Below are positions 1-64,000 of a DNA stretch of 64,000 nt, one piece after another (position 1 is the first letter of the stretch; every line of letters starts with the position of its first letter). The stretch spans positions 310,001-374,000 of the forward strand of contig NZ_JAMXHT010000004.1 in assembly GCF_023955655.1 (NCBI RefSeq), written 5' to 3'. The position numbers were made by a program, and so were the translations under genes. Under the pieces are notes generated by a model, which was not told the DNA's origin, searched no databases, and was given only the letters and a program-made list of their open reading frames with translations. This DNA comes from Ralstonia soli. GTDB taxonomy: Bacteria > Pseudomonadota > Gammaproteobacteria > Burkholderiales > Burkholderiaceae.

Positions 1-802
1 CAGCTACGCTCAACAGCGTTTGCGCCATGTGCGCATCGCGCAGGTTCCACGTATTGACGCGATGCCCGAACGATTCCCGGTAGTAGGCCTCGGCATTGAC
101 GACGACGATGGCGTTTTGCTCGGCGAAGAAATGCGAGTCGATAGCTGCAATGCCATCCTGCTCAATGAGCCTCGCCTCGCTTGCCCGAAGCTGCTGAAGT
201 TGCTCGATGACTTCGCGTTGCGCCGGCAACCTCAGACCTGCGGCCGCTTCGTAGCCGTACGTCATCGGCTCCCGCACATGATCGAGCGCCGCATAGTGCA
301 TGCGCGCCACTGCGGCCTGATCCGGATCGGCCTTCTGCAGGTATTCGATGACCGCCTCAGCCGAGCGGTACAGGCTATACAGATCCAGCCCATAAACGCC
401 CACGCGTTCCGAAGCGGCGAGCGCCGAGTTGTGATCACGAAGCCAGGTGATGAAGTCGAGCACTTCCTGATTGCGCCACATCCACTCGGGAAACCGGTGG
501 AAATCGCCCAGTGCCTCGGCAGACGTGTCCGCGCCCTCACCCTGGACGTAGCGGTTGATGCGCCACACGTCGGGCCAGTCACCCTCGATGGCGATGGCGT
601 CAAAGCCGCCTTGCACAATCAGTTGCCGGGTGATGTCGGCGCGTGTCTGGTAGAACTCGCGTGTTCCGTGCGTCGCCTCGCCCAAGAGGGCGTAGCGCTT
701 GTCGCGCGCCATCTCCAGCAGGCGTTCATAGTCGGCAGCGCCGCCCGTGAGGCGGCTGGCCGCTTCGCGTACACCAAGAAACGGGGTGAGAGGCGCAGAC
801 AT
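1..802 (-). CDS. Erythromycin esterase family protein (C-terminus beyond window)
   Basis: Reverse-strand frame opening with ATG at 802 and running off the left edge, 267 codons visible. The translation begins MSAPLTPFLGVREAASRL and soon has LLGEATHGTREFY, the hallmark GEATHG block of the erythromycin esterase/EreA-like superfamily, followed by a GDWPDVWRINRY block. The same family includes many housekeeping proteins of unknown substrate, so macrolide resistance should not be assumed. It is divergent from the zinc-ribbon gene at 1037. A 14-bp dyad at 868-881 and a -10-like TAGACT at 841-846 lie upstream, spaced like the other promoters of this block. Family call good; substrate unknown. Confidence 0.85.
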   Translation of the reverse strand, partial: MSAPLTPFLGVREAASRLTGGAADYERLLEMARDKRYALLGEATHGTREFYQTRADITRQLIVQGGFDAIAIEGDWPDVWRINRYVQGEGADTSAEALGDFHRFPEWMWRNQEVLDFITWLRDHNSALAASERVGVYGLDLYSLYRSAEAVIEYLQKADPDQAAVARMHYAALDHVREPMTYGYEAAAGLRLPAQREVIEQLQQLRASEARLIEQDGIAAIDSHFFAEQNAIVVVNAEAYYRESFGHRVNTWNLRDAHMAQTLLSVA

Positions 803-840
803 GGTCGGTGGACTCCAACGGGCGCAACGGCGGTATCTGC

Positions 841-881
841 AGTCTATGCAGCACCACCGCGCGTTGATTGCGCTATCGCAA
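841..881 (-). promoter_or_regulatory. Candidate FNR-type promoter of the erythromycin-esterase-like gene
   Basis: On the reverse strand TTGCGATAGCGCAA (881-868) is a perfect dyad (TTGCG-N4-CGCAA), 6 of 10 positions matching the FNR box. It is followed after 21 nt by TAGACT (846-841). The box is the weakest of the series; the spacing is what supports it. Confidence 0.4.
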
Positions 882-920
882 GCGACGGGCCACCCGGCGG
901 GATACATACAGCGCCAAGAC

Positions 921-961
921 TTGATGCAGCCCAAACCGCGGCACGCTACGGCGGATATTCT
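921..961 (+). promoter_or_regulatory. Candidate FNR-type promoter of the zinc-ribbon gene
   Basis: TTGATGCAGCCCAA at 921-934 matches 8 of 10 FNR-box positions. TATTCT at 956-961 follows after 21 nt. The start codon of the gene is at 1037. Confidence 0.6.
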
Positions 962-1036
962 GAAAACGACCCACCGCCTGCCGCGCCGACTGCGCTATGG
1001 AGCGGGCCGGACGAACGTCCCTACCAAGGAGTCAAC

Positions 1037-1537
1037 ATGAAACAACGTTCTCAATCCGAACGAGTACGGCCCGCACGCTGGAGCCCATTTGCCGTTGAGC
1101 CAATCCACAACCGGTATCGGGAGCCCGACAAGGCGCCGGCAGCAAGCCGCTGCCCGGTGTGCGGGGCCGTCTACCTCAAGGGCCGCTGGCTTTGGCGCAA
1201 TCCTCCTCCCGGTGCGGCCACGCTGGTCTGCTCGGCATGCCAGCGCGCCGCCGACCAGATGCCAGCAGCGCGCATCCATCTTTCGGGCGAATTCGAAGCC
1301 GCCCACCGTGAAGACATTCTTACGCTCGCGCGCCACCGCGAGGCGGATCTGCGTGCCGATCATCCGATGGAACGCATCATGACTGTCGAAAGCACCGCCG
1401 ACGGCACCGACATCCTGACGACAGGGTTCCACCTTGCGCGCGACATCGGCCACGCGATCCACCACGCATTCCACGGCCGGCTGACATTCGACTACGGCAA
1501 TGCTGAAACCGAACTGCACGTGAATTGGAGTCGCTAG
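1037..1537 (+). CDS. BCAM0308-like zinc-ribbon protein
   Basis: 166-residue soluble protein. Two CxxC pairs (C39/C42 in RCPVCGAVY and C65/C68 in LVCSACQRA) form a zinc ribbon, followed by an alpha/beta region rich in His and acidic residues. It resembles the family named after B. cenocepacia BCAM0308 (recalled), whose function is not known; the ribbon suggests RNA, protein or ribosome contact. The same frame stays open far upstream, but that part is antisense to the esterase-like gene. I chose ATG 1037 because homologous sequence starts there. It carries its own FNR-like promoter at 921-961. Confidence 0.82.
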   Translation: MKQRSQSERVRPARWSPFAVEPIHNRYREPDKAPAASRCPVCGAVYLKGRWLWRNPPPGAATLVCSACQRAADQMPAARIHLSGEFEAAHREDILTLARHREADLRADHPMERIMTVESTADGTDILTTGFHLARDIGHAIHHAFHGRLTFDYGNAETELHVNWSR

Positions 1538-1573
1538 GGCCCCGGCCGATTGCCTGGCCCACAGGATGAATGC

Positions 1574-2527
1574 TCAACCGTGTGCAACCACGGCTTGCGA
1601 CAACGAAACCTCTCGGTAGCACTGCGCGATCTCGGCGGCGCTGCCGAGTTCGGTACCGGCATGGCTCAACGCTGCGGCAGCGGCAGCCATGCCGTATCGG
1701 AACGCCTCCAGCATGCCGGCATTCCGGTTAAGCGCCCATACCATTGCGCCCACGAAGCTGTCGCCCGCCCCGATGGTGCTGAGGATTGACGTCGCAACAG
1801 CACCCGAGCGAACAACCTCCTCCTGCGTGACAAGCAGGGCTCCGCCTGCACCGAGGGTGAGCGCAACCACCTGCGCGTGTCCCCTGCGGACGATCTCCAG
1901 TGCAGCCTCTATGCAATGGGCGTCCAACTCCAGTGCCTGCCCAGTCAGTTGCCGAAGCTCGTTGAAGCTTGGCTTGATCAGGTAGGGCCCGTGCGGCAGC
2001 GCAGCCCGCAACGGCGGACCCGAGGTATCCAATACGACGCGGGTACCGCGCGCCTTGGCCATATCGATAATGCGCGCATAGAAATCCTCCGGAACCCCGG
2101 GCGGCAGGCTCCCGCTCAGCACGAGATAGCGCGGCGCGGGTTGTAGCGCATCAAGGCAATCCAGGCAACGCTGCCATTCCGACTTCGAGACGGACGGCCC
2201 GGGCATCACGAACCGGAATTCGCGGTGGGTCGAACTTTCCGTGACGGAAAAATTCTCCCGCGTCTCGCCTTCGATTTGCAGGGCGGTGAACGGCAAGCCC
2301 TCTGCCGCCAGCAGACGCGCCAGTCGTTGCGCTACAGGTCCACCGGCAAGGTAGAGGGCCAGGCAATCGCCGCCGAGGCGTTGAACCACGCGGGCGACGT
2401 TGATGCCGCCGCCTCCAGGGTCGATGCGAGCCGGCGCGCAGCGCATCTTGTGCGTATCGGTTATCCGCTCCACCGACGTGGCGATATCGATTGCGGGATT
2501 GACCGTGAGCGTGACGATTTCCGGCAT
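1574..2527 (-). CDS. pfkB: PfkB-family 6-phosphofructokinase / hexose kinase
   Basis: 317-residue PfkB-type (ribokinase fold) sugar kinase. The N-terminus MPEIVTLTVNPAIDI is the classic PfkB/LacC/FruK opening. GGGGINVARVVQRLGG is the first PfkB signature, and STIGAGDSFVGAMVWAL near residue 245 is the second, holding the GAGD anion hole and the catalytic Asp. Expected reaction: fructose-6-phosphate + ATP to fructose-1,6-bisphosphate; tagatose-6-P or fructose-1-P are alternatives that sequence does not exclude. The start ATG 2527 has GGAGGTG 6 nt upstream; a longer frame lacks similarity. Many beta-proteobacteria lack PfkA, so an oxygen-controlled PfkB may open upper glycolysis under low oxygen. 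A candidate FNR promoter lies at 2644-2684. Confidence 0.88.
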   Translation of the reverse strand: MPEIVTLTVNPAIDIATSVERITDTHKMRCAPARIDPGGGGINVARVVQRLGGDCLALYLAGGPVAQRLARLLAAEGLPFTALQIEGETRENFSVTESSTHREFRFVMPGPSVSKSEWQRCLDCLDALQPAPRYLVLSGSLPPGVPEDFYARIIDMAKARGTRVVLDTSGPPLRAALPHGPYLIKPSFNELRQLTGQALELDAHCIEAALEIVRRGHAQVVALTLGAGGALLVTQEEVVRSGAVATSILSTIGAGDSFVGAMVWALNRNAGMLEAFRYGMAAAAAALSHAGTELGSAAEIAQCYREVSLSQAVVAHG

Positions 2528-2643
2528 TGCACACCTCCAGGGATCACGATGGACCGCACGAAAACTGCCGGCACACCCGCTCGCAGCACCGGCAAGCGAT
2601 GCGGCCATCTGCACCACTCCGTGGCCTCCGTGCGGATGCATCC

Positions 2644-2684
2644 ATGCTAGTCGCCATCGTTCTGCGGGCGTTGATCGGCATCAC
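2644..2684 (-). promoter_or_regulatory. Candidate FNR-type promoter of pfkB
   Basis: Box TTGATCGGCATCAC (plus strand, 2671-2684) matches 9 of 10 positions. On the reverse strand TAGCAT (2649-2644) follows after 21 nt. The same TAGCAT is used by the alcohol dehydrogenase promoter at 14449. Confidence 0.7.
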
Positions 2685-2779
2685 GCTACAGGCGCGCAGA
2701 CGCGATCTCCCAGCATAGGCAGCTAACCGCCGCAGGACAGCCGCCCCATCAGGAGAGCGCCCTACGCCAATCCAGAAGC

Positions 2780-2820
2780 TTGCCTCAGGTCAATTCGGCC
2801 TATAGCGAAATGCCTACCCT
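2780..2820 (+). promoter_or_regulatory. Candidate FNR-type promoter of the first phasin gene
   Basis: TTGCCTCAGGTCAA (2780-2793, 7 of 10) is followed after 21 nt by TACCCT (2815-2820), inside TGCCTACCCTGC. The paralogous phasin at 16284 has TGCCTACGCTGC at the same spot, so this element is conserved between the two copies. Confidence 0.62.
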
Positions 2821-2879
2821 GCGGAGATATCCGCTGCGATTTGTTCTTCCTCCCGCCCATTGTCCAACCGGAGCCCGTG

Positions 2880-3344
2880 ATGCCCCAGCCTACTGATGCA
2901 GCCTGCCACCTCGCCTGCGCCACCATGCGCGATGCCAGCCGCGCGGCCCAGTTCTTCGTCGATACCCAGCTTCAGGCCGCACGCCTTCGCGTCAAGATGG
3001 CGGAAGCCGCGCTGGAGAATCTGCGCCAGCTGGAGAGCCAACTCGATGCCGCCAAAGACTGGAGCACGCTGGCCTCTGCGCAGAGCGCCTATATGAAGCT
3101 GCAATCCAATCAAAGCGCAAACGCACTTCGCCAGTGGACTGACTTCGTCAATGGCGCACAACGGTCTTATCTGAGCCAGGTGACGGCGTGGAACGATCAG
3201 TTCAAACATTCGCCCGGGACGGCTGCTTCGCCCGCGCCACTGTTGACCGGATCGCTCAGTGCCTGGCAGACGTTGCTCGGCACGTTCAACGTGATCGCAG
3301 CGTCGGCTACTGAAGCTAGAACGCCGTCATCAAGATGCGCTTGA
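2880..3344 (+). CDS. Phasin-family protein, copy 1
   Basis: 154-residue, mostly helical protein beginning MPQPTDAACHLACATMRDAS. The long amphipathic helices (residues about 20-115, rich in Ala, Gln and Leu) with aromatic-containing turns such as QWTDFVNGAQRSYLSQ fit phasins, which coat polyhydroxyalkanoate granules. It is clearly paralogous to the 162-residue protein at 16284: shared A-C-x-L-A-C-A, KMAEAALE/KLAEAALE, DWS(T/S)LA and A-x-(R/K)-x-W-x-DF blocks. ATG 2880 is chosen because CCGGAG precedes it and because it aligns with the paralog's start. The two Cys near the N-terminus are conserved in both copies. Granule binding is inferred. Confidence 0.8.
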   Translation: MPQPTDAACHLACATMRDASRAAQFFVDTQLQAARLRVKMAEAALENLRQLESQLDAAKDWSTLASAQSAYMKLQSNQSANALRQWTDFVNGAQRSYLSQVTAWNDQFKHSPGTAASPAPLLTGSLSAWQTLLGTFNVIAASATEARTPSSRCA

Positions 3345-3381
3345 CCGCTGTCAATGACGATTTCTGACGACTTTCTATTCT
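3341..3381 (+). promoter_or_regulatory. Candidate FNR-type promoter of the DPYT-repeat gene
   Basis: TTGACCGCTGTCAA at 3341-3354 is a perfect dyad, 8 of 10 to the FNR consensus. TATTCT at 3376-3381 follows after 21 nt. The box begins at the last base before the phasin stop codon. Confidence 0.66.
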
Positions 3382-3465
3382 GAAGATGGCCGTCTGCCAA
3401 CAGCGCGTTGGGTACGACGGGCTTCGACTCAACGATGTCTTTCAGATTGCCTTCAGGAGCACAAC

Positions 3466-3759
3466 ATGCGTAGAACACTGGTAATGACACTGCTTTTTGC
3501 CGCCGTCACGGCAGCCGCTTCGGCGTACGCAGAAAGTCAGCCGGGGGCAGCACAGAACAGTGTCGCGGAAAGGGCCGACAAGATTGATCCCTACACGGAC
3601 GGTGCCGCGCAGGCCAAACGCGATCCGTACACAGAGGGTGCGAGACGCGGCAAGTTTGATCCGTACACAGAGGGCGCAAAGGGCAAACGCGACGCCTATA
3701 CAGACGGTGGCAGCCAAGACAAGGGCAAGGCCCGGACAGCCGACGATCAGTCGAAGTAG
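3466..3759 (+). CDS. Small exported protein with DPYT(D/E)GA repeats
   Basis: 97 residues. A standard signal peptide (MRRTLVMTLLFAAVTAAASAYA, cleavage about residue 22) precedes a short, charged, probably disordered mature chain. The chain carries four near-copies of a 12-14 residue unit: KIDPYTDGA, KRDPYTEGA, KFDPYTEGA and KRDAYTDGG. No Cys and no membrane segment after the signal, so it is likely periplasmic or secreted. I do not recognise a characterised family. The repeats could bind a surface, metal or polymer. GGAG lies upstream (TTCAGGAGCACAAC) and an FNR-type promoter is proposed at 3341-3381. Confidence 0.8.
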   Translation: MRRTLVMTLLFAAVTAAASAYAESQPGAAQNSVAERADKIDPYTDGAAQAKRDPYTEGARRGKFDPYTEGAKGKRDAYTDGGSQDKGKARTADDQSK

Positions 3760-3824
3760 CACCATCTGAGACGACTTGTCGGAGGCCGTAAAGCTGCGAG
3801 AAAAGACACGGCTTCCGATCCCCG

Positions 3825-6215
3825 TCAGTACAACAGATATGCCGCCCGCTGCGAAAGAAAGGCGTCAACCTGGGCCATGTAGACACGCTCGATTGCGTCC
3901 AGCGACACGCCATCACGCAGCATGGCCCAGACAGTCTCCGACCCGACGGACGTGCGAATGGCCTCGAGCTTGAAATGCTCCGGATAGCGCTGCGACAGCA
4001 CGCGGGCCAACGCCAGACCAATGCGGCCGGGGTGCGTCAGCGTTGACGTCCGGTGGATTGCCACACCCGAGCAGGAGCGCCCTTTGTACGGCCCTTCTGC
4101 AGGAACGAAATGGATGGGCGCATAGGTGGCGCCAGTGTCCAGCGCATTGAGATCTCGCGCTAACGCGACGCCATCGATCCACGGCGCGCCGACCATGCCA
4201 AACGGTGCCGACGTTCCCCTGCCCACGCTGATGCTGGCGCCTTCGATCAATCCCACATCGGGGTAGCGCTCCAAGGCGGCGAAATCGTGCAGGTTGGGTG
4301 ACGGCGGAACCCAGCCGAGCCCGGTGTTGGCAAAGCGCATTGCGCGGTTGTACTGCTTCATGGCCACGACGTGCAACGTTGCGCCGATGTGCAACTGGCC
4401 GTTCAGGAACCCGGCGAGTTCTCCGATCGTCATGCCGTGCACGAGCGGCAACGGCACGTAGTTCGTCAACGAGCGGTCCGCCGTATCCGACACCGGGCCG
4501 CCCACCAGATCCCCACCCAACGGATCGGGCCGGTCCAGCACCAGCACCGGGATACGGGCTTGAGCAGCGGCTTCCAGCGTTGCCCCAAGCGCTGCGAGAT
4601 AGGTAAAGAAACGTACGCCCGCGTCCTGGAGGTCAAACACCAGCACGTCAACATCGGCCAGCGCGCTGCGCGGTATGCCCTTGCTGGTGCCGTACATGCT
4701 GTGGACGACCACCTTGGAACGTCTGTCGACGGTGTTTCCGAAAGGCGCATCGAGATCGGTGCCGATACCGTGCTCCGGCGCAAAGATGGCACGCAACCGC
4801 ACACCCGGCGCCTGGGCAAGCACGTCGATGGTGCGCCGGCCCTGGGCGTCGAAACCGCTGCGGTTTGTGACCAAGCCGACACGCTTGCCGACAAGCGGTG
4901 CGAATCCGCCGGCTTCCAATACGTCGATGCCGGAGCGTACTGGGCCAATCGCTGCGGGTAAGCGGCCGCCGGCACGGATGACGGCCTCCGCCATGGTTGG
5001 CGCGCGTACGGCAATCTGCTCGGCTGAGAGCAGCGGCGCCGTGCTCGATACCAGATTCAGCACGGCCTCTCGCAGCGGCATGGCGTCACCCCGCTCCTCC
5101 GGATACAGCCGGCTCGTGAGCACGATGACGAATCGGCGCGTGACCAGGTCGATCCACAACCCCGTACCGGTGTAACCCAGGTGCTGCAGGAGCCCGGCGC
5201 GCGGAGTGCGATAGCGGTTGGGAACCAGCGGCGCCTGGACTTCCCATCCCAGCGTGCGCGTGCCCTCCACTGCAGTCGAGCTGTCTGGCGTCAACAGTTC
5301 GGCCACGCTGTCCGGCTGCAAGATGCGGCGACTCCCGATGCGGCCACCATTGAGAAGCATCCTGGCAAACAGCGCAAGATCATCGGCGGTGGAGAACAGC
5401 CCTGCATTGCCGGATACGCCACCCAGCGCCGCGGCCGTCGGGTCATGTACGTTGCCGCGAAGCCATCGCCCATTGCGGATGATGGTTGGGGCAATGCGAG
5501 CGGCCGACATGCGGCCGGGCCGAAATGCGGTGTCGCGCATGCCGAGCGGGCGAAAGATGGACTGCGCGCACCATGCGTCCAGCCCAAGCCCACTGACATG
5601 CCGGACGATCTCGCCCAAGGCAACGTAGTTGAGATCGCTGTAAATGACACGGTGCCCCGGTTCGTCAATCGGCGGCATGACCTCAATCACGTGAAGCACC
5701 GTCGCGCGGTTGCGGAATTCCGATTGCGCCGCCAAGCCAGGCGGCAGGCCGGAGGTGTGGTTGAGCAACTGCCTCACCGTGATGCGCGCTTTGCCTCCGT
5801 CCGCGAAGGCCGGCCAGTATCGACCAGCCGGGGCATCCAGCTCCAGGCGCCCGCGCTCCGCCAGTTGCAATACCGCCGTGGCCGTGGCAACCGCTTTGGT
5901 CAGCGAGGCCAGATCGAAGATCGTGTCCTCGGTCATCGGCTCGGTGGTGGGTCCGATAGCTCGCCGGCCCAGCGCGATACGCTCGCGCACCCCATCGGCA
6001 TCACCGATGACGACGACCGCTCCGGCAACGTTGGCATCGGCAATCTGCGCGGACACCACGGCTTCGAGTTCACGCATCGGCACCGGCGTACCCAGCGGTG
6101 CATCGCTGGCGGCATGCTCGGCGTGCGCGGTGGGCACCCAGATCAGCAGGGCCACAGCCAGCACCACGACTATCGCGGCAAATTGGCCGGGGCGTAGCGG
6201 TTGCGTGCGTTCCAT
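3825..6215 (-). CDS. Serine hydrolase / exo-beta-N-acetylmuramidase (NamZ, DUF1343) fusion
   Basis: About 796 residues, exported (hydrophobic segment 12-32 ending VPTAHA). The first half is a class-C beta-lactamase/esterase-type serine hydrolase: SLTK (S104, K107) is the SxxK nucleophile motif and YSDLN (192-196) supplies the YxN motif. The second half (roughly 420-795) is DUF1343/NamZ, opening GIDVLEAGGFAPLVGKRVGL with APEHG and DLQDAGVRFFTY blocks. NamZ releases terminal MurNAc from peptidoglycan fragments. Together they suggest a periplasmic enzyme that recycles or edits cell wall or muropeptides. Start: ATG 6215; a GTG 9 nt further up is possible. The start overlaps the glycoside hydrolase gene by 46 bp, so translation is probably coupled. 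Confidence 0.88.
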   Translation of the reverse strand: MERTQPLRPGQFAAIVVVLAVALLIWVPTAHAEHAASDAPLGTPVPMRELEAVVSAQIADANVAGAVVVIGDADGVRERIALGRRAIGPTTEPMTEDTIFDLASLTKAVATATAVLQLAERGRLELDAPAGRYWPAFADGGKARITVRQLLNHTSGLPPGLAAQSEFRNRATVLHVIEVMPPIDEPGHRVIYSDLNYVALGEIVRHVSGLGLDAWCAQSIFRPLGMRDTAFRPGRMSAARIAPTIIRNGRWLRGNVHDPTAAALGGVSGNAGLFSTADDLALFARMLLNGGRIGSRRILQPDSVAELLTPDSSTAVEGTRTLGWEVQAPLVPNRYRTPRAGLLQHLGYTGTGLWIDLVTRRFVIVLTSRLYPEERGDAMPLREAVLNLVSSTAPLLSAEQIAVRAPTMAEAVIRAGGRLPAAIGPVRSGIDVLEAGGFAPLVGKRVGLVTNRSGFDAQGRRTIDVLAQAPGVRLRAIFAPEHGIGTDLDAPFGNTVDRRSKVVVHSMYGTSKGIPRSALADVDVLVFDLQDAGVRFFTYLAALGATLEAAAQARIPVLVLDRPDPLGGDLVGGPVSDTADRSLTNYVPLPLVHGMTIGELAGFLNGQLHIGATLHVVAMKQYNRAMRFANTGLGWVPPSPNLHDFAALERYPDVGLIEGASISVGRGTSAPFGMVGAPWIDGVALARDLNALDTGATYAPIHFVPAEGPYKGRSCSGVAIHRTSTLTHPGRIGLALARVLSQRYPEHFKLEAIRTSVGSETVWAMLRDGVSLDAIERVYMAQVDAFLSQRAAYLLY

Positions 6216-7432
6216 AACATCCACCCGTTGGTGCCCTCAGCATCGGCGGCCTCGACCTGGGCGCGGATCATCTCGGCGTTGAACTCGCGATGATCGAAGG
6301 CATAGTCGCGAAACGCCTGTAGCCAAGGCCGGAACCGCACCCCCGGCAAGCCAGTGCGCCGCTTCGCTTCGGCCAAGGAACGCGCAACGATCTCGCCCGG
6401 CCGCTCAGTAGGCTTTCTGCAGCCGGGCAATCCCCACGTGAACCCGGAGGGATAGAGCATCGGCGAGATGTAGTCGACCACCGCGCCCAGCGTTTCGATC
6501 TGCTGCCCGATTGCCGTGTCGTCGGTGTTCCAGCAGACGTAGCCGAAAATATCAGCCGCCAGATAGATGTTGTACGCGCGCAGTCGCTCTCGTGCCTGTG
6601 CAAGAAAACCGGTGATGGCCGCCACCCGGTGCGCCTGCGTGTTGGCTTGATGAAACTGCAGGCCATTGGCGTCTGGAAAGCGCAGATAGTCGAACTGGAT
6701 TTCATCGAACCCGAGCCTGGCAGCTTCTTCCGCCACATCGAGTGCGCTGCCCCACGCCGCTTCGACACTGGGGTCGATCCAGCGTTGGCCTTCGCCATCA
6801 CGCCAGACGTCTCCAGCGCGATCGCGAACCGTCCATTCGGGATGCGCCTCGGCCAGGCGGTCGTCCTTGAAAACAACGATGCGGGCGATCAGATACAGAC
6901 CCCGTGAACGGAGTTGCCGGACCAGGGCGGCAAACCTGGCAGTGCGGGCCGCACGGTTTTCCGGTTCGCGGGCCGCGCCCACCGCCACGCGGGCGGCACT
7001 CGGATAAGGCGTGTCCCCTCGATCGCCTTTCATGTCGATCACGAGCGCGTTGATGGCCGTCGCACCTTGAAGCGCAACGGCCGCGTCACGCAAGACCTGG
7101 CTCGATACGCCCTGCACGGACAGATAGACCGCGCGGGGCTTGATCGGCTTGAGCAGAATCTCGAAGGCAGCCTTCCCGCTCTCCAGCGGCAGTTCCGCGC
7201 GTGCATAGCCAGGAGCACGAACGCTGACCGTTGCGTGTGCACCCAAAGCCGATTCGGGAATGGCCACCCGGCCGGCGGCGTCGGTCGTCCGGCTCTGGCC
7301 CTCGACCAGGGTGATCGCACCTTCTATGGGGGTGTGGCTGTGGGCGTCCACCACCCTCAACTCTGTCGCACCGGCAAGTCCCGCGCAACCGAGCCACACT
7401 GCCGCAAACCAAAGGCACAGGCGGCTACTCAT
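6170..7432 (-). CDS. Exported putative glycoside hydrolase (DUF4015/GHL13-like)
   Basis: 420 residues with signal peptide (1-22, ending GLAGA). Residues about 25-90 look like a small beta-sandwich (carboxypeptidase-regulatory type, DAAGRVAIPES). From about 95 the chain is a TIM-barrel 'putative glycosyl hydrolase': ALVIDMKGDRGD, YLIARIVVFKD, GFDEIQFDYLRFP (E and D as candidate catalytic residues) and VDYISPMLYPSGF. Substrate unknown; neighbours point to peptidoglycan or an exopolysaccharide. Its start overlaps the deacetylase stop by 8 bp and its end overlaps the NamZ-fusion gene, so it sits in the middle of a four-gene operon. Confidence 0.85.
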   Translation of the reverse strand: MSSRLCLWFAAVWLGCAGLAGATELRVVDAHSHTPIEGAITLVEGQSRTTDAAGRVAIPESALGAHATVSVRAPGYARAELPLESGKAAFEILLKPIKPRAVYLSVQGVSSQVLRDAAVALQGATAINALVIDMKGDRGDTPYPSAARVAVGAAREPENRAARTARFAALVRQLRSRGLYLIARIVVFKDDRLAEAHPEWTVRDRAGDVWRDGEGQRWIDPSVEAAWGSALDVAEEAARLGFDEIQFDYLRFPDANGLQFHQANTQAHRVAAITGFLAQARERLRAYNIYLAADIFGYVCWNTDDTAIGQQIETLGAVVDYISPMLYPSGFTWGLPGCRKPTERPGEIVARSLAEAKRRTGLPGVRFRPWLQAFRDYAFDHREFNAEMIRAQVEAADAEGTNGWMLWNARNRYAPANLPR

Positions 7433-8243
7433 GATCGCCCTCGGCAGCCTTGAGAAGATTCGTCATGCATCGTGCTCCACAACCGTCGGTAATCAGGTAT
7501 CGCGGCAGTGCCATCGCAGGCAGACTCTTTTGCAGCGGTTGCGCGTCCAGCGTAAATCCCGCGGTATAGCCTTCCTCGCGCGCCATGCGCTCAAGCTCCG
7601 GATCGTGGATCCCGAACGGCCACGCCAACACATGCACCGGAGCGCCGACCTCCGCCTCGATACGCACCTTCGCGCGCCGCAATTGATCGCGGGCGAACTT
7701 GGAAAAGTCCTCCGTGCTTCGATGCGCCTGCTCCACCCGGAAGTTCGGATGCCAGTAGGTGTGAGACTGCACATCAAACTGGCCGGTGCCGGCGAGCTCA
7801 CGCAATTGCGCCCAGGTCATTGCATACGAGGCATTCGAGATCGCAGACGGGTACACAAACAACGTCACGTGAATCGCGCGGCCACGCAGCGCTGGCCACA
7901 ACGTGGCATACACCGACCGATGGCCGTCATCCACGGTGATGGCGACCGCCCTCGCAGGCAACGCATCCTGCTTGCCCTCATGCCAGCTGAGGATGTCCGC
8001 CAGCGGCACGACGCGATAGCCGGCTGCCTCGATCGCATGCAAATGCGCTTCGAATGTCTGCATGCGGACCGTCATGGTGCTGTCCACCGTGGAGGCAAAC
8101 CGGTGGTACACGAGCACCACCACACGGCGCTCCATGGTGGGCAGCTCAGCGTTGGCACTGGGGCACCCAACCATCAGCAACGCCCAGCACAACAAGAAGA
8201 CCACCGTGCTCATCAACCGAAGCTCCCAAGGAAAGACGCGCAT
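7425..8243 (-). CDS. Polysaccharide deacetylase (NodB domain), probable lipoprotein
   Basis: 272 residues. N-terminal signal with candidate lipobox LMVGC, then a NodB fold: VAITVDDGHRS (catalytic base Asp and metal Asp), SHTYWHPNF (HTxxH metal ligands) and WPFGIHDPEL. Family reaction: removal of N- or O-acetyl from a surface polysaccharide or peptidoglycan. ATG 8243 gives a charged n-region (MRVFPWELRL); an internal ATG at 8213 with GGGAG upstream is a real alternative. The same frame runs far upstream, but only as the shadow of the rhomboid gene. It lies 11 nt after the rhomboid stop. Confidence 0.86.
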   Translation of the reverse strand: MRVFPWELRLMSTVVFLLCWALLMVGCPSANAELPTMERRVVVLVYHRFASTVDSTMTVRMQTFEAHLHAIEAAGYRVVPLADILSWHEGKQDALPARAVAITVDDGHRSVYATLWPALRGRAIHVTLFVYPSAISNASYAMTWAQLRELAGTGQFDVQSHTYWHPNFRVEQAHRSTEDFSKFARDQLRRAKVRIEAEVGAPVHVLAWPFGIHDPELERMAREEGYTAGFTLDAQPLQKSLPAMALPRYLITDGCGARCMTNLLKAAEGDHE

Positions 8244-8254
8244 TCCTCGCAGCC

Positions 8255-8848
8255 CTATGACTCGCGCGCGGTGCCACGCAACCAATGCCAAAGCAACAGC
8301 CCACTGCCCGCCATGCCGCCCAGATGCGCAAAGTGCGCCACATCGCTTTCGGTACCGCTTACGCCGAGCGTCAGCTCGATGACCGCATAGAGCGTTGCAA
8401 ATACCCAGGCTGGCATCGGGATGGGCGGGATCAGTGGAACGATCGTGCGATTCGGAAACAGAACGGCATAAGCGAGCAGCAACCCAAACACCCCTCCGGA
8501 AGCGCCAATGACCGGGCCCGACGGCAGGACACCCAGGCCCGTGCAGATGACCTGCGCGAGCGCAGCGCTCAAGATGCTGGACAGATAGAGCAGCCACGTG
8601 CGCCGGGCACCCACGGTGCGCTCCACGTCGCGTCCGAACATGTAAAGCCCCAACATGTTGAGCGCCAGATGCGCGCCATTTGCGTGCAGAAAGGCGTATG
8701 TCAGCGGTTGCCACGGCATGAACGCGCCGCCCATGCCATCTGCGGAGGCAGCGGGCGGCCACAGGGCGAAGCTACGCAGCAGTGCGTCGCCGGCGAAGAT
8801 CTCCGCAACGAACACCGCCACGTTGATAAGGATGAGCAGCCGGACCAT
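8255..8848 (-). CDS. Rhomboid-family intramembrane serine protease
   Basis: 197 residues, six predicted membrane helices. GASGGVFGLLLAY holds the catalytic Ser (GxSG) and AHFAHLGGMAGSG the catalytic His; HANGAHLALNMLGLYMFG is the conserved H-x-x-x-H/N-M helix. It cleaves membrane-anchored substrates within the bilayer; the target is unknown. ATG 8848 has GAGGTG 6 nt upstream. It is first gene of an operon with the deacetylase, glycoside hydrolase and NamZ fusion, all envelope-directed, preceded by an FNR-like promoter (8872-8912). Confidence 0.9.
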   Translation of the reverse strand: MVRLLILINVAVFVAEIFAGDALLRSFALWPPAASADGMGGAFMPWQPLTYAFLHANGAHLALNMLGLYMFGRDVERTVGARRTWLLYLSSILSAALAQVICTGLGVLPSGPVIGASGGVFGLLLAYAVLFPNRTIVPLIPPIPMPAWVFATLYAVIELTLGVSGTESDVAHFAHLGGMAGSGLLLWHWLRGTARES

Positions 8849-8871
8849 GAAAGCACCTCGGTTCTGTGCTC

Positions 8872-8912
8872 ACGATACGGCTGCATGCGTTTGCCGGGTT
8901 GATCTCGCGCAA
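8872..8912 (-). promoter_or_regulatory. Candidate FNR-type promoter of the rhomboid/envelope operon
   Basis: Read on the reverse strand, TTGCGCGAGATCAA (8912-8899, 8 of 10) is followed after 21 nt by TATCGT (8877-8872). The same TATCGT stands at the same distance in the ABC-exporter promoter. Confidence 0.66.
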
Positions 8913-8939
8913 CCAGGGTCAACGGTGTGTCCCGATCCT
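8899..8939 (+). promoter_or_regulatory. Candidate plus-strand promoter from the same box, towards polX
   Basis: The box TTGATCTCGCGCAA (8899-8912) also has a weak -10-like GATCCT at 8934-8939, again after 21 nt, facing polX. The hexamer matches only 3 of 6, so this direction is less sure. Confidence 0.4.
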
Positions 8940-9027
8940 GCAAAGCCACGCGTTCGTTTGATGTGCCGCAAGACGCGCGCGCAGCCAGGTGAAACCATGG
9001 AGCAACGCGCACGCAGGAGGATGCCCC

Positions 9028-10776
9028 ATGCCCCTGGCTGCTTCCTATCAAAACCCGGCGAACCAGGCCATCGCCGCGATCTTCAACGAGATTGCCGACC
9101 TGCTCGAGGTTGAGCAGGCCAACCCGTTCCGGGTGCGGGCCTACCGCAATGCCGCACGTCTAGTCGAAGGCATGACCGAAGGCGTTGACGCCATGCTGGC
9201 ACGCGGTGCCGATTTGACCGCGTTGCCGGGTATCGGAACCGACCTTGCGGCAAAGATGCGCGAGATTGTCGAAACGGGCACCTGCGCCATGCTCGCACGC
9301 GTGCGCACCGAGGTGCCGCCGTATGTCGTTCAGCTTCTTCAGTTGCCCGGGCTGGGGTCAAAGCGTGCGCGTATTCTCCAGCACGAACTGGGAATCACCT
9401 CATTGGACGAACTGGCCCGGGCCGCAGCGGCGCACCGCATCCGCGAGCTGCATGGCTTTGGCGCACGAAGCGAATCGCGTTTGCTTGAGGCCCTCAATGC
9501 GCACCTGGCCCGCGATCGCCGTTATGGCCTGGCGATCGCCAAGCCGTGTGCCGACGCCTTGACGCGTTATCTGATGGCCAGCGGGTTGATCGACCGGCTC
9601 GTGGTCGCAGGCAGCTACCGAAGGGGGCGAGACACCGTCGGTGACCTGGACCTGCTCATCACAGGCAAGAACCGCGCACAGATCGTCGATCATTTCGTGC
9701 ACTACAAGGAGGTCGCCAATCGCATCTCGGCCGGGCCCACTCGCGCCAGCGTCGTCCTGAAGAACGGCATGCAGGTGGACCTGCGGGTGGTGCGTGCCGA
9801 CGCTTTCGGCGCAGCGCTGGTGTATTTCACCGGCTCGAAACCCCACAACATTGCCCTGCGCAAGCTGGCACAGGCGCAAGGGTTGAAGATCAGCGAGTAC
9901 GGCGTTTTCCGGGGCAAGGAGCGCATCGCCGGCCAGACCGAGGCCTCGGTCTACCAGGCAGTCGGATTACCGTGGATCGCCCCGGAGTTGCGCGAAGACC
10001 ACGGAGAGATCGACGCCGCACGCTCAGGCACGCTGCCGCTCCTGATTGAAGAGCGCGACATCAAAGGGGATCTTCATGTCCACACATCCGCCAGCGATGG
10101 AACGGCCAGCCTTGAAGTCATGGCGGCGCAGGCGCGCTTGCGCGGTTATCAGTACGTGGCGGTGACAGACCATTCGCCCCGGATTGCTGTCGCACACGGG
10201 CTGACGGCCGAGCGCCTGGCCGCGCAAGCCGATGCCATCGACCGTTTCAACGCCGAACACGAAGGTTGGCCCGTACTGCTCAAAGGCGTCGAGGTCGACA
10301 TCCTGGAGGACGGCTCACTGGATCTGCCCGACGCGGTGCTGGGCCGTCTGGATCTTGTTGTCGGGGCCATTCATAGCCACTTCAACCTGCCGGTCGCGCA
10401 GCAAACGGCCCGCATTCTTCGTGCGATCGACCATCCGCACTTCAGCATCCTCGCCCACCCTTTGGGCCGGTTGATCGGCGAGCGCAACGCCTGCAACGTG
10501 GACCTGAAGCGGGTCCTGACAGCGATTGCGCAGCGCGGTTGCTACGTCGAGGCCAACGCCCAGCCCACGCGGCTGGATCTGTCCGACTATGGCTGCCGCC
10601 TGGCAAAGATGGAAGGCGTGCTGGTGAGCATTGCTTCCGACGCGCACAGTCCCGCCGACCTCGCGAACATGTCCCTTGGGGTAACGCAGGCTCGCCGCGC
10701 GTGGTTTGGACAGACTGACGTACTCAATACCCGCCCGCTCGACGCGCTGCTTACGCTGTTGAAGCACACCATGTAG
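9028..10776 (+). CDS. polX: DNA polymerase X family protein with PHP exonuclease domain
   Basis: 582 residues. Order: N-terminal 8-kDa lyase/helix-hairpin-helix part (about 1-150; LTALPGIG and LLQLPGLGSKRA are HhH motifs), nucleotidyltransferase palm (GSYRRGR at about 195, GDLDLL at about 207 with catalytic Asp), then a C-terminal PHP phosphoesterase (GDLHVHTSASDG at about 348, TDHSPR, AHPLGR, SDAHS). Bacterial PolX fills short gaps and trims 3' ends in base excision repair. ATG 9028 follows AGGAGG by 7 nt. Divergent from the rhomboid operon. Confidence 0.93.
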   Translation: MPLAASYQNPANQAIAAIFNEIADLLEVEQANPFRVRAYRNAARLVEGMTEGVDAMLARGADLTALPGIGTDLAAKMREIVETGTCAMLARVRTEVPPYVVQLLQLPGLGSKRARILQHELGITSLDELARAAAAHRIRELHGFGARSESRLLEALNAHLARDRRYGLAIAKPCADALTRYLMASGLIDRLVVAGSYRRGRDTVGDLDLLITGKNRAQIVDHFVHYKEVANRISAGPTRASVVLKNGMQVDLRVVRADAFGAALVYFTGSKPHNIALRKLAQAQGLKISEYGVFRGKERIAGQTEASVYQAVGLPWIAPELREDHGEIDAARSGTLPLLIEERDIKGDLHVHTSASDGTASLEVMAAQARLRGYQYVAVTDHSPRIAVAHGLTAERLAAQADAIDRFNAEHEGWPVLLKGVEVDILEDGSLDLPDAVLGRLDLVVGAIHSHFNLPVAQQTARILRAIDHPHFSILAHPLGRLIGERNACNVDLKRVLTAIAQRGCYVEANAQPTRLDLSDYGCRLAKMEGVLVSIASDAHSPADLANMSLGVTQARRAWFGQTDVLNTRPLDALLTLLKHTM

Positions 10777-10817
10777 CGCGTGGTCTTGTTCAAGGCATTC
10801 GCAGGCGGGGTCAAGGT

Positions 10818-10858
10818 TTGCTCTCGATCAAATGCACTTGCGCGCGATCTCGTAGATT
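10818..10858 (+). promoter_or_regulatory. Candidate FNR-type promoter of the small BON gene
   Basis: TTGCTCTCGATCAA at 10818-10831 (8 of 10) is followed after 21 nt by TAGATT at 10853-10858, 33 nt before the start codon. Confidence 0.68.
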
Positions 10859-10890
10859 GAGGCTAGGACAGCATCTGCACGGAGCGCATC

Positions 10891-11271
10891 ATGATGGCCA
10901 CCCAACATGCCAGTCATCAATCCAGGCACGGTGCGCCGAGCCACAATGCCAACGGCGACCCTGTCGCGCGTACGCTTCTGTCGCGATCCGGTATTCCCAT
11001 CCTTACCGATTGCGCGCTCGCCGTCTTGGCAAGAACGGCTACGGGCTGGTTTGCGCCGTCTCTGGCGCAGCGTCTTTGCGTCAGCGTTGCGCATGGGCGT
11101 GTTCACCTGGCCGGGCACATCGACGACGCCCGCCCCATGGCCGGCCTGAAGACCGCACTGCTACGGCTCCCGGGTGTCGCCGGGCTGGACCAGATCATCA
11201 CCGTCGATGCGCGGCGCTCGCCCGCCGCGCACGTCGCCCCCGTGCGTTCACGCCGTTTCCTGCCCGGATAG
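10891..11271 (+). CDS. Small BON-domain-like protein
   Basis: 126 residues, no obvious signal peptide. Residues about 62-106 (VSVAHGRVHLAGHIDDARP ... LPGVAGLDQIITVD) show the BON pattern of a beta strand, G-x-V-x-L-x-G, a helix and a hydrophobic strand. BON domains bind membranes or ligands. The rest is basic and low-complexity. ATG 10891 has GGAG 10 nt upstream; the next codon but one is also ATG-like context, so the first Met is uncertain by one residue. Probably cotranscribed with the Cys-rich gene 14 nt downstream. Confidence 0.7.
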   Translation: MMATQHASHQSRHGAPSHNANGDPVARTLLSRSGIPILTDCALAVLARTATGWFAPSLAQRLCVSVAHGRVHLAGHIDDARPMAGLKTALLRLPGVAGLDQIITVDARRSPAAHVAPVRSRRFLPG

Positions 11272-11285
11272 CCGGAGGAACTACC

Positions 11286-11669
11286 ATGCAAACGGCACGC
11301 TTCTGCAAAGCGCCTTGCCCATGCCCGCGTGCAGCGTTCGATCCGGCGTGCCCCGGGTCGATGGAAGACATCCTGCGCGCGTACGCGGTGCTGTTCTGGT
11401 TCAACTTCTATCTCAGATGCCCGGATTTTCCAATCACTGACGGCATGTTTCCGCTGCAGCCGGATGTTCGCCGAACGTATCTGCAAGTCCAATCGAAGGT
11501 CTTTGCACACTGGGCCACGGCGGCCAACCGAATTGGCATCAGCACGGCCAGATTCCGTGAGGCCTGCGCGACTGTGCGTGCTCCTTGGATAGGACCGGGC
11601 GACCCACTGCGCAAGTGCCGCTCCCGAGCGGGCGTTCTGGCCGGTTGCCCGCAGCTGGATCTCGACTGA
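11286..11669 (+). CDS. Conserved-looking hypothetical protein with N-terminal Cys cluster
   Basis: 127 residues. The N-terminus has four Cys in 16 residues (C7, C11, C13, C22), then a helical aromatic segment (SMEDILRAYAVLFWFNFYLRC) and three further Cys in the C-terminal third. The start is ATG 11286 with GGAGGAA 6 nt upstream. The open frame upstream of it is antisense or out-of-frame sequence. I do not recognise the family; metal or Fe-S binding is possible from the Cys content. It lies between the BON gene and the hibernation factor inside the low-oxygen block. Confidence 0.65.
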   Translation: MQTARFCKAPCPCPRAAFDPACPGSMEDILRAYAVLFWFNFYLRCPDFPITDGMFPLQPDVRRTYLQVQSKVFAHWATAANRIGISTARFREACATVRAPWIGPGDPLRKCRSRAGVLAGCPQLDLD

Positions 11670-11726
11670 GCGCAACCTCGCTCCAGTCCGTGTCAACCCA
11701 GCAGCATGCCGACCCTGTCCGAGGAG

Positions 11727-11768
11727 TTGATCCAGGTCAACAGGCCCAAGAACAGCCGACACAAGAAT
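11727..11768 (+). promoter_or_regulatory. Candidate FNR-type promoter of the hibernation-factor gene
   Basis: TTGATCCAGGTCAA at 11727-11740 matches 9 of 10. AAGAAT at 11763-11768 follows after 22 nt, the one spacing outlier. Confidence 0.62.
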
Positions 11769-11814
11769 GAACGCATCGACCTGCACACCACAACCAGACA
11801 ACCGGAGCCCGACC

Positions 11815-12132
11815 ATGAGCCTGCCCGTCGACATCTCGTTCCAAGGTGTTCCGCATTCCAAAGCCGTTGAAGAAGCGGTGGTCAGCCGCGCGAGTCGCCT
11901 GACGCATATTCGCGACGACATCATGCGCTGCCGCGTCAGCGTGGCACTCGGGGGGAAGCATCAACACCAAGGCAAACCGTTCGATGTCCACGTCCATGTG
12001 TTCACGCCGCGCCAGACCCATGTTTCGAGCAACACCTCTCATGAGGACCCGTATACCGCGGTTCACGAGGCCTTCACGCACGTGGAGCGGATGCTTGTGG
12101 AAAGCAACGGCAAACGCCGCGCCAAATCTTGA
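11815..12132 (+). CDS. Ribosome hibernation promoting factor / RaiA family
   Basis: 105 residues, length of a short HPF. It shows the S30AE beta-alpha-beta-beta-beta-alpha plan: strand VDISFQGVP, helix AVEEAVVSRASRLTHI, strands CRVSVAL and FDVHVHVFTP, helix PYTAVHEAFTHVERMLVES, basic tail GKRRAKS. Such proteins bind the 30S decoding site and silence ribosomes in stationary or anaerobic states. ATG 11815 follows CCGGAGCCCGACC. A strong FNR-like box upstream suggests induction on oxygen loss. This is probably a second, condition-specific HPF in addition to the rpoN-linked copy elsewhere in the genome (inference). Confidence 0.88.
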   Translation: MSLPVDISFQGVPHSKAVEEAVVSRASRLTHIRDDIMRCRVSVALGGKHQHQGKPFDVHVHVFTPRQTHVSSNTSHEDPYTAVHEAFTHVERMLVESNGKRRAKS

Positions 12133-12163
12133 CGCGGCGGGGGCCAGTCGATACGGCCTGATG

Positions 12164-12673
12164 TCATTGCGCTGTCGTCGGGTTCGCACCGGTGCGAGAA
12201 CAGCCGCGCTTGCACAGCAGCCATTCTTCAGCACCGGGCACGACACGCAACCGTACGACGGCATCAACCGGCTGCGTGGTTGCCCGAAGCGCGAAGGACT
12301 GCATCACGCCCCGATACGCCGCGGTGATCTGGTAACGCCCGTGCGGCAGCCTCATATACAACAGTGGACCTTCCGTGCGCACGCGCAGACGTAGCATCCC
12401 ACGGTCATCCGCAACCGAAACATCCACATCCGATAGCGCCTCGCCGGTTTTTGCATCGACCACGTTCAGCCGCACATTGAATCGACCGGCCATTGCATGC
12501 ATGGCGTCGCGCTCGTCACGCCCAATGCCGCCCGAAACATAGGCGATGTCGTTCTGGAAGCGGACCTCCGGTGCCGCCGCGATGTCCGGCCCGGCTGCCG
12601 TGGCTTGCGTGCCAGCGGTCAAAGCCAACGCGGCAAGCACGCCGCACAGCAACGGGAGTTTCGTCTGCTTCAT
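12164..12673 (-). CDS. Exported hypothetical protein with carboxypeptidase-regulatory-like domain
   Basis: 169 residues with signal peptide (1-27, ending TQATA). The body has VNVRLNVVDAKTGEALSDVDV-type beta-sandwich sequence (residues about 65-150), with HGRYQITAAYRG typical of CarboxypepD_reg/transthyretin-like folds. Two Cys near the C-terminus (LLCKRGC) could form a disulfide. ATG 12673 is preceded by GAGGTG. It follows the nitroreductase gene by 8 nt, so it is the last gene of the ADH-nitroreductase operon. Function unknown. Confidence 0.75.
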   Translation of the reverse strand: MKQTKLPLLCGVLAALALTAGTQATAAGPDIAAAPEVRFQNDIAYVSGGIGRDERDAMHAMAGRFNVRLNVVDAKTGEALSDVDVSVADDRGMLRLRVRTEGPLLYMRLPHGRYQITAAYRGVMQSFALRATTQPVDAVVRLRVVPGAEEWLLCKRGCSRTGANPTTAQ

Positions 12674-12681
12674 CGCACACC

Positions 12682-13335
12682 TCACCGCGTGGGGACCGGC
12701 CGCCCCACCGTTTGCGCCAGCACCGGCACCTCGTCTTCATTGAGCGACAGGGCTTCTGCCAGAAGACGCTGGTTGAGCCAGCCGCGCACAACGCAGCCCA
12801 GCCCCACCGAGGCGCAGTACAACGAAACGTTCTGCGAGATGGACCCCGCCGCAACGCCGGCAAAGGTTTCGCGCAAGGCTTCGGGCATCTGGTCGGCACG
12901 CGCGTGGTTCACCACGTACACCAGATCCAGCGGCGCCTTGCCGACAAAATCCTGATACCCGGTCAGATTGCGCGCGTCCACGGCGTGCTTGAGCCGCAGC
13001 CGGTGCGCCCCAGGCTCGTATTGGTACACGCCTTCAGGCAATGCAACGTAGATATCGATCTCGTTCAAGCCATGCGCTGAAGGTGCAGTGCGCCCGCCTG
13101 TTTCCGGCCGGTTGATGCCATCTGCGGCCCACAGCAACTCGCTCAGTTGCTGGAGTGACAGCGGCGTGGGTGCAAACTCCCGCACGCTCTGCCGCTTGGT
13201 CAGCGCACCAATCAGCGTGGTGTCGCCATCCAGCAGCGGTGGCGCCAGCGCTATGGTTGCCGGCGCGGCATGTGACGTCGGCTTCGGCAACACGTGTTGC
13301 ACAGGGTCATAAGACAGGAGCATTGCCTCGCTCAT
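12682..13335 (-). CDS. Nitroreductase family (SagB/ThcOx-type) oxidoreductase
   Basis: 217 residues. FMN-binding fold: the N-terminal KRQSVREFAPTPLSLQQLSELLWAA block (R-S-x-R-x-F/Y plus the helix before L-L-W-A) is the nitroreductase signature; GAGSIS-like GVAAGSISQNVSLYCASVGLGCVVRGW is the FMN/dimer helix region. Probable NAD(P)H-dependent reductase acting on quinones, enones or nitro compounds. ATG 13335 has GAGGTGGA upstream. The open frame continues beyond it as antisense to the dehydrogenase. It sits 47 nt downstream of the alcohol dehydrogenase gene. Confidence 0.88.
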   Translation of the reverse strand: MSEAMLLSYDPVQHVLPKPTSHAAPATIALAPPLLDGDTTLIGALTKRQSVREFAPTPLSLQQLSELLWAADGINRPETGGRTAPSAHGLNEIDIYVALPEGVYQYEPGAHRLRLKHAVDARNLTGYQDFVGKAPLDLVYVVNHARADQMPEALRETFAGVAAGSISQNVSLYCASVGLGCVVRGWLNQRLLAEALSLNEDEVPVLAQTVGRPVPTR

Positions 13336-13382
13336 GGTGTCCACCTCACAAGACTGAAGATCCATTCGATATGCGCGACCGC

Positions 13383-14420
13383 CTATGCGGAGATGATCAC
13401 CTTGAGTGCCTGCGTCTTCGCGGCATTGCGGAAGGTGTCGTAGGCGGTGAGGATGTCGTCGAGTTTGAACCGGTGTGTGATGAGTTGGCCCGGCAGCAGC
13501 TTCCCCGCACGTACCGTTTTCAAGAGCATCGGCGTGCTGACCGTATCCACCAGCCGCGTGGTGATGGCGATGTTCTGGCTCCACAGCGTTTCCAGGTGCA
13601 GGTCGGCCTTGACGCCGTGCACACCAATGTTCGCGATCACGCCGCCGGCCGCCACCAGTTCCTGGCACAACTCGAAGGTCGCAGGCACGCCCACCGCCTC
13701 GATCGCACAATCGACACCCACGCCATCCGTCAGCCCCTTCACGGCAGCCACCGCGTCCTGGCTGGAGACGTCGATGCAAGCCGTCGCACCCAGCCGACTG
13801 GCGACTTCCAGCCGAGCAGCGTTCGTATCGATCATGATGATTTGCGCCGGGGAGTAGAACTGGGCCGTCAACAATGAGGCCAGCCCGATGGGCCCCGCTC
13901 CGACAATCGCCACGGAATTGCCCGGCTGCACGCGGCCATTGAGCACGCCGCACTCGAATCCGGTCGGGAAGATGTCCGAGAGCATGACCAGTGCCTCCTC
14001 ATCGACACCCGGCGGCAGCTTGTAGAGGCTGGTCTCCGCGTGCGGAATCCGGACGTACTCGGCCTGCACGCCATCGATGCGATGGCCCAGGATCCAGCCG
14101 CCCGTCTCGCAGTGCGAATACATGCCGCGCCTGCAGTTCGCGCACTTGCCGCACGATGAAATGCAGGAGATCAGCACGTGGTCACCCGGCTTGAGCGATG
14201 TCACGGCCGCACCGACCGATTCCACCACGCCTACGCCTTCGTGCCCGAGCGTGCGCCCCGGCTCGCAGGTCGGGACGTCGCCTTTGATGATGTGCAAGTC
14301 AGTGCCGCAGATGGTCGTCAAGCTGACGCGTACCACCGCGTCGCCGGGCGCCTGCAGTTCCGGTTTCGGCTTGTCGGCCAGCGTAATCTTGCCGGGGCCT
14401 TCGTAGACGAGCGCTTTCAT
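13383..14420 (-). CDS. Zinc-dependent alcohol dehydrogenase
   Basis: 345-residue medium-chain dehydrogenase. Catalytic zinc site: C38 in TICGTDLH and GHEGVGVVESVG; structural zinc: CISSCGKCANCRRGMYSHC (four Cys). NAD(P) Rossmann motif VAIVGAGPIGLASL near residue 170. Expected reaction: reversible oxidation of primary or secondary alcohols or aldehyde reduction, a redox sink in fermentation. ATG 14420; GGGTGA upstream. First gene of a dehydrogenase-nitroreductase-exported protein operon and divergent from the kinase/ATPase fusion; both share the FNR-like box at 14476. Confidence 0.92.
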   Translation of the reverse strand: MKALVYEGPGKITLADKPKPELQAPGDAVVRVSLTTICGTDLHIIKGDVPTCEPGRTLGHEGVGVVESVGAAVTSLKPGDHVLISCISSCGKCANCRRGMYSHCETGGWILGHRIDGVQAEYVRIPHAETSLYKLPPGVDEEALVMLSDIFPTGFECGVLNGRVQPGNSVAIVGAGPIGLASLLTAQFYSPAQIIMIDTNAARLEVASRLGATACIDVSSQDAVAAVKGLTDGVGVDCAIEAVGVPATFELCQELVAAGGVIANIGVHGVKADLHLETLWSQNIAITTRLVDTVSTPMLLKTVRAGKLLPGQLITHRFKLDDILTAYDTFRNAAKTQALKVIISA

Positions 14421-14448
14421 GGAAGTCACCCAAGAGAATGATGACTCC

Positions 14449-14489
14449 ATGCTAGGCAAGCGCCCTGCGCGGACGTTGATCTGCGTCAG
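14449..14489 (-). promoter_or_regulatory. Candidate FNR-type promoter of the alcohol dehydrogenase operon
   Basis: Reverse-strand reading of box 14476-14489 (8 of 10), followed after 21 nt by TAGCAT (14454-14449), identical to the pfkB -10 hexamer. Confidence 0.66.
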
Positions 14490-14516
14490 GGCACCCGGTA
14501 CCGGCCGAGCGATATT
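14476..14516 (+). promoter_or_regulatory. Candidate FNR-type promoter of the kinase/ATPase fusion
   Basis: TTGATCTGCGTCAG (14476-14489) is followed after 21 nt by GATATT (14511-14516), 32 nt before the start codon. One box could thus serve both directions. Confidence 0.6.
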
Positions 14517-14547
14517 GAGCATTCGTGTCAGGAGGAGAAACCCGCGC

Positions 14548-16134
14548 ATGGCCGAGCAAGCCCTCCCCACCCCATCCGCACGGCCGGCTCAAGCCCTGCT
14601 CGCCGGCATGCTTGAGGCGGCTGCGTATTCACACCCAGCCGCCGATCTGCAGATGATCGAAACCCATCTGTCGTGGGTATTCCTGGCCGGCGACTTTGCG
14701 TACAAGGTGCGCAAACCAGTCAAGCTCGACTTCGTGGATTTTTCGTCCCTCGCTGCGCGGCAAATCGATTGCGAGGAGGAATGCCGCCTCAACCGCCGCC
14801 TTGCCCCTGCGCTGTACCTCGGCGTGGTGCCCATTACGCAGGACGCTGCCACGGGCGCCATCCACGTTAACGGGCAAGGCCGCCCAATCGACTATGCGGT
14901 CCGCATGCGCCGCTTCGCCCAGCATGACGTTTTGAAAGCAAGAGCGGACGATGGGCGCCTTGGTCCCCAAGACATGGATGCCCTGGCCGACCTGATCGCC
15001 GACTTCCACGCAACCGCGCCGGTTGCCACGCCGTGCGCGGACGATGGAATGCCGGCAAGCATCCGGCGCACGCTTGAGGACTGCGCCGCGGGGGTCATTG
15101 CGTTGAGCCGGGAACCCGCTGCGGCGAGCGCGGTGTCGTTGCTTCGTCAGCATGCAGACCGCCTCGAAAGCGCCTTCACCTCTCGTCGGCGCACCCGTCA
15201 CATCCGCGAATGCCACGGCGACCTCCACCTCGGCAACATCGTCTTGATCGGCGAACAGCCCACGCCGTTCGATTGCCTGGAGTTTTCACTGCGGCTGCGG
15301 TGGATCGACACCATGTACGACACCGCCTTCCTGTTCATGGACCTTCTCGCCTCGGGTCTGCATGGACTGGCGTATCGCCTGATCAACCGGTATCTGGAAC
15401 GAAGCGGCGACTACGGTGGGTTGGCGGTCCTGCCCTTTTACGCAGCGATGCGCGCATTGGTGCGCGCCCGTGTGCTGCTGGAGCGTGCACATCAGCTGGA
15501 AGGCGCACCTGAGCGGGCTGCAGCGCCTCGGGACGAGGCTCGCCAGATGCTCGATCTGTCGCGCGAGCTGCTCTGCAGAAACGACGCGTGCATTCTCCTC
15601 ATGCACGGTCTTTCCGGCAGCGGAAAATCCACCCGTGCCGCGCAGCTTGCGGAGGCGGAAGGCATGATCCGCGTGCGCTCCGACGTCGAACGTCAGCGCA
15701 ACCGGTATGCCAATGCTGCCGACCGCTACACGCCGAGCGCGGTGGAGCGAACCTACCGGCGCCTTGCGGCCATCTGCAGGGTGGGTGTGGAGGCTGGTTT
15801 TCCGATGATTGCGGATGCCACCTTTCTGGCCGAGCACCAGCGCAGGCGGTTTTTCGTGCTCGCGCGGCGGTGGGGCGTAACGGTCGGCATTGCCGACTGC
15901 GTGGCCGATGTCGACACGCTGCGCACGCGCATCCGCGCTCGCATGCGCACCGGGCTCGATGCCTCGGAAGCGGATTTGCGCGTGCTGGATGCGCAGATCG
16001 CCACACAACAACCGCTCGGCGTGGAGGAGCGGGCGCATGTCATCCCTGCCGGAGCGCATCGGGTGTTGCCTGATGTCAGAAGCATGCAAAGCCCCGATGC
16101 CCAACATGTTGGCGTAGGCAATCAAGCACCCTGA
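14548..16134 (+). CDS. Bifunctional aminoglycoside-phosphotransferase-like / AAA ATPase protein
   Basis: 528 residues, two domains. Residues about 30-330 are a kinase of the APH/choline-kinase fold: CHGDLHLGNIV (HGDxHxxN Brenner motif at about 223) and PFDCLEFS (metal Asp). Residues about 350-510 are a P-loop kinase-like domain with Walker A GLSGSGKST (354-362) and RVRSDVER. This fused family is widespread and uncharacterised; drug resistance should not be inferred. ATG 14548 follows AGGAGGAG. It shares an FNR-like box with the divergent alcohol dehydrogenase. Confidence 0.87.
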   Translation: MAEQALPTPSARPAQALLAGMLEAAAYSHPAADLQMIETHLSWVFLAGDFAYKVRKPVKLDFVDFSSLAARQIDCEEECRLNRRLAPALYLGVVPITQDAATGAIHVNGQGRPIDYAVRMRRFAQHDVLKARADDGRLGPQDMDALADLIADFHATAPVATPCADDGMPASIRRTLEDCAAGVIALSREPAAASAVSLLRQHADRLESAFTSRRRTRHIRECHGDLHLGNIVLIGEQPTPFDCLEFSLRLRWIDTMYDTAFLFMDLLASGLHGLAYRLINRYLERSGDYGGLAVLPFYAAMRALVRARVLLERAHQLEGAPERAAAPRDEARQMLDLSRELLCRNDACILLMHGLSGSGKSTRAAQLAEAEGMIRVRSDVERQRNRYANAADRYTPSAVERTYRRLAAICRVGVEAGFPMIADATFLAEHQRRRFFVLARRWGVTVGIADCVADVDTLRTRIRARMRTGLDASEADLRVLDAQIATQQPLGVEERAHVIPAGAHRVLPDVRSMQSPDAQHVGVGNQAP

Positions 16135-16177
16135 AGCCATGCACGGGCGTGACGGCGTTTCGCGCGCGCCCGCCAAC

Positions 16178-16218
16178 TTGCGCCATATCAACGCACGCCA
16201 GCACAGAATGCCTACGCT
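16178..16218 (+). promoter_or_regulatory. Candidate FNR-type promoter of the second phasin operon
   Basis: TTGCGCCATATCAA at 16178-16191 (8 of 10) is followed after 21 nt by TACGCT at 16213-16218, within TGCCTACGCTGC, matching the first phasin promoter almost base for base. Confidence 0.7.
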
Positions 16219-16283
16219 GCATACGGATGCCCCTTTGTGGCGGGCCCACTCCCCTGCCTGCCAAGCCCCTACCGGAGACCGCA

Positions 16284-16772
16284 ATGCAACAACCTTCAGA
16301 CATGGCCTGCAACCTGGCATGCGCTGCCCTGCGCGATATGAGCCGTACCGCCAGTTTCATGCTCGACGCGCAGATTGAACTGTCCCGTTTTCGCCTCAAG
16401 CTGGCCGAGGCCGCGCTCGAAGATGTGCGCGAGATGGAACACGAACTCAGCGGCACGCATGACTGGTCGTCGCTGGCCACGGCCCAAAGCCTGTTCATGA
16501 AAATGCAATCGACCCACAGCGCCGCAGCGGTGAAGACATGGGCCGATTTCATCAACAATCTACAGGCAGCCTATTTGCGTCAACTCACGGAATGGAGCGA
16601 ACAGATGCAGCGGCCGCAGGGGCAAACCTCGTCCTCGCAACTGTTTGCCGCTTCCGCCGATTCACTGCGCGCCTTCTTCGACAGTTTCAACGTCATGGGG
16701 CTGCCGAATTCCGAAGCCAAGCGTACGACACCCTCACGCCCGGCCGCATCCAATGTTGCGCACGCCGCCTGA
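16284..16772 (+). CDS. Phasin-family protein, copy 2
   Basis: 162 residues, helical throughout residues 10-125, beginning MQQPSDMACNLACAALRDMS. It aligns end to end with the protein at 2880, including the two N-terminal Cys and a C-terminal (L)-x-x-(F)-x-(S/T)-FNV motif. Likely binds PHA granules or another hydrophobic surface. ATG 16284 follows CCGGAGACCGCA. First gene of a run of four plus-strand genes (phasin, CBS pair, hydrolase, phosphoribosyltransferase) with gaps of 23, 34 and 4 nt. Confidence 0.82.
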   Translation: MQQPSDMACNLACAALRDMSRTASFMLDAQIELSRFRLKLAEAALEDVREMEHELSGTHDWSSLATAQSLFMKMQSTHSAAAVKTWADFINNLQAAYLRQLTEWSEQMQRPQGQTSSSQLFAASADSLRAFFDSFNVMGLPNSEAKRTTPSRPAASNVAHAA

Positions 16773-16795
16773 CCAGCGCACCCCAGGAGCCCATC

Positions 16796-17260
16796 ATGCG
16801 AGTTCAGGACGTCTATTCACACAATGCGGTCCACATTCCGCTCTCCTGCACGCTGCAAGAGGCGGCACAGCAGATGCGCCAGAAGCATGTCGGCGCGCTG
16901 GTGGTCACAGAAAACACCCCTTCTGGCCCTCATGCGATCGGTGTGGTGACAGACCGCGACATGGTGCTCGACGCGGTTGCCGTTGGCATTGACCCATCCC
17001 AGACCTGCGTGGCCGATGTGATGAGCCGGGGCATCCTGAATGTACCGATCGAGGCGAGCCTGAGCGATGCGTTGCAGGAAATGCTCTCGGGCGGCGTCCG
17101 GCGCGTGGGGGTGACGTCCGACGGTGCGCTGGTGGGTGTCCTGTCTCTGGACGACGTGCTCAGCGCCATGGCCACCGAATGGAGCCTGATCGCCCGCCTG
17201 GTGCACAACGAACGCGAGCGCGAAACGACCGGCAGCGTCCAACCGCCGCTGAGCGTCTGA
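16796..17260 (+). CDS. CBS-domain-pair protein, copy 1
   Basis: 154 residues made of two CBS domains. Markers: IGVVTDRDMVLDAVA in the first and LVGVLSLDDVLSAMA in the second. CBS pairs bind adenosyl nucleotides (AMP, ATP, SAM) and sense energy charge. Stand-alone pairs like this have no catalytic domain. ATG 16796 follows CAGGAG. Paralogous to the protein at 35684 (same TDRDMV block and same GEWxLxA-type tail, here TEWSLIARLV). Confidence 0.9.
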   Translation: MRVQDVYSHNAVHIPLSCTLQEAAQQMRQKHVGALVVTENTPSGPHAIGVVTDRDMVLDAVAVGIDPSQTCVADVMSRGILNVPIEASLSDALQEMLSGGVRRVGVTSDGALVGVLSLDDVLSAMATEWSLIARLVHNERERETTGSVQPPLSV

Positions 17261-17294
17261 ACCGGCGGTCGCCCTCTTTCAGGAGATCTTCGTC

Positions 17295-17978
17295 ATGCAT
17301 GCCGAGCCGCTCTCTCTGAGCATGGACATCGTGGCGGACGACGCCGTGCTGGAAGGCAACCTGAACTGCCCCGCCAACGCATTCGGCCTCGTGATCTTTG
17401 CGCACGGCAGCGGCAGCTCGCGGCTCAGCCCACGCAACCGGTATGTTGCCGATCAACTCAACGCTGCCGGACTGGGCACGCTGCTGTTCGATCTATTGAG
17501 TGACGATGAAGCCGCGCACGCCTCATGCCGCTTCGATATCGAGCTACTGGCGCAACGCCTGCGCACGGCAACCCGCGCGGTGGGCAACATTGCGCGCGAA
17601 CGCAAGCTGCGGCTCGGATATTTCGGCGCCAGCACGGGGGCTGCGGCCGCGATCCTGGCGGCGGCCGACTCCGATGACGCCTGCCCGATCGAAGCGGTGG
17701 TCAGCCGCGGCGGCCGGCCGGATCTTGCCGGGCAACATGCACTGAGCAAGCTTGCCTGCCCGACCCTGCTGATCGTCGGCGCGGTCGACCTGGACGTGCT
17801 GGGGCTCAACCGCCAAGCCCTGACCCAGATGCAATGTGAAAAGGCCCTGGAGACAGTGCCACACGCAACCCACCTTTTCGAAGAAGCCGGTGCGCTCGAA
17901 CAGGTAGCTGAGCTGGCGCGCGCATGGTTTGTCCGCCATCTGAGGGCAACCGCCCAACCCCATCAACACACGAGGTAG
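17295..17978 (+). CDS. Dienelactone-hydrolase-type alpha/beta hydrolase
   Basis: 227 residues. Oxyanion region FAHGSGSSRLSPRN, nucleophile elbow GYFGASTGAAAAIL (G-A-S-T-G, Ser about residue 116), acid in IVGAVDLDVL and His in VPHATHLFEE. This subgroup commonly stands next to phosphoribosyltransferase genes in stress islands; the natural ester is unknown. ATG 17295 has AGGAGAT 8 nt upstream. It lies 4 nt before the phosphoribosyltransferase gene, suggesting joint translation. Confidence 0.88.
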   Translation: MHAEPLSLSMDIVADDAVLEGNLNCPANAFGLVIFAHGSGSSRLSPRNRYVADQLNAAGLGTLLFDLLSDDEAAHASCRFDIELLAQRLRTATRAVGNIARERKLRLGYFGASTGAAAAILAAADSDDACPIEAVVSRGGRPDLAGQHALSKLACPTLLIVGAVDLDVLGLNRQALTQMQCEKALETVPHATHLFEEAGALEQVAELARAWFVRHLRATAQPHQHTR

Positions 17979-17982
17979 CGCC

Positions 17983-18633
17983 GTGCGATTCAAAGATCGA
18001 TTGGATGCAGCGCGCCAGCTGGCGCTCGCGCTGGACAAATACAGGGGCACGCACCCGCTGGTGCTGGCCATTCCACGCGGTGCGGTTCCCATGGGCGCAC
18101 TCATCGCCACCGCACTCGACGGCCAGCTTGATGTGACGCTGGTCCGCAAGCTCGGTGCGCCATTCAACCGCGAGTTGGCAGTCGGCTCCGTGGACGAGAG
18201 CGGCTGGAGCTACATCGCGCCGTATGCCGGCCGCGTTGGCGCGGATACGACATACCTCGAGCAGGAAACGGCCGAGCAGATGGACGTCATCCGCCGTCGC
18301 CGGGCGCTCTATACCCCCAACCGGGGCCCCTATGATGTGCAGGGACGCATCGTGATCGTCGTCGACGATGGACTGGCGACCGGCGCCACCATGAAGGCGG
18401 CACTCCACGCTGTACGTCAGCGCCATCCGCAACGGCTCATCTGCGCGGTTCCTGTGGCATCGCCAGACAGCCTGGACGACATTCGACCGCTGGCCGACGA
18501 GATCGTCTGCCTCTACGCACCGCCAGGTTTCCGCGCGGTCGGCATGTACTACGCCGACTTTCCTCAGGTGGAGGATGCCGAGGTCCGGGGCGCGCTCGGC
18601 ACAGCACCGTACGACGAACGCCAGGCTGGATGA
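17983..18633 (+). CDS. Phosphoribosyltransferase family protein
   Basis: 216 residues, GTG start at 17983 with GAGGT 7 nt upstream. The PRPP-binding motif IVIVVDDGLATGATM (residues about 122-136) is intact. The N-terminal RFKDRLDAARQLALALDKY and AIPRGAVPMGALIA are typical of the stand-alone PRT proteins of unknown base specificity often paired with a DLH-type hydrolase. Role possibly salvage of a purine, pyrimidine or nicotinate-like compound. Last of the phasin-2 operon; it is convergent with the Mg2+-ATPase gene. Confidence 0.88.
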   Translation: MRFKDRLDAARQLALALDKYRGTHPLVLAIPRGAVPMGALIATALDGQLDVTLVRKLGAPFNRELAVGSVDESGWSYIAPYAGRVGADTTYLEQETAEQMDVIRRRRALYTPNRGPYDVQGRIVIVVDDGLATGATMKAALHAVRQRHPQRLICAVPVASPDSLDDIRPLADEIVCLYAPPGFRAVGMYYADFPQVEDAEVRGALGTAPYDERQAG

Positions 18634-18666
18634 TCGCTGCACTTCGCTAGCGAGCCGCACCCGGGC

Positions 18667-21294
18667 TCAGTCCAGGCCATACCTGCGCACGTACCAGGCC
18701 TTCATCGCATAGGCAGCCAAGCCATAGGCCAACACGATTGCCGCCAGGCAGGGCCAGTACGAGACCGGCAGCGGCACAAAGCCGAACAGGGCTCCGACGG
18801 GCGTCAGCGGCATTGCCACACCCACACAGGCAATGGCAACGCTGGTCAGCACCAGTGGCGTACTTGCGCGGCTTTGCACAAACGGCACCTTGCCCGTACG
18901 GATGATGTGGATGATGAGCGTTTGCGTGAGCAGAGATTCAACAAACCATCCCGACTGAAAGAGCGGCGGACTGCTCCACGCATGGAAGACGCCAAGCAGC
19001 AGCGCGTAGGTCGCAAAGTCAAATACCGAACTGACGGGCCCCATGTACAGCATGAACTTCAGGATGTTGCCGATCTCCCATCGGCGCGGCTTGACGAGGT
19101 AGTCCTCATCCACGTTGTCGGTTGGGATGGCGGTCTGCGAGAAGTCGTACAGCAGGTTGTTGAGCAGCACCTGAACCGGTGCCATCGGCAGGAACGGCAG
19201 GAACAGGCTGGCGCCCAGCACGCTGAACATATTTCCGAAGTTTGAACTGGCGCCCATCTTGATGTACTTGACGATATTGCCGAACACCTTGCGCCCTTCC
19301 GTGACGCCCTCGCCCAGCACCGCCAGGCTTTTTTCCAGCAGGATGATGTCAGCGGACTCCTTGGCAATATCGACCGCGCTATCCACGGAGATGCCGACAT
19401 CCGCGGCCTTGAGCGCAGGCCCGTCATTGATACCGTCACCCATGAAGCCGACGACATGGCCTCTGCGATGCAGCGCCTCGACAATGGCCGCCTTCTGCGC
19501 GGGTGACACCTTGGCGAAGACCGATGCACGTTCGGCAATGTCGGCCACTTGCTCGGGCGACATGGCGGCCAGCTCAGTGCCGAGCACCACCGGCTCGACG
19601 GCCAGCCCGACCTCGCGGCAGATCTTGCGCGCAACAATGGCGTTGTCACCCGTGAGGATCTTGACCGCCACACCGGCTTCCTTCAACGCGGCAAGGGCCG
19701 CTGCTGCTGTCTCACGCGGCGGGTCGAGAAAAGCGATGTAACCCAGCAATGTCAGCCCGGACTCGTCTGCCACTGCGTACTCGTTCTGCTGGGGCGGTAG
19801 CTCCTTGTATGCGACTGCCACGGCACGAAAGCCATCGGCGTTCAGGTTCTCGGCGAGTTGCCGCGTTTGTTCGAGGTGACTGGTTTCAAGCGGGCCAGCC
19901 TCGTCACCGCTGACGTAGCGCGTACTGACGGCCAGCACCTCCTCCACCGCGCCCTTGCAGATCAGCACGTGTGTGCCGTCGTCCCGCGCCAGTACCACCG
20001 ACATGCGCCGGCGTTCGAAATCGAACGGCAGCTCGTCCACCTTTCGGAAGCGCGCGTGCACATCCAGGCGTTGCTCCAGCTCCACATGCTTGAGCACAGC
20101 CACGTCCAGCAGGTTCTTCAGGCCAGACTGATAGAAACTGTTCAGAAACGCGTACTCCAGCACCTGGTCGGATTCTTCGCCGCGCAAATCCAGGTGATGC
20201 TTGAGGATGATGCGGTCTTGCGTGAGTGTGCCGGTCTTGTCCGTACACAGCACGTCCATCGCGCCGAAGTTCTGGATGGCATTGAGCCGCTTCACGATGA
20301 CCTTCTTGCGCGACATCGCGATAGCGCCCTTGGCCAGGTTGACCGTGACGATCATCGGCAACATCTCGGGCGTGAGGCCAACGGCCACCGCCACCGCAAA
20401 CAGCAGCGCCTCGAACCAGTTGCCCTTGGTCAGGCCATTGATGAGGAAGACGGTGGGCGCCATCACCAGGATCAACGTCAGCATCAGCCAGGTGAACCGG
20501 GTAATGCCCCGATCGAAGCTGGTCTGCACGCGTTGCGCTGCAATCAGGTTGGCCACGTGGCCGAAGGCGGTCCGCTGGCCGGTGGTCAGTACCACGCCCG
20601 TGGCGTAGCCGCTCACCACGGCGCTGCCCATGAAGCACAGGTTGGGCAGGTCGAAATCCGCGCTGGTGTGCTGGTTGCTCGGTTGCGCATGTCTTTCCTG
20701 CGGCATCGCCTCGCCGGTCAGCGCCGACTGATTGACGAAGACGTCCTTGGCGTCGAGCAGCCGCACGTCTGCGGGCACCATGTCGCCTGCGCTGAGCTGC
20801 ACGATATCGCCCGGCACCAGTTGCTCGATGGGGATTTCACGGATGCCCTCGCCGCTATCCGCGCCCAGGCGCCGCACGGTGGCAGTCGTATGGACCATGC
20901 GACGCAGCGCCTCCGCCGCCCGGTTCGAGCGGTGCTCCTGCAGGAAACCCAGCACCACGCTCAACACCACCATGACGGCGATCAGCACGGCCGCCCGCAC
21001 ATCGCCCAACGCCGCTGAGACACCCGCCAGCGAGATGAGCAGCAGATTCAGCGGATTGGCCGAACGGCGCACCAGCTCAAGCAGTACGCCTTCATGATGA
21101 CCATTGGCCACGCGGTTGAGCCCGCATTCGCGCAGGCGCTGTGACGCGGCTTCCTGCGTCAGCCCATGTGGCTGGGTCTGCAGCCGCGCCAGCACCTCAT
21201 GCGCCGGCAGGCTCGCCCACATCGAGACGTCATCGGCGGACGTACGGGAGGGCAACACAGTGGGCAGTGTTTCCCAGCGTGGCTTGCCGCGCAT
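18667..21294 (-). CDS. mgtA: Magnesium-translocating P-type ATPase
   Basis: 875 residues, P3B-type ATPase. Cation ATPase N-domain (about 25-95), actuator motif ALTGEAMPQ, phosphorylation loop DKTGTLTQD (Asp is the phosphorylated residue), ILTGDNAIVARKI and GMNDAPAL-equivalent MGDGINDGPALKAADVG. Ten membrane helices with a C-terminal block near LLNNLLYDFSQ, as in MgtA/MgtB. Imports Mg2+ (or Ni2+) across the inner membrane. ATG 21294 with GAGGAG upstream. It begins 2 nt after the acetate kinase stop, so it ends the long exporter-acetate operon. No MgtC or leader is seen in front of it. Confidence 0.92.
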   Translation of the reverse strand: MRGKPRWETLPTVLPSRTSADDVSMWASLPAHEVLARLQTQPHGLTQEAASQRLRECGLNRVANGHHEGVLLELVRRSANPLNLLLISLAGVSAALGDVRAAVLIAVMVVLSVVLGFLQEHRSNRAAEALRRMVHTTATVRRLGADSGEGIREIPIEQLVPGDIVQLSAGDMVPADVRLLDAKDVFVNQSALTGEAMPQERHAQPSNQHTSADFDLPNLCFMGSAVVSGYATGVVLTTGQRTAFGHVANLIAAQRVQTSFDRGITRFTWLMLTLILVMAPTVFLINGLTKGNWFEALLFAVAVAVGLTPEMLPMIVTVNLAKGAIAMSRKKVIVKRLNAIQNFGAMDVLCTDKTGTLTQDRIILKHHLDLRGEESDQVLEYAFLNSFYQSGLKNLLDVAVLKHVELEQRLDVHARFRKVDELPFDFERRRMSVVLARDDGTHVLICKGAVEEVLAVSTRYVSGDEAGPLETSHLEQTRQLAENLNADGFRAVAVAYKELPPQQNEYAVADESGLTLLGYIAFLDPPRETAAAALAALKEAGVAVKILTGDNAIVARKICREVGLAVEPVVLGTELAAMSPEQVADIAERASVFAKVSPAQKAAIVEALHRRGHVVGFMGDGINDGPALKAADVGISVDSAVDIAKESADIILLEKSLAVLGEGVTEGRKVFGNIVKYIKMGASSNFGNMFSVLGASLFLPFLPMAPVQVLLNNLLYDFSQTAIPTDNVDEDYLVKPRRWEIGNILKFMLYMGPVSSVFDFATYALLLGVFHAWSSPPLFQSGWFVESLLTQTLIIHIIRTGKVPFVQSRASTPLVLTSVAIACVGVAMPLTPVGALFGFVPLPVSYWPCLAAIVLAYGLAAYAMKAWYVRRYGLD

Positions 21295-21296
21295 CG

Positions 21297-22481
21297 TTAG
21301 GCTCCTCGTGTGCAGGCGAATGCGTGGCGGGCCGCCACCCATTCTTCATTGGTGGGCTCGACCACGACCCGCACGTGGCTCTGCGGCGCCGATACCACGG
21401 CCGCGTTTCCGGCGTTGGCTACAGGGTCCGCAATCACACCCAGATACGCCAGGGCGGCCATCACGCGTTCGCGGATGACCGCGTTGTGCTCCCCGATGCC
21501 CGCGGTGAAGACCAGCATGTCCAACCCGCCCAGCACGGCAACGAGTGCGCCGATCTCGCGCACGATGCGCCGCACATAAAGCGCCAGCGCCAACGCGCAC
21601 CGCGCATCGTTCGGTTCCCGCGGCAGCAGCACACGCGGGTCCGCTGATACGCCGGACACCCCAAGCAAGCCCGACGCGTGATACAGCAGATGGCCGACCT
21701 GTTCGAGCGAGAGCGCCTCGACCTCCATCAGATGTAGCACAACGCCAGGGTCGATGGCGCCGCAGCGCGTGCCCATCATCAACCCATCGAGCGCGGAGAA
21801 GCCCATCGTGGTGGCCACACTGGCCAGGTCTTGCATGGCACAGAGGCTCGCGCCGCTCCCCAGATGGGCAACGATCGTGCGGCCCTTGGCCCGATCGCCA
21901 TGCCGGATCGGCAGCGCATACGTCATGTACTCGTACGACAGGCCGTGAAAGCCATAGCGCCGCATGCCGCGCTCGAACAGTGCGTAGGGCAGCGGAAGCA
22001 CCTGCTCTACCGTCGGGACCGTGTGATGGAATGACGTATCAAAGCACGCCACCTGCGGCACGTCGGGGTGCTCTTCCAGAAAGGTGCCGATCGCCTCCAG
22101 CGCGAATGGCTGATGCAACGGTGCAAGCGGTATGTAGCTTTGCAACTCGGCCAGCACCGCCAGCGTCACCCGCACGGGCATCACGTATTTGCTGCCGCCA
22201 TGAACCACGCGATGCGCGACGGCCATCAGGTGCCGCCCGTCAAGCTGCTCCCTGGCGCGTGTGCGAATCTCAAGCAGCGCCGCGTGATACGGCTGTGCTA
22301 CGTCCAACGCTACGGTGGACGGCGTGGCGTCCCCTTCCCTGACGGTGGCGCGGCCACTGCCGATCGCCTGAATCTCGCCTCGCCAGAGGGCGTCATGGCG
22401 TGCGGTAAGCAAGTCCACATCAAACAGGGCGAACTTGATGCTCGACGAACCGCAGTTGAGTACCAGAATGCATGCGCTCAT
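21297..22481 (-). CDS. ackA: Acetate kinase
   Basis: 394 residues. Starts MSACILVLNCGSSSIKFALF (ASKHA phosphate-1 motif, N7). RVVHGGSKY and HLGSGASLCA (H about 205) and FTAGIGEH are the acetate kinase signatures. Converts acetyl phosphate + ADP to acetate + ATP. Its ATG overlaps the stop of the phosphotransacetylase fusion by 4 nt (ATGA), so both are coupled. Together they give substrate-level ATP from acetyl-CoA under oxygen limitation. Confidence 0.95.
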   Translation of the reverse strand: MSACILVLNCGSSSIKFALFDVDLLTARHDALWRGEIQAIGSGRATVREGDATPSTVALDVAQPYHAALLEIRTRAREQLDGRHLMAVAHRVVHGGSKYVMPVRVTLAVLAELQSYIPLAPLHQPFALEAIGTFLEEHPDVPQVACFDTSFHHTVPTVEQVLPLPYALFERGMRRYGFHGLSYEYMTYALPIRHGDRAKGRTIVAHLGSGASLCAMQDLASVATTMGFSALDGLMMGTRCGAIDPGVVLHLMEVEALSLEQVGHLLYHASGLLGVSGVSADPRVLLPREPNDARCALALALYVRRIVREIGALVAVLGGLDMLVFTAGIGEHNAVIRERVMAALAYLGVIADPVANAGNAAVVSAPQSHVRVVVEPTNEEWVAARHAFACTRGA

Positions 22482-23902
22482 GGCGGCACCATCCGATAGC
22501 GATGCGCCAGCAGGACAGCCACTGCACACGATGCGAGTCGCGAGGCGCGCAGGTCGGCACGGCTCGTGAGCACGATGGGCACGCGCGCACCCAGCACAAT
22601 CCCGGCACTGATGGCGCCGCCCAGGTATTCGAGCTGCTTGGCCAGCATGTTGCCGCTCTCAAGGTCCGGCACCACGAGGATATCGGCCTGCCCGGCCACT
22701 GGCGAGACGATGCCCTTGATACGCGCAGCCGCGGCCGACACTGCGTTGTCAAATGCCAATGGCCCATCCAGCACCGCCCCCGTGATCTGGCCGCGATCCG
22801 CCATCTTGCACAGTGCCGCGGCATCCAGCGTGGCGACCATGCGCGGGTTGATGGTCTCCACCGCCGCCAGGATCGCAACATGCGGGCGCGCCACGCCGAT
22901 GGTGTGCGCCAGATCGATCGCATTGCGCACGATATCGGCCTTGTCATCCAACGTCGGGGCGATGTTGACAGCGGCGTCGGTCAGGATGAACGGGCGCGGA
23001 TACGCCGGCGTCTGCATGAGGAAGCAATGGCTGACCCGGCGCTTGGTACGCAGCCCTGCCTCAGCGCGCACCACAGCCGACATCAACTCATCCGTATGCA
23101 GGCTGCCCTTCATCAACGCTTCGACTTCGCCTTGCGCGGCAAGCTCTGCGGCACGCGCCGCTGCGGCGTGGCTGTGCGGAACGTCGTCGATCTCCACGCC
23201 TGCCAGCGTCAGCCCGGCCTCTGCCGCAACGGCTTCCAGCCGCGCGCGCGGGGCGACCAGACGCGGCACGATCAGGCCATCAGCACGCGCATCCAGCGCC
23301 GCCGACAGGCTCAGCGCGTCACACGGATGCACGACTGCCGTGCGGACGGCACCCAAGCTGCGCGCATGCGCAAGCAAGCGCTGAAGACCCGCATCGCTGT
23401 CGCGCAGATCCGGTAGCGCATTGCGTGGCACTTCGACGTGCCCGGTGGGCGCGATCACATCTGCCTCACCGCTGATGGCGATGGCGCCGTCCGCATTGAC
23501 GCAACGGCACGCCAGCGTGAGCCGATGTTGAGCCACATTCCGATTCACCACGGTCACGGACACTGTCAACGTGTCGCCCACACGCACAGGCGCCAGAAAC
23601 TGCAGGGTCTGGCTAACATGCGTGACGCCAGGCCCCGGCAGCCGCTGGCCGAGCAACGCCCCAATCAGCGCGCCGCCCAGCATGCCCGGCACAGCGGCGT
23701 GCGCCTCGGCAATGCCGTGCCCTGAGGCCGCCAGTGGCGGGCCTTCCGTCTGCCCGGTCAGCATGGCGAACAGCTGAACGTCTTCCGCCGTGAGCGTGCG
23801 CTCCATGCTGGCCGTGTCACCGACGGCAATGTCCTTGAAGACGCGATTCCCGATAACGCTGAGTTCATCAGCCGCCGGTAGCGGCATATTCTCGATGCTC
23901 AT
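22478..23902 (-). CDS. Bifunctional MaoC-like enoyl-CoA hydratase / phosphate acetyltransferase
   Basis: 474 residues. Residues about 20-150 are a MaoC hot-dog hydratase domain (FKDIAVGDTASMERTLTAEDVQLFAML, HGIAEAHAAVPGMLGGALIGALLG). Residues about 165-470 are the PTA_PTB phosphotransacetylase/phosphotransbutyrylase domain (ILTDAAVNIAPTLDDKADIV, DGPLAFDNAVS). Expected to make acetyl or another short acyl phosphate from the CoA ester. The MaoC part may link to beta-hydroxyacyl-CoA (PHB-type) metabolism. AAGGA lies 8 nt before ATG 23902. Upstream ackA partner, 52 nt downstream of the OMF gene. Confidence 0.92.
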   Translation of the reverse strand: MSIENMPLPAADELSVIGNRVFKDIAVGDTASMERTLTAEDVQLFAMLTGQTEGPPLAASGHGIAEAHAAVPGMLGGALIGALLGQRLPGPGVTHVSQTLQFLAPVRVGDTLTVSVTVVNRNVAQHRLTLACRCVNADGAIAISGEADVIAPTGHVEVPRNALPDLRDSDAGLQRLLAHARSLGAVRTAVVHPCDALSLSAALDARADGLIVPRLVAPRARLEAVAAEAGLTLAGVEIDDVPHSHAAAARAAELAAQGEVEALMKGSLHTDELMSAVVRAEAGLRTKRRVSHCFLMQTPAYPRPFILTDAAVNIAPTLDDKADIVRNAIDLAHTIGVARPHVAILAAVETINPRMVATLDAAALCKMADRGQITGAVLDGPLAFDNAVSAAAARIKGIVSPVAGQADILVVPDLESGNMLAKQLEYLGGAISAGIVLGARVPIVLTSRADLRASRLASCAVAVLLAHRYRMVPP

Positions 23903-23954
23903 GGTCTGTCCTTGCGCGGAGGGAGGCGGACGACGTGTCGCCAGACAGCCGCAA

Positions 23955-25418
23955 TCACGGCGCGTGCGCTGCTACGGGCGCTTCAAGACTGGCGCCACGC
24001 CAGCCGCCGCCCAGAGCGAGAAACAGCGCAACCGTGTCCTGCAGCCGCTGTGCACGCACCTGCAGCGTGCCAAGCACGGCTTGTTGGTACTGGAGATCGG
24101 CACTCAACACCTGAAGATAGCTGGCGACCCCCGCACGATAGTCGGCGTTGATTTCCTCCACTGCGGCGCTTGCCGCTGACTGTGCGCGCAGCTGCGCATC
24201 GAGCTGGGCTGCATCGTGTGCCAGCGCGCGCAACACATCCGCCACCTGCTCAAACGACGCGAGCACCACTTGCCGATAGTTGGCATCTGCCGCCTGCAGC
24301 GCCTGCTTGGATGCCGCACGGCGGAAATACAGCGTACCGCCCTCAAACAGCGGCGCGACAAGGTTCGCGCCCAGGCTCCAGGCACCAGCCTGCGCACCGA
24401 ACAGGTCGGCGCTGCGGGCACTCATGCGGGCATAGTCTGCGCTGAGGGTCAGAGCTGGCAGCATCGCCGCCGTCGCAACCCCCACCTCGGCGCTGGCCTG
24501 ATGCAGGCGCGCTTGCGCGGCAAGAACGTCCGGGCGCTGACGCACCAGTTCAGAGGGCACCAGCGTGGGCAGGTCCACCGGCAGTTGCAACCCGCTGAGC
24601 GCGACGTCTGCGGCATCGGCCTCAGAAGGGAATCGGCCGGTCAATACGGCTTCCAGATGCGCCGCTTGGTCTCGCTTTTGCTCAAGCGGCGGCAAAGACG
24701 CTTCCAACGACGCCAACTGCGCCGCGAGACTCAACTCGCTGGCGTGTGCCATGACGCCCGCTTCGACCTGCGCGTGTGCGATCTCAACCTGTTCTCGCAC
24801 CACGGTAATCAGACTACGCGTGGTGTCGATCTGCGCCCCATAGGCCGCGCGGGCGATCACGGCGTTCACCAGATTGCCGGTGAGTGAGAGATAAGCAGCG
24901 GCGACCGCGTATCGCTGTCCTTCGGTTTGAGCCGCCAGTGCTTCCACGGCCCGCCGATTGCCACCGAAAACATCGACGGCGTAGCTGACGGATGCCCCCA
25001 ATGTCCACAGCGTAAAGAGGCTCGACGCGCCAGTCTGCCCAAGCTTGGCCGGCACCGCCGCCTGGCGTGACACATCGGCCGACCCGGCCACCTGCGGATA
25101 GAACACACCTGCGCCGGCGCGCAACAAGTCTTGCGCGGCGCGCAGATTGGCGTGGGCCTGCTCCAGGGTCGGGTTGGACGCGACGGCCGTTTCCATGGCC
25201 TTGTCCAGCGCCGGACTGCCGAAGGCGCGCCACCAGTCTGCCGGCACCGTTGCAGCAATAAAACGCTGCGCAACGCCGTCGGCGGAGGTGGTTTGCTCGG
25301 GATTGCCATCACGCAGGTAACGATCGACGCCTGGCGCAGGCGGCGCGTGGAAATCCGGCCCGACCGCACAGCCTGCAGCCGTCAGCGCCGCGGCTGTCGC
25401 CCACACAGCGGCTTTCAC
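23955..25418 (-). CDS. Outer-membrane efflux lipoprotein (NodT/TolC family)
   Basis: 487 residues. Signal peptide with lipobox LTAAGC (lipid on C17), GPDFHAPPAP after it is the NodT-type start. Two OEP repeats with alternating helices (about 55-260 and 260-475), for example FEQVADVLRALAHDA and QLSYLQVLSADLQYQQA-like YLQVLSADLQYQQAVL. Forms the trimeric outer-membrane duct of a tripartite exporter. Its start overlaps the adaptor stop by 4 nt. Confidence 0.92.
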   Translation of the reverse strand: MKAAVWATAAALTAAGCAVGPDFHAPPAPGVDRYLRDGNPEQTTSADGVAQRFIAATVPADWWRAFGSPALDKAMETAVASNPTLEQAHANLRAAQDLLRAGAGVFYPQVAGSADVSRQAAVPAKLGQTGASSLFTLWTLGASVSYAVDVFGGNRRAVEALAAQTEGQRYAVAAAYLSLTGNLVNAVIARAAYGAQIDTTRSLITVVREQVEIAHAQVEAGVMAHASELSLAAQLASLEASLPPLEQKRDQAAHLEAVLTGRFPSEADAADVALSGLQLPVDLPTLVPSELVRQRPDVLAAQARLHQASAEVGVATAAMLPALTLSADYARMSARSADLFGAQAGAWSLGANLVAPLFEGGTLYFRRAASKQALQAADANYRQVVLASFEQVADVLRALAHDAAQLDAQLRAQSAASAAVEEINADYRAGVASYLQVLSADLQYQQAVLGTLQVRAQRLQDTVALFLALGGGWRGASLEAPVAAHAP

Positions 25419-26500
25419 GATGCCCCCTGCAGATACACATCGACCAGTTGCCCCGGGTAGATTGCAAGTTTGTCCGGCTGTTTGAACCGAAAGAGCAGCG
25501 GCAGCACGCGCACATCCACGCGCTCCGAGCGCTGATCGGACAACTGCACCTTGGGCGACACATACGGCTGTACGCGCACGAATTCCAGCGGCACGCTGAC
25601 ATCGGTACCGCGCAGGAACATGCGTGCCTGTACCGCGCCCGGCGGCAGTCGGTGCACCAGAATCTCGTCCACGTACACGCGCACCGCCAGTCGGCTTTGA
25701 CCGGAGCCCATGATGACCAGTGGCACATTGGCCCGCGTGTAGGCGTCATAGGTGCCCTGCGGTGACACATAGGCGCCCGCTGCCGTATTGACGGACATGA
25801 CCGTGCCATCCACAGGCGCGCGCACCACATACTTTTCAAGCAGCGCCGCAGCCGCTGCTGCGCCCTTCTGCAAGGCATCGCGCTGCTTCTGCAGCGTACG
25901 GATGTCATAGCTCCACGCCCCGGCACGCGTCAGATCGTATTGACGCTGGACAACCGCAAGATTGCCCTGAGCCACGCGCACCGCATTGGCGGCGTTGTCC
26001 ATGGCATCGCGGCTGACTGCCTTGGGATTCAGCCGGGTGGCTGCTTCAAGCTTGTCCAACTGGTCCCGCACGGTGCGCAGGCCGGCATCTGCAGCGCTCA
26101 CCTGGGCACGGGTGACATCCAGCGTTTCCTTGCGTGGCTGGGCGAGCAGCGCATTCAACTGGGCATCCACGGCATCTGCTTGTGACTGCTGCTGCGCAGT
26201 CAGCGCGCGTTGCACGGAATCTTCAATCTGGATCAACACATCACCGCGCTTGACCGCCTGTCCCTCTTGCACGGCAATACGCGCCACGGTGCCCGACACC
26301 TCGGAATACAGGTTCAGGTTGGCGCCGCTGGGCTGGTCGCTTTCGACAATCCCATTGGCGTAGATGCCTGTTGCGTAGGGGTTGGCCGCAGGTTGGAAGA
26401 CTGGCGGCAGCGGTGGCCTCTGCCGCGCGTAGTAGATGGCCGCCCCGATCCCTGCCAACGCGCCGATCACCGAGAGCACAAACAACCATCGGATCTTCAC
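25415..26500 (-). CDS. HlyD-type periplasmic adaptor of an ABC exporter
   Basis: 361 residues. One N-terminal membrane anchor (residues 5-24), lipoyl half-motif VARIAVQEGQAVKRGDVLIQIED, a long alpha-hairpin (about 100-220, coiled coil), lipoyl second half APVDGTVMSVNTAAGAYV, and a beta-barrel. It bridges the inner-membrane ABC transporter to the outer-membrane duct. Overlaps the ATPase gene stop by 4 nt and the OMF start by 4 nt. Confidence 0.93.
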   Translation of the reverse strand: MKIRWLFVLSVIGALAGIGAAIYYARQRPPLPPVFQPAANPYATGIYANGIVESDQPSGANLNLYSEVSGTVARIAVQEGQAVKRGDVLIQIEDSVQRALTAQQQSQADAVDAQLNALLAQPRKETLDVTRAQVSAADAGLRTVRDQLDKLEAATRLNPKAVSRDAMDNAANAVRVAQGNLAVVQRQYDLTRAGAWSYDIRTLQKQRDALQKGAAAAAALLEKYVVRAPVDGTVMSVNTAAGAYVSPQGTYDAYTRANVPLVIMGSGQSRLAVRVYVDEILVHRLPPGAVQARMFLRGTDVSVPLEFVRVQPYVSPKVQLSDQRSERVDVRVLPLLFRFKQPDKLAIYPGQLVDVYLQGAS

Positions 26501-27195
26501 CGCATCTCTCCGTGTTCAATACGGCTCAGCTTGCCGTCTTCCATGTCGAGGATGCGGCTGGCCATGTCGAGGATGCGCGCGTCGTGCGTCACGATCACGA
26601 TGCAGCGGTGCGCGTTCAGGATCTCGGTCTTCACGAACTGCATGATGGAACGACCGGTATCGCCATCCAGCGATGCCGTGGGTTCATCCAGGATCAGGAT
26701 GTCCGGCTGCGTGACAATGGCGCGCGCAATGGCTACGCGCTGCTGTTCACCACCGCTGAGCTTGACCGGCGGTAACTGTGCACGGTTCTTCAGGCCGACC
26801 ACATCGAGGTAATGCATGGCCTGGTCGAGTGCGGCGTCCCAGGCGACATGCCTCAGGATCAGCGGGATGGCGACGTTCTCGAGCGTGGTGAGACGCGGGA
26901 ACAGGTGGTAGTCCTGAAACACGAAGCCGATCTTGCCGAGGCGGAAATCGGCCAGCGCGTCGGCATCCAGGCTCCAGATATCGACCCCGTCCACCACAGC
27001 TCGGCCGCCGTCGGGGCGCAGGATGCCGGAGATCACGCTCAGCAGCGTGGTCTTGCCGCTGCCCGAGGGGCCGACGACGAAGAGCATCTCGTTGAAATAG
27101 GCCTCGAAACTGACCTGCATGAGCGCACGGGTGCGTGCCTCGCCCTCGCCGAACCATTTGTCGAGTGCCTGTGCGGCGATGGCGACGTTGGCCAC
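26497..27195 (-). CDS. ABC transporter ATP-binding protein (MacB/DevA type)
   Basis: 232 residues. Walker A GPSGSGKTTLL (about 40-50), Q-loop FVFQDYHLFPRLT, signature LSGGEQQRVAIARA, Walker B ILILDEPTASLD and H-loop VTHDAR. Energises the neighbouring FtsX-like permease. It starts 2 nt after the permease stop. Confidence 0.95.
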   Translation of the reverse strand: MANVAIAAQALDKWFGEGEARTRALMQVSFEAYFNEMLFVVGPSGSGKTTLLSVISGILRPDGGRAVVDGVDIWSLDADALADFRLGKIGFVFQDYHLFPRLTTLENVAIPLILRHVAWDAALDQAMHYLDVVGLKNRAQLPPVKLSGGEQQRVAIARAIVTQPDILILDEPTASLDGDTGRSIMQFVKTEILNAHRCIVIVTHDARILDMASRILDMEDGKLSRIEHGEMR

Positions 27196-27197
27196 GA

Positions 27198-28334
27198 TCA
27201 GCCCCGGAAGATGTCGAAGGGCTCAATGCGCAGCACCTTGCGCACGCCGATATAGCCCGAGATGCCGGCAATCACGATCACCATGGCCAGCGCCAGCGTC
27301 AGATTGGCGAACGTGATCATGGCCGCGTAGTCCGGAATGCGCAGCCGCACCACTGCAATGGACAGCGCGCATAGTCCGATCCCCAGCCCGTAGCCCACCA
27401 ATGCGACGAACGTGGCCTGGAAGACGATCATCGTCACCAGCTCGCGCCCCTTGGCCCCAATGGCCTTGAGCGCGCCAAAGCGCTCCAGGTTTTCCAGGAT
27501 GAACGTGTAGAAGGTCTGCCCCGATATCGACAGCCCCACTACGAAACTGATCACGGTCATCAGCAGGATGTTGGTGCCAAGCCCCGTCTGGTACGTATAG
27601 AAGTGCGAGATGCGTGCGATGAACTCCTCTTTTGTCAGGGCGCGATAGCCGAGCTTGTCTACCGCACGTTCGATCGCAGCAATGTCGGCATCACCCTTGG
27701 GTTCGATCAGGATGTACGACATGGTGTAGCGCGTGCTGGGCAGGTACTGCACGGCCCGACGGTACGTGGTGTAGAGGGTGGGAATGCCAAACAGCCCGCT
27801 GGTGGTGACCTCCCCAATGCCGACGATCACCCCGCGATGGTCGTTGACTTCGAACTCTGTGCCGATGTGTGGATGTTCCAGTTTTCCGAACTCGGCATCC
27901 TGAATGACGATGAAGGCGTTCTCACCGTACAGGTCCTGAATACGGCCGTTGAGCATGTGGGGGCGGCCGAACAGGCTGGTGTCATCAATACCGACGACGG
28001 TGACGGGCTGATAAGTACCGCTGTTCAGGCGCACAAGCGCACCGCCCGAATACAGCGGTACGGCAAACTTCACGCCGTCAATGCTGCGTACCGCATCGAG
28101 CACGTAGTCCGGCATGCCGATCGTATTGGCCACGGTGTTGACTGCCGGGTCCATGACCCACATGCGTGCGCCGATGTTGTACACGGCAGACGAAGACCGA
28201 TTGAGCACGCCAGCAAACAGCGACGTCATCTCGATCATCAGAAACACTGCGAACGTAATACCGACCAGCAAGCCGCTCAACTTGGCCCTGTCGTTGACCA
28301 ACAGCTTGTAGGCGAGTTTGAGAATGGCTTGCAC
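27198..28334 (-). CDS. ABC transporter permease (DevC/FtsX-MacB type)
   Basis: 378 residues from GTG 28334 (GGGGGT just upstream); a GTG 21 nt further up would add seven residues. N-terminal helix LLVGITFAVFLMIEMTSLFAG, a large periplasmic MacB_PCD-like domain (about 45-245), then three helices in the FtsX core (VISFVVGLSISGQTFYTFI to GISGYIGVRKVL). With the ATPase, adaptor and OMF it forms a DevBCA-TolC/MacAB-like exporter of glycolipids, peptides or macrolide-like compounds; cargo unknown. First gene of a roughly 9.7-kb operon that goes on through pta, ackA and mgtA. Confidence 0.9.
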   Translation of the reverse strand: MQAILKLAYKLLVNDRAKLSGLLVGITFAVFLMIEMTSLFAGVLNRSSSAVYNIGARMWVMDPAVNTVANTIGMPDYVLDAVRSIDGVKFAVPLYSGGALVRLNSGTYQPVTVVGIDDTSLFGRPHMLNGRIQDLYGENAFIVIQDAEFGKLEHPHIGTEFEVNDHRGVIVGIGEVTTSGLFGIPTLYTTYRRAVQYLPSTRYTMSYILIEPKGDADIAAIERAVDKLGYRALTKEEFIARISHFYTYQTGLGTNILLMTVISFVVGLSISGQTFYTFILENLERFGALKAIGAKGRELVTMIVFQATFVALVGYGLGIGLCALSIAVVRLRIPDYAAMITFANLTLALAMVIVIAGISGYIGVRKVLRIEPFDIFRG

Positions 28335-28409
28335 ATGACCCCCAAGGTCATGCACGGCAGACCGAGCGAGTCCCCCCGGCGATATCGGCCCGCCGATGCA
28401 TGTGCATCA

Positions 28410-28450
28410 ACGATAGCGATTCAAGGGTGCAGGCCTTTGATGTGCCGCAA
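28410..28450 (-). promoter_or_regulatory. Candidate FNR-type promoter of the exporter-pta-ackA-mgtA operon
   Basis: Reverse-strand TTGCGGCACATCAA (28450-28437, 8 of 10), then 21 nt, then TATCGT (28415-28410). A second, less perfect ATCAA half lies at 28406-28410. It would drive seven genes with no internal gap above 52 nt. Confidence 0.66.
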
Positions 28451-28478
28451 GGCCAGGCCGAGTCTTGCGGCGAGGGGG

Positions 28479-29126
28479 TTACAGCGTATCGTCGTCGGAA
28501 AACAAACGATGCCGTATCGCGTAGCGCACAAGGGCGGCTTCGCTGGAGAGCTGCAGCTTGTCCATCAGGCGCATCTTGTAGGTGCTGATGGTCTTGGCGC
28601 TCACGCACAGGCTGGTGGCGATTTCGGTCAGCGGCTCGCCCCGCACCAGCCGGCGGTAGACCTCCATCTCGCGATCGGACAACCGTGTGTGCGCCGCCTC
28701 TTCGCTCGGTTCGCCCAGGCTGTGCGCGAGTTTCTCCGCCATGGGCGGGCTGACATAGGTGCCGCCGAGCGCCACCTTCTGTAGCGCGGTGACGAGTTCG
28801 GTGGCGGCGCTCTCCTTGGTCAGGTAACCCGCCGCGCCTGCGCGAAAGGCGCGCGCCACGTACTGCTCTTCGGCATGCATGGTCAGTACCAGCACACGCA
28901 CCCTGGGGTGATCGTCATGCAACTGACGCAGCAACTCCAGCCCACTGCGCCCCGGCATCGACAGATCGAGCACGATCACCTGCGGTTGATGGTCGCGCAC
29001 CAGTTGCAGGACCTGCGTACCGTCCGAGGCTTCGCACGCGACTTCGAAATCCCCGGCGCGCTCCAGAATATGACGCACGCCATCGCGCATCACAGCGTGA
29101 TCGTCGGCGATCATCACGCGAATCAT
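28479..29126 (-). CDS. NarL/FixJ-type response regulator
   Basis: 215 residues. Receiver domain: MIADDHAVMRDG (acidic pocket), VIVLDLSMPG (phosphorylated Asp about residue 54), VLTMHAEE and YLTKES (Lys). LuxR-type HTH at the C-terminus: LSDREMEVYRRLVRGEPLTEIA ... SAKTISTYKMRLMDKL. ATG 29126 overlaps the kinase stop by 4 nt and has GAGGAGG upstream. Cognate partner of the kinase next to it. Resembles the two-component pair of the B. cenocepacia lxa locus (recalled). Confidence 0.93.
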   Translation of the reverse strand: MIRVMIADDHAVMRDGVRHILERAGDFEVACEASDGTQVLQLVRDHQPQVIVLDLSMPGRSGLELLRQLHDDHPRVRVLVLTMHAEEQYVARAFRAGAAGYLTKESAATELVTALQKVALGGTYVSPPMAEKLAHSLGEPSEEAAHTRLSDREMEVYRRLVRGEPLTEIATSLCVSAKTISTYKMRLMDKLQLSSEAALVRYAIRHRLFSDDDTL

Positions 29127-30475
29127 GTCCGGGCCTCCTCGGCGGCTTGGTGAACGGCAGGAAAGCGTACGCTCAGGCGGAAGCCGCCGGCTGGCGCGTG
29201 CGTAATCGTGGCCTGACCGCCCAGCAACCGGGCCCGCTCCCGGATGCCGAGCAACCCCAGCGGTTTGCGTTCGCCCGCCGCCGGAGGCGCCCCGCTCCAG
29301 CCGCGCCCGTTGTCTTGAATGGACAACTCCAGCATGTCGTCCTGTTGTGAAAACGCGATTTCCACCCTGGTGGCATCCGCATGGCGCACGACGTTGTTGA
29401 GCGCCTCCTGCACGATCCGGAAGACCGAGATGGCGGCGCGCTCCGGCATCGCCATTTCCTGCGCATGCACGTTGACGACCAGGCCGAAGCGCTGGCGGAA
29501 ATTCTTGGCCATCCAATCGATGGACGGCACCAGGCCCAGCTCGTCGAGCAACGGCGGCCGAAGATCGGCCGAGATCTGCCGCACCGCTGCAATCGTTTCG
29601 TCGATCACATGTTGCATCGCCTGAGTCTGGTCGATCAACGCCTTGTCGCCGCTCCCGGCACGCAGATCCGCCGCCAGCAGCGAAATATCCATCTTCAGCG
29701 CGCTCAGACGCTGGCCCAGATCGTCGTGCAGTTCGCGGGCGATGCGGTGCCGCTCTTCTTCCCGCGTGGCCAGAATGCTGTCCGACAGATGCTGCAGCTC
29801 CTCCTGCGATCGCCGCAGCGCCGCTTCCGCGCGGACACGCTCCGTGGTATCGCGCAGCATCACCGTGAAGAGCTTGCCGCCGTTCACTTCGATCTGCGAG
29901 ATCGACGCCTCGATCGGAAACTCCCGCCCGTCCGTATGCAACGCAAACAGCGGCCGCTGCTTGCCCATCTGGCGCTCCGATACGCCCGTCACCCCAAAGC
30001 GCCGCACGTGCGCTTCGTGCGCACCGCGAAACCGCTCGGGTATGAAGTCTGACAGCGGCCGACCGATGGCATGCCGTGCCGGACACCCGAACAGCGTTTC
30101 CGCCATGGGATTGAAGAGCACGATGCGCTGCGCATCGTCGACGGAAATGATGGCCTCCATGGATGACCGGATGATGCCGGCCAGCCGGGCTTCGCTCTTC
30201 TCAAGATAAGTCAGATCGCGCGCCACTGCGGCGCGCAGCTTCCGAAGTCGTAGCCAATAGAACACCAGCGCCACGATCGCGACGATGCTTGCCGAGGCCA
30301 GCAAAATAAACGGGGCATCCCTGGCCTGTAGTGCCAGAGCTAACCGCGTGACCGACGCGACCAGCAGCAAGATGGCCAGCCCCCCAACCACCAGTTCGGC
30401 TGAGGTGGACTGCAGCTGCAACAGGCGCCTGTGCGTTGCCTTCGAGGATTGGGTGTCTTGCTCCGCCACGAACAC
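29123..30475 (-). CDS. PAS-domain sensor histidine kinase (HisKA_3/NarX-like)
   Basis: About 450 residues. Two N-terminal membrane helices with a very short periplasmic loop (LVVGGLAILLLVASV and FILLASASIVAIVALVFYW), a PAS domain (about 105-225, MEAIISVDDAQRIVLFNPMAETLFG), a HisKA_3 dimerisation helix with phospho-His (RIARELHDDLGQRLSALK) and a HATPase domain (QEALNNVVRHADATRVEI, DNGRGW, LGLLGIRERARLLGG). The tiny external loop suggests an internal or membrane signal (redox, oxygen, quinone). The start is uncertain: no in-frame ATG near the first helix; GTG at 30475 or 30469 is likely. Coupled to the response regulator downstream. Confidence 0.88.
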   Translation of the reverse strand: MFVAEQDTQSSKATHRRLLQLQSTSAELVVGGLAILLLVASVTRLALALQARDAPFILLASASIVAIVALVFYWLRLRKLRAAVARDLTYLEKSEARLAGIIRSSMEAIISVDDAQRIVLFNPMAETLFGCPARHAIGRPLSDFIPERFRGAHEAHVRRFGVTGVSERQMGKQRPLFALHTDGREFPIEASISQIEVNGGKLFTVMLRDTTERVRAEAALRRSQEELQHLSDSILATREEERHRIARELHDDLGQRLSALKMDISLLAADLRAGSGDKALIDQTQAMQHVIDETIAAVRQISADLRPPLLDELGLVPSIDWMAKNFRQRFGLVVNVHAQEMAMPERAAISVFRIVQEALNNVVRHADATRVEIAFSQQDDMLELSIQDNGRGWSGAPPAAGERKPLGLLGIRERARLLGGQATITHAPAGGFRLSVRFPAVHQAAEEART

Positions 30476-30760
30476 CGCCAAAAGGTCGGGATGCAACCAA
30501 CATAGCCCATTCCTGGGGCGGGAGATACTAGCCGGGTGATTTAGACGCCCCCCGGAAAACCCTGCCACCGCTGTCAGGAAACCCTGACAACGGCACGGCA
30601 CATCCCGACGTGCATCTCAGCGGCGCCTGATTTCGCGCAAACGCCGGGCCTCCGATACTGACCTTACGGACACCGGGCTTGATGGAGCGCAGTGACCGGA
30701 TACACACCACCCCAACGAGGGTGTGGATCAGAAACCACAGACGCCTTCCGGAGCCGCCCC

Positions 30761-31561
30761 ATGATTCCGCGCACGCTAGAGTCCCCCGCCCCCGTCGACA
30801 CACCCCGCCCTGCAGCGCTGCCCCAGCTCAGGCTCGTCCGCGACGCAACACAGGCCCGCCCGGCAACGCCGTTGATGCCGAACAGCCAATGCGGCAACTG
30901 CATGATGCATTGGGCCTGTATCGCCGGCGCCGTGCCTTCCGCACAACGCGTTCAGCTGGACCAGATGGTTCACACCTGGCGCAAGATCGCCAAGGGCGAA
31001 GCCCTCTTCCGCGCGGGCGACAGCTTTCATGCGCTGTATGCCATCCGCTCGGGCTCGTTCAAGACTGTGGTGTCGCATCCCAATGGGGCAAGCCACGTCA
31101 CCGGCTTCCAACTGGCCGGTGAAACGCTGGGGCTTGACGGCATTGCCGCCGACCAGCACACCTGCGATGCGATCGCCCTGGAAGACAGCACGGTCTGCTC
31201 CATGCCATTTCATTGCATTGAAGACCTGTGCCAGGACATCCGGCCGCTGCAGCACCGGCTGCATCAGTTGATGGCCGAAGAGATCGTGCGCGAGTCGGGG
31301 CTCATGCTCCTGCTCGCCGGGCTGACCGCGGAAGCGCGTGTCGCGACCTTCCTGCTGAATCTTTCCACACGCATGCAGGATCGCGGGTACTCCCCTTCCA
31401 GCTTCACGTTGCGCATGACCCGCGAAGAGATCGGCAGTTACCTTGGCATGCAACTGGAGACCGTCAGCCGTGCGCTGTCGAGGTTCCAGCGCGAAGGCTG
31501 GATCGTCGTGAGCGGCAAGAACATCGAGTTGACAGACAAGGCCGCGCTGATGGAGCTTTGA
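30761..31561 (+). CDS. FNR/Anr-type oxygen-responsive transcription regulator
   Basis: 266 residues. The N-terminal cysteines C44-x2-C47-x5-C53 (QCGNCMMHWAC) plus C146 (STVCSMPF) match the four ligands of the E. coli FNR [4Fe-4S] cluster. LYAIRSGSFK and TGFQLAGETLGLD are the FNR beta-roll. The recognition helix LETVSRALSRFQ keeps the E-x-x-S-R triad that reads TTGAT. Hence an oxygen-labile activator is expected. ATG 30761 with CCGGAGCC upstream; the frame could also open at GTG 30692. No convincing FNR box is seen before its own gene. It is divergent from the histidine kinase and is the natural candidate to act on the boxes listed across 1-38,800. Confidence 0.94.
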   Translation: MIPRTLESPAPVDTPRPAALPQLRLVRDATQARPATPLMPNSQCGNCMMHWACIAGAVPSAQRVQLDQMVHTWRKIAKGEALFRAGDSFHALYAIRSGSFKTVVSHPNGASHVTGFQLAGETLGLDGIAADQHTCDAIALEDSTVCSMPFHCIEDLCQDIRPLQHRLHQLMAEEIVRESGLMLLLAGLTAEARVATFLLNLSTRMQDRGYSPSSFTLRMTREEIGSYLGMQLETVSRALSRFQREGWIVVSGKNIELTDKAALMEL

Positions 31562-31588
31562 TCGCCCCGCTTGCAGCAAACAAAGTGG

Positions 31589-31618
31589 ACGCCGCCCCGC
31601 TCCTGGCGAGGGCGGCGT
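31589..31618. terminator. GC-rich hairpin between converging genes
   Basis: ACGCCGCCC (31589-31597) pairs with GGGCGGCGT (31610-31618) across a 12-nt loop, between the regulator stop and the BON gene stop. There is no T-run on either side, so termination by this hairpin alone is uncertain. Confidence 0.35.
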
Positions 31619-31647
31619 ACTGGTGAATCGGAATTGGCTTTCCGGCC

Positions 31648-32295
31648 TTACGGCGCGATCTGGAGATGATCGATGACTTCCGTCACGCCGGGAGCTGACC
31701 ATGCCGCGCCTTTGGCCGCACGCCGCTCCGACGCGGAATCGATACGACCGCTGAGCGTGACCGTCCCGCCCTGCACGGAGACCTGAATGTGGTCGGCCTC
31801 GCGCGCGGCATGCCGCTTGAGCGCCGCGCCGATTTGCTCAGCGATGTTGGCCGGTGCCACACGGGTTTTGATCCGCAGCCGGTTGATCAGCCCTGCGACA
31901 CCGCGCAACGACCCCACGGCGTGGGCCGCCAGTTCGCTTTGGTACGGCCAATCCACCTCACCTGACAGCGTCACCCAGCCGTTCTCGACCAGCACCTCGA
32001 TGCGGTTGGAGGGCACATTGGCATGCCATTCCAGCGCGGCACGGGCTGCCTGGGCAACGTCTGCGTCCGTGTGCGTGCCCGGCAAGATGACTTCGATTTT
32101 CTGGACGACACCGCGCACGCCAGCCACGCGTTCGGCCGCATGCTCGGCGGCTACCTTCTCCATATAGCTGTGCACGTGGCCGGTGAGCGTCACCACGCCG
32201 CGGTCCACCTCCACGCCAATCGCTGCGGCATCCACCGCAGGTTCCCAGAGCAGTTCGTCGCTGACGTCCTGCTTGATGCCCAGATCGCTTTTCAT
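31648..32295 (-). CDS. Triple BON-domain protein, copy 1
   Basis: 215 residues without signal peptide, three BON domains in a row (about 10-75, 78-145, 148-214). Each shows V-x-V-x-x-G-x-V-T-L-x-G: VEVDRGVVTLTGHV, VLVENGWVTLSGEV, VSVQGGTVTLSGRI. It resembles OsmY but cytoplasmic-looking, and is strongly similar to the 217-residue protein at 33311. Likely binds lipid or a small ligand under stress. Last gene of the universal-stress-protein operon. Confidence 0.9.
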   Translation of the reverse strand: MKSDLGIKQDVSDELLWEPAVDAAAIGVEVDRGVVTLTGHVHSYMEKVAAEHAAERVAGVRGVVQKIEVILPGTHTDADVAQAARAALEWHANVPSNRIEVLVENGWVTLSGEVDWPYQSELAAHAVGSLRGVAGLINRLRIKTRVAPANIAEQIGAALKRHAAREADHIQVSVQGGTVTLSGRIDSASERRAAKGAAWSAPGVTEVIDHLQIAP

Positions 32296-32325
32296 GTCTC
32301 ACTCCTGCTGGATGTCATCGCCCGG

Positions 32326-32688
32326 CTATGCCCAGCGGCGCTCACGCGCTGTTTGACAGGGCAGACAGCACATGGCGGTCGGTTGGGCTTGCAGGCGCAA
32401 GAACGGAATCGCCTCGCCGCAATCGACACAGATACCGTAGTGGTGCTGCTGCATGCGCTCGCGCGCAGCGTGCAGCTGCTCAAGCTCGCTGCGGTAGCGC
32501 GCGAGCATGACGTCGTTGGTTCTCTCGCCCGCTTCCTCGTCAGCACGATCGGCGTCTTCGAACGGTGCTTCTCTCGGCACCGGGGCAATAGACGCACCCA
32601 GCGCAGACAGCTGGCGCTGCACGCGCGCCTCCTGCTCGTCGAGCAAGCTCCTCAGCCGGTTCCATTGCGCCTCGGTAAAGCGGCTCAT
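32326..32688 (-). CDS. DksA/TraR-family C4 zinc-finger protein
   Basis: 120 residues. A helical N-terminal half (coiled coil about 5-80) precedes a C4 zinc finger: ICVDCGEAIPFLRL ... CCLPCQ (CxxC and CxxC). Shorter than DksA (about 150). The coiled-coil tip acidic pair of DksA is not clearly kept (VPREAPFEDADRADEEAG lies there). Such proteins enter the RNA polymerase secondary channel and can modulate ppGpp-type responses. Fits a stress operon. Lies between the BON and flavodoxin genes. Confidence 0.88.
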   Translation of the reverse strand: MSRFTEAQWNRLRSLLDEQEARVQRQLSALGASIAPVPREAPFEDADRADEEAGERTNDVMLARYRSELEQLHAARERMQQHHYGICVDCGEAIPFLRLQAQPTAMCCLPCQTARERRWA

Positions 32689-32734
32689 ATGCCGTCTCCT
32701 TCGATCGGTTCTGCGGACAACTACGTGCCCTGGC

Positions 32735-33265
32735 TCAGGCTTCGGTGGGCGACAGCCACGCCGGCCTGTGTCTCGATTGTTCCCACCGGCCAGCAGTCTT
32801 CACCTGGTCGATGAAGCCCGCCATCTCGTCTTGCGACAGGCCACTGAGCACATCGCGCTGGAACAGCGCCAGCACCGGCGCCGGAATGCTGGACGTGATG
32901 CGCATGATCTCTTCGACCGCATTGAATGCCCCGCGCGCGGCCATGACACAGATCACTGACAGGTGCCCCACCAGCGGCAGTTGGTCGGCCAGGAAGTCTC
33001 GCATGGGTGAGGCCAGATGCCCCATCCAGATCGGCGCAATCACGATCACGTGCTCGACTTCATCCAGCGGCGGACCTTCATAGTGATACTTGGCGCGCAG
33101 ATGGAACACGGTTTCGATCACACAGCGCGCGTCGCCCCAGAAACCGGCGCGCGGGTGCTCATCCGACACCTCGGCGAGCTGCCATCCGCTTTGTGCCGCC
33201 ATCTGCTCGGCGACTTGACGTGCCGTACCGGTGCGCGAGTAGTACACGATCAGTTTCTTTTCCAT
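32735..33265 (-). CDS. Flavodoxin-domain protein
   Basis: 176 residues. The FMN phosphate loop YYSRTGTARQVAEQM at the N-terminus and VIVIAPIWMGHLASPMRDFL fit flavodoxin-like proteins; the C-terminal SGLSQDEMAGFIDQV is an extra helix. No catalytic Cys. Possible electron carrier or quinone reductase of the WrbA/flavodoxin group, in keeping with low-oxygen redox work. ATG 33265 preceded by AGGAG. Operon gaps 46 nt each side. Confidence 0.85.
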   Translation of the reverse strand: MEKKLIVYYSRTGTARQVAEQMAAQSGWQLAEVSDEHPRAGFWGDARCVIETVFHLRAKYHYEGPPLDEVEHVIVIAPIWMGHLASPMRDFLADQLPLVGHLSVICVMAARGAFNAVEEIMRITSSIPAPVLALFQRDVLSGLSQDEMAGFIDQVKTAGRWEQSRHRPAWLSPTEA

Positions 33266-33310
33266 ATTGAACTCCTGTGCGTTGGACCTTGTGAGATGTG
33301 CCTGCCGCCC

Positions 33311-33964
33311 CTACGGGCCCACCCACATCTGATCGACAACGGCGCGCACGCCCGGCGCATCCCATGCGGCCTCGCGCGCGGCGCGGCACTCATTGAGGTT
33401 GCGCAGCGGCCCATGCAGGGTGACCGTTCCATCCGAGACGGACACATTGATGCGCGAAGCATCGATCGCGGCCAGGCGCTGCAGTGCCTTGATGATGCGC
33501 ACGCTCAAGTCGGCCGGCCCGGCAGCGTCGCGCAATGTCAGCGCATTCGCAACCGACTTGACGCCACGCACCCTGCGCACGGTGTCCAGCGCCGCGCGGC
33601 GTTGAAAGTCCTGATCGACTTCGCCGCGCAACGTCACGGCGCCGTCTTCGACAATGATCCGGATAGCATCCAGCGGCACCGATGGGTTCCAGTGCAGCGC
33701 GCTGCTGATAGCCTGTGCAATCTCGTCATCAGGGCGGCGCATGTCCGGGGGCAGATGCACGTCTACATGCAGCACCAGCGCGGTCACGCCGGCCACCCGC
33801 CGGATCGCCTCTTCCGCAGCGTGCTTGTCGGCAAACGTATCGGCGCTGCCGGAGAGTGTCACCACACCGTCCTTGGCCTGCACGGCAAAGCGGCTGGCAT
33901 CGACCGCCGGATCCCATTGCAGCTCGTCTTCGACATCGCGCTTGAGCTGGATATCGTTCTTCAT
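33311..33964 (-). CDS. Triple BON-domain protein, copy 2
   Basis: 217 residues, three BON domains: VQAKDGVVTLSGSA, IIVEDGAVTLRGEV and VSVSDGTVTLHGPL. Starts MKNDIQLKRDVEDELQWDP, close to MKSDLGIKQDVSDELLWEP of the 31648 protein, so the two are tandem-type duplicates within one operon. No signal peptide. Binding partner unknown. Confidence 0.9.
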   Translation of the reverse strand: MKNDIQLKRDVEDELQWDPAVDASRFAVQAKDGVVTLSGSADTFADKHAAEEAIRRVAGVTALVLHVDVHLPPDMRRPDDEIAQAISSALHWNPSVPLDAIRIIVEDGAVTLRGEVDQDFQRRAALDTVRRVRGVKSVANALTLRDAAGPADLSVRIIKALQRLAAIDASRINVSVSDGTVTLHGPLRNLNECRAAREAAWDAPGVRAVVDQMWVGP

Positions 33965-34015
33965 GGTGGTCTCCTGGAGCTCCGTCGGGGCCGAGTCTCG
34001 GTGAACTCAGTGAGC

Positions 34016-34855
34016 TCAGTGAGACATCAGCACCGGCACGGTCATCGTCTTCAGCAGGGTGCGCGTCACCCCGCCCAGCACGATTTCTCGCAGGCGGCTG
34101 TGTCCGTAGGCTCCCATCACGATCAAGTCGGCATTGAAATCGGCCGCGCGGGAGAGCAGCACCTCACCCACGGCGGCGTCGGAATCTGCACAGTCGGCTT
34201 CTTCCACCGTCGTATGTACGCCGCGCGCGTTCAGTGCCCGTGCAACCTGACCGACTGTCGTTTCCTCGGCCCAGTGCCTTGGCTGCGTACTGTTGATCTG
34301 CAGCACATGCACCGTCGCACCCGCCATCATGGGCATGGCATCGTGCAGCGCGCGGGCGGACTCGCGGCCGCCGCTCCAGGCCACCAGCACACGCCGCGGC
34401 AAGGCGGTGAAGTTACCCGCGTAAGGCACAACCAGCACGGGGCGGCCCGACTCCAGGACCAGCGTTTCCACAAAGTCGCCGGCGACAAAGCCATCGGCAT
34501 CATCCGGATCCCGCTGCCCCACGACGAGCAGGTCGGCCTCCCGCGCCTCACGCAGCACGAGGGCCAGCGGGTCACCTTCCACGGCGCGCCACTCCGCATC
34601 CACCGACAGCCCCTCCATCGCGTCGCGAAAGCGCGCGTGCACGAGATCCCGAACCGTGTCGCGCCGGCCACGGTCTTCCTCCAGATAGCGCGCGGCGCCT
34701 TCCATCATGTAGAACCAGTTGGGGCTCGGCGCAAAACTCGCATAGATGCCGACAAGCTTGGCGTGGTGCGCCTGCGCGTACAGCGCGGCAAGTTTGAGGC
34801 GGTGCATGGCGCGCTCACTGCGGTCCAGATGCACCATTACGCTGGCGTAGCTCAT
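34016..34855 (-). CDS. Tandem universal stress protein
   Basis: 279 residues, two UspA-like halves. The second half carries the ATP-type motif MGAYGHSRLREIVLGGVTRTLL (G-x2-G-x9-G-S/T); the first half has VVGQRDPDDADGFVAGDFVETLVLESGRPVLVV and is degenerate. Soluble stress factor; ATP binding is expected only in the second half. 39 nt downstream of the single-domain Usp gene. Confidence 0.92.
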   Translation of the reverse strand: MSYASVMVHLDRSERAMHRLKLAALYAQAHHAKLVGIYASFAPSPNWFYMMEGAARYLEEDRGRRDTVRDLVHARFRDAMEGLSVDAEWRAVEGDPLALVLREAREADLLVVGQRDPDDADGFVAGDFVETLVLESGRPVLVVPYAGNFTALPRRVLVAWSGGRESARALHDAMPMMAGATVHVLQINSTQPRHWAEETTVGQVARALNARGVHTTVEEADCADSDAAVGEVLLSRAADFNADLIVMGAYGHSRLREIVLGGVTRTLLKTMTVPVLMSH

Positions 34856-34894
34856 GGTCGGATCCCGGTGTCGAGTCAGAAGGCAGGCTGGCGG

Positions 34895-35395
34895 CTAGGC
34901 AATGACGACATTGCTTAGCGGTTCCGTGGCGACGTCCGGTGTCTCGGTCGGCACAGCGCGAATCAGCAAGACAGGCAGCGTGCTCTGGCGCAGGACGCTC
35001 TCTGCCACGCTGCCAAGGAACAGGCGCTGGAAGCCGCGCCGGCCGTGCGTGCCCAGCACCAGCGCCTGCGCGCCAACGTCTTTTGCCGTGTGCTCGATGG
35101 CAAAGCCAATGTCGAAGGTTCCGATCGGGTCGTCCACCACCACCCCGCGGGCCTGCACGCCCGCCTTCTCGGCCTTGGCGCGTGCATCGGCAATGATCTG
35201 CTTGCCCTGCGCCATCAACGCTTCTGTAAAACCACGGATATCGATATAGCCAACGTCGTACTTCAGGTAGGCGTTGTCGATCACGTGGGCGATGACCAGT
35301 TCGGAGCCGAGCTTCTTTGCAAGCTGGATGGCCTCATCCAGCGCGCGATCCGCCGTGGGACTGCCGTCCACCGCGACCAGAATCCTGTCGTACAT
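34895..35395 (-). CDS. Universal stress protein
   Basis: 166 residues, single UspA domain: MYDRILVAVDGSPTADRALDEA at the start and LGTHGRRGFQRLFLGSVAESVL as the ATP-binding G-x2-G-x9-GS motif. ATG 35395 follows GGAGGCACATC; the longer frame upstream is non-coding. First gene of a six-gene operon (Usp, Usp, BON, flavodoxin, DksA-like, BON; gaps 30-51 nt). Two FNR-like boxes lie upstream. Confidence 0.93.
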   Translation of the reverse strand: MYDRILVAVDGSPTADRALDEAIQLAKKLGSELVIAHVIDNAYLKYDVGYIDIRGFTEALMAQGKQIIADARAKAEKAGVQARGVVVDDPIGTFDIGFAIEHTAKDVGAQALVLGTHGRRGFQRLFLGSVAESVLRQSTLPVLLIRAVPTETPDVATEPLSNVVIA

Positions 35396-35448
35396 GATGT
35401 GCCTCCATCGAATCCGTCGTCTGCCCACAAGCGGGCTCGCTGGATTCC

Positions 35449-35489
35449 ATGTTGGACCACCGGGCAGATCGCCCATTGATTTACATCAG
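35449..35489 (-). promoter_or_regulatory. Candidate FNR-type promoter of the Usp-BON operon
   Basis: Box TTGATTTACATCAG (plus strand, 35476-35489; 9 of 10). On the reverse strand CAACAT (35454-35449) follows after 21 nt. The hexamer is weak (3 of 6). Confidence 0.58.
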
Positions 35490-35521
35490 CGTTTGACGCG
35501 CCAGACGCCATCGCAATGCCA

Positions 35522-35535
35522 TTGATCTGCCTCAA
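35522..35535. promoter_or_regulatory. Extra FNR-like box in the Usp/CBS regulatory region
   Basis: TTGATCTGCCTCAA, 9 of 10. No -10-like hexamer stands 21 nt away on either strand. Could be an upstream (class I type) or silencing site. Confidence 0.5.
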
Positions 35536-35614
35536 TGGCCAAAAGCCACTGCTCGATAGACTGGTCCGCTCTGCGCTGCCCGATCTCGTGCAGCGACGAC
35601 AAGCTCACGGCACC

Positions 35615-35655
35615 TTGTGCGGGATCAACTTCTGACACCGGCCCGTTCTTATAGT
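35615..35655 (+). promoter_or_regulatory. Candidate FNR-type promoter of the CBS-DUF2892 operon
   Basis: TTGTGCGGGATCAA at 35615-35628 (8 of 10), then 21 nt, then TATAGT at 35650-35655 (5 of 6), the best -10 of the set. Confidence 0.72.
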
Positions 35656-35683
35656 GAAAAGCGTACGCGCACCGGAGTCCAGC

Positions 35684-36151
35684 ATGAGGGTTAATGAAAT
35701 TTGCTCCCACCGCATCGTCCACGTTCAGACAACGGCGAAGCTGCAAGACGCTGCCCGATTGATGCGGGATGAAAACGTTCGCGCATTGCTGGTCACGGAA
35801 CGGACCGCTGGAGGCTCGCGGGTGGTGGGCATCGTGACCGACCGCGACATGGTGGTGCACGGCATCGCCAGCCGCGGCGATTGCACGCAGACCGCGGTGT
35901 CCCAGGTCATGACCCGTGGCCTGCTGACCATCCACGACGACGCCGTCATCAGCGAAGCGTTGCGCTCGATGCTCAGCCACGGTCTGCACCGTCTGGCGGT
36001 GGTCGATCGTCAGCAACGGCTGGTGGGCATGCTGAGCCTGGACGATGCCATCCGTGCAATGGGCGGCGAATGGACCTTGCTGGCCGGCATTCTCGGCCGC
36101 GACAACGTGACCGACTCCCGCCAGCATGCGCCGTCCGATCTGATTCTCTAA
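35684..36151 (+). CDS. CBS-domain-pair protein, copy 2
   Basis: 155 residues, two CBS domains (VVGIVTDRDMVVHGIAS and LVGMLSLDDAIRAMG). Close relative of the protein at 16796. ATG 35684 follows ACCGGAG and aligns with the paralog's start; 10 upstream codons are left out. Probably an adenylate sensor. 33 nt before the DUF2892 gene. Confidence 0.9.
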   Translation: MRVNEICSHRIVHVQTTAKLQDAARLMRDENVRALLVTERTAGGSRVVGIVTDRDMVVHGIASRGDCTQTAVSQVMTRGLLTIHDDAVISEALRSMLSHGLHRLAVVDRQQRLVGMLSLDDAIRAMGGEWTLLAGILGRDNVTDSRQHAPSDLIL

Positions 36152-36184
36152 TCCTTCAACCAAGCATTCTTCAGGAGCATTGCC

Positions 36185-36367
36185 ATGTTTCCCAATGTCG
36201 GCACCGCGGACCGCGCCGTCCGCATCTTGATCGGTATCGCCATGATCCTGCTGGCGTTCTTTGGCAAAGTGCCCGCATGGGTTGGCTGGCTGGGCCTGGT
36301 GCCTTTGGTGACGGGGCTCATCCGCATGTGCCCGCTCTATTGGGCGCTGGGCATTGGCCGGGATTGA
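36185..36367 (+). CDS. DUF2892 small membrane protein
   Basis: 60 residues, MFPNVGTADRAVRILIG then two short helices (IGIAMILLAFFGKVPAWVGWL and LVPLVTGLIRMCPLYWALG). Matches the DUF2892 pattern (N-V-G-x-x-D-R-x-x-R, C-P-L-Y). In YgaP this segment anchors a rhodanese; here it stands alone. AGGAG precedes the ATG. The stop is directly next to the converging DUF4010 gene stop. Confidence 0.85.
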   Translation: MFPNVGTADRAVRILIGIAMILLAFFGKVPAWVGWLGLVPLVTGLIRMCPLYWALGIGRD

Positions 36368-37594
36368 CTAGACCGCGAACCAGAACAGTACCCAGCTGCA
36401 CAGAAGCATCGTCAGTAGACCGGCGGCAACCTTGCTGGCAAACGCCCGGCCTCCGCTGATGGCCACGGCAACCTTCGCAACGGTATTGGCTGTCAATGCA
36501 AGCATGATGAGCATTCCTGCCGCCGCAAGCGGCACTCTCTGGCTGGCAACTTGTGTGGCAATGGACGCTGTCGCCGCATGCACATCGGCGAATGCGCCAA
36601 CCACCGTGACAGCGGCCACCGCCGCCGCCCCGAACCAGGCGTGTGCGGCGGCGGCAGCGAGCAGCAAGGTCGCCGTCCACAAGGCGAAGCCGATCGCGAC
36701 TCGCCAGTTGATCGACGACGCCGTACTCTCCAACGCTTCCTGAGGTGCCCCGGCATCACGCCATATCCATAGCGCGGACCACGCCACGGTTGTCACAACA
36801 CCGATCACCAGCGGGGCCGCCAGCATGCGCAGCAAGTCGAGGTTGATGGCGGCAATCAGCACCCCCATCTGCACCAGCGTCGCGACATTGGACAGCAGCG
36901 CCGCGGCAACCGCGCCGTCAATGCAACGATGGCCTTTCCGAACGCGCGCGGCCATGGTCGTGATCGTTGCGACACTCGATGCAAAACCGCTGAACAGCCC
37001 CGCCAGCGGCAGCCCGATGCGCTCGCCGAACCATCGCGCTGCAAAGTGGCCCGTGTTGCCCGTCAGCATGACCAGCAGCACAACCAACCACAGCGTATGC
37101 GGGTTCCATGCGTTCCATGGTCCCATCGCCCGGTCCGGGACGGCCGGCCAGATCAGCAACGCCGCCACGGCGAGAATCAGCAGATCGGCAAGTTCACGCT
37201 GGGTGATGACCGTGCGGGCGAACCGATGCAAACCCGCCTTGGCATAGAGCAAGACGAGGAGCACCGTCCCGAGCCCGGCCGCCATGTCAGGCGCACTCAC
37301 GGCATAAGCGCCCAGCAGGGTGGTGGCGACAAGCGCGAGTTCCGTCGTCACACCAGGATCCACATTCGCCGAATGGTGATACCCCAGCGCCGCCAGCACC
37401 GTGACGGCCAGCAACACAGCCGGCACAGCAAACGGTATCGGCAGGCTCGCCGCAATGGCACCGGCCAGCGCCCCGATGGCAAAGGTCCGTATGCCTGCGG
37501 GCAACTCCGCGCTGTCGGCATGGCTACGCTCGCGCTCAAGGCCGATCGCCAGCCCCAGGCCCAAGGCAACAGAGAAGGACAGCAGTGAAGACAT
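36368..37594 (-). CDS. MgtC/SapB-DUF4010 family membrane protein
   Basis: 408 residues, about 12 membrane helices. The N-terminus SVALGLGLAIGLERERSHA holds the MgtC-type G-L-x-R-E motif, followed by the DUF4010 half (from about 170). Possible role in Mg2+ homeostasis or membrane energisation; not proven. ATG 37594 has a weak Shine-Dalgarno; longer in-frame starts exist. FNR-like promoter proposed at 37632-37672. Confidence 0.87.
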   Translation of the reverse strand: MSSLLSFSVALGLGLAIGLERERSHADSAELPAGIRTFAIGALAGAIAASLPIPFAVPAVLLAVTVLAALGYHHSANVDPGVTTELALVATTLLGAYAVSAPDMAAGLGTVLLVLLYAKAGLHRFARTVITQRELADLLILAVAALLIWPAVPDRAMGPWNAWNPHTLWLVVLLVMLTGNTGHFAARWFGERIGLPLAGLFSGFASSVATITTMAARVRKGHRCIDGAVAAALLSNVATLVQMGVLIAAINLDLLRMLAAPLVIGVVTTVAWSALWIWRDAGAPQEALESTASSINWRVAIGFALWTATLLLAAAAAHAWFGAAAVAAVTVVGAFADVHAATASIATQVASQRVPLAAAGMLIMLALTANTVAKVAVAISGGRAFASKVAAGLLTMLLCSWVLFWFAV

Positions 37595-37631
37595 TCGGCA
37601 GATACGGATGGCGGCTGTATTGCACGCATCC

Positions 37632-37672
37632 AGTATTGCGTGCGGCGGCGCGCCTCGATTGATCTGGCGCAG
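37632..37672 (-). promoter_or_regulatory. Candidate FNR-type promoter of the DUF4010 gene
   Basis: Box 37659-37672 reads CTGCGCCAGATCAA on the reverse strand (7 of 10); AATACT (37637-37632) follows after 21 nt. Confidence 0.45.
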
Positions 37673-37749
37673 TGGATGGGCCGCTGCGGGGCGAACGGGT
37701 TCGCCTGGGTCATCCATACTCAACAGACACGCTGCGTGCGGAGGTACCG

Positions 37750-38766
37750 ATGTCTGAATCGAAATCGATGCAGGCCATGGTGATGGAAGGCGCCGGGAAA
37801 CCCTTGCTCTGGCGGCGCGTGCCCATGCCCACGCCTGGGCCGGGCGAGGTCCGGATCGCCGTGTCCGCGTGTGGCGTCTGCCGCACCGATCTCCATATCG
37901 TGGACGGCGAACTCACTGCCCCGAAGCCTGCCCTCATCCCTGGCCATGAGATCGTCGGCACCGTCGAATCATGTGGCGAAGGCGTGACTTCCCCAACCGT
38001 GGGAACGCGCGTGGGCGTGCCATGGCTTGGATGGACCTGCGGAGTCTGCCCCTACTGCCTGCGCGGACACGAAAACCTGTGTGACCACCCTGCTTTCACC
38101 GGATACACGCGCGATGGCGGTTACGCACAGTACGTGGTCTGCGATGCGCGGTACTGCTTGCCAATTCCCGCGCGGTACGACGATGCGCACGCCGCACCGT
38201 TGCTCTGCGCCGGCCTCATCGGCTACCGCACACTGCGCATGGCAGGCGATGCCCGCCGGATCGGTATCTACGGCTTCGGCGCCGCGGCCCACCTCGTCAC
38301 GCAGATTGCCGTGGCGGAGCAGCGCGAAGTGTTCGCCTTCACCCGTGCTGGCGACACGGCGGCCCAACAGCTTGCCCTGGATACCGGCGCCAAGTGGGCT
38401 GGCGTGAGCGATGAACCCGCACCGGAGCCACTCGACGCCGCATTGATCTTCGCGCCGGTCGGGGCGCTCGTACCGCAAGCGCTACGGGCCGTGGTCAAAG
38501 GCGGCACAGTGGTCTGCGGCGGCATTCACATGAGCGACATCCCGGCGTTTCCGTACCGGCTGCTGTGGGAAGAACGCAAGCTCGTCTCTGTCGCCAACCT
38601 CACCCGGGCGGATGGGCTAGCGCTCATGCGCATTGCGGCGGAAGTCCCATTGCAGGTTCACGTCACGTCCTATCGACTGCAAGACGCCAACACGGCCCTG
38701 GACGACCTGCGCGCCGGACGCGTGGCTGGCGCGGCGGTTCTGCAGGTGTCATCGGAAGACATTTGA
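37750..38766 (+). CDS. Zinc-dependent alcohol dehydrogenase (AdhA-like)
   Basis: 338 residues. Catalytic zinc: CGVCRTDLHIVDG and GHEIVG; structural zinc Cys set CGVCPYCLRGHENLC; Rossmann motif IGIYGFGAAAHL (about 170). This group of single-domain, broad-range ADHs uses NAD(P)H with short aldehydes. ATG 37750 has GGAGGTACCG upstream. Sits in the low-oxygen block, but I find no well-placed FNR promoter for this strand; the box at 37659 lacks a -10 in this direction. Confidence 0.9.
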   Translation: MSESKSMQAMVMEGAGKPLLWRRVPMPTPGPGEVRIAVSACGVCRTDLHIVDGELTAPKPALIPGHEIVGTVESCGEGVTSPTVGTRVGVPWLGWTCGVCPYCLRGHENLCDHPAFTGYTRDGGYAQYVVCDARYCLPIPARYDDAHAAPLLCAGLIGYRTLRMAGDARRIGIYGFGAAAHLVTQIAVAEQREVFAFTRAGDTAAQQLALDTGAKWAGVSDEPAPEPLDAALIFAPVGALVPQALRAVVKGGTVVCGGIHMSDIPAFPYRLLWEERKLVSVANLTRADGLALMRIAAEVPLQVHVTSYRLQDANTALDDLRAGRVAGAAVLQVSSEDI

Positions 38767-38803
38767 TGCGTATCAACCGCTGACGCGCCACGCTGTCTAC
38801 GCT
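38763..38803 (+). promoter_or_regulatory. Candidate FNR-type promoter of the last Usp gene (perfect box)
   Basis: TTGATGCGTATCAA at 38763-38776 is a perfect FNR consensus. TACGCT at 38798-38803 follows after 21 nt, the same hexamer as in the second phasin promoter. The box overlaps the stop codon of the alcohol dehydrogenase. Confidence 0.8.
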
Positions 38804-38846
38804 GGTTGCATGCGGTGCCCTGCCGCGCAACGCCCTGGAGACCACC

Positions 38847-39302
38847 ATGTATCAGCGCATCCTGCTTGCCATCGACGGCAGCCACGCGTCCTACCTCGCG
38901 ATGCACCAAGCCATTGTGGTCAGCCAGGCAACGGGAGCCGAAGTCGAAGCCCTATTCGTCGCCGATAGCAGCGACGTAACCTTCGACATGGTCGGGACGG
39001 ACTCGATTGCCTACGCCAACCAGGTGGTCGAATTCGGCCGCGACACGCTGGCCGAGGTCGCCAAGAAGCTGGACGCCGCGGGCGTCAAGTATTCGACCAA
39101 GCTGCTGGAAAAATCCATCGCGCCGGGGCAGATCTCCTCGACGATCGTCTCGGAAGCCAACGAAACGGGAACGGACCTGATTGTGCTCGGCACGCACGGC
39201 CGGCATGGCCTGAAACACTTCGTGTTGGGCAGCGTGGCCGAAGGCGTGGTCCGCAAGACCAACAAACCCGTGCTGATGGTCCGTAGCGAAGTGGAGGAGT
39301 GA
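38847..39302 (+). CDS. Universal stress protein
   Basis: 151 residues, one UspA domain: MYQRILLAIDGSHASYLAMHQA and VLGTHGRHGLKHFVLGSVAEGVV (ATP motif). It has the best FNR box of the window, 70 nt before its ATG, and a strong terminator 34 nt behind the stop, so it is a single-gene unit at the end of the accessory block. Confidence 0.94.
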   Translation: MYQRILLAIDGSHASYLAMHQAIVVSQATGAEVEALFVADSSDVTFDMVGTDSIAYANQVVEFGRDTLAEVAKKLDAAGVKYSTKLLEKSIAPGQISSTIVSEANETGTDLIVLGTHGRHGLKHFVLGSVAEGVVRKTNKPVLMVRSEVEE

Positions 39303-39336
39303 AGGCGCCGGGCACAAAACGGGGCCCGCTATGCAT

Positions 39337-39374
39337 CAGGGCGAAGTGAGTTTCCCCACTTCGCCCTGTTTTTT
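39337..39374 (+). terminator. Rho-independent terminator after the Usp gene
   Basis: CAGGGCGAAGTG (39337-39348) pairs perfectly with CACTTCGCCCTG (39357-39368) over an 8-nt loop and is followed by TTTTTT. It marks the border between the low-oxygen block and the guaA region. Confidence 0.92.
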
Positions 39375-39399
39375 GCGTGACGTTGTCAGTTAAGCGAGG

Positions 39400-41019
39400 T
39401 TATTCCCACTCGATCGTCGCGGGCGGCTTGCCCGACACGTCGTACACCACGCGGTTCAGGCCACGCACCTCGTTGATGATGCGGTTCGACGCGCGGCCCA
39501 GCAGCGCATACGGCAGATGCGCCCAGTGTGCGGTCATGAAGTCGGTGGTTTGCACGGCGCGCAGTGCCGTCACGTAGTCGTACGTGCGGCCATCGCCCAT
39601 CACACCCACGGACTTGACCGGCAGGAACACCGCAAACGCCTGGCTGGTCAGGTCGTACCAGCTCTTGCCAACGTCAGCTTCAGCACACAGGCCGGCAGCG
39701 GCATCCTGCGCCGTCGCCTTGGTGCCGCGCAGTTCTTCGATGAAGATGGCATCCGCGCGGCGCAGCAGGTCAGCGTATTCGCGCTTGACCTCGCCCAGAA
39801 TGCGCACGCCCAGGCCCGGGCCCGGGAACGGATGGCGATACACCATCTCGTGGGGCAAACCAAGCGCCACGCCCAGCTCGCGCACTTCGTCCTTGAACAG
39901 GTCGCGCAACGGCTCAAGCAGCTTCAGGCCCAGCGTTTCCGGCAGGCCGCCCACGTTGTGGTGGCTCTTGATGGTCGTGGCCTTCTTGGTCTTGGTGCCG
40001 CCCGACTCGACCACGTCCGGGTAGATCGTGCCCTGTGCCAGCCACTTGGCGTTGGAGAGCTTCTTGGCTTCCGCCTGGAACACCTCGACGAACTCGCGGC
40101 CGATGATCTTGCGCTTGGCTTCCGGGTCGGTCACGCCCGCCAGGTGGCCGAGGAACTGCTCGGACGCATCCACGTGCACGACCTTGGCGTGCAGGCGGCC
40201 CGCGAACATGTCCATCACCATCTTGCCTTCGTCCAGGCGCAGCAGGCCGTGGTCGACAAACACGCAGGTCAGCTGGTCACCGATGGCGCGGTGGATCAGC
40301 GCTGCCGCCACCGACGAATCGACGCCGCCCGACAGGCCCAGAATGACCTCTTCATCGCCCACCTGTTCGCGGATGCGCTGAACGGCTTCCTCGATGTGGT
40401 CGCGCATGATCCAGTCCGGCTTGGCACCGGCGATCTCCAGCACGAAGCGCTCGAGCATCGCGCGGCCCTGCACGGTGTGCGTGACTTCGGGGTGGAACTG
40501 CACGGCGTAGTAGCCGCGCGCCTCGTCGGCCATGCCGGCCACGGGGCAGCTCGGCGTGGATGCCAGCAGCTTGAAGCCCGGCGGCAGTTCGGTGACCTTG
40601 TCACCGTGGCTCATCCACACCTTGAGCATGCCGTGGCCTTCCGGCGTGGAAAAGTCCTCGATGCCGTTGAGCAGACGGGTGTGGCCATGGGCGCGCACCT
40701 CGGCGTAGCCGAATTCGCGGTGGTCGCTCCACTCCACCTTGCCGCCCAGCTGCACGGCCATGGTTTGCATGCCGTAGCAGATGCCGAGTACCGGCACGCC
40801 AAGGTCCCACACGGCCTGCGGCGCGCGCAGCTGGTGGTCTTCGTACGTGCTGGCGTGGCTACCGGACAGGATGATGGCCTTGGGCGCGAACTCGCGCACG
40901 AAGGCATCGGTCACGTCGTTCGGGTGGATTTCGCAGTAGACGTGGGCTTCACGCACGCGCCGCGCAATCAGTTGCGTGACCTGCGAGCCGAAATCAAGAA
41001 TGAGGACTTTGTCGTGCAT
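39400..41019 (-). CDS. guaA: GMP synthase (glutamine-hydrolysing)
   Basis: 539 residues. Class-I glutamine amidotransferase half with GICYGMQTM (Cys nucleophile about residue 82) and HPEVTHT (His/Glu); ATP-pyrophosphatase half with PP-loop [13 protein letters not shown] (about 231-243) and dimerisation tail ending PPATIEWE. Makes GMP from XMP, ATP and glutamine. ATG 41019; no clear Shine-Dalgarno, but the gene overlaps the end of the upstream membrane-protein gene by 26 bp, which suggests coupled translation. Confidence 0.97.
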
Positions 41020-41572
41020 GTTGAGGAGGAATGGAATCGGCAATCGTGTCGACTTCAGTGCCGGGGCCGTAGCCCGGAGGCGGCATGTAAGCGGGTTCGT
41101 GGCGCACGGCGGCTTCCGCGCGCTGGCGCTCGCGAGCGGCGACGGCCTCTTCCTTGGCCTTCTGGGCGCGCTCGCGCTCATTGGTGCGCACGCGGCGCGA
41201 GGCGGGAATCTGCACAGCGGCAAACGCCGCCAGCACCGCCGCAAACGTCGGCAGCCAGATGCGGCCGGCACCGTCCACCGGCAGGTGGAAGAACAGCAGC
41301 CATGCAATCACCAGCACGGCCACCGCCAGGTTCACATGGCCAACCACTTGCGCCACAGCCGATGTCAGTTGCCCATTGACGGTGGCATACCACAGCAACC
41401 ACGCCAGGCCGATCAGCGTCACGCCGAGCAGTTGGCCGTACAACGCCGGATCCGGCTGCGGCAGTTGCAGCGCACCGAAAATCGACGTCAACGGCGAGGC
41501 CAACAGGACGAGGCCGACGCACAGTGCGACAGCCGCATCCAGAAACAGAACGAGTCGCAAAAGCGCTTTCAT
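40994..41572 (-). CDS. Four-helix membrane protein with charged C-terminal tail
   Basis: 192 residues from ATG 41572 (GGAGAC upstream). Four membrane helices (about 5-120), then a basic, coiled-coil-like stretch ([22 protein letters not shown] region) and a Pro-rich end. No family name that I can give with confidence. Conserved place between guaB and guaA in related genomes is my recollection. Its 3' end overlaps guaA by 26 bp. Confidence 0.78.
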
Positions 41573-41696
41573 CAGTGTCTCCAGTTGCGGGTGGCCGCCC
41601 GTGCGCCGGCCACCGAATTGAATCGGCCGGAGCGCCCGCGCGCCCCGGCGGCAGTACTGCTTGCCTTCTATCTTATGTGCGGTGATCGACAACCGA

Positions 41697-43160
41697 TCAG
41701 TCGCGGTGATAGTTCGGCGCTTCCTTCGTGATCTGCACGTCGTGCACGTGCGATTCGTTCATGCCGGCGGCGGTGATCTCGACGAACTGGCTCTTCTCGT
41801 GCCATTCGGCAATCGACGCGCAACCGCAGTAGCCCATCGACGAGCGGATGCCGCCCGTGAGCTGGTGCACGATCGGCAGCACCGAGCCCTTGTAGGGCAC
41901 GCGGCCTTCGATGCCTTCCGGCACGAGCTTGTCGACGTTGGCGGTGTTGTCTTCCTGGAAGTAGCGGTCGGCCGCGCCATCCTTCATGGCGCCCACCGAG
42001 CCCATGCCACGATAGCTCTTGTACGAGCGGCCCTGGAACAGGAATACCTCGCCCGGCGATTCATCCGTGCCGGAGAACATACCGCCCATCATCGCGGTAT
42101 GTGCGCCAGCGGCCAGCGCCTTGGCAATGTCGCCCGAGTAGCGGATACCGCCATCGGCGATCAGCGGCACGCCCGTGCCCTGGAGCGCCTCGGCCACATT
42201 GGACACCGCGGTGATCTGCGGCACGCCCACGCCAGCGACGATCCGCGTCGTGCAGATCGAGCCCGGGCCGATCCCGACCTTGACGCCATCCGCGCCATGG
42301 TCGACCAGCGCCCTGGCCGCGTCGCCCGTGGCAATGTTGCCGCCAATCACCTGCACCTGCGGGTAGTTGTCCTTGATCCAGCGCACGCGGCTCAACACGC
42401 CCTGGCTGTGGCCATGCGCCGTATCGACCACGATCACATCCACACCGGCCTTGACGAGCAGGTCGATGCGCAGGTCGTTGTCCGGGCCCACACCCACCGC
42501 AGCGCCGACGCGCAGCGAGCCGCGCTCGTCCTTTGACGCCAGCGGGTATTCGGTCGCCTTCTGGATATCCTTGACGGTGATCAGGCCGCGCAGCTCGAAA
42601 GCCTCGCCCACCACCAGCACGCGCTCCAGGCGGTGCTTGTTCATCAGGCGCTTGGCCTCTTCCAGCGAGGCGCCTTCCTTGACGGTGACGAGCTTTTCGC
42701 CCGGCGTCATCTTGGCGCGCACCGGGGCGTCCAGCTCTTCTTCGAAACGCAGGTCACGGTTGGTGATGATGCCCACCACCTTCTTGCCTTCCAGCACCGG
42801 GAAACCCGAGATGCCGTGCTGGGCCGACAACGCCATCACGTCACGGATCTTCATGTCCGGGCCGATGGTGATCGGATCGCGCAGCACGCCCGATTCGAAG
42901 CGCTTGACCTTCGCGACTTCACGCGCCTGTTCTTCGGGCTTCAGGTTCTTGTGGACGATACCGATGCCACCTTGCTGCGCCATGGCGATGGCGAGCCGCG
43001 CTTCCGTGACCGTATCCATGGCGGCGGACACGAGCGGAATGGCGAGTTCGATCGAACGGGTGAGCTTGGTGCGAAGGGACGTATCGCGGGGCAGGACGGC
43101 CGAATAAGCCGGGACAAGCAGCACGTCATCGAATGTGAGTGCTTTCTGGACAAGACGCAT
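41697..43160 (-). CDS. guaB: Inosine-5'-monophosphate dehydrogenase
   Basis: 487 residues. Starts [24 protein letters not shown] pair is inserted in the barrel (about 90-205). Catalytic loop [20 protein letters not shown] holds the active Cys (about residue 304); GMGSVGAM and the flap [10 protein letters not shown] are typical. Oxidises IMP to XMP with NAD+. ATG 43160 follows AGAGGA; the first seven residues of the longer frame are dropped. Makes an operon-like run with the membrane protein and guaA. Confidence 0.97.
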
Positions 43161-43632
43161 AGCAATTTCCTCTAGGCGCAAAATCGGATTATACGGGAAT
43201 TCGCCCCACGGTTGTAGAGACCCGTGCTATGCTCGATAAATTTTTCTTCGCGCGCGCATCCAATGCGCCCTGCGCCGCCAGCGGCCGCGCAGAATCCGCC
43301 TCGCGATGTTTGAATGGGTATTGGCGTATTGTGCGCCCCGCCCTTTCCACCCCTCCCGCTCTGTTCGCGCTGACATACGGTTTTGTGTGACGGCTGCTTG
43401 AAAACGCCGCGATTGCCTTGCTGATGGCGGATATTGGCTGACCGGTGCGCTTGCACGCTGAAGACAAGTCTGCATAAACTGGGCCCCTTGCCGGGGGGGC
43501 GAGTCGGCGGGCCAAGCCAGGCCGTTGACCGAATCATCGAGTGGCGATCACGTCACCGGGCTCTCGTGCGCGTCGAGGGGTCGTCGTCGGGTCGGCCAGC
43601 GCGCCATCGGCAGCCCATCGCACGAGAACGCC
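43161..43632. other. 472-bp intergenic region between guaB and the DUF4124 gene
   Basis: No credible gene. It holds the guaB promoter (TATAAT at 43193-43188 on the reverse strand). A weak plus-strand candidate TTGCAC (43451) - 18 nt - TAAACT (43475) may serve the DUF4124 gene. The rest is GC-rich with nothing I can name. Confidence 0.5.
43188..43193 (-). promoter_or_regulatory. -10 element of guaB
   Basis: Perfect TATAAT on the reverse strand, 28 nt before the guaB ATG. The -35 region (CTACAAC about 17 nt further up) is poor. Stringent-type discriminator control, usual for guaB, cannot be judged from sequence alone. Confidence 0.65.
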
Positions 43633-44169
43633 ATGAAACGACTGCACGTCCTGCTGCCCGCCACGGCCGCCCTGATCACCTTCGCCTGCCCGGCGGTCCA
43701 CGCACAATGGGCCTGGCAATGGCGTGATGACAAAGGCCAGATGGTCTACAGCGACGCCGCACCGCCACCGTCCGTACCAGCCAGCCGCATCATCCGTAAC
43801 CCGAACAGCCGCACGGCGACGGCTTATGAAGCGCTTCCCGCGCCGGCTTCGGGCGTCAAGGCAAGCGCGCCGGCAGCGACCAAACCTAATCAGCCCGCCT
43901 CCGCTGTCGCCGCGCCCAGCCCCGATGAAGAACTGCGCAAGCGCCTGGCCGATCGCGCCAAGAAGGAACAGGACGACGCCAAGCAAGCCGAACAGGCCCA
44001 GCGCAAACAGGCGGAATGCGAACGCCTGCGCAACGATACCGCCTATATGCAGGAAGGCCGCCGCGTCGGCACCGCCCAGGCCGATGGGTCGATTGCCTAC
44101 CTGGATGACAACCAGCGCGCCGCGGCCATTCAGCGTAACCAGGCAGCGCTCAGCGCCAACTGCGGCTGA
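43633..44169 (+). CDS. Exported DUF4124-domain protein
   Basis: 178 residues. Signal peptide (1-24, ending VHA), then the DUF4124 motif WAWQWRDDKGQMVYSDAAPP (W-x-D-x-x-G-x-x-x-Y-S-D-x-x-P), a Pro/Ala linker and a charged coiled coil (about 95-150, KKEQDDAKQAEQAQRKQAE) with two Cys. Periplasmic; function unknown. ATG 43633 preceded by CACGAGAACGCC, weak. Converges on rnfH with 7 nt between the stops. Confidence 0.85.
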   Translation: MKRLHVLLPATAALITFACPAVHAQWAWQWRDDKGQMVYSDAAPPPSVPASRIIRNPNSRTATAYEALPAPASGVKASAPAATKPNQPASAVAAPSPDEELRKRLADRAKKEQDDAKQAEQAQRKQAECERLRNDTAYMQEGRRVGTAQADGSIAYLDDNQRAAAIQRNQAALSANCG

Positions 44170-44176
44170 TTGATCC

Positions 44177-44554
44177 TTATTCGAGGACGTCGTCTGCGGG
44201 CGGCGCCTCCGGTGGCGCCCCATTGCGCAGCCACTTCAGCCCTTCGCGCGTACCGGTGGCGCGCACCTTCTGCACACGGCGGCGACGCGCCGTTTTCGGA
44301 TCGGCGATCAACGGGCCGAGGATTTCCACCCGGTCGCGCGCGTGCAGCGGCGCATCGGGCGTCTTGCGTTTGCCGTAGACCCCAAGTCGGCAGTTGTCAA
44401 CGGTCAGATCCGCGCCATCAAGAACGCCCGACGCACGCACCGCGTCGGCCACCGTCGCTTGAGCCGACACCTGTACGCTCACCAGCTGGGGCGGTGTGAC
44501 CGTCGCCAGGCAGACCATCACGTCAATCAACGGGCTCGACTCAGGATTCGCCAT
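44177..44554 (-). CDS. rnfH: RnfH-family ubiquitin-like protein
   Basis: 125 residues. IDVMVCLATVTPPQLVSVQV, ADAVRASGVL and LGVYGKRKTPDAPLHARDRVEILGPL follow the beta-grasp RnfH family. Role unclear (named for a nitrogen-fixation electron transport cluster). It overlaps the ratA stop by 14 bp, the usual ratA-rnfH couple. Confidence 0.93.
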   Translation of the reverse strand: MANPESSPLIDVMVCLATVTPPQLVSVQVSAQATVADAVRASGVLDGADLTVDNCRLGVYGKRKTPDAPLHARDRVEILGPLIADPKTARRRRVQKVRATGTREGLKWLRNGAPPEAPPADDVLE

Positions 44555-44978
44555 AGACCGTCTCGGCGCGCTTGACGAAGGAATCGACGAAGGTGTTGGC
44601 GATCATGCTGAACACGGGGCCGATCAATTTTTCCAGGATCACGCTGGAAAACTCGTAATGCAGGTGGAAGTTGATCTTGCAGGCATCCGCGCGCAGCGGC
44701 GTGAAGATCCAGAAGCCGGTGAACGACTTGAAAGGCCCGTCCGCGAACGTCATATCGATACGGGTCGGCCGTACCTGCACGTTGCGCGTACGGAAAAACT
44801 GGTGGATGCCCTTGAAAGCAATGTCCACGCGCGCGTCGAGCGTGGTTTCGGTCTGTTCGTAGATTTCCACGCCGCCGCACCACGGCAGGAAGTTCGGATA
44901 GTCCTTGACGTCGGTGACCAGGTCGAACATCTGTTCGGCCGAGTAGCCAATCAACACGGTTTTTTCAACGTCTGCCAT
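44541..44978 (-). CDS. ratA: RatA-type START-domain protein
   Basis: 145 residues. MADVEKTVLIGYSAEQMFDLVTD and YPNFLPWCGG are the COQ10/RatA pattern. E. coli RatA was reported to block 70S formation; COQ10 homologues bind ubiquinone. Which role applies here is open. Divergent from smpB across 133 nt, the standard arrangement. Confidence 0.93.
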   Translation of the reverse strand: MADVEKTVLIGYSAEQMFDLVTDVKDYPNFLPWCGGVEIYEQTETTLDARVDIAFKGIHQFFRTRNVQVRPTRIDMTFADGPFKSFTGFWIFTPLRADACKINFHLHYEFSSVILEKLIGPVFSMIANTFVDSFVKRAETVYGES

Positions 44979-45111
44979 GCGCCATCCGAAAACTATGCAT
45001 GCCGCTCCCCGGTTGGGCTGGCGGCGGATTTGTTAAACTCGCCATTTTATCGCAGCGCATGCAGGGATCATCACCTTGTTGACCTCTGGGCGCTCACCGC
45101 ACATTCCACGT

Positions 45112-45558
45112 ATGACCATCGCCGACAACAAGAAAGCCTTTTTCGATTACTTCATCGAAGAGCGCTACGAGGCGGGCATCGTACTCGAGGGCTGGGAGGT
45201 GAAGGCCATCCGTGCCAACCGTGCGCAGATCAAGGAAGGCTATGTGGTCATCCGCAACGCCGAGCTGTTCCTGATCGGGGCCCACATCAGCCCGCTGCAA
45301 TCGGCCTCCACGCACGTCCACCCCGACCCCGTGCGCACCCGCAAGCTGCTGCTGCACGCCGAAGAGATCAAGAAGCTCATCGGCAAGGTGGAGCAGCGCG
45401 GCTACACGCTCGTCCCGCTCAACCTGCACTACACGCGTGGCCGCGTGAAATGCGAAATCGGCCTCGCCAAGGGCAAGAAGCTCTTCGACAAGCGCGAGAC
45501 CGAAAAGAACCGCGACTGGCAGCGCGAAAAAGCACGCCTCATGCGCGAGAAGGCGTAA
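45112..45558 (+). CDS. smpB: SsrA-binding protein
   Basis: 148 residues. [34 protein letters not shown] start, GAHISPLQ, and basic tail [29 protein letters not shown] for tmRNA and ribosome contact. Brings tmRNA to stalled ribosomes. ATG 45112 gives the family length; 12 codons upstream are open but not conserved. The tmRNA gene itself is not in this window. Confidence 0.97.
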
Positions 45559-45577
45559 GCCCTCTCGCTCGCTACCA

Positions 45578-46504
45578 TTACGCGTTCGGCCGCTGCTGCT
45601 TCACGATCGTCAACGCAGACGCAATCATCGTGCTCAGGTCACCCATGTTGCCCGGCACGATGAGCGTGTTGCCCTGCTTGGCCAGGTTGCCGAACGCGCT
45701 CACATATTCCTCTGCCACCTTCAGGTTGACGGCATCGACGCCGCCTTCGGTGCGAATGGCCTGACCGATCTTTTGGATCGCCTGCGCGTTGGCTTCAGCC
45801 ACTGCAAGAATGGCTGCCGCTTCGCCCTGCGCCTTGTTAATCGCGGCCTGCTTCTCGCCTTCGGATTTCTGGATCGCCGCCTCACGCGCGCCTGACGCCA
45901 GGTTGATCTGCTCCTGGCGCTTGCCCTCGGATGCGGCGATCAGCGCACGCTTTTCGCGCTCGGCCGTGATCTGCGCCTGCATGGCGTGCAGGATTTCCTT
46001 CGGCGGCGTCAGGTCCTTGATCTCGTAGCGCAGCACCTTCACGCCCCAGTTCGATGCCGCCTCATCCAGCGCATTGACCACGCTGTGATTGATGAAGTCG
46101 CGCTCTTCAAACGTCTTGTCCAGCTCCAGCTTGCCGACCACCGAGCGCAGCGTGGTCTGCGCCAGTTGCGTGATGGCGATGACGAAATTGCTCGAACCGT
46201 ACGATGCCCGCATCGGGTCGGTCACCTGGAAGTACAGGATGCCGTCCACCTGCAGCTGCGTGTTGTCCTTGGTGATACAGATCTGGCTCGGCACGTCGAG
46301 CGGAATTTCCTTGAGCACATGCTTGTAGGCCACCCGATCGACAAAGGGCAGCACGATATTGAGACCCGGCGACAGCGTCGCGTGGTACTTGCCCAGCCGC
46401 TCCAGAATCCAGGCGTGCTGCTGCGGCACGATCTTGATGCCTTGCGCGATCAGCACAATGGCGGCAAACAGGACGATGAGCGCGAGAGTCCCCAGCTCGA
46501 ACAT
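45578..46504 (-). CDS. SPFH-domain protein (stomatin/QmcA-like)
   Basis: 308 residues. One N-terminal membrane helix (4-24), SPFH/band-7 domain (about 22-185, IVPQQHAWILERLGKY and DVPSQICITKDNTQLQVDGILYF), then a long Ala/Glu coiled coil (190-250) and a hydrophobic end. Forms membrane microdomain cages with its NfeD partner, here directly upstream. Confidence 0.94.
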   Translation of the reverse strand: MFELGTLALIVLFAAIVLIAQGIKIVPQQHAWILERLGKYHATLSPGLNIVLPFVDRVAYKHVLKEIPLDVPSQICITKDNTQLQVDGILYFQVTDPMRASYGSSNFVIAITQLAQTTLRSVVGKLELDKTFEERDFINHSVVNALDEAASNWGVKVLRYEIKDLTPPKEILHAMQAQITAEREKRALIAASEGKRQEQINLASGAREAAIQKSEGEKQAAINKAQGEAAAILAVAEANAQAIQKIGQAIRTEGGVDAVNLKVAEEYVSAFGNLAKQGNTLIVPGNMGDLSTMIASALTIVKQQRPNA

Positions 46505-46543
46505 AGAACCTCCGTGGTTGGGCGTGTTGGTTGTTGTTGGTGG

Positions 46544-46969
46544 TTATTTGGGCGTGACGACGAGCACATTGCCGCGCACTTCGACAATGCGGAATTCACC
46601 GCCGGCAGCCGGCGCTTTGGGTGCGAGCTCGACATCCCACGCGGCGCCACGATATTGCACGCGCGCACGGCGCTCGGGTGACCACGCATCAACGCGCAGC
46701 ACCTCACCGATATCCAGATTGACGTTGCGATTGCGGGCGGCATCTTCACGCGTGACACGCCCGTATCGCGAACGCCGCAGCGCGACAATGCCGAACACCG
46801 CGACAATGGCCGCCACCGCAGCCTGTGCTGGAAACGCAAGGCCGATCAACGCAGCGAGGCCGCCCGCCAGCAGCCCCATTGCCACCATCAGCAGGTAGAA
46901 CGTCCCTGTCATCAACTCGCCGATGACGAGCAGCACAGCCAGCGAGAACCAGACGGTCTGAGCCGACAT
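46544..46969 (-). CDS. NfeD-family membrane protein
   Basis: 141 residues from ATG 46969 (GGAGAGGGAGT before it). Three membrane helices, then an OB-fold NfeD domain (about 85-141, RVQYRGAAWDVEL). Partner of the SPFH protein, 39 nt downstream. Short form without the ClpP-like protease. Confidence 0.92.
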   Translation of the reverse strand: MSAQTVWFSLAVLLVIGELMTGTFYLLMVAMGLLAGGLAALIGLAFPAQAAVAAIVAVFGIVALRRSRYGRVTREDAARNRNVNLDIGEVLRVDAWSPERRARVQYRGAAWDVELAPKAPAAGGEFRIVEVRGNVLVVTPK

Positions 46970-46991
46970 ACTCCCTCTCCCTGAATCCCAG

Positions 46992-47026
46992 AAAAAAACC
47001 CCCGCGACGCTGTACGTCTGCGGGGG
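46992..47026 (-). terminator. Rho-independent terminator of ppsA
   Basis: On the reverse strand CCCCCGC (47026-47020) pairs with GCGGGGG (47005-46999), with an inner GACG/CGTC pair, and is followed by seven T. It lies 105 nt after the ppsA stop and just before the NfeD start. Confidence 0.88.
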
Positions 47027-47130
47027 CATGTCGCTCCGCCCCCGCCAGCTTCACGCTGCCGGGCACTTCGCGTTATTTCTTGTGGGCGCGTATCGGTGAG
47101 GATACGCGCCTTGTCTTAAAGCACGCTAGC

Positions 47131-49518
<2,388 letters not shown>

Positions 49519-49746
49519 ACAAGCCTCTGAACTAAGTAAAAAAACCGGTCGGATGCGCGCGGGGCATTGTTCTTTTCGTCTGGCCGCACGAATCGCTTGG
49601 CTAAATCATCCGGGAGGGCCAGGACTGTCGATGCGACAATGCCTAGCGGGCGGCGGCTCCGAATTGCTTAGCTAAACGATCGCCGCTATTCTACCGTGCC
49701 GCAGCACGATTTCCTGCCGGCGTGCTGGAAAAACCCCTCGTTTTCA
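49519..49746. promoter_or_regulatory. ppsA/ppsR divergent control region with a long direct repeat
   Basis: Two near-identical 22-bp segments stand at 49589-49610 and 49660-49681. Both read CGAAT(C/T)GCTT(G/A)GCTAAA followed by (T/C)(C/G)ATC-type ends; one copy has TTAGCTAA, a perfect 8-bp palindrome. The copies are 71 bp apart. The GCTAAA-C part has some likeness to Cra/FruR half-sites, which regulate ppsA in E. coli. Confidence 0.55.
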
Positions 49747-50598
49747 ATGACTGACCTCGCCGCCGCATCCACCAACCGCACGCCCGTCCGCACCGTTTTC
49801 ATCGTGTCGGATGGCACCGGGATCACCGCAGAAACGTTTAGCCACTCCATCCTCGCCCAATTCGAGATGAAGTTCCGCCAAGTGCGGATCCCCTTTGTCG
49901 ACACGATCGACAAGGCGCATGTGGCGGTGGCCAAGATCAACGAGGCGTTCCACGCCGAAGGGGTGAAGCCGATCGTCTTCACCACCTTGGTGGATGCCCA
50001 GGCAAGCGAAATCGTCCATCGAGCCCGCGCCACAATCCTCGACATGTTCCAGACCTTCATCGAGCCGCTCGAGAAGGAACTGAACCTCAAGTCCACCCAC
50101 GCCATCGGCCGCTTTCATCAGAACGCGGATACCGAGGCCTACAAAAACCGCATCGAAGCGATCAACTTTTCACTTGCGCATGATGACGGCCAGTCACATA
50201 AGAACCTGGCCGAGGCGGATGTGATCCTGGTGGGGGTGTCACGCAGCGGCAAGACGCCGACCAGCCTCTACCTGGCAATGCAATATGGCGTGAAATCGGC
50301 CAACTACCCGCTCATTCCCGACGATTTCGAGCGCGGCAAGCTGCCCACGGTGCTGTACGACTACAAGAGCAAGATTTTCGGCCTGTCGATCGACCCGCAG
50401 CGCCTGTCTGAAATCCGGAATGAGCGTCGCCCGGGCAGCAAGTATGCGGCGCTGGAAAACTGCCGCTACGAAGTCAACGAGGCCGAATCGCTGATGCGGC
50501 GCGAGGGGATCAAGTGGCTGTCGTCGACGCACAAGTCGATCGAGGAAATTGCGACGACGATCCTGCAGGACGTCAAGATGGAGCACAACAACTACTGA
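49747..50598 (+). CDS. ppsR: PEP synthase regulatory protein (bifunctional kinase/pyrophosphorylase)
   Basis: 283 residues. RTVFIVSDGTGITAETFSHS start and P-loop ILVGVSRSGKTPTSLYLA (about 157-175). ADP-dependent kinase and Pi-dependent phosphorylase acting on a Thr next to the PpsA catalytic His. ATG 49747; an upstream in-frame extension of 17 codons is not conserved. Neighbour of ppsA confirms the role. Confidence 0.96.
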   Translation: MTDLAAASTNRTPVRTVFIVSDGTGITAETFSHSILAQFEMKFRQVRIPFVDTIDKAHVAVAKINEAFHAEGVKPIVFTTLVDAQASEIVHRARATILDMFQTFIEPLEKELNLKSTHAIGRFHQNADTEAYKNRIEAINFSLAHDDGQSHKNLAEADVILVGVSRSGKTPTSLYLAMQYGVKSANYPLIPDDFERGKLPTVLYDYKSKIFGLSIDPQRLSEIRNERRPGSKYAALENCRYEVNEAESLMRREGIKWLSSTHKSIEEIATTILQDVKMEHNNY

Positions 50599-50620
50599 GC
50601 GCCACGCTCTCCAAACGAAA

Positions 50621-50645
50621 CGGCCGGCATTGCACCGGCCGTTTT
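50621..50645 (+). terminator. Rho-independent terminator of ppsR
   Basis: CGGCCGG (50621-50627) pairs with CCGGCCG (50635-50641) over a 7-nt loop, followed by TTTTGCTTTT. Placed 22 nt after the stop and before the converging PF10118 gene. Confidence 0.85.
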
Positions 50646-50663
50646 GCTTTTCCGGCGTATCGA

Positions 50664-51560
50664 TCACGCGCGGTCGCGTACCCAGTTGCCGCCGTGTGCC
50701 GCAGCCTGGGCCGCTGGGGAGGTCTCCAGATAGGCCAGCGCCTGCTCAGTGGACCCTTCATGATGCGGCGTGTAGCTCGGTCGGAAGTAGCGCAGCGCCG
50801 CTCCCAGCATCTTCCAGAACGATGGCAGACAATTGCGCCGCGAGCCATGCCACCAGCCCCGGATGAAACCTGGGAACCGGCCAGCATCCGGATCGCGCTT
50901 GTACATGAAGCGGAAGCCCGTCATGAGGAAATACAGCAACAGCAGGATCGTCGTCAGCATGTGGAAGCAGCGTTCGAGATAGGTGCCTCCCATGTGCCGG
51001 AAGATGTCGAACGCCACGGTGCGGTGCTCGACTTCCTCTGCACCATGCCAGCGCAGCAGGTCGAGCATGACGGGGTCGGCGTTGGCGGCGTCCAGCCCCT
51101 TGGCATTCAGCACCCAGTTGCCGAGATAGCCGAAGAAGTGCTCAAGCGCCGCGATGATGCCCAGCTGCTGACGCAGCCAGAAGCGTGTATGCCCGATCTT
51201 CAGGCCGAGCGGCTGTTCGCCGAGCACTTTGGAGAACAGCCAGTCCAGCCGCTTGGTGAAGGGCTGGGTGTCAATACCGTGATCCTTGTAGTAATGCGTA
51301 AGCACGCCGCCGTGCGAGCGCGAATGCACCGCCTCCTGGCGCAGGAAGCCCTCGGCATCGGCGCGCAGCTTGGTGTCGGCAATCAGCGGCAGCGCCTTGT
51401 TGTAGACGCGGCAGAACCACAGCTCGCCCGCGGGAAACAGCAGGTTCAGAATGTTGATGATGTGCGTGCTGGACGGGTCACCGGGGATCCATTGGATAGG
51501 CGTGTCCTTCCAGTCGAAGCGGACGTGGCGGGCCTTGATGAAGTAGTCGGGCGCGGTCAT
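50664..51560 (-). CDS. Metal-dependent hydrolase family protein (PF10118)
   Basis: 298 residues. EAVHSRSHG, EHFFGYLG and WHGAEEVEHRTVAFD give E-x-x-H type ligands of a ferritin-like di-metal centre; a hydrophobic stretch at about 210-230 may touch the membrane. Called 'metal-dependent hydrolase' in databases, without proven activity. Gene order M24-like protein, hydrolase-SDR, this gene, spaced 17 and 31 nt, indicates one operon. Confidence 0.88.
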   Translation of the reverse strand: MTAPDYFIKARHVRFDWKDTPIQWIPGDPSSTHIINILNLLFPAGELWFCRVYNKALPLIADTKLRADAEGFLRQEAVHSRSHGGVLTHYYKDHGIDTQPFTKRLDWLFSKVLGEQPLGLKIGHTRFWLRQQLGIIAALEHFFGYLGNWVLNAKGLDAANADPVMLDLLRWHGAEEVEHRTVAFDIFRHMGGTYLERCFHMLTTILLLLYFLMTGFRFMYKRDPDAGRFPGFIRGWWHGSRRNCLPSFWKMLGAALRYFRPSYTPHHEGSTEQALAYLETSPAAQAAAHGGNWVRDRA

Positions 51561-51591
51561 GGTGGTCTCCTCTTGTTCTTGTCAGCGCAGG

Positions 51592-53391
51592 TCAATGCCC
51601 GGCCATGCTCACGCGCGCGATCAGGCGGCTGAGCCATTGCGCATAACGCGAGATGAAGCGCGATGAGTGCGCCTCGATACCGATCGTGACGACGGGCTTG
51701 TTGTGCAGCACCGCACGCAGCATGGCTTTCGCAACGGTCTCCGGCTTGAGGCCACGCAATTGGTAGAGCTTGGTCGCGCGGGCGCGCAATTGGGCTTGTT
51801 GGGCCTCGGTCGTGCCGGCGTAAACGGTGGAAGTCATGATCCCGGTCTCGGCAAAACCCGGGCAGATGGCCGACACGCCAATGCCCTGCCCGGCCAGTTC
51901 GCCGCGCATGCATTCCGAGAGCATCAGCACAGCGGCCTTGGTCGTTGCATACGCGGCAAGATCGCGCGACGGCGCAAACGCCGCCGCCGATGCGGTATTC
52001 AGGATGTGCCCGCCCTGCCCACGCTCGACCATCTGCTTGGCAAACAGCCGGGCGCCATGAATCACGCCCCACACGTTCACGTGCAAGATGCGCTGCCAAT
52101 CGCGCTCAGACGTATCGACAATGCCGCCTGCCATGCCGATGCCCGCGTTGTTGACGACGATGTCGGCGCCGCCAAGATCCTTGCCGACCCAGTCGACCAG
52201 CGCCTCCATCTGCTCCGCGTTGCCCACGTCGACGGTACGTGCCCACGCCTTACCGCCCGTCAGGCGGATGAGCGTGGCGGTGCGCTCGGCATCTTCGGCG
52301 CGGATATCGACGGCGACGATGTCGGCGCCTTGCTCCGCGAACTCCTGCGCCGCGCATCGGCCGATGCCACTGCCCGCGCCGGTGATGACGGCCAGCTTGC
52401 CCGTGAGCGGTTTGTGATCGCCATGTTGGCGGGCGCGTTGCAGCCCTTCCGATTCCGGCTTGCCCTCTGCGTGCTCGATCAGCTCGCGCGCCATCTCGGC
52501 CATGCGTTCGGCATGCGTGACGGGCAGCCAGTGCCGCGCCACCACTTCGCGGCGCCAATACTGCGGCACCCAGCGCGACAGGTCTTCCGACAGTGCGGGG
52601 CTGACGTACTTGTCCAGCGTCGGCACGATCACCTGCACCGGTGCGTGTGCGACACGCTTGCGCGGGGCAAACAGGCTGCGGATGAAGTTGGCGCGATACA
52701 GCGAGACACCGCGCGCGCCATCAGCCGTCTGTGTAGCGCGCGGCACGATGGTGGTCTTCTCCACGCGACGCAGCACGCGCGGCCACGCACGCCCCAGCCA
52801 CAGGCGCCAGCTCAGTTCCGGCACGATCGGCAGGTGGAACAGCAGCACGTACCACGACCGCACGAGCTGCCCCAGCATCTTGCCCAGCGACGACGGCGTC
52901 GGCCGCAGCAGGCGCTGGCGCATCCAATAACCGACGTGGTCCAGGCACGGCCCCGAGCACGACGTGTACGAGGCAATGCGCCCGCGCAGGCGCTCCTCCG
53001 TCACGAATTCCCACGACTGAATCGAACCCCAGTCATGCGCGATCAGGTGGACAGGCTTGCTCGGGCTCAACGCGTCGATGACGGCGGCAAAGTCGTCCGT
53101 CAGCCGCGCGAAGGTGTAATGGCGAAACCCCTTCGGGGCGCTGGACTGACCGGCACCGCGCACGTCATAGGCGATGACGTAGTAGTCGCGGGCAAGCAAC
53201 TGCGCCATCTCGTGCCAGACCTCGCTGTTGTCCGGATAGCCGTGGACGAGCACGACGGTTGGGTGCGCCGGGTCACCCCAGGTTTTCACGGCGAGCGTAA
53301 CGGTGCCGGATTGCACCGTGCGCTCGGCGCGCGGAAAGGCAGCGGCCGGCTCGAACAGTGCCAGCGGGGCCTCTTCAAGAAGCGTTTTCAT
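51592..53391 (-). CDS. Alpha/beta hydrolase-short-chain dehydrogenase fusion
   Basis: 599 residues. Residues about 20-320: alpha/beta hydrolase (VVLVHGYPDNSEVW, IAHDWGSIQSWEF with an Asp nucleophile in H-D-W-G-S as in epoxide hydrolases). Residues about 325-599: SDR (ITGAGSGIGRCAAQEFA, NNAGIG, catalytic Ser in LNTASAAAF and YATTK with Y-x-x-x-K). Suggests two steps on one hydrophobic substrate, such as an epoxide or ester then an alcohol. ATG 53391 with GGAGGTCCAC upstream. Confidence 0.9.
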   Translation of the reverse strand: MKTLLEEAPLALFEPAAAFPRAERTVQSGTVTLAVKTWGDPAHPTVVLVHGYPDNSEVWHEMAQLLARDYYVIAYDVRGAGQSSAPKGFRHYTFARLTDDFAAVIDALSPSKPVHLIAHDWGSIQSWEFVTEERLRGRIASYTSCSGPCLDHVGYWMRQRLLRPTPSSLGKMLGQLVRSWYVLLFHLPIVPELSWRLWLGRAWPRVLRRVEKTTIVPRATQTADGARGVSLYRANFIRSLFAPRKRVAHAPVQVIVPTLDKYVSPALSEDLSRWVPQYWRREVVARHWLPVTHAERMAEMARELIEHAEGKPESEGLQRARQHGDHKPLTGKLAVITGAGSGIGRCAAQEFAEQGADIVAVDIRAEDAERTATLIRLTGGKAWARTVDVGNAEQMEALVDWVGKDLGGADIVVNNAGIGMAGGIVDTSERDWQRILHVNVWGVIHGARLFAKQMVERGQGGHILNTASAAAFAPSRDLAAYATTKAAVLMLSECMRGELAGQGIGVSAICPGFAETGIMTSTVYAGTTEAQQAQLRARATKLYQLRGLKPETVAKAMLRAVLHNKPVVTIGIEAHSSRFISRYAQWLSRLIARVSMAGH

Positions 53392-53408
53392 GTGGACCTC
53401 CGCAAGCA

Positions 53409-54284
53409 TCAGGCGGCACGCTGCTGCGTGAGCTGGCGTTGCTTCCAGCGGCGCACGTGCGGAAGGTCGTCGTCGAGCCAGTAGGCGTCGTCTTCGGTGA
53501 TGACGAGCAGCTCTTCGAACTTGGCCCCCACGCCGCGGAAGCCCAGATGCGGCTCGACGGCCCACAGGCCGGGCACGGGTGGGTGCTCGGAGCGACGGTC
53601 GATCGACCACAGCGGCGACCACCCTTCCTGCTTGCCGCTGCGCACCTGGTCGAGGATCAGATTGCGCGTGGCGTTGAGCCCGAAGCGCGCCACGAAGCGC
53701 GGCTTGGACGGGCTCTCCAGCTTGGCCACGCGATGCGCCAGCACCTTGAACGGATACGCCTTGTGGCGCGGCTCCACGCCCTGCTTCATGCAAAGCTGGT
53801 CCACCGCGCGTGCCACATCGGCCATCGACCGGCGCTCGCGGATCAGGCGCACGATCAGTTCACGGTGCGCCATCAGGTCGTCCTGCAGCTGCTCGATGAT
53901 GGCGTTTTCGCCCAGGCACATGGCGTAGCCCACATCGGCGATCACACCATTGCGCACGGGCGCCACATCGAGGATGACCGGCATGTTCTCTTCCAGTCGC
54001 CGCGACGACGGGAAGAACGCCAGGTTGAAGCCCGCCATGTGCGTCAGGCCCGAAAAGCCCTGGAACGCCGTGCGGTCGCCAAACCAGGCGAACGGCTTGT
54101 GCAGCCAGTCATGGACGCCGCGATCGCCCAGCCATTCGGTAAGCAGCTTGGCTGCGTCCTTCTCGGTCATGCCGGGGCGCAGCATGGCGCCGACGGCCTC
54201 AACGCACGCGTAGGCGAGTTGCTGGATTTCGCGAAACTGGGCGAGCTCGTCGACATGGACGCGCGCCAGGGTGGGGTTCGGCAT
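53409..54284 (-). CDS. M24-family metallopeptidase-fold protein
   Basis: 291 residues, creatinase/aminopeptidase pita-bread fold. Metal-ligand region VILDVAPVRNGVIADVGYAM (Asp pair) and late GLWAVEPHLGFRGVGAKFEELLVIT (Glu). The usual His between them is not obvious in its standard context, so activity may differ from Xaa-Pro aminopeptidase. First gene of the three-gene operon with the hydrolase-SDR fusion and the PF10118 protein. Confidence 0.86.
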   Translation of the reverse strand: MPNPTLARVHVDELAQFREIQQLAYACVEAVGAMLRPGMTEKDAAKLLTEWLGDRGVHDWLHKPFAWFGDRTAFQGFSGLTHMAGFNLAFFPSSRRLEENMPVILDVAPVRNGVIADVGYAMCLGENAIIEQLQDDLMAHRELIVRLIRERRSMADVARAVDQLCMKQGVEPRHKAYPFKVLAHRVAKLESPSKPRFVARFGLNATRNLILDQVRSGKQEGWSPLWSIDRRSEHPPVPGLWAVEPHLGFRGVGAKFEELLVITEDDAYWLDDDLPHVRRWKQRQLTQQRAA

Positions 54285-54316
54285 GCCGGTCTCCTTGAGT
54301 CTGGGTATCGGGGGTG

Positions 54317-54356
54317 CTCAATGGCACCGCGCACAATGTTCCATTACTCAATGGCA
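54317..54356. promoter_or_regulatory. Possible operator of the M24-hydrolase-SDR operon
   Basis: CTCAATGGCA occurs twice exactly 30 bp apart (54317-54326, 54347-54356). The second lies in CCATTACTCAATGG, a perfect dyad (CCATT-N4-AATGG, 54341-54354). On the reverse strand TTGACT (about 54363-54358) may be a -35 element overlapping it. Confidence 0.5.
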
Positions 54357-54426
54357 AAGTCAATGCGGGACTTTTCTGGCGTTTGAAAACGCCGGGTGAC
54401 CGGTGGTCGACAGGAAAAAAGGAGGA

Positions 54427-55209
54427 TTAGGGGGCGCGACGTTGGCGCACGGCCTCGAACAGGCAGATCGCTGCTGCAGCAGCGACATTGAGCGACTCCA
54501 TGCCGCCGGGCTGCGGAATCGTCACAGGCGTTGTCACGGCGGAAAGCCATGCTTCCGACACACCCGCACCCTCGTTGCCGAACACCCAGCCGACCGGTGT
54601 GTTGAGTGGCACATCGAACACCGCCTGCTTCGCGTGCGAAGAGGTCGCCAGCAGTGGCACCTGCAGGCGCGACTGCACGCTCTCGAACGTGCAATGCTCA
54701 ACAATGTTCAGGTGGAAATGCGCCCCCATTGCGGCGCGCAGCGTCTTGGCCGACCACGCGAACGCGCAACCTGCAGTCATGAACACATCGCGCACACCGG
54801 CGGCGGCCGCGCAACGCAGGATCGAGCCGACGTTGCCGGCGTCCTGGATGCCATCGAGGATCACGCAGTCCGTATCGATGACCTGCGGAAGATGCCCTTC
54901 CGGCGTGTCGACCAGCGCCATCAGATCGATGCCGTTGACGACCGTCGTGAGCTGCACAAACAGGTTATCGGCCAGCAGGATAACGGTTTGCGGATCGACG
55001 CGATCCAGCAGCGGCGCCACCTCCGGATGCGCGACATGGCGCTCGGAAACCAGCATCTGAGTGGGCGTATGGCCGGCATCCAGGTAAGCCGCGACCAGAT
55101 GCACGCCGTCCAGCACGGATTGCCCTGCGCGCCGGCGGTGCTGCGTGGAACCCGACAGCGCCTTGAGATGCTTGAACACCGCGTTGTCGCGGGAAGTAAT
55201 GTGCTTCAC
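54427..55209 (-). CDS. TrmH/SpoU-family RNA 2'-O-methyltransferase
   Basis: 260 residues. N-terminal substrate-binding part (1-105), then SPOUT knot motifs: DGIQDAGNVGSILRCAAAAG (motif 1), VGWVFGNEGAGVSEAW (motif 2) and IPQPGGMESLNVAAAAAICLFEA (motif 3). Methylates rRNA or tRNA ribose with SAM; target site not deducible. 19 nt after the rnhB stop, so it ends the envelope-gene run. Confidence 0.92.
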   Translation of the reverse strand: MKHITSRDNAVFKHLKALSGSTQHRRRAGQSVLDGVHLVAAYLDAGHTPTQMLVSERHVAHPEVAPLLDRVDPQTVILLADNLFVQLTTVVNGIDLMALVDTPEGHLPQVIDTDCVILDGIQDAGNVGSILRCAAAAGVRDVFMTAGCAFAWSAKTLRAAMGAHFHLNIVEHCTFESVQSRLQVPLLATSSHAKQAVFDVPLNTPVGWVFGNEGAGVSEAWLSAVTTPVTIPQPGGMESLNVAAAAAICLFEAVRQRRAP

Positions 55210-55228
55210 GGAGTGGTCCGGCGAAAAG

Positions 55229-55927
55229 TCAGTCGTCCCAGGCGCTGCCGACGGCTTCGGCTTCAGCGCTGATGGCGGTCAAACCTTCCAGCGCGCGGCG
55301 CACGGGTGCGAACGAGCGGCGATGATGCGGCGTCACGCCATGCAGGTCGATTGCTGCCAGATGCTGCGGCGTGCCATAACCCGCGTGGACGTCAAAGCCA
55401 TACAGTGGAAACTCGACATGCAGCGCAGCCAGCTGCCGGTCACGCGTGACCTTGGCCAGGATGGACGCCGCCGAAATGGCCGGCACCAGCGCATCGCCCT
55501 TGACGATGGCTTCCACGGCAAACGCCACCTGCGGACAGCGGTTGCCGTCCACCTGCACGAGATCGGGCAGCGTGCCCTTGGCGGCTACGCCCTGCACCGC
55601 CCGCTGCATGGCCAACATGGTCGCGTGCAGGATGTTGATGCGATCGATTTCCTCGACAGTGGCTTCAGCCACGTGCCAGGCGAGCGCCTTTTCGACGATC
55701 TCGTCGTACAGCGCCTCGCGCTTCTTGGCGGTGAGGATCTTGGAATCCGCCAGCCCCTTGATCGGCTTGCGCGGATTGAGGACCACCGCCGCAGCCGTCA
55801 CCGGCCCGGCCAGCGGCCCGCGCCCAGCCTCGTCCACGCCGCAGAGGATACGGCGTGCACGCTTGGTCGCAGGCTCTTGCGACAGCAGCAGACCAAGCTG
55901 ATCGGGATCGGGTTTGCGGGAAGCCAT
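55229..55927 (-). CDS. rnhB: Ribonuclease HII
   Basis: 232 residues. [15 protein letters not shown] (catalytic DEAGRGP, Asp and Glu), [10 protein letters not shown], and VDGNRCP with third Asp. Removes RNA from RNA-DNA hybrids and misinserted ribonucleotides. In the usual place behind lpxB, 15 nt apart. Confidence 0.96.
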
Positions 55928-55942
55928 GGCGTCAGTACCAGC

Positions 55943-57124
55943 TTAGAGCTTGCCGCGGCTGCGCAGCAGGTCGACCACGACTTTCGCACCGATCTCGGCC
56001 ATGTTCTGCTTGAGCGTCAGGTGCATCTTCGTGAAGTGCTCGCGCAGGAACGTGGCATTGCCCTGGTCGCTCAGTTGCAGCAGCGTCTCGCGCGCGAGCG
56101 CCTCGGGCGTCGCGTCGTCCTGCAGTAGTTCCGGCACGACAAAGCGACCCGAGAGGATGTTCGGCAGGCCGACATACGGCAGATAGCCCTTGCGCTTCAT
56201 GATCTGCGCAGTGAGCCAGGGCACCTTGTAGGTGATCACCATGGGCTTCTTGTACAGCGCAGCCTCGAGCGTGGCCGTGCCGCTGGCCAACAGGATCACG
56301 TCGGCCGCCTCCATGGCCGCGTGCGACTGGCCGTCGACCACCCACAAGTGCAGGCCAGGATGCTCGGCGCGCATTGCATCGATACGCTCACGCAACGTGG
56401 CATTGGCCGCCGGCAGCACAAAGGCAAGATCCGGCTCGACCGCCTGCATGCGTGACATTGCCGCAAACAGCGTCGGACCGAGGTGCTTTACCTCGGAATT
56501 ACGGCTGCCCGGCAGCACCGCCACGACCTTGCGGCCCAGCGGCAGCCCGAGGCGCGTGCGCGCGCCTTCCACGTCCGGCACCAGCGGAATCTCGTCCGCG
56601 AGCGGATGCCCGACATAGGTGGCCGGAATCCCCGCCTTGGCGTAGATCTCCGGCTCGAACGGGAACAGGCAGAGGATGTGGTCAACGGCTTTGGCGATCG
56701 TCTTGATGCGCCCGGCGCGCCAAGCCCAGATCGACGGGCTCACAAAGTGCACCACCGGCACACCCGCCTGCCGCATGGCGATCTCGACGTTGAAATTGAA
56801 GTCCGGCGCATCGACGCCAATAAAGGCCAGCGGCGGCTTGGCCAGCAGATCGTGTTTGAGTTCCTTGCGGATGGCGAGGATCTCGCGCAACTGGCCAAGC
56901 ACTTCCACATAACCGTTGACCGACAGCTTGTGCATCGGCCAGTTCGACTGGAAGCCTTGCTCGGCCATGCGTGCGCCACCGATGCCGTTGTAGGCGATGT
57001 CGGCGGGCAACTGTGCACGCAACCCTTTGAGCAGTAGCGAGGCCAGCAGATCGCCGGAAGCCTCGCCGGCCACCATGCCGATGCGGCGCACCGGCGGGGT
57101 GACCTCAGCTCGCACCTCGGTCAA
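55943..57124 (-). CDS. lpxB: Lipid-A-disaccharide synthase
   Basis: 393 residues, GT19. [22 protein letters not shown] start, [30 protein letters not shown] and [20 protein letters not shown]. Joins UDP-diacyl-GlcN and lipid X to the lipid A disaccharide at the inner membrane. Its start overlaps the lpxA stop by 4 nt. Confidence 0.97.
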
Positions 57125-57933
57125 CGCACGATGCCGCGCTTGGTGGCGGCGATGAAATCGGCAAACGCGGTGAGCACCTCGCGGGTCGGGGCATCATCGG
57201 CCTGGGCGATCTGCGCGGCGATTTCCAACTTGGCCTGATCGAAGCTGAGGTCGCTCTTGTAGAGCAGCTTGTACGCCTGGCGCAGAGCCGTGATCTGCTC
57301 GGCCGTGAAGCCGCGGCGGCGCAGGCCTTCTACGTTGATCCCGTGCGGCGCAGCCTTGTTGCCGCCCTTGTCGCTGGCGGCAATCACGAAAGGCGGCACG
57401 TCCTGCACCAGCGCCGAAGCACCACCCAGCATGGCATGCGCGCCGATACGCACAAACTGGTGCACGCCCGACATACCGCCCAGGATGGCCCAGTCGCCCA
57501 CTTCCACGTGGCCGGCAATCTGCGCGTTGCTCGAGAACACCGTGTGGTTGCCCACCCGGCAATCGTGCGCGATGTGCACGTAGGCCATGATCCAGTTGTC
57601 GTCGCCGATGGACGTGATGCCGGCATCCTGCGCGGTGCCGGTATGGATCGTGGTGAATTCGCGGATGGTATTGCGATCGCCGACGATGAGCTGCGTCGGC
57701 TCATCGTGGTACTTCATGTCCTGCGGGCGGCCGCCCACCGACGCGAAGTGGCCGATGCTGTTGTCGCGGCCTAGCGTAGTGTAGCCCTCGACCACCGAGT
57801 GGTGTCCGACGCGGGTACCCGCGCCCATGCGCACGTTCGGCCCCACCACCGTGAAGGCGCCGATCTCGACACTGGAATCCAGCTCAGCTTTTGGGTCGAT
57901 CTGCGCGGTCGGGTGAATCTTGCTCGTGCTCAT
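57121..57933 (-). CDS. lpxA: UDP-N-acetylglucosamine acyltransferase
   Basis: 270 residues, left-handed beta-helix of hexapeptide repeats ([20 protein letters not shown] ...), catalytic His in [11 protein letters not shown]-terminal helical part. First step of lipid A synthesis. ATG 57933 overlaps the fabZ stop (ATGA); an extra 12 codons upstream are not conserved. Confidence 0.97.
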
Positions 57934-58424
57934 GCGGCACCCTTGGGCTCGTCCTTGACAATCGCACACATGATCTCAGCCTCGGCGGCAAGCTTGTCCT
58001 CCACCATGGCATACACCTTGAACTTCCAGAAACCACGCTTGCCACGCAGCACTTCCGCGTGCAGGCAGAGCTGATCTCCCGGCACAACCTGCTGCTTGAA
58101 GCGTGCGGCATCGATTGCGGTAAACAGGTACAGATCGTTCTCGTTGCGCTGATGGTCCGGTTCGCCGAACGTCAGCAGCGCGGCGGTCTGTGCCAGTGCT
58201 TCCAGAATCAGCACGCCCGGCATGACCGGATGCCCCGGGAAGTGACCATTGAAGAACGGCTCGTTGAACGTCACGTTCTTGATGGCCTTGATGCGCTTGC
58301 CCGCCTCAAACTCGACCACACGATCGACCAGCAGCATCGGGTAGCGATGCGGCAGCAGGTCGAGAATCTTCTTGATGTTGAAATCGCTGACGAGGCTCGT
58401 CGTCGCAGTAGATGCTTCGGTCAT
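57930..58424 (-). CDS. fabZ: 3-hydroxyacyl-ACP dehydratase
   Basis: 164 residues, hot-dog fold. [35 protein letters not shown] with catalytic His and Glu. Feeds fatty acid elongation and balances the 3-hydroxyacyl-ACP pool with LpxA. Overlaps lpxD stop by 4 nt. Confidence 0.97.
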
Positions 58425-59494
58425 GATGCTTTGCGCAGGTCTTTGACCTGCTGTTCCAGTTGTTGCAACCGTTCGCGCATGCGCGTCAGGCCTCGGACGA
58501 TGGCCGCGTTACGTTCCCAATCGCCGTGCGGCATGAACGGGAAAACGCTGGTGAAGTGGCCACCGGGCTTAGTGATGGATTTTGTGATGGAGGTACCGCC
58601 GGACACCGTCACACGATCGGCAATCGTCAGGTGGCCGGCAAAATTGGCGGCCCCTCCGATAATGCAGTAGCGCCCGATCTTCGTGCTGCCCGAAATGGCA
58701 GCGCACCCTGCGATGACGGTATAGGCGCCCACGTGGACGTTGTGCGCGATCTGGACCTGGTTATCGATCTTGCAGCCCTGCTCGACCACCGTGTCGGCCA
58801 TGGCGCCGCGGTCGATGGCGGTGTTTGCGCCAATCTCCACGTCGTCGCCGATGACTGCCCGGCCGGTCTGCGGAATCTTCACCCATTCGCCGCCTTGCGG
58901 GCCGAAGTCCGGCGCAAAGCCAAAGCCATCTGCGCCGATCACCACGCCGCTATGCAAGATGCAGCGGGCACCGACCACGCAACCGTGATAGATCGAGACG
59001 TTCGCGTACAGGAGCGTATCGTCGCCAACGCGGGCACCCGCGCCAACAAAGCTGTTGCCGGCAATGCGCACGCGCTCGCCGAGCACCACACCGGCTTCGA
59101 TCGTCACGTTCGGACCAATCGAGCACGACGCCGGCACCACAGCGCCCTCGCCCACGCTGGCACTCGGGTGAATGCCGGGCACAACCGGACGCGCGGCCAG
59201 TGCAACAAAGCGCTGAGCGACGCGGGCAAACGCAGCATACGGGTTAGGCGCCACCAGCCAGTTGCGGCCGGCAGCGTGGCCCTGGCTTTCGAGCGTTTCC
59301 AGATCACGGGGCGACACGATGATCGCGCCCGCGCCGGAGCTCACAGCCTGATTGAGGTACAGCGGATTGGAGAGGAAAGCGAGTTGATCCGCGCCAGCCT
59401 GATCCAGCGGCGCGATCGACTTGACGATCAGGCCTGCGTCACCCTGGACGGTCGCGCCGAGCGACGCGGCGAGTTCACCAAGCGAAAACGACAT
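58421..59494 (-). CDS. lpxD: UDP-3-O-acylglucosamine N-acyltransferase
   Basis: 357 residues. N-terminal LpxD domain (1-100), then hexapeptide beta-helix with [23 protein letters not shown] and catalytic His in IAHNVHVG; C-terminal coiled coil ([18 protein letters not shown]). Third lipid A step. 10 nt after the skp stop. Confidence 0.97.
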
Positions 59495-59504
59495 GGGAAC
59501 AACC

Positions 59505-60059
59505 TCATTTCGACGATTGCGAATTGTTCAGCGCCTTGAGCACTTCGTCGGTAATGTCGATGCGCGGATTCACGTACACGGCTTCCTGCACGATCAGATC
59601 GTACTTGCGCTGTTCAGCGATCGAGCGGATCACGCGGTTGGCGCGCTCGAGCACCTGGGCCAGTTCTTCGTTACGGCGCTGGTTCAGGTCTTCGCGGAAT
59701 TCGCGTTGCTTGCGCTGGAAGTCGCGATCCAGATCCGACAGCTCGCGTTGACGGCGGGTGCGGTCGGAGTCAGCCAACACGGCCGAATCCTTGTCGAGCT
59801 TGTCCGACATGGCCTTAAGCTTGGCCGCCATGTCCTGCAGCTCCCGATCGCGCTTGGCGAACTCAGTTTCGAGCTTGGCCTGGGCGGCCTTGGCCGGTTG
59901 CGAATCGCGCAGAATGCGCTCGGAATTGACCGCAGCGATGCGAGCTTCCTGCGCGGTGGCCGGCAGCGCAAAGCTGGCGGCGGCAAGTGCGGCGAGGGCT
60001 ACGGACACGCCCATGCGGGACAACGTGGTGCGCGTGGATTTCATGGTGAATGCAGTCAT
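59505..60059 (-). CDS. skp: OmpH/Skp-family periplasmic chaperone
   Basis: 184 residues counting from ATG 60059, which overlaps the bamA stop as TAATG; ATG 60044 ([12 protein letters not shown]) gives a neater signal peptide and may be the true start. Signal cleavage after PATAQ/A. The mature chain is a long charged coiled coil (about 50-140, [20 protein letters not shown]), the tentacle arms of Skp. Carries outer-membrane proteins to BamA. Confidence 0.93.
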
Positions 60060-62356
60060 TAGAATGCAGTCCCGATCTGGAACTGGAAGCGTTGCGTTTG
60101 ATCTTCGGCCTTGCGCTTGATCGGGAAGCCCATGCTGATCTTCAGGGGGCCGATCGGCGACAGCCAGGACAGACCGAAACCGGTGGAGTAACGCATGTCG
60201 CCAAGCTTGTACGGCTGGCCTTCGGCAAACACGTTACCGTAATCGAAGAACGTGAACAGGCGGACGGTGCGGTCCACGCCCGAACCCGGCAGCGGGAAGA
60301 TGAATTCCACGTTACCGACGAACTTGCTGGCGCCGCCGATGGCTACGCCGTTGGCGTCGCGCGGGCCCAACGTGCTGGTTTCGTAACCGCGCACCGAGCC
60401 GATACCGCCGGCATAGTAGTTCTTGAAGACCGGGAAGTCGCTCTTGCCGTAGCCGTGGCCGTAGCCGATTTCGTTGTTGAACGCCATCGTGAACGACTTC
60501 GACAGCGGGTAGAAGTACTGGTGCTGGTAGTACGCACGGTAGTACTGCAGATCGCCGCCCGGAATACCGAACTCCAGGTTGGCCTGTTGGTAACGGCCGC
60601 GCGTCGGCACCAGGGCGCTGTCACGCTGATCCTTCGACCAGCCGATGGTGATCGGGAAGTTGTTGGTGATACGGCCGTTCTTGGCGACGAAATTCTGGTA
60701 GGCCAGCGGCGTGTTGGCCGTCACGTCGATGGTCGTACGCTCGTAACCAATGCCGAAGAACACGGTATCGGTTTCCGAGAACGGCACGCCGAACTTGACG
60801 TTGCCGCCCTGTTGCACGACGCGGTAGTCCTGGTCACCCGTGTAGTACAGCGGGCGATACGTGCGGTAGTACAGCTCGGTCGAGCGGCTGATGCCATCCA
60901 CCGTGAAGTACGGGTCGAATTGCGTGACCGCGATCGTGCGGTTCGCCTTGGAGGTGTTCACGTCCAGCCCCAGGCTGGTACCCGAACCGAACACGTTGTC
61001 CTGACGAATACCGGCCGACAGCACCAGCTTGTCGGTGGACGAGAACCCCACACCCAGGTTGATCTGACCCGTCGGCTTTTCAGTCACGTTGACGTTCACA
61101 TCCACCTGATCGGACGTGCCCGGCACGTCTTCGGTGGTGATGTTCGCGTCGGTGAAGTAGCCCGTGCGGTTGATGCGGTTCTGCGAGAGCTGCAGCTTTT
61201 CGCCGTCGAACCACGACGCTTCCATCTGACGCATTTCGCGGCGCACCACTTCGTCGCGGGTCTTGCTGTTGCCGACCACGTTCACGCGACGCACATATAC
61301 GCGACGGCCCGGATCGACCACCAGCGTGAGTGCAACCGTGCGGTCCGACTGGTTGATCTGCGGCTGCGGGTTGATCGTGGCAAAGGCATAGCCATACGTG
61401 CCGAGCAAGTCGGTGATCGACTTGGTGGTCGACGACAGCTTGGCCGACGAGAACACATCGCCCTGCTTGAGCTTGATGAGCTTCTCCATCTCGGCCTGCT
61501 TGCCGAGCAGTTCGCCAGTCAGTTTGATGTCCGACACCTTGTACTGCTCACCCTCGTGGATGTTCAGCGTCAGGTAGATGTCCTTCTTGTCCGGCGTAAT
61601 GGAAACCTGCGTCGACTCGATGGCGAACTCCAGGTAGCCGCGATCGAGGTAGAACGAGCGCAACGCCTCCAGGTCGGCCGTCAGCTTCTGCTTGGAGTAC
61701 AGATCGTTCTTCGTGTACCACGACAGCCAGTTGGGGGTGGACAGCTGCATCTCGTCGCGCAGATCGCCTTCCTTGAAGGCTTTGTTGCCGACGATGTTGA
61801 TCTGGCGAATCTTGGCGGTCGGGCCTTCGTCCACTGTGAAGGTGATCGACACACGGTTGGCATCGACCGGCGTGACGGTGGTCGATACTTCGGCGGCATA
61901 GTAGCCGCGCGAAACGTACTGGCGCTTAATTTCCTGCTCGGCGCGGTCGATCAGCGACTTGTCGTAGTAGCGGGCTTCAGCCACGCCCACACCTCGCAGC
62001 GTGCGACGCAGTGCTTCCTTGTCGAACTCCTTGAAACCGATGAACTCAAGCTGCGAGATGGCCGGACGCTCTTCCACGCGCACGACGAGCACGTTGCCTT
62101 CGGAGCGGATCTGCACGTCTTTGAAGAAGCCGGTGTTGTAGAGCGCGCGGATCGATTCGGCGCCCTTCTCGTCGGTGAAGGTCTCACCCACCTTCACGGG
62201 CAGATAGCCGAACACGGTGCCCGGCTCGACGCGCTGCACCCCCTCCACGCGAATGTCCTTGACGACAAACGGCTCCACTGCATGAGCCTGACCGGCAGTA
62301 ATGGTCAGGACGGAAGCCGCCAGCACGCTGAGCGGGAAGCGATGTTGTCTGATCAA
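60059..62356 (-). CDS. bamA: Outer membrane protein assembly factor BamA
   Basis: 765 residues, TTG start at 62356 with AGGGGA 6 nt upstream. Signal peptide (1-26, GQAHA), five POTRA domains (about 27-425; [20 protein letters not shown] opens the first), then a 16-strand Omp85 barrel with the VRGY motif ([16 protein letters not shown]) and terminal Phe (FQFQIGTAF). Core of the BAM machine. Between rseP and skp as usual. Confidence 0.97.
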
Positions 62357-62472
62357 TCTAATCCCCTAATTGGATCCAATTGGAATCCAGTTCTGAGTGT
62401 TTTCAAAACCCTGAGTTGCCCGCTCACGCTTGGGCTAACGATGTGGCTTACCGATAAAGCGTGAAATACGGT
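62357..62472. other. rseP-bamA intergenic leader with palindrome
   Basis: AATTGGATCCAATT (62368-62381) is a perfect 14-bp palindrome, 11 nt before the bamA TTG start and just beyond the ribosome binding site. Downstream TTGGAATCCAGTT partly repeats it. No promoter is plain. Confidence 0.5.
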
Positions 62473-63861
62473 CTAGCCCCGAGTCAGAAACAACCGACTC
62501 AAATCGTTGTACAAGGCGAGCGAAGTGAGAAGCAGGATGCAGGCGACGCCGATCTTTTGAAGGACTGCTTGCCAGGATTCCGGCACGGGTCGGCCTGTCA
62601 AAAATTCCACGCAATAATACAGCAAATGCCCCCCATCCAATACCGGAACGGGCAATAAGTTCAGGACACCGAGGCTGACGCTGATCAACGCAAGAAAGCT
62701 CACAAACGTCTGCCAGCCAAGGCTTGCCGCCTTGCCCGCAAAATCCGCCACCGTGATCGGCCCGCTCAAGTTCTGCAGCGATGCCTGCCCCACGATCATC
62801 TTCCCCAGCACCTGCAGCGACAGCACCGAAGTCCGCCAGACTTCGCCCGCTGCATGACCTAAGGCGGCCAGCGGCTCGTCACGGATCATGGCCGTTTCTA
62901 CCTTCTGGTTGAGCTGCGCGCCCAGCTTGCCGATCTTGGGCCCGTTTGGACTCTTGGGGTCGGCTTCACCATCGGGGCGGACCGGCAGGGTCATCGGCTG
63001 GCCATTGCGCAGGATATCGATCGACGCGTTCTGCTCGGGCATGGCGCGGATCTGGCGAATGAGGTCCATCGCCTGATCGGCCGGCTGGCCGGCGAAGCGG
63101 ACGATCTGGTCACCGGCCTGCAAGCCGGCGCGGGCCGCGGCGCTGGAGGGCAGCACATCGACAATGGTCACGGGACCGCCCAGCAGGCGCAGCCCGATCT
63201 GGTCGATCACGTCGGCTTGCGGCGTGCGGGCGGCGCTGGGCAAGCCCTGAAGGCGCACGGTGCGTTCTGTGCCGTCGGTGCCGCGCACCTGCACCAGCGC
63301 ATCATGCCCGCCGATACCGGCCGAATACAGCCGCATGCGGACATCGCTCCAGCTGCGTACCGGTGTGGGGGCATCGCCCTCCGTGCCGACCGCAATCACG
63401 CGATCCCTGGCGCGCAGATCGGCTTGCGCGGCGATGCTGCCCGGCGGAGGTGCCCCGAGAATGGGCAGCGGCTCGACGGCCCCTACCCATGCCAGCGCCG
63501 CATAAAGGACGATCGCCAGCAGGAAGTTAGCGATCGGGCCGGCCGCCACGATGGCAAATCGTTTATAGACGGGCTGGTGGTCGAACGTGCGCGGCAGGTC
63601 TTCGGGGAGAATCGGCGGATCCTTCTCGGGATCGCGCGACCCCTCACCCAGCATCTTGACGTAGCCGCCGAGCGGAATGGCGCAGATCGTCCATTCGGTG
63701 TGATCGGGACCGCGGCCCACACGGCGGAACAGCACCTTGCCGAAGCCGACGGAGAACCGAAGCACCTTCACACCGCACAGGCGCGCGACGCTGTAGTGGC
63801 CCAGTTCATGAATGACGATCAGTACCGCGATCGCAAAGACAAAGGCTAAAACAGTCTGCAA
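62473..63861 (-). CDS. rseP: Site-2 metalloprotease RseP
   Basis: 462 residues. VIHELGHYSVARLCGVKV (HExxH zinc site, about 17-23) in the first helix, two PDZ domains (about 115-310), and NLLPVPVLDGGHLLYY with the third zinc ligand (Asp). Cuts anti-sigma-E factor RseA in the membrane. Lies upstream of bamA, as in other beta-proteobacteria. Confidence 0.96.
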   Translation of the reverse strand: MQTVLAFVFAIAVLIVIHELGHYSVARLCGVKVLRFSVGFGKVLFRRVGRGPDHTEWTICAIPLGGYVKMLGEGSRDPEKDPPILPEDLPRTFDHQPVYKRFAIVAAGPIANFLLAIVLYAALAWVGAVEPLPILGAPPPGSIAAQADLRARDRVIAVGTEGDAPTPVRSWSDVRMRLYSAGIGGHDALVQVRGTDGTERTVRLQGLPSAARTPQADVIDQIGLRLLGGPVTIVDVLPSSAAARAGLQAGDQIVRFAGQPADQAMDLIRQIRAMPEQNASIDILRNGQPMTLPVRPDGEADPKSPNGPKIGKLGAQLNQKVETAMIRDEPLAALGHAAGEVWRTSVLSLQVLGKMIVGQASLQNLSGPITVADFAGKAASLGWQTFVSFLALISVSLGVLNLLPVPVLDGGHLLYYCVEFLTGRPVPESWQAVLQKIGVACILLLTSLALYNDLSRLFLTRG

Positions 63862-63950
63862 GAACCTTCTCCGGATGCACTGAAGGGCACGCGCGGGTAT
63901 GTACCCTGCGCGAACCCGCTATGTTACTCGCTCGCTCTGAGCGGCCGCTT

Positions 63951-64000
63951 TCACGCAGCCGGCAACGGCACGCACGCCGTCGCAATGTAGCGCTCGGCGT
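63951..64000 (-). CDS. Possible 3' end of dxr (1-deoxy-D-xylulose-5-phosphate reductoisomerase), partial
   Basis: Reverse-strand frame ending in TGA at 63951 shows AERYIATACVPLPAA as the last 15 residues. In related genomes dxr stands directly upstream of rseP, and the amphipathic tail would fit the last Dxr helix. The other two frames give either a basic string or a later stop. Identity rests on gene order, so low confidence. Confidence 0.35.
   Translation of the reverse strand, partial: AERYIATACVPLPAA

Follow-up and report, generated by a model that had tools for sequence, protein, structure and literature searches.

In the Ralstonia soli genome, approximately 40,000 bases make up a block for survival under stress and low oxygen. 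Most of its gene groups have an FNR-type box, and the question raised by this locus is whether these boxes belong to one common set of promoters and, if so, which protein reads them. The window, the whole stretch of 64,000 nucleotides that was analysed, includes the block and DNA outside it; we note that the block continues leftward. Encoded in the block are universal stress (Usp), BON and CBS proteins, AckA, Pta, PfkB, a nitroreductase, a kinase/regulator pair and a four-cysteine FNR (Table 1).

Layout of the promoters in the block

The FNR switch is of a well-known type, and at the level of sequence its uniform layout across the block is confirmed. All 17 promoters listed in a preliminary description of this DNA are present with the hexamers and spacings given there, with 21 nt between box and hexamer in 16 and 22 nt in one (11815); the promoter count stands, but the accompanying count of 14 boxes does not, there being 15, two of them common to divergent genes. 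The boxes have 0 to 4 mismatches to the ten defined positions of TTGATN4ATCAA (four for 802(-), three for 2880 and 37594, and two or fewer for the other 14 promoters), and the poor hexamers in the set are GATCCT, CAACAT and AATACT. Two conserved promoters were absent from the earlier list, those at boxes 8958 (AACCAT) and 35522 (TAGACT). Two further candidates were rejected. A composite at 8836(-) in the block scan lies inside the rhomboid reading frame and is taken for chance, and the box at 37659-37672 was considered as a third shared divergent box, but no -10 appears consistently on its ADH2 side across the window and the 11 listed relatives. The half-site proximal to the -10 is the better one in ten boxes and the worse in three, with four ties (sign test P 0.09), and a preference for the better half-site beside the -10 is not established.

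Table 1. Predicted boxes and -10 hexamers of the block, and regulatory genes, in window coordinates; fractions are upstream regions with the composite at 21 nt unless stated otherwise.
Feature	Position	Strand	-10 hexamer	Gene or property	Conservation or remark
Box TTGCGATAGCGCAA	868..881	-	TAGACT 841-846	802(-), erythromycin-esterase-like
Box	921..934	+	TATTCT 956-961	1037(+)	3/3
Box	2671..2684	-	TAGCAT 2644-2649	2527(-), PfkB	3/5; composite not found in the other 2
Box, 3 mismatches	2780..2793	+	TACCCT 2815-2820	2880(+)	14/14, of which 5 repeat the 16284 site of the same genome
Box	3341..3354	+	TATTCT 3376-3381	3466(+)	10/10
Shared divergent box, rhomboid side	8899..8912	-	TATCGT 8872-8877	8848(-), rhomboid protein	11/11
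Same box, polX side	8899..8912	+	GATCCT 8934-8939	9028(+), polX	GATCCT 5/9, AACGAT 2, lost or shifted 2
Second polX box	8958..8971	+	AACCAT 8993-8998	9028(+), polX	AAC[CG]AT 6/9
Box	10818..10831	+	TAGATT 10853-10858	10891(+)	6/6
Box, 22 nt	11727..11740	+	AAGAAT 11763-11768	11815(+), S30AE/HPF-like protein	22 nt in window, 21 nt in 11/11 relatives
Shared divergent box, dehydrogenase side	14476..14489	-	TAGCAT 14449-14454	14420(-), zinc alcohol dehydrogenase	21 nt in window and 11/11 relatives with 92-97% identical orthologue
Same box, AAA_33/APH side	14476..14489	+	GATATT 14511-14516	14548(+), AAA_33/APH-like protein	21 nt 11/14, 22 nt 3
Box	16178..16191	+	TACGCT 16213-16218	16284(+)	14/14
Box	28437..28450	-	TATCGT 28410-28415	28334(-), FtsX/MacB-like permease and efflux genes behind	11/11
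Response regulator gene	28479..29126	-		LuxR/NarL-type; start provisional	Homologue with 61% identity in B. stagnalis C29
Histidine kinase gene	29123..30601	-		PAS, HisKA_3	Homologue in B. stagnalis C29, 56% identity across residues 136-481
Resident FNR-type regulator gene	30692..31561	+		C-X2-C-X5-C, later cysteine, E-T-V-S-R helix; first codon provisional
Box	35476..35489	-	CAACAT 35449-35454	35395(-), universal stress protein	15/15
First CBS box	35522..35535	+	TAGACT 35557-35562	35684(+), CBS protein	Box and hexamer kept in 13/15 (two with one inner letter changed), also in genome G009
Second CBS box	35615..35628	+	TATAGT 35650-35655	35684(+), CBS protein	15/15 from either box
Box, 3 mismatches	37659..37672	-	AATACT 37632-37637	37594(-), MgtC/DUF4010 protein	13/13
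Perfect box	38763..38776	+	TACGCT 38798-38803	38847(+), universal stress protein	15/15

This layout suggests how the block may be switched on. At falling oxygen levels, a protein of the FNR family that carries an iron-sulphur cluster would dimerise and bind a TTG-N8-CAA-type box ahead of a gene group; at the class II position, overlapping the -35 place, it would recruit RNA polymerase to the -10 located 21 nt beyond the box. The majority of gene groups have a copy of the promoter to themselves, and each of two divergent pairs has one box in common. The fit to class II FNR promoters proposed in the preliminary description is borne out by the 21-nt spacing, by conservation in the genus and Burkholderia stagnalis, and by two FNR-type proteins in the genome. 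Seventeen promoters include 14 with a TTGAT-N4-ATCAA-like dyad of no more than two mismatches, the predicted -10 lies about 21-22 nt past the dyad and so would match a centre approximately 41.5 bp before the start, and the FNR has four cysteine ligands, predicted to bind a cluster, and an E-x2-S-R recognition helix. We infer binding, oxygen dependence and the start sites of the block promoters from these features.

Excess over chance and conservation

The preliminary description proposed a whole-genome scan comparing the inside and outside of the block, and the pattern proves to be concentrated within it. Distances of 8-44 nt (37 in all) were scanned in both orientations for boxes with two or fewer mismatches, with 360 kb of the same genome as control. 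TANNNT occurs at 21 nt from 11 of 54 oriented block boxes, once each at 22 and 36 nt, and at none of the other 34 distances, and the laxer NANNNT at 21 nt from 17 of 54 versus 0-5 at other distances; with the rate taken from the other distances, the binomial P for the 21-nt excess is about 1e-22. TANNNT at 21 nt was found for 0 of 12 boxes in the rest of the window and 0 of 214 in the control, where NANNNT (12 of 214) falls inside its range at other distances (1-18). Genome-wide, box-N21-TANNNT with two or fewer mismatches gives 50 matches versus six with a reversed-pattern control, and 12 of the 50 are inside the 39.3-kb block, which is 0.7% of the genome (P about 1e-15). The refuting condition named in the preliminary description, an equal frequency of the pattern in other DNA, clearly does not hold: the composite clusters in the block, and control DNA has almost none.

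The box, the 21-nt length and the -10 persist in 15 other Ralstonia genomes while the spacer letters vary. For 17 genes we compared 184 upstream regions, taken from the window and up to 14 other genomes per gene, and the composite (box with three or fewer mismatches; NANNNT matching at least three of the six letters of TATAAT) is at exactly 21 nt in 174, with 18 nt the runner-up distance (18 regions). Three of the alcohol dehydrogenase regions are those of a paralogue, regions whose protein match starts after residue 12 were left out (PolX in G007, 3466 in G010, 10891 in G014 and G004), and three Burkholderia PolX regions are outside the 184. Of the 598 boxes in the stretches fetched from the 15 genomes (that of G002 is a 7.8-kb contig, and those of G013 and G004 are under 40 kb), 111 have TANNNT at 21 nt, two have it at 20 nt, one has it at 22 nt, and three or fewer have it at each remaining distance within 14-30 nt. 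The weakest case is 802(-), with its four-mismatch box and the composite in neither of two upstream regions at the threshold used; its box and -10 letters are identical in G012, the sole relative with the gene in the fetched stretches.

Many window genes have homologues on Burkholderia stagnalis contigs that carry the same promoters, and in two of these contigs (C29 and C37) TANNNT is at 21 nt from 12 of 84 boxes and at other distances from none or one. In the B. stagnalis stretches we did not find the erythromycin-esterase, rhomboid, polX or efflux genes (FtsX is represented by one 46-residue piece), and a polX promoter of this type was not found at any of three Burkholderia loci. We note that polX sits elsewhere in the B. 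stagnalis genome.

Candidate activators and the two spacings

The box is common to FNR, Anr, Dnr and FixK proteins, so it cannot by itself name the activator. A survey of the R. soli genome for CRP/FNR-type proteins gave 24 matches, and among the 20 loci examined there are two FNR-type proteins with both C-X2-C-X5-C and the E-T-V-S-R helix. One is encoded in the block and has an orthologue (at least 74%) in all 16 genus genomes searched, R. soli included, the copy in G004 having one stop. The second is encoded on contig C23, no more than about 9 kb from genes reading as ccoN and ccoI. A single branch (support 98/97, with a long-branch warning) separates the two in a tree; Burkholderia FNRs fall on the side of the block type, and E. 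coli FNR on that of the C23 type.

The block FNR, rather than or together with its C23 paralogue, is probably the activator. That the boxes are instead read mainly by the C23 protein is the alternative that survives best, and we regard it as a substantial possibility, somewhat short of even. Both proteins have the same cysteine motif and recognition helix, and the block scan found no 21-nt composite before the block FNR gene. However, block genes adjoin the block FNR in all 15 other genus genomes (with one or a few genes on the short contigs of G002 and G013), a 52% identical homologue of it is present in B. stagnalis C29, and genes near the C23 FNR have 22 nt, not 21.

This last difference recurs more widely: the block promoters are almost purely of 21 nt, and ccoN-, ccoI-, hemN- and nitric oxide reductase-like genes elsewhere have 22 nt, a split of which we found no description in the literature passages searched. 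The Ralstonia paralogues might divide their targets by one base, the block type using 21 nt and the E. coli-like C23 type 22 nt; promoter geometry, not the box, would then select the activating FNR. The idea is an unlikely one. It is favoured by the position of the two FNRs on opposite sides of the supported branch, and by the 111 to 1 ratio of 21 to 22 nt in the fetched stretches. In whole genomes, by comparison, the 22-nt pattern falls little behind the 21-nt one; at one or fewer mismatches, the 16 genomes give 29, 151 and 99 matches at 20, 21 and 22 nt (reversed controls 1, 1 and 0; one of the composite listings holds one match fewer than its table count). A hand count of 21:22 nt in five genomes (G000, G001, G006, G007 and G008) is 31:0 in the block and left flank and 30:32 outside (Fisher P about 7e-8), with the qualification that orthologues are non-independent and some matches are not true promoters. 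A set of 23 out-of-block composites was chosen from both spacing lists, which biases its ratio, and a Fisher comparison of 17:0 with 9:7 was set aside because its groups were hand-made. Against the idea, nosZ-like and B12-type ribonucleotide reductase-like genes outside the block have 21 nt, and two of the 99 22-nt matches are in blocks, both on the opposite side of a 21-nt box (G004 and G013). E. coli, with one FNR, has hexamers at both spacings. One 22-nt element also recurs in three Burkholderia genomes that by identity lack an FNR of the C23 kind, their nine FNR matches (seven of them in the tree) all being 50-52% identical to the block type.

DosR-like control by the PAS kinase and NarL-type regulator, with FNR merely modulating, is a reading we consider unlikely, slightly more so than the division by spacing. 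The pair is present both in the block and in B. stagnalis C29, and M. tuberculosis DosR is described in PMC6127331 as controlling genes functionally like those of the lxa locus; what proves conserved ahead of most gene groups, however, is an FNR-type box at a fixed distance. Least probable is that the layout reflects chance or selection of cases: the preliminary description itself admitted that the distance was fixed after the first few cases were noticed, and its caution that some hexamers could be chance holds for single promoters such as 802(-), but for the set as a whole it is refuted by the 37-distance scan, the control DNA and the relatives, and the explanation has practically no weight.

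What had been promoter guesses becomes a conserved, testable regulon spanning the whole survival block, and the sequence evidence points to such blocks in Ralstonia and one Burkholderia being connected to an FNR-type oxygen sensor through their individual promoters. The 21/22-nt split gives a specific way to test how sister FNRs might separate their targets.

Relation to known systems

The block is very probably a low-oxygen block of the lxa type whose genes FNR activates from class II promoters, an arrangement of known kind. In B. cenocepacia, low oxygen induces the lxa locus, which encodes six Usp proteins together with one BON protein and a phosphofructokinase (PMC6127331, PMC9733578), and PMC6127331 suggests BCAM0049/fixK as a central regulator of the oxygen response. 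The locus is also reported to be required for B. cenocepacia to persist in anoxia. The block has three Usp proteins, two BON and one PfkB, and shares with lxa a Usp-rich cluster with a BON protein, phosphofructokinase and metabolic genes (as given in parts of PMC6127331, PMC9733578 and PMC9104464). The comparison was made via B. stagnalis contigs in place of B. cenocepacia J2315 BCAM0275-0323, and gene order differs between those contigs and the block. Our literature search did not find the lxa locus and Ralstonia together, and the word FNR was not found in the main text of the lxa papers searched; Sass et al. 2013 is outside that set and the link may be in print.

E. coli class II FNR promoters, tabulated in PMC3688515 and including narG, dmsA and nirB, have the box centred at -41.5. 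With hexamers of our own choosing, nirB and fdnG have 21 nt as in the block; for narG and dmsA, on the choice of the hexamers at 22 nt, the spacing exceeds that of the block by one base. Unlike the E. coli set, about 19 such promoters are packed here into 39 kb with one spacing. Herbaspirillum seropedicae, as reported in sections of PMC5934665, resembles R. soli in having several cysteine-keeping FNR paralogues (Fnr1 and Fnr3) in a beta-proteobacterium and in boxes with unequal half-sites; usp genes are among its strongest-induced targets, and fnr1 is near cbb3 genes. There, half-sites and heterodimers distinguish the targets, whereas here the block and the cco/hemN group have different spacings. 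For the Pseudomonas Anr regulon, PMC6588701 gives boxes ahead of pairs designated qor/hemF and cioA/PA3931; we take these for shared boxes, like the two divergent ones here.

Promoter composites in the block

The preliminary description listed 17 promoters in window bases 1-39,300 (the block), each with an FNR-like dyad (TTGATN4ATCAA) followed after 21 nt, or in one instance 22 nt, by a -10-like hexamer. All 17 are in the sequence with the claimed hexamer and distance, although they use 15 boxes rather than the 14 counted there. Two divergent gene pairs have one common box each (8899-8912 and 14476-14489), with both -10s at 21 nt, and further composites of box and hexamer lie before polX and a CBS gene (Table). 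The 39.3-kb block holds 54 oriented boxes (≤2 mismatches over 10 positions). Scored at 37 distances, with none preset, these have TANNNT at 21 nt in 11 cases, at 22 nt in one, at 36 nt in one, and at no other distance. At 21 nt TANNNT follows none of the 12 boxes in the other 24.7 kb of the window and none of 214 boxes in 360 kb of R. soli control DNA. The comparison inside and outside the block proposed in the preliminary description supports the excess: a scan of the entire 5.73-Mb genome (≤2 mismatches) for box-N21-hexamer gave 50 composites, 12 of them in the block, versus six for the reversed pattern. Judged from sequence, both the original observation and its reading as class II FNR promoters are correct in substance.

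Table. Coordinates of composites, two-direction boxes and fused proteins
Feature	Coordinates	Remarks
Second composite before polX	window 8958-8971	absent from the earlier list; conserved counterparts
First of two composites before CBS gene	window 35522-35535	absent from the earlier list; conserved counterparts
Single protein, N-terminal beta-lactamase-fold domain and C-terminal NamZ exo-muramidase	window 3825-6224	61% homologue, B. stagnalis C37
Fusion of APH-like part and AAA_33/zeta-toxin-like kinase part	window 14548-16134	37% identical homologue, B. stagnalis C29
22-nt FNR composites before ccoN-, ccoI-, hemN-like genes	L117 15274-15315, 18088-18129 (C23); L124 3454-3495; L139 2977-3018	
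Two-direction single boxes	G007 C4:34992-35059; G008 C2:1161309-1161376; G014 C113:40929-40996; B. stagnalis G017 C29:1799-1866	

Conservation and extent

PolX is 88-89% identical to R. pickettii records, placing the genus as Ralstonia. For 15 further Ralstonia genomes we took the region around the block FNR gene, placed genes by tblastn and examined 250 bases before each start. The composite is at exactly 21 nt in 174 of 184 upstream regions, a set in which five rows for the gene at 2880 are the site of the gene at 16284 again and three alcohol-dehydrogenase rows are a paralogue's; for 802(-) the comparison is with a single relative within the fetched stretches. Box, spacer length and hexamer are kept and the spacer letters vary; one example is the Usp gene at 35395, with CTGATGTAAATCAA-N21-CAACAT upstream in 14 of 15 rows. 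Departures in spacing include the HPF-like gene, at 22 nt in the window only (21 nt in 11 of 11 relatives), and the AAA_33 gene, at 22 nt in three of 14 rows. In the three Burkholderia loci examined, PolX is without a 21-nt promoter.

The block probably extends leftward past window base 1, since 2,566 bases to the left (C26:307434-307474) there is a perfect box followed after 21 nt by GAACAT, a composite that has look-alikes, judged by letters only, in at least nine genomes of the genus. We also note a weaker composite, with CACGAT, at -3,631. A scan of window bases 39,301-64,000 found no 21-nt composites.

The 21-nt pattern (≤1 mismatch) also matches in both directions on single boxes elsewhere (Table). 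Shared class II use of these is only possible, because one hexamer of each is poor; shared Anr boxes are apparently already known, from the available part of PMC6588701.

Spacing classes and FNR paralogues

Across the 16 genus genomes (≤1 mismatch) there are 151 matches at 21 nt, 99 at 22 nt and 29 at 20 nt, with 1, 0 and 1 for the respective reversed controls. The block stretches are almost devoid of the 22-nt form (TANNNT once at 22 nt versus 111 times at 21 nt). In R. soli and one relative (G001), 22-nt sites precede genes reading as ccoN, ccoI, hemN, nitric oxide reductase and small proteins, and 21-nt sites outside the block precede, among others, Usp, nosZ, ribonucleotide reductase and an amino-acid-binding protein; these names are our reading, and several downstream frames are doubtful. 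The ccoN/ccoI/hemN-type composites are a second spacing class of predicted promoters, outside the block. Among E. coli yardsticks a hexamer of our choosing is at 21 nt in nirB and fdnG and at 22 nt in narG and dmsA. A table in PMC3688515 gives -41.5 for narG, dmsA and nirB, with -40.5 or -42.5 for other promoters, and the available text of PMC7713065 places Sphingopyxis ccoN and uspA at -41.5 and hemN2 at -42.5; a one-base difference is thus within the known range.

The genome has 24 CRP-type HTH matches, and two of the 20 CRP-type loci examined combine C-X2-C-X5-C with E-T-V-S-R: the block FNR (30692-31561) and a paralogue on contig C23, within ~9 kb of genes reading as ccoN and ccoI. The block FNR has orthologues in all 16 genus genomes, R. 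soli counted, one of which (G004) has a stop. A 17-row tree, subject to a long-branch warning, separates the two types (98/97): seven Burkholderia FNRs fall on the side of the block FNR and E. coli FNR on that of the C23 paralogue. A tie between spacing and paralogue is a hypothesis with evidence for and against it.

Gene content and related loci

Predicted products of the block include erythromycin-esterase-like, PfkB, beta-lactamase-fold/NamZ, DUF4015, polysaccharide-deacetylase-like, rhomboid, PolX and S30AE/HPF-like proteins. Others are a nitroreductase, two alcohol-dehydrogenase-like proteins, AAA_33, two CBS proteins, a phosphoribosyltransferase, a cation ATPase, acetate kinase and Pta, together with efflux proteins, a PAS kinase and NarL-type regulator, FNR, two BON, three Usp and an MgtC-like protein. 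Burkholderia stagnalis has homologues of many of these on two contigs with 21-nt composites (TANNNT at 21 nt for 12 of 84 boxes, at 22 nt for one); identities are 58% for AckA, 68% for Pta, 56% for the kinase, 61% for the regulator, 52% for FNR, 48% for BON, 55% for PfkB, 66% for DUF4015 and 76% for alcohol dehydrogenase (NamZ and AAA_33, Table). The B. cenocepacia lxa locus, as described in the available parts of PMC6127331 and PMC9733578, has 50 genes, is induced by low oxygen and includes six Usp, a BON protein and a phosphofructokinase; the accessible text of PMC9104464 reports it missing from strain H111. By gene content the Ralstonia block is of the same kind as the lxa locus of those two accounts, and, as read from sequence, it is a dense, uniform instance of a known promoter class within a known kind of locus.
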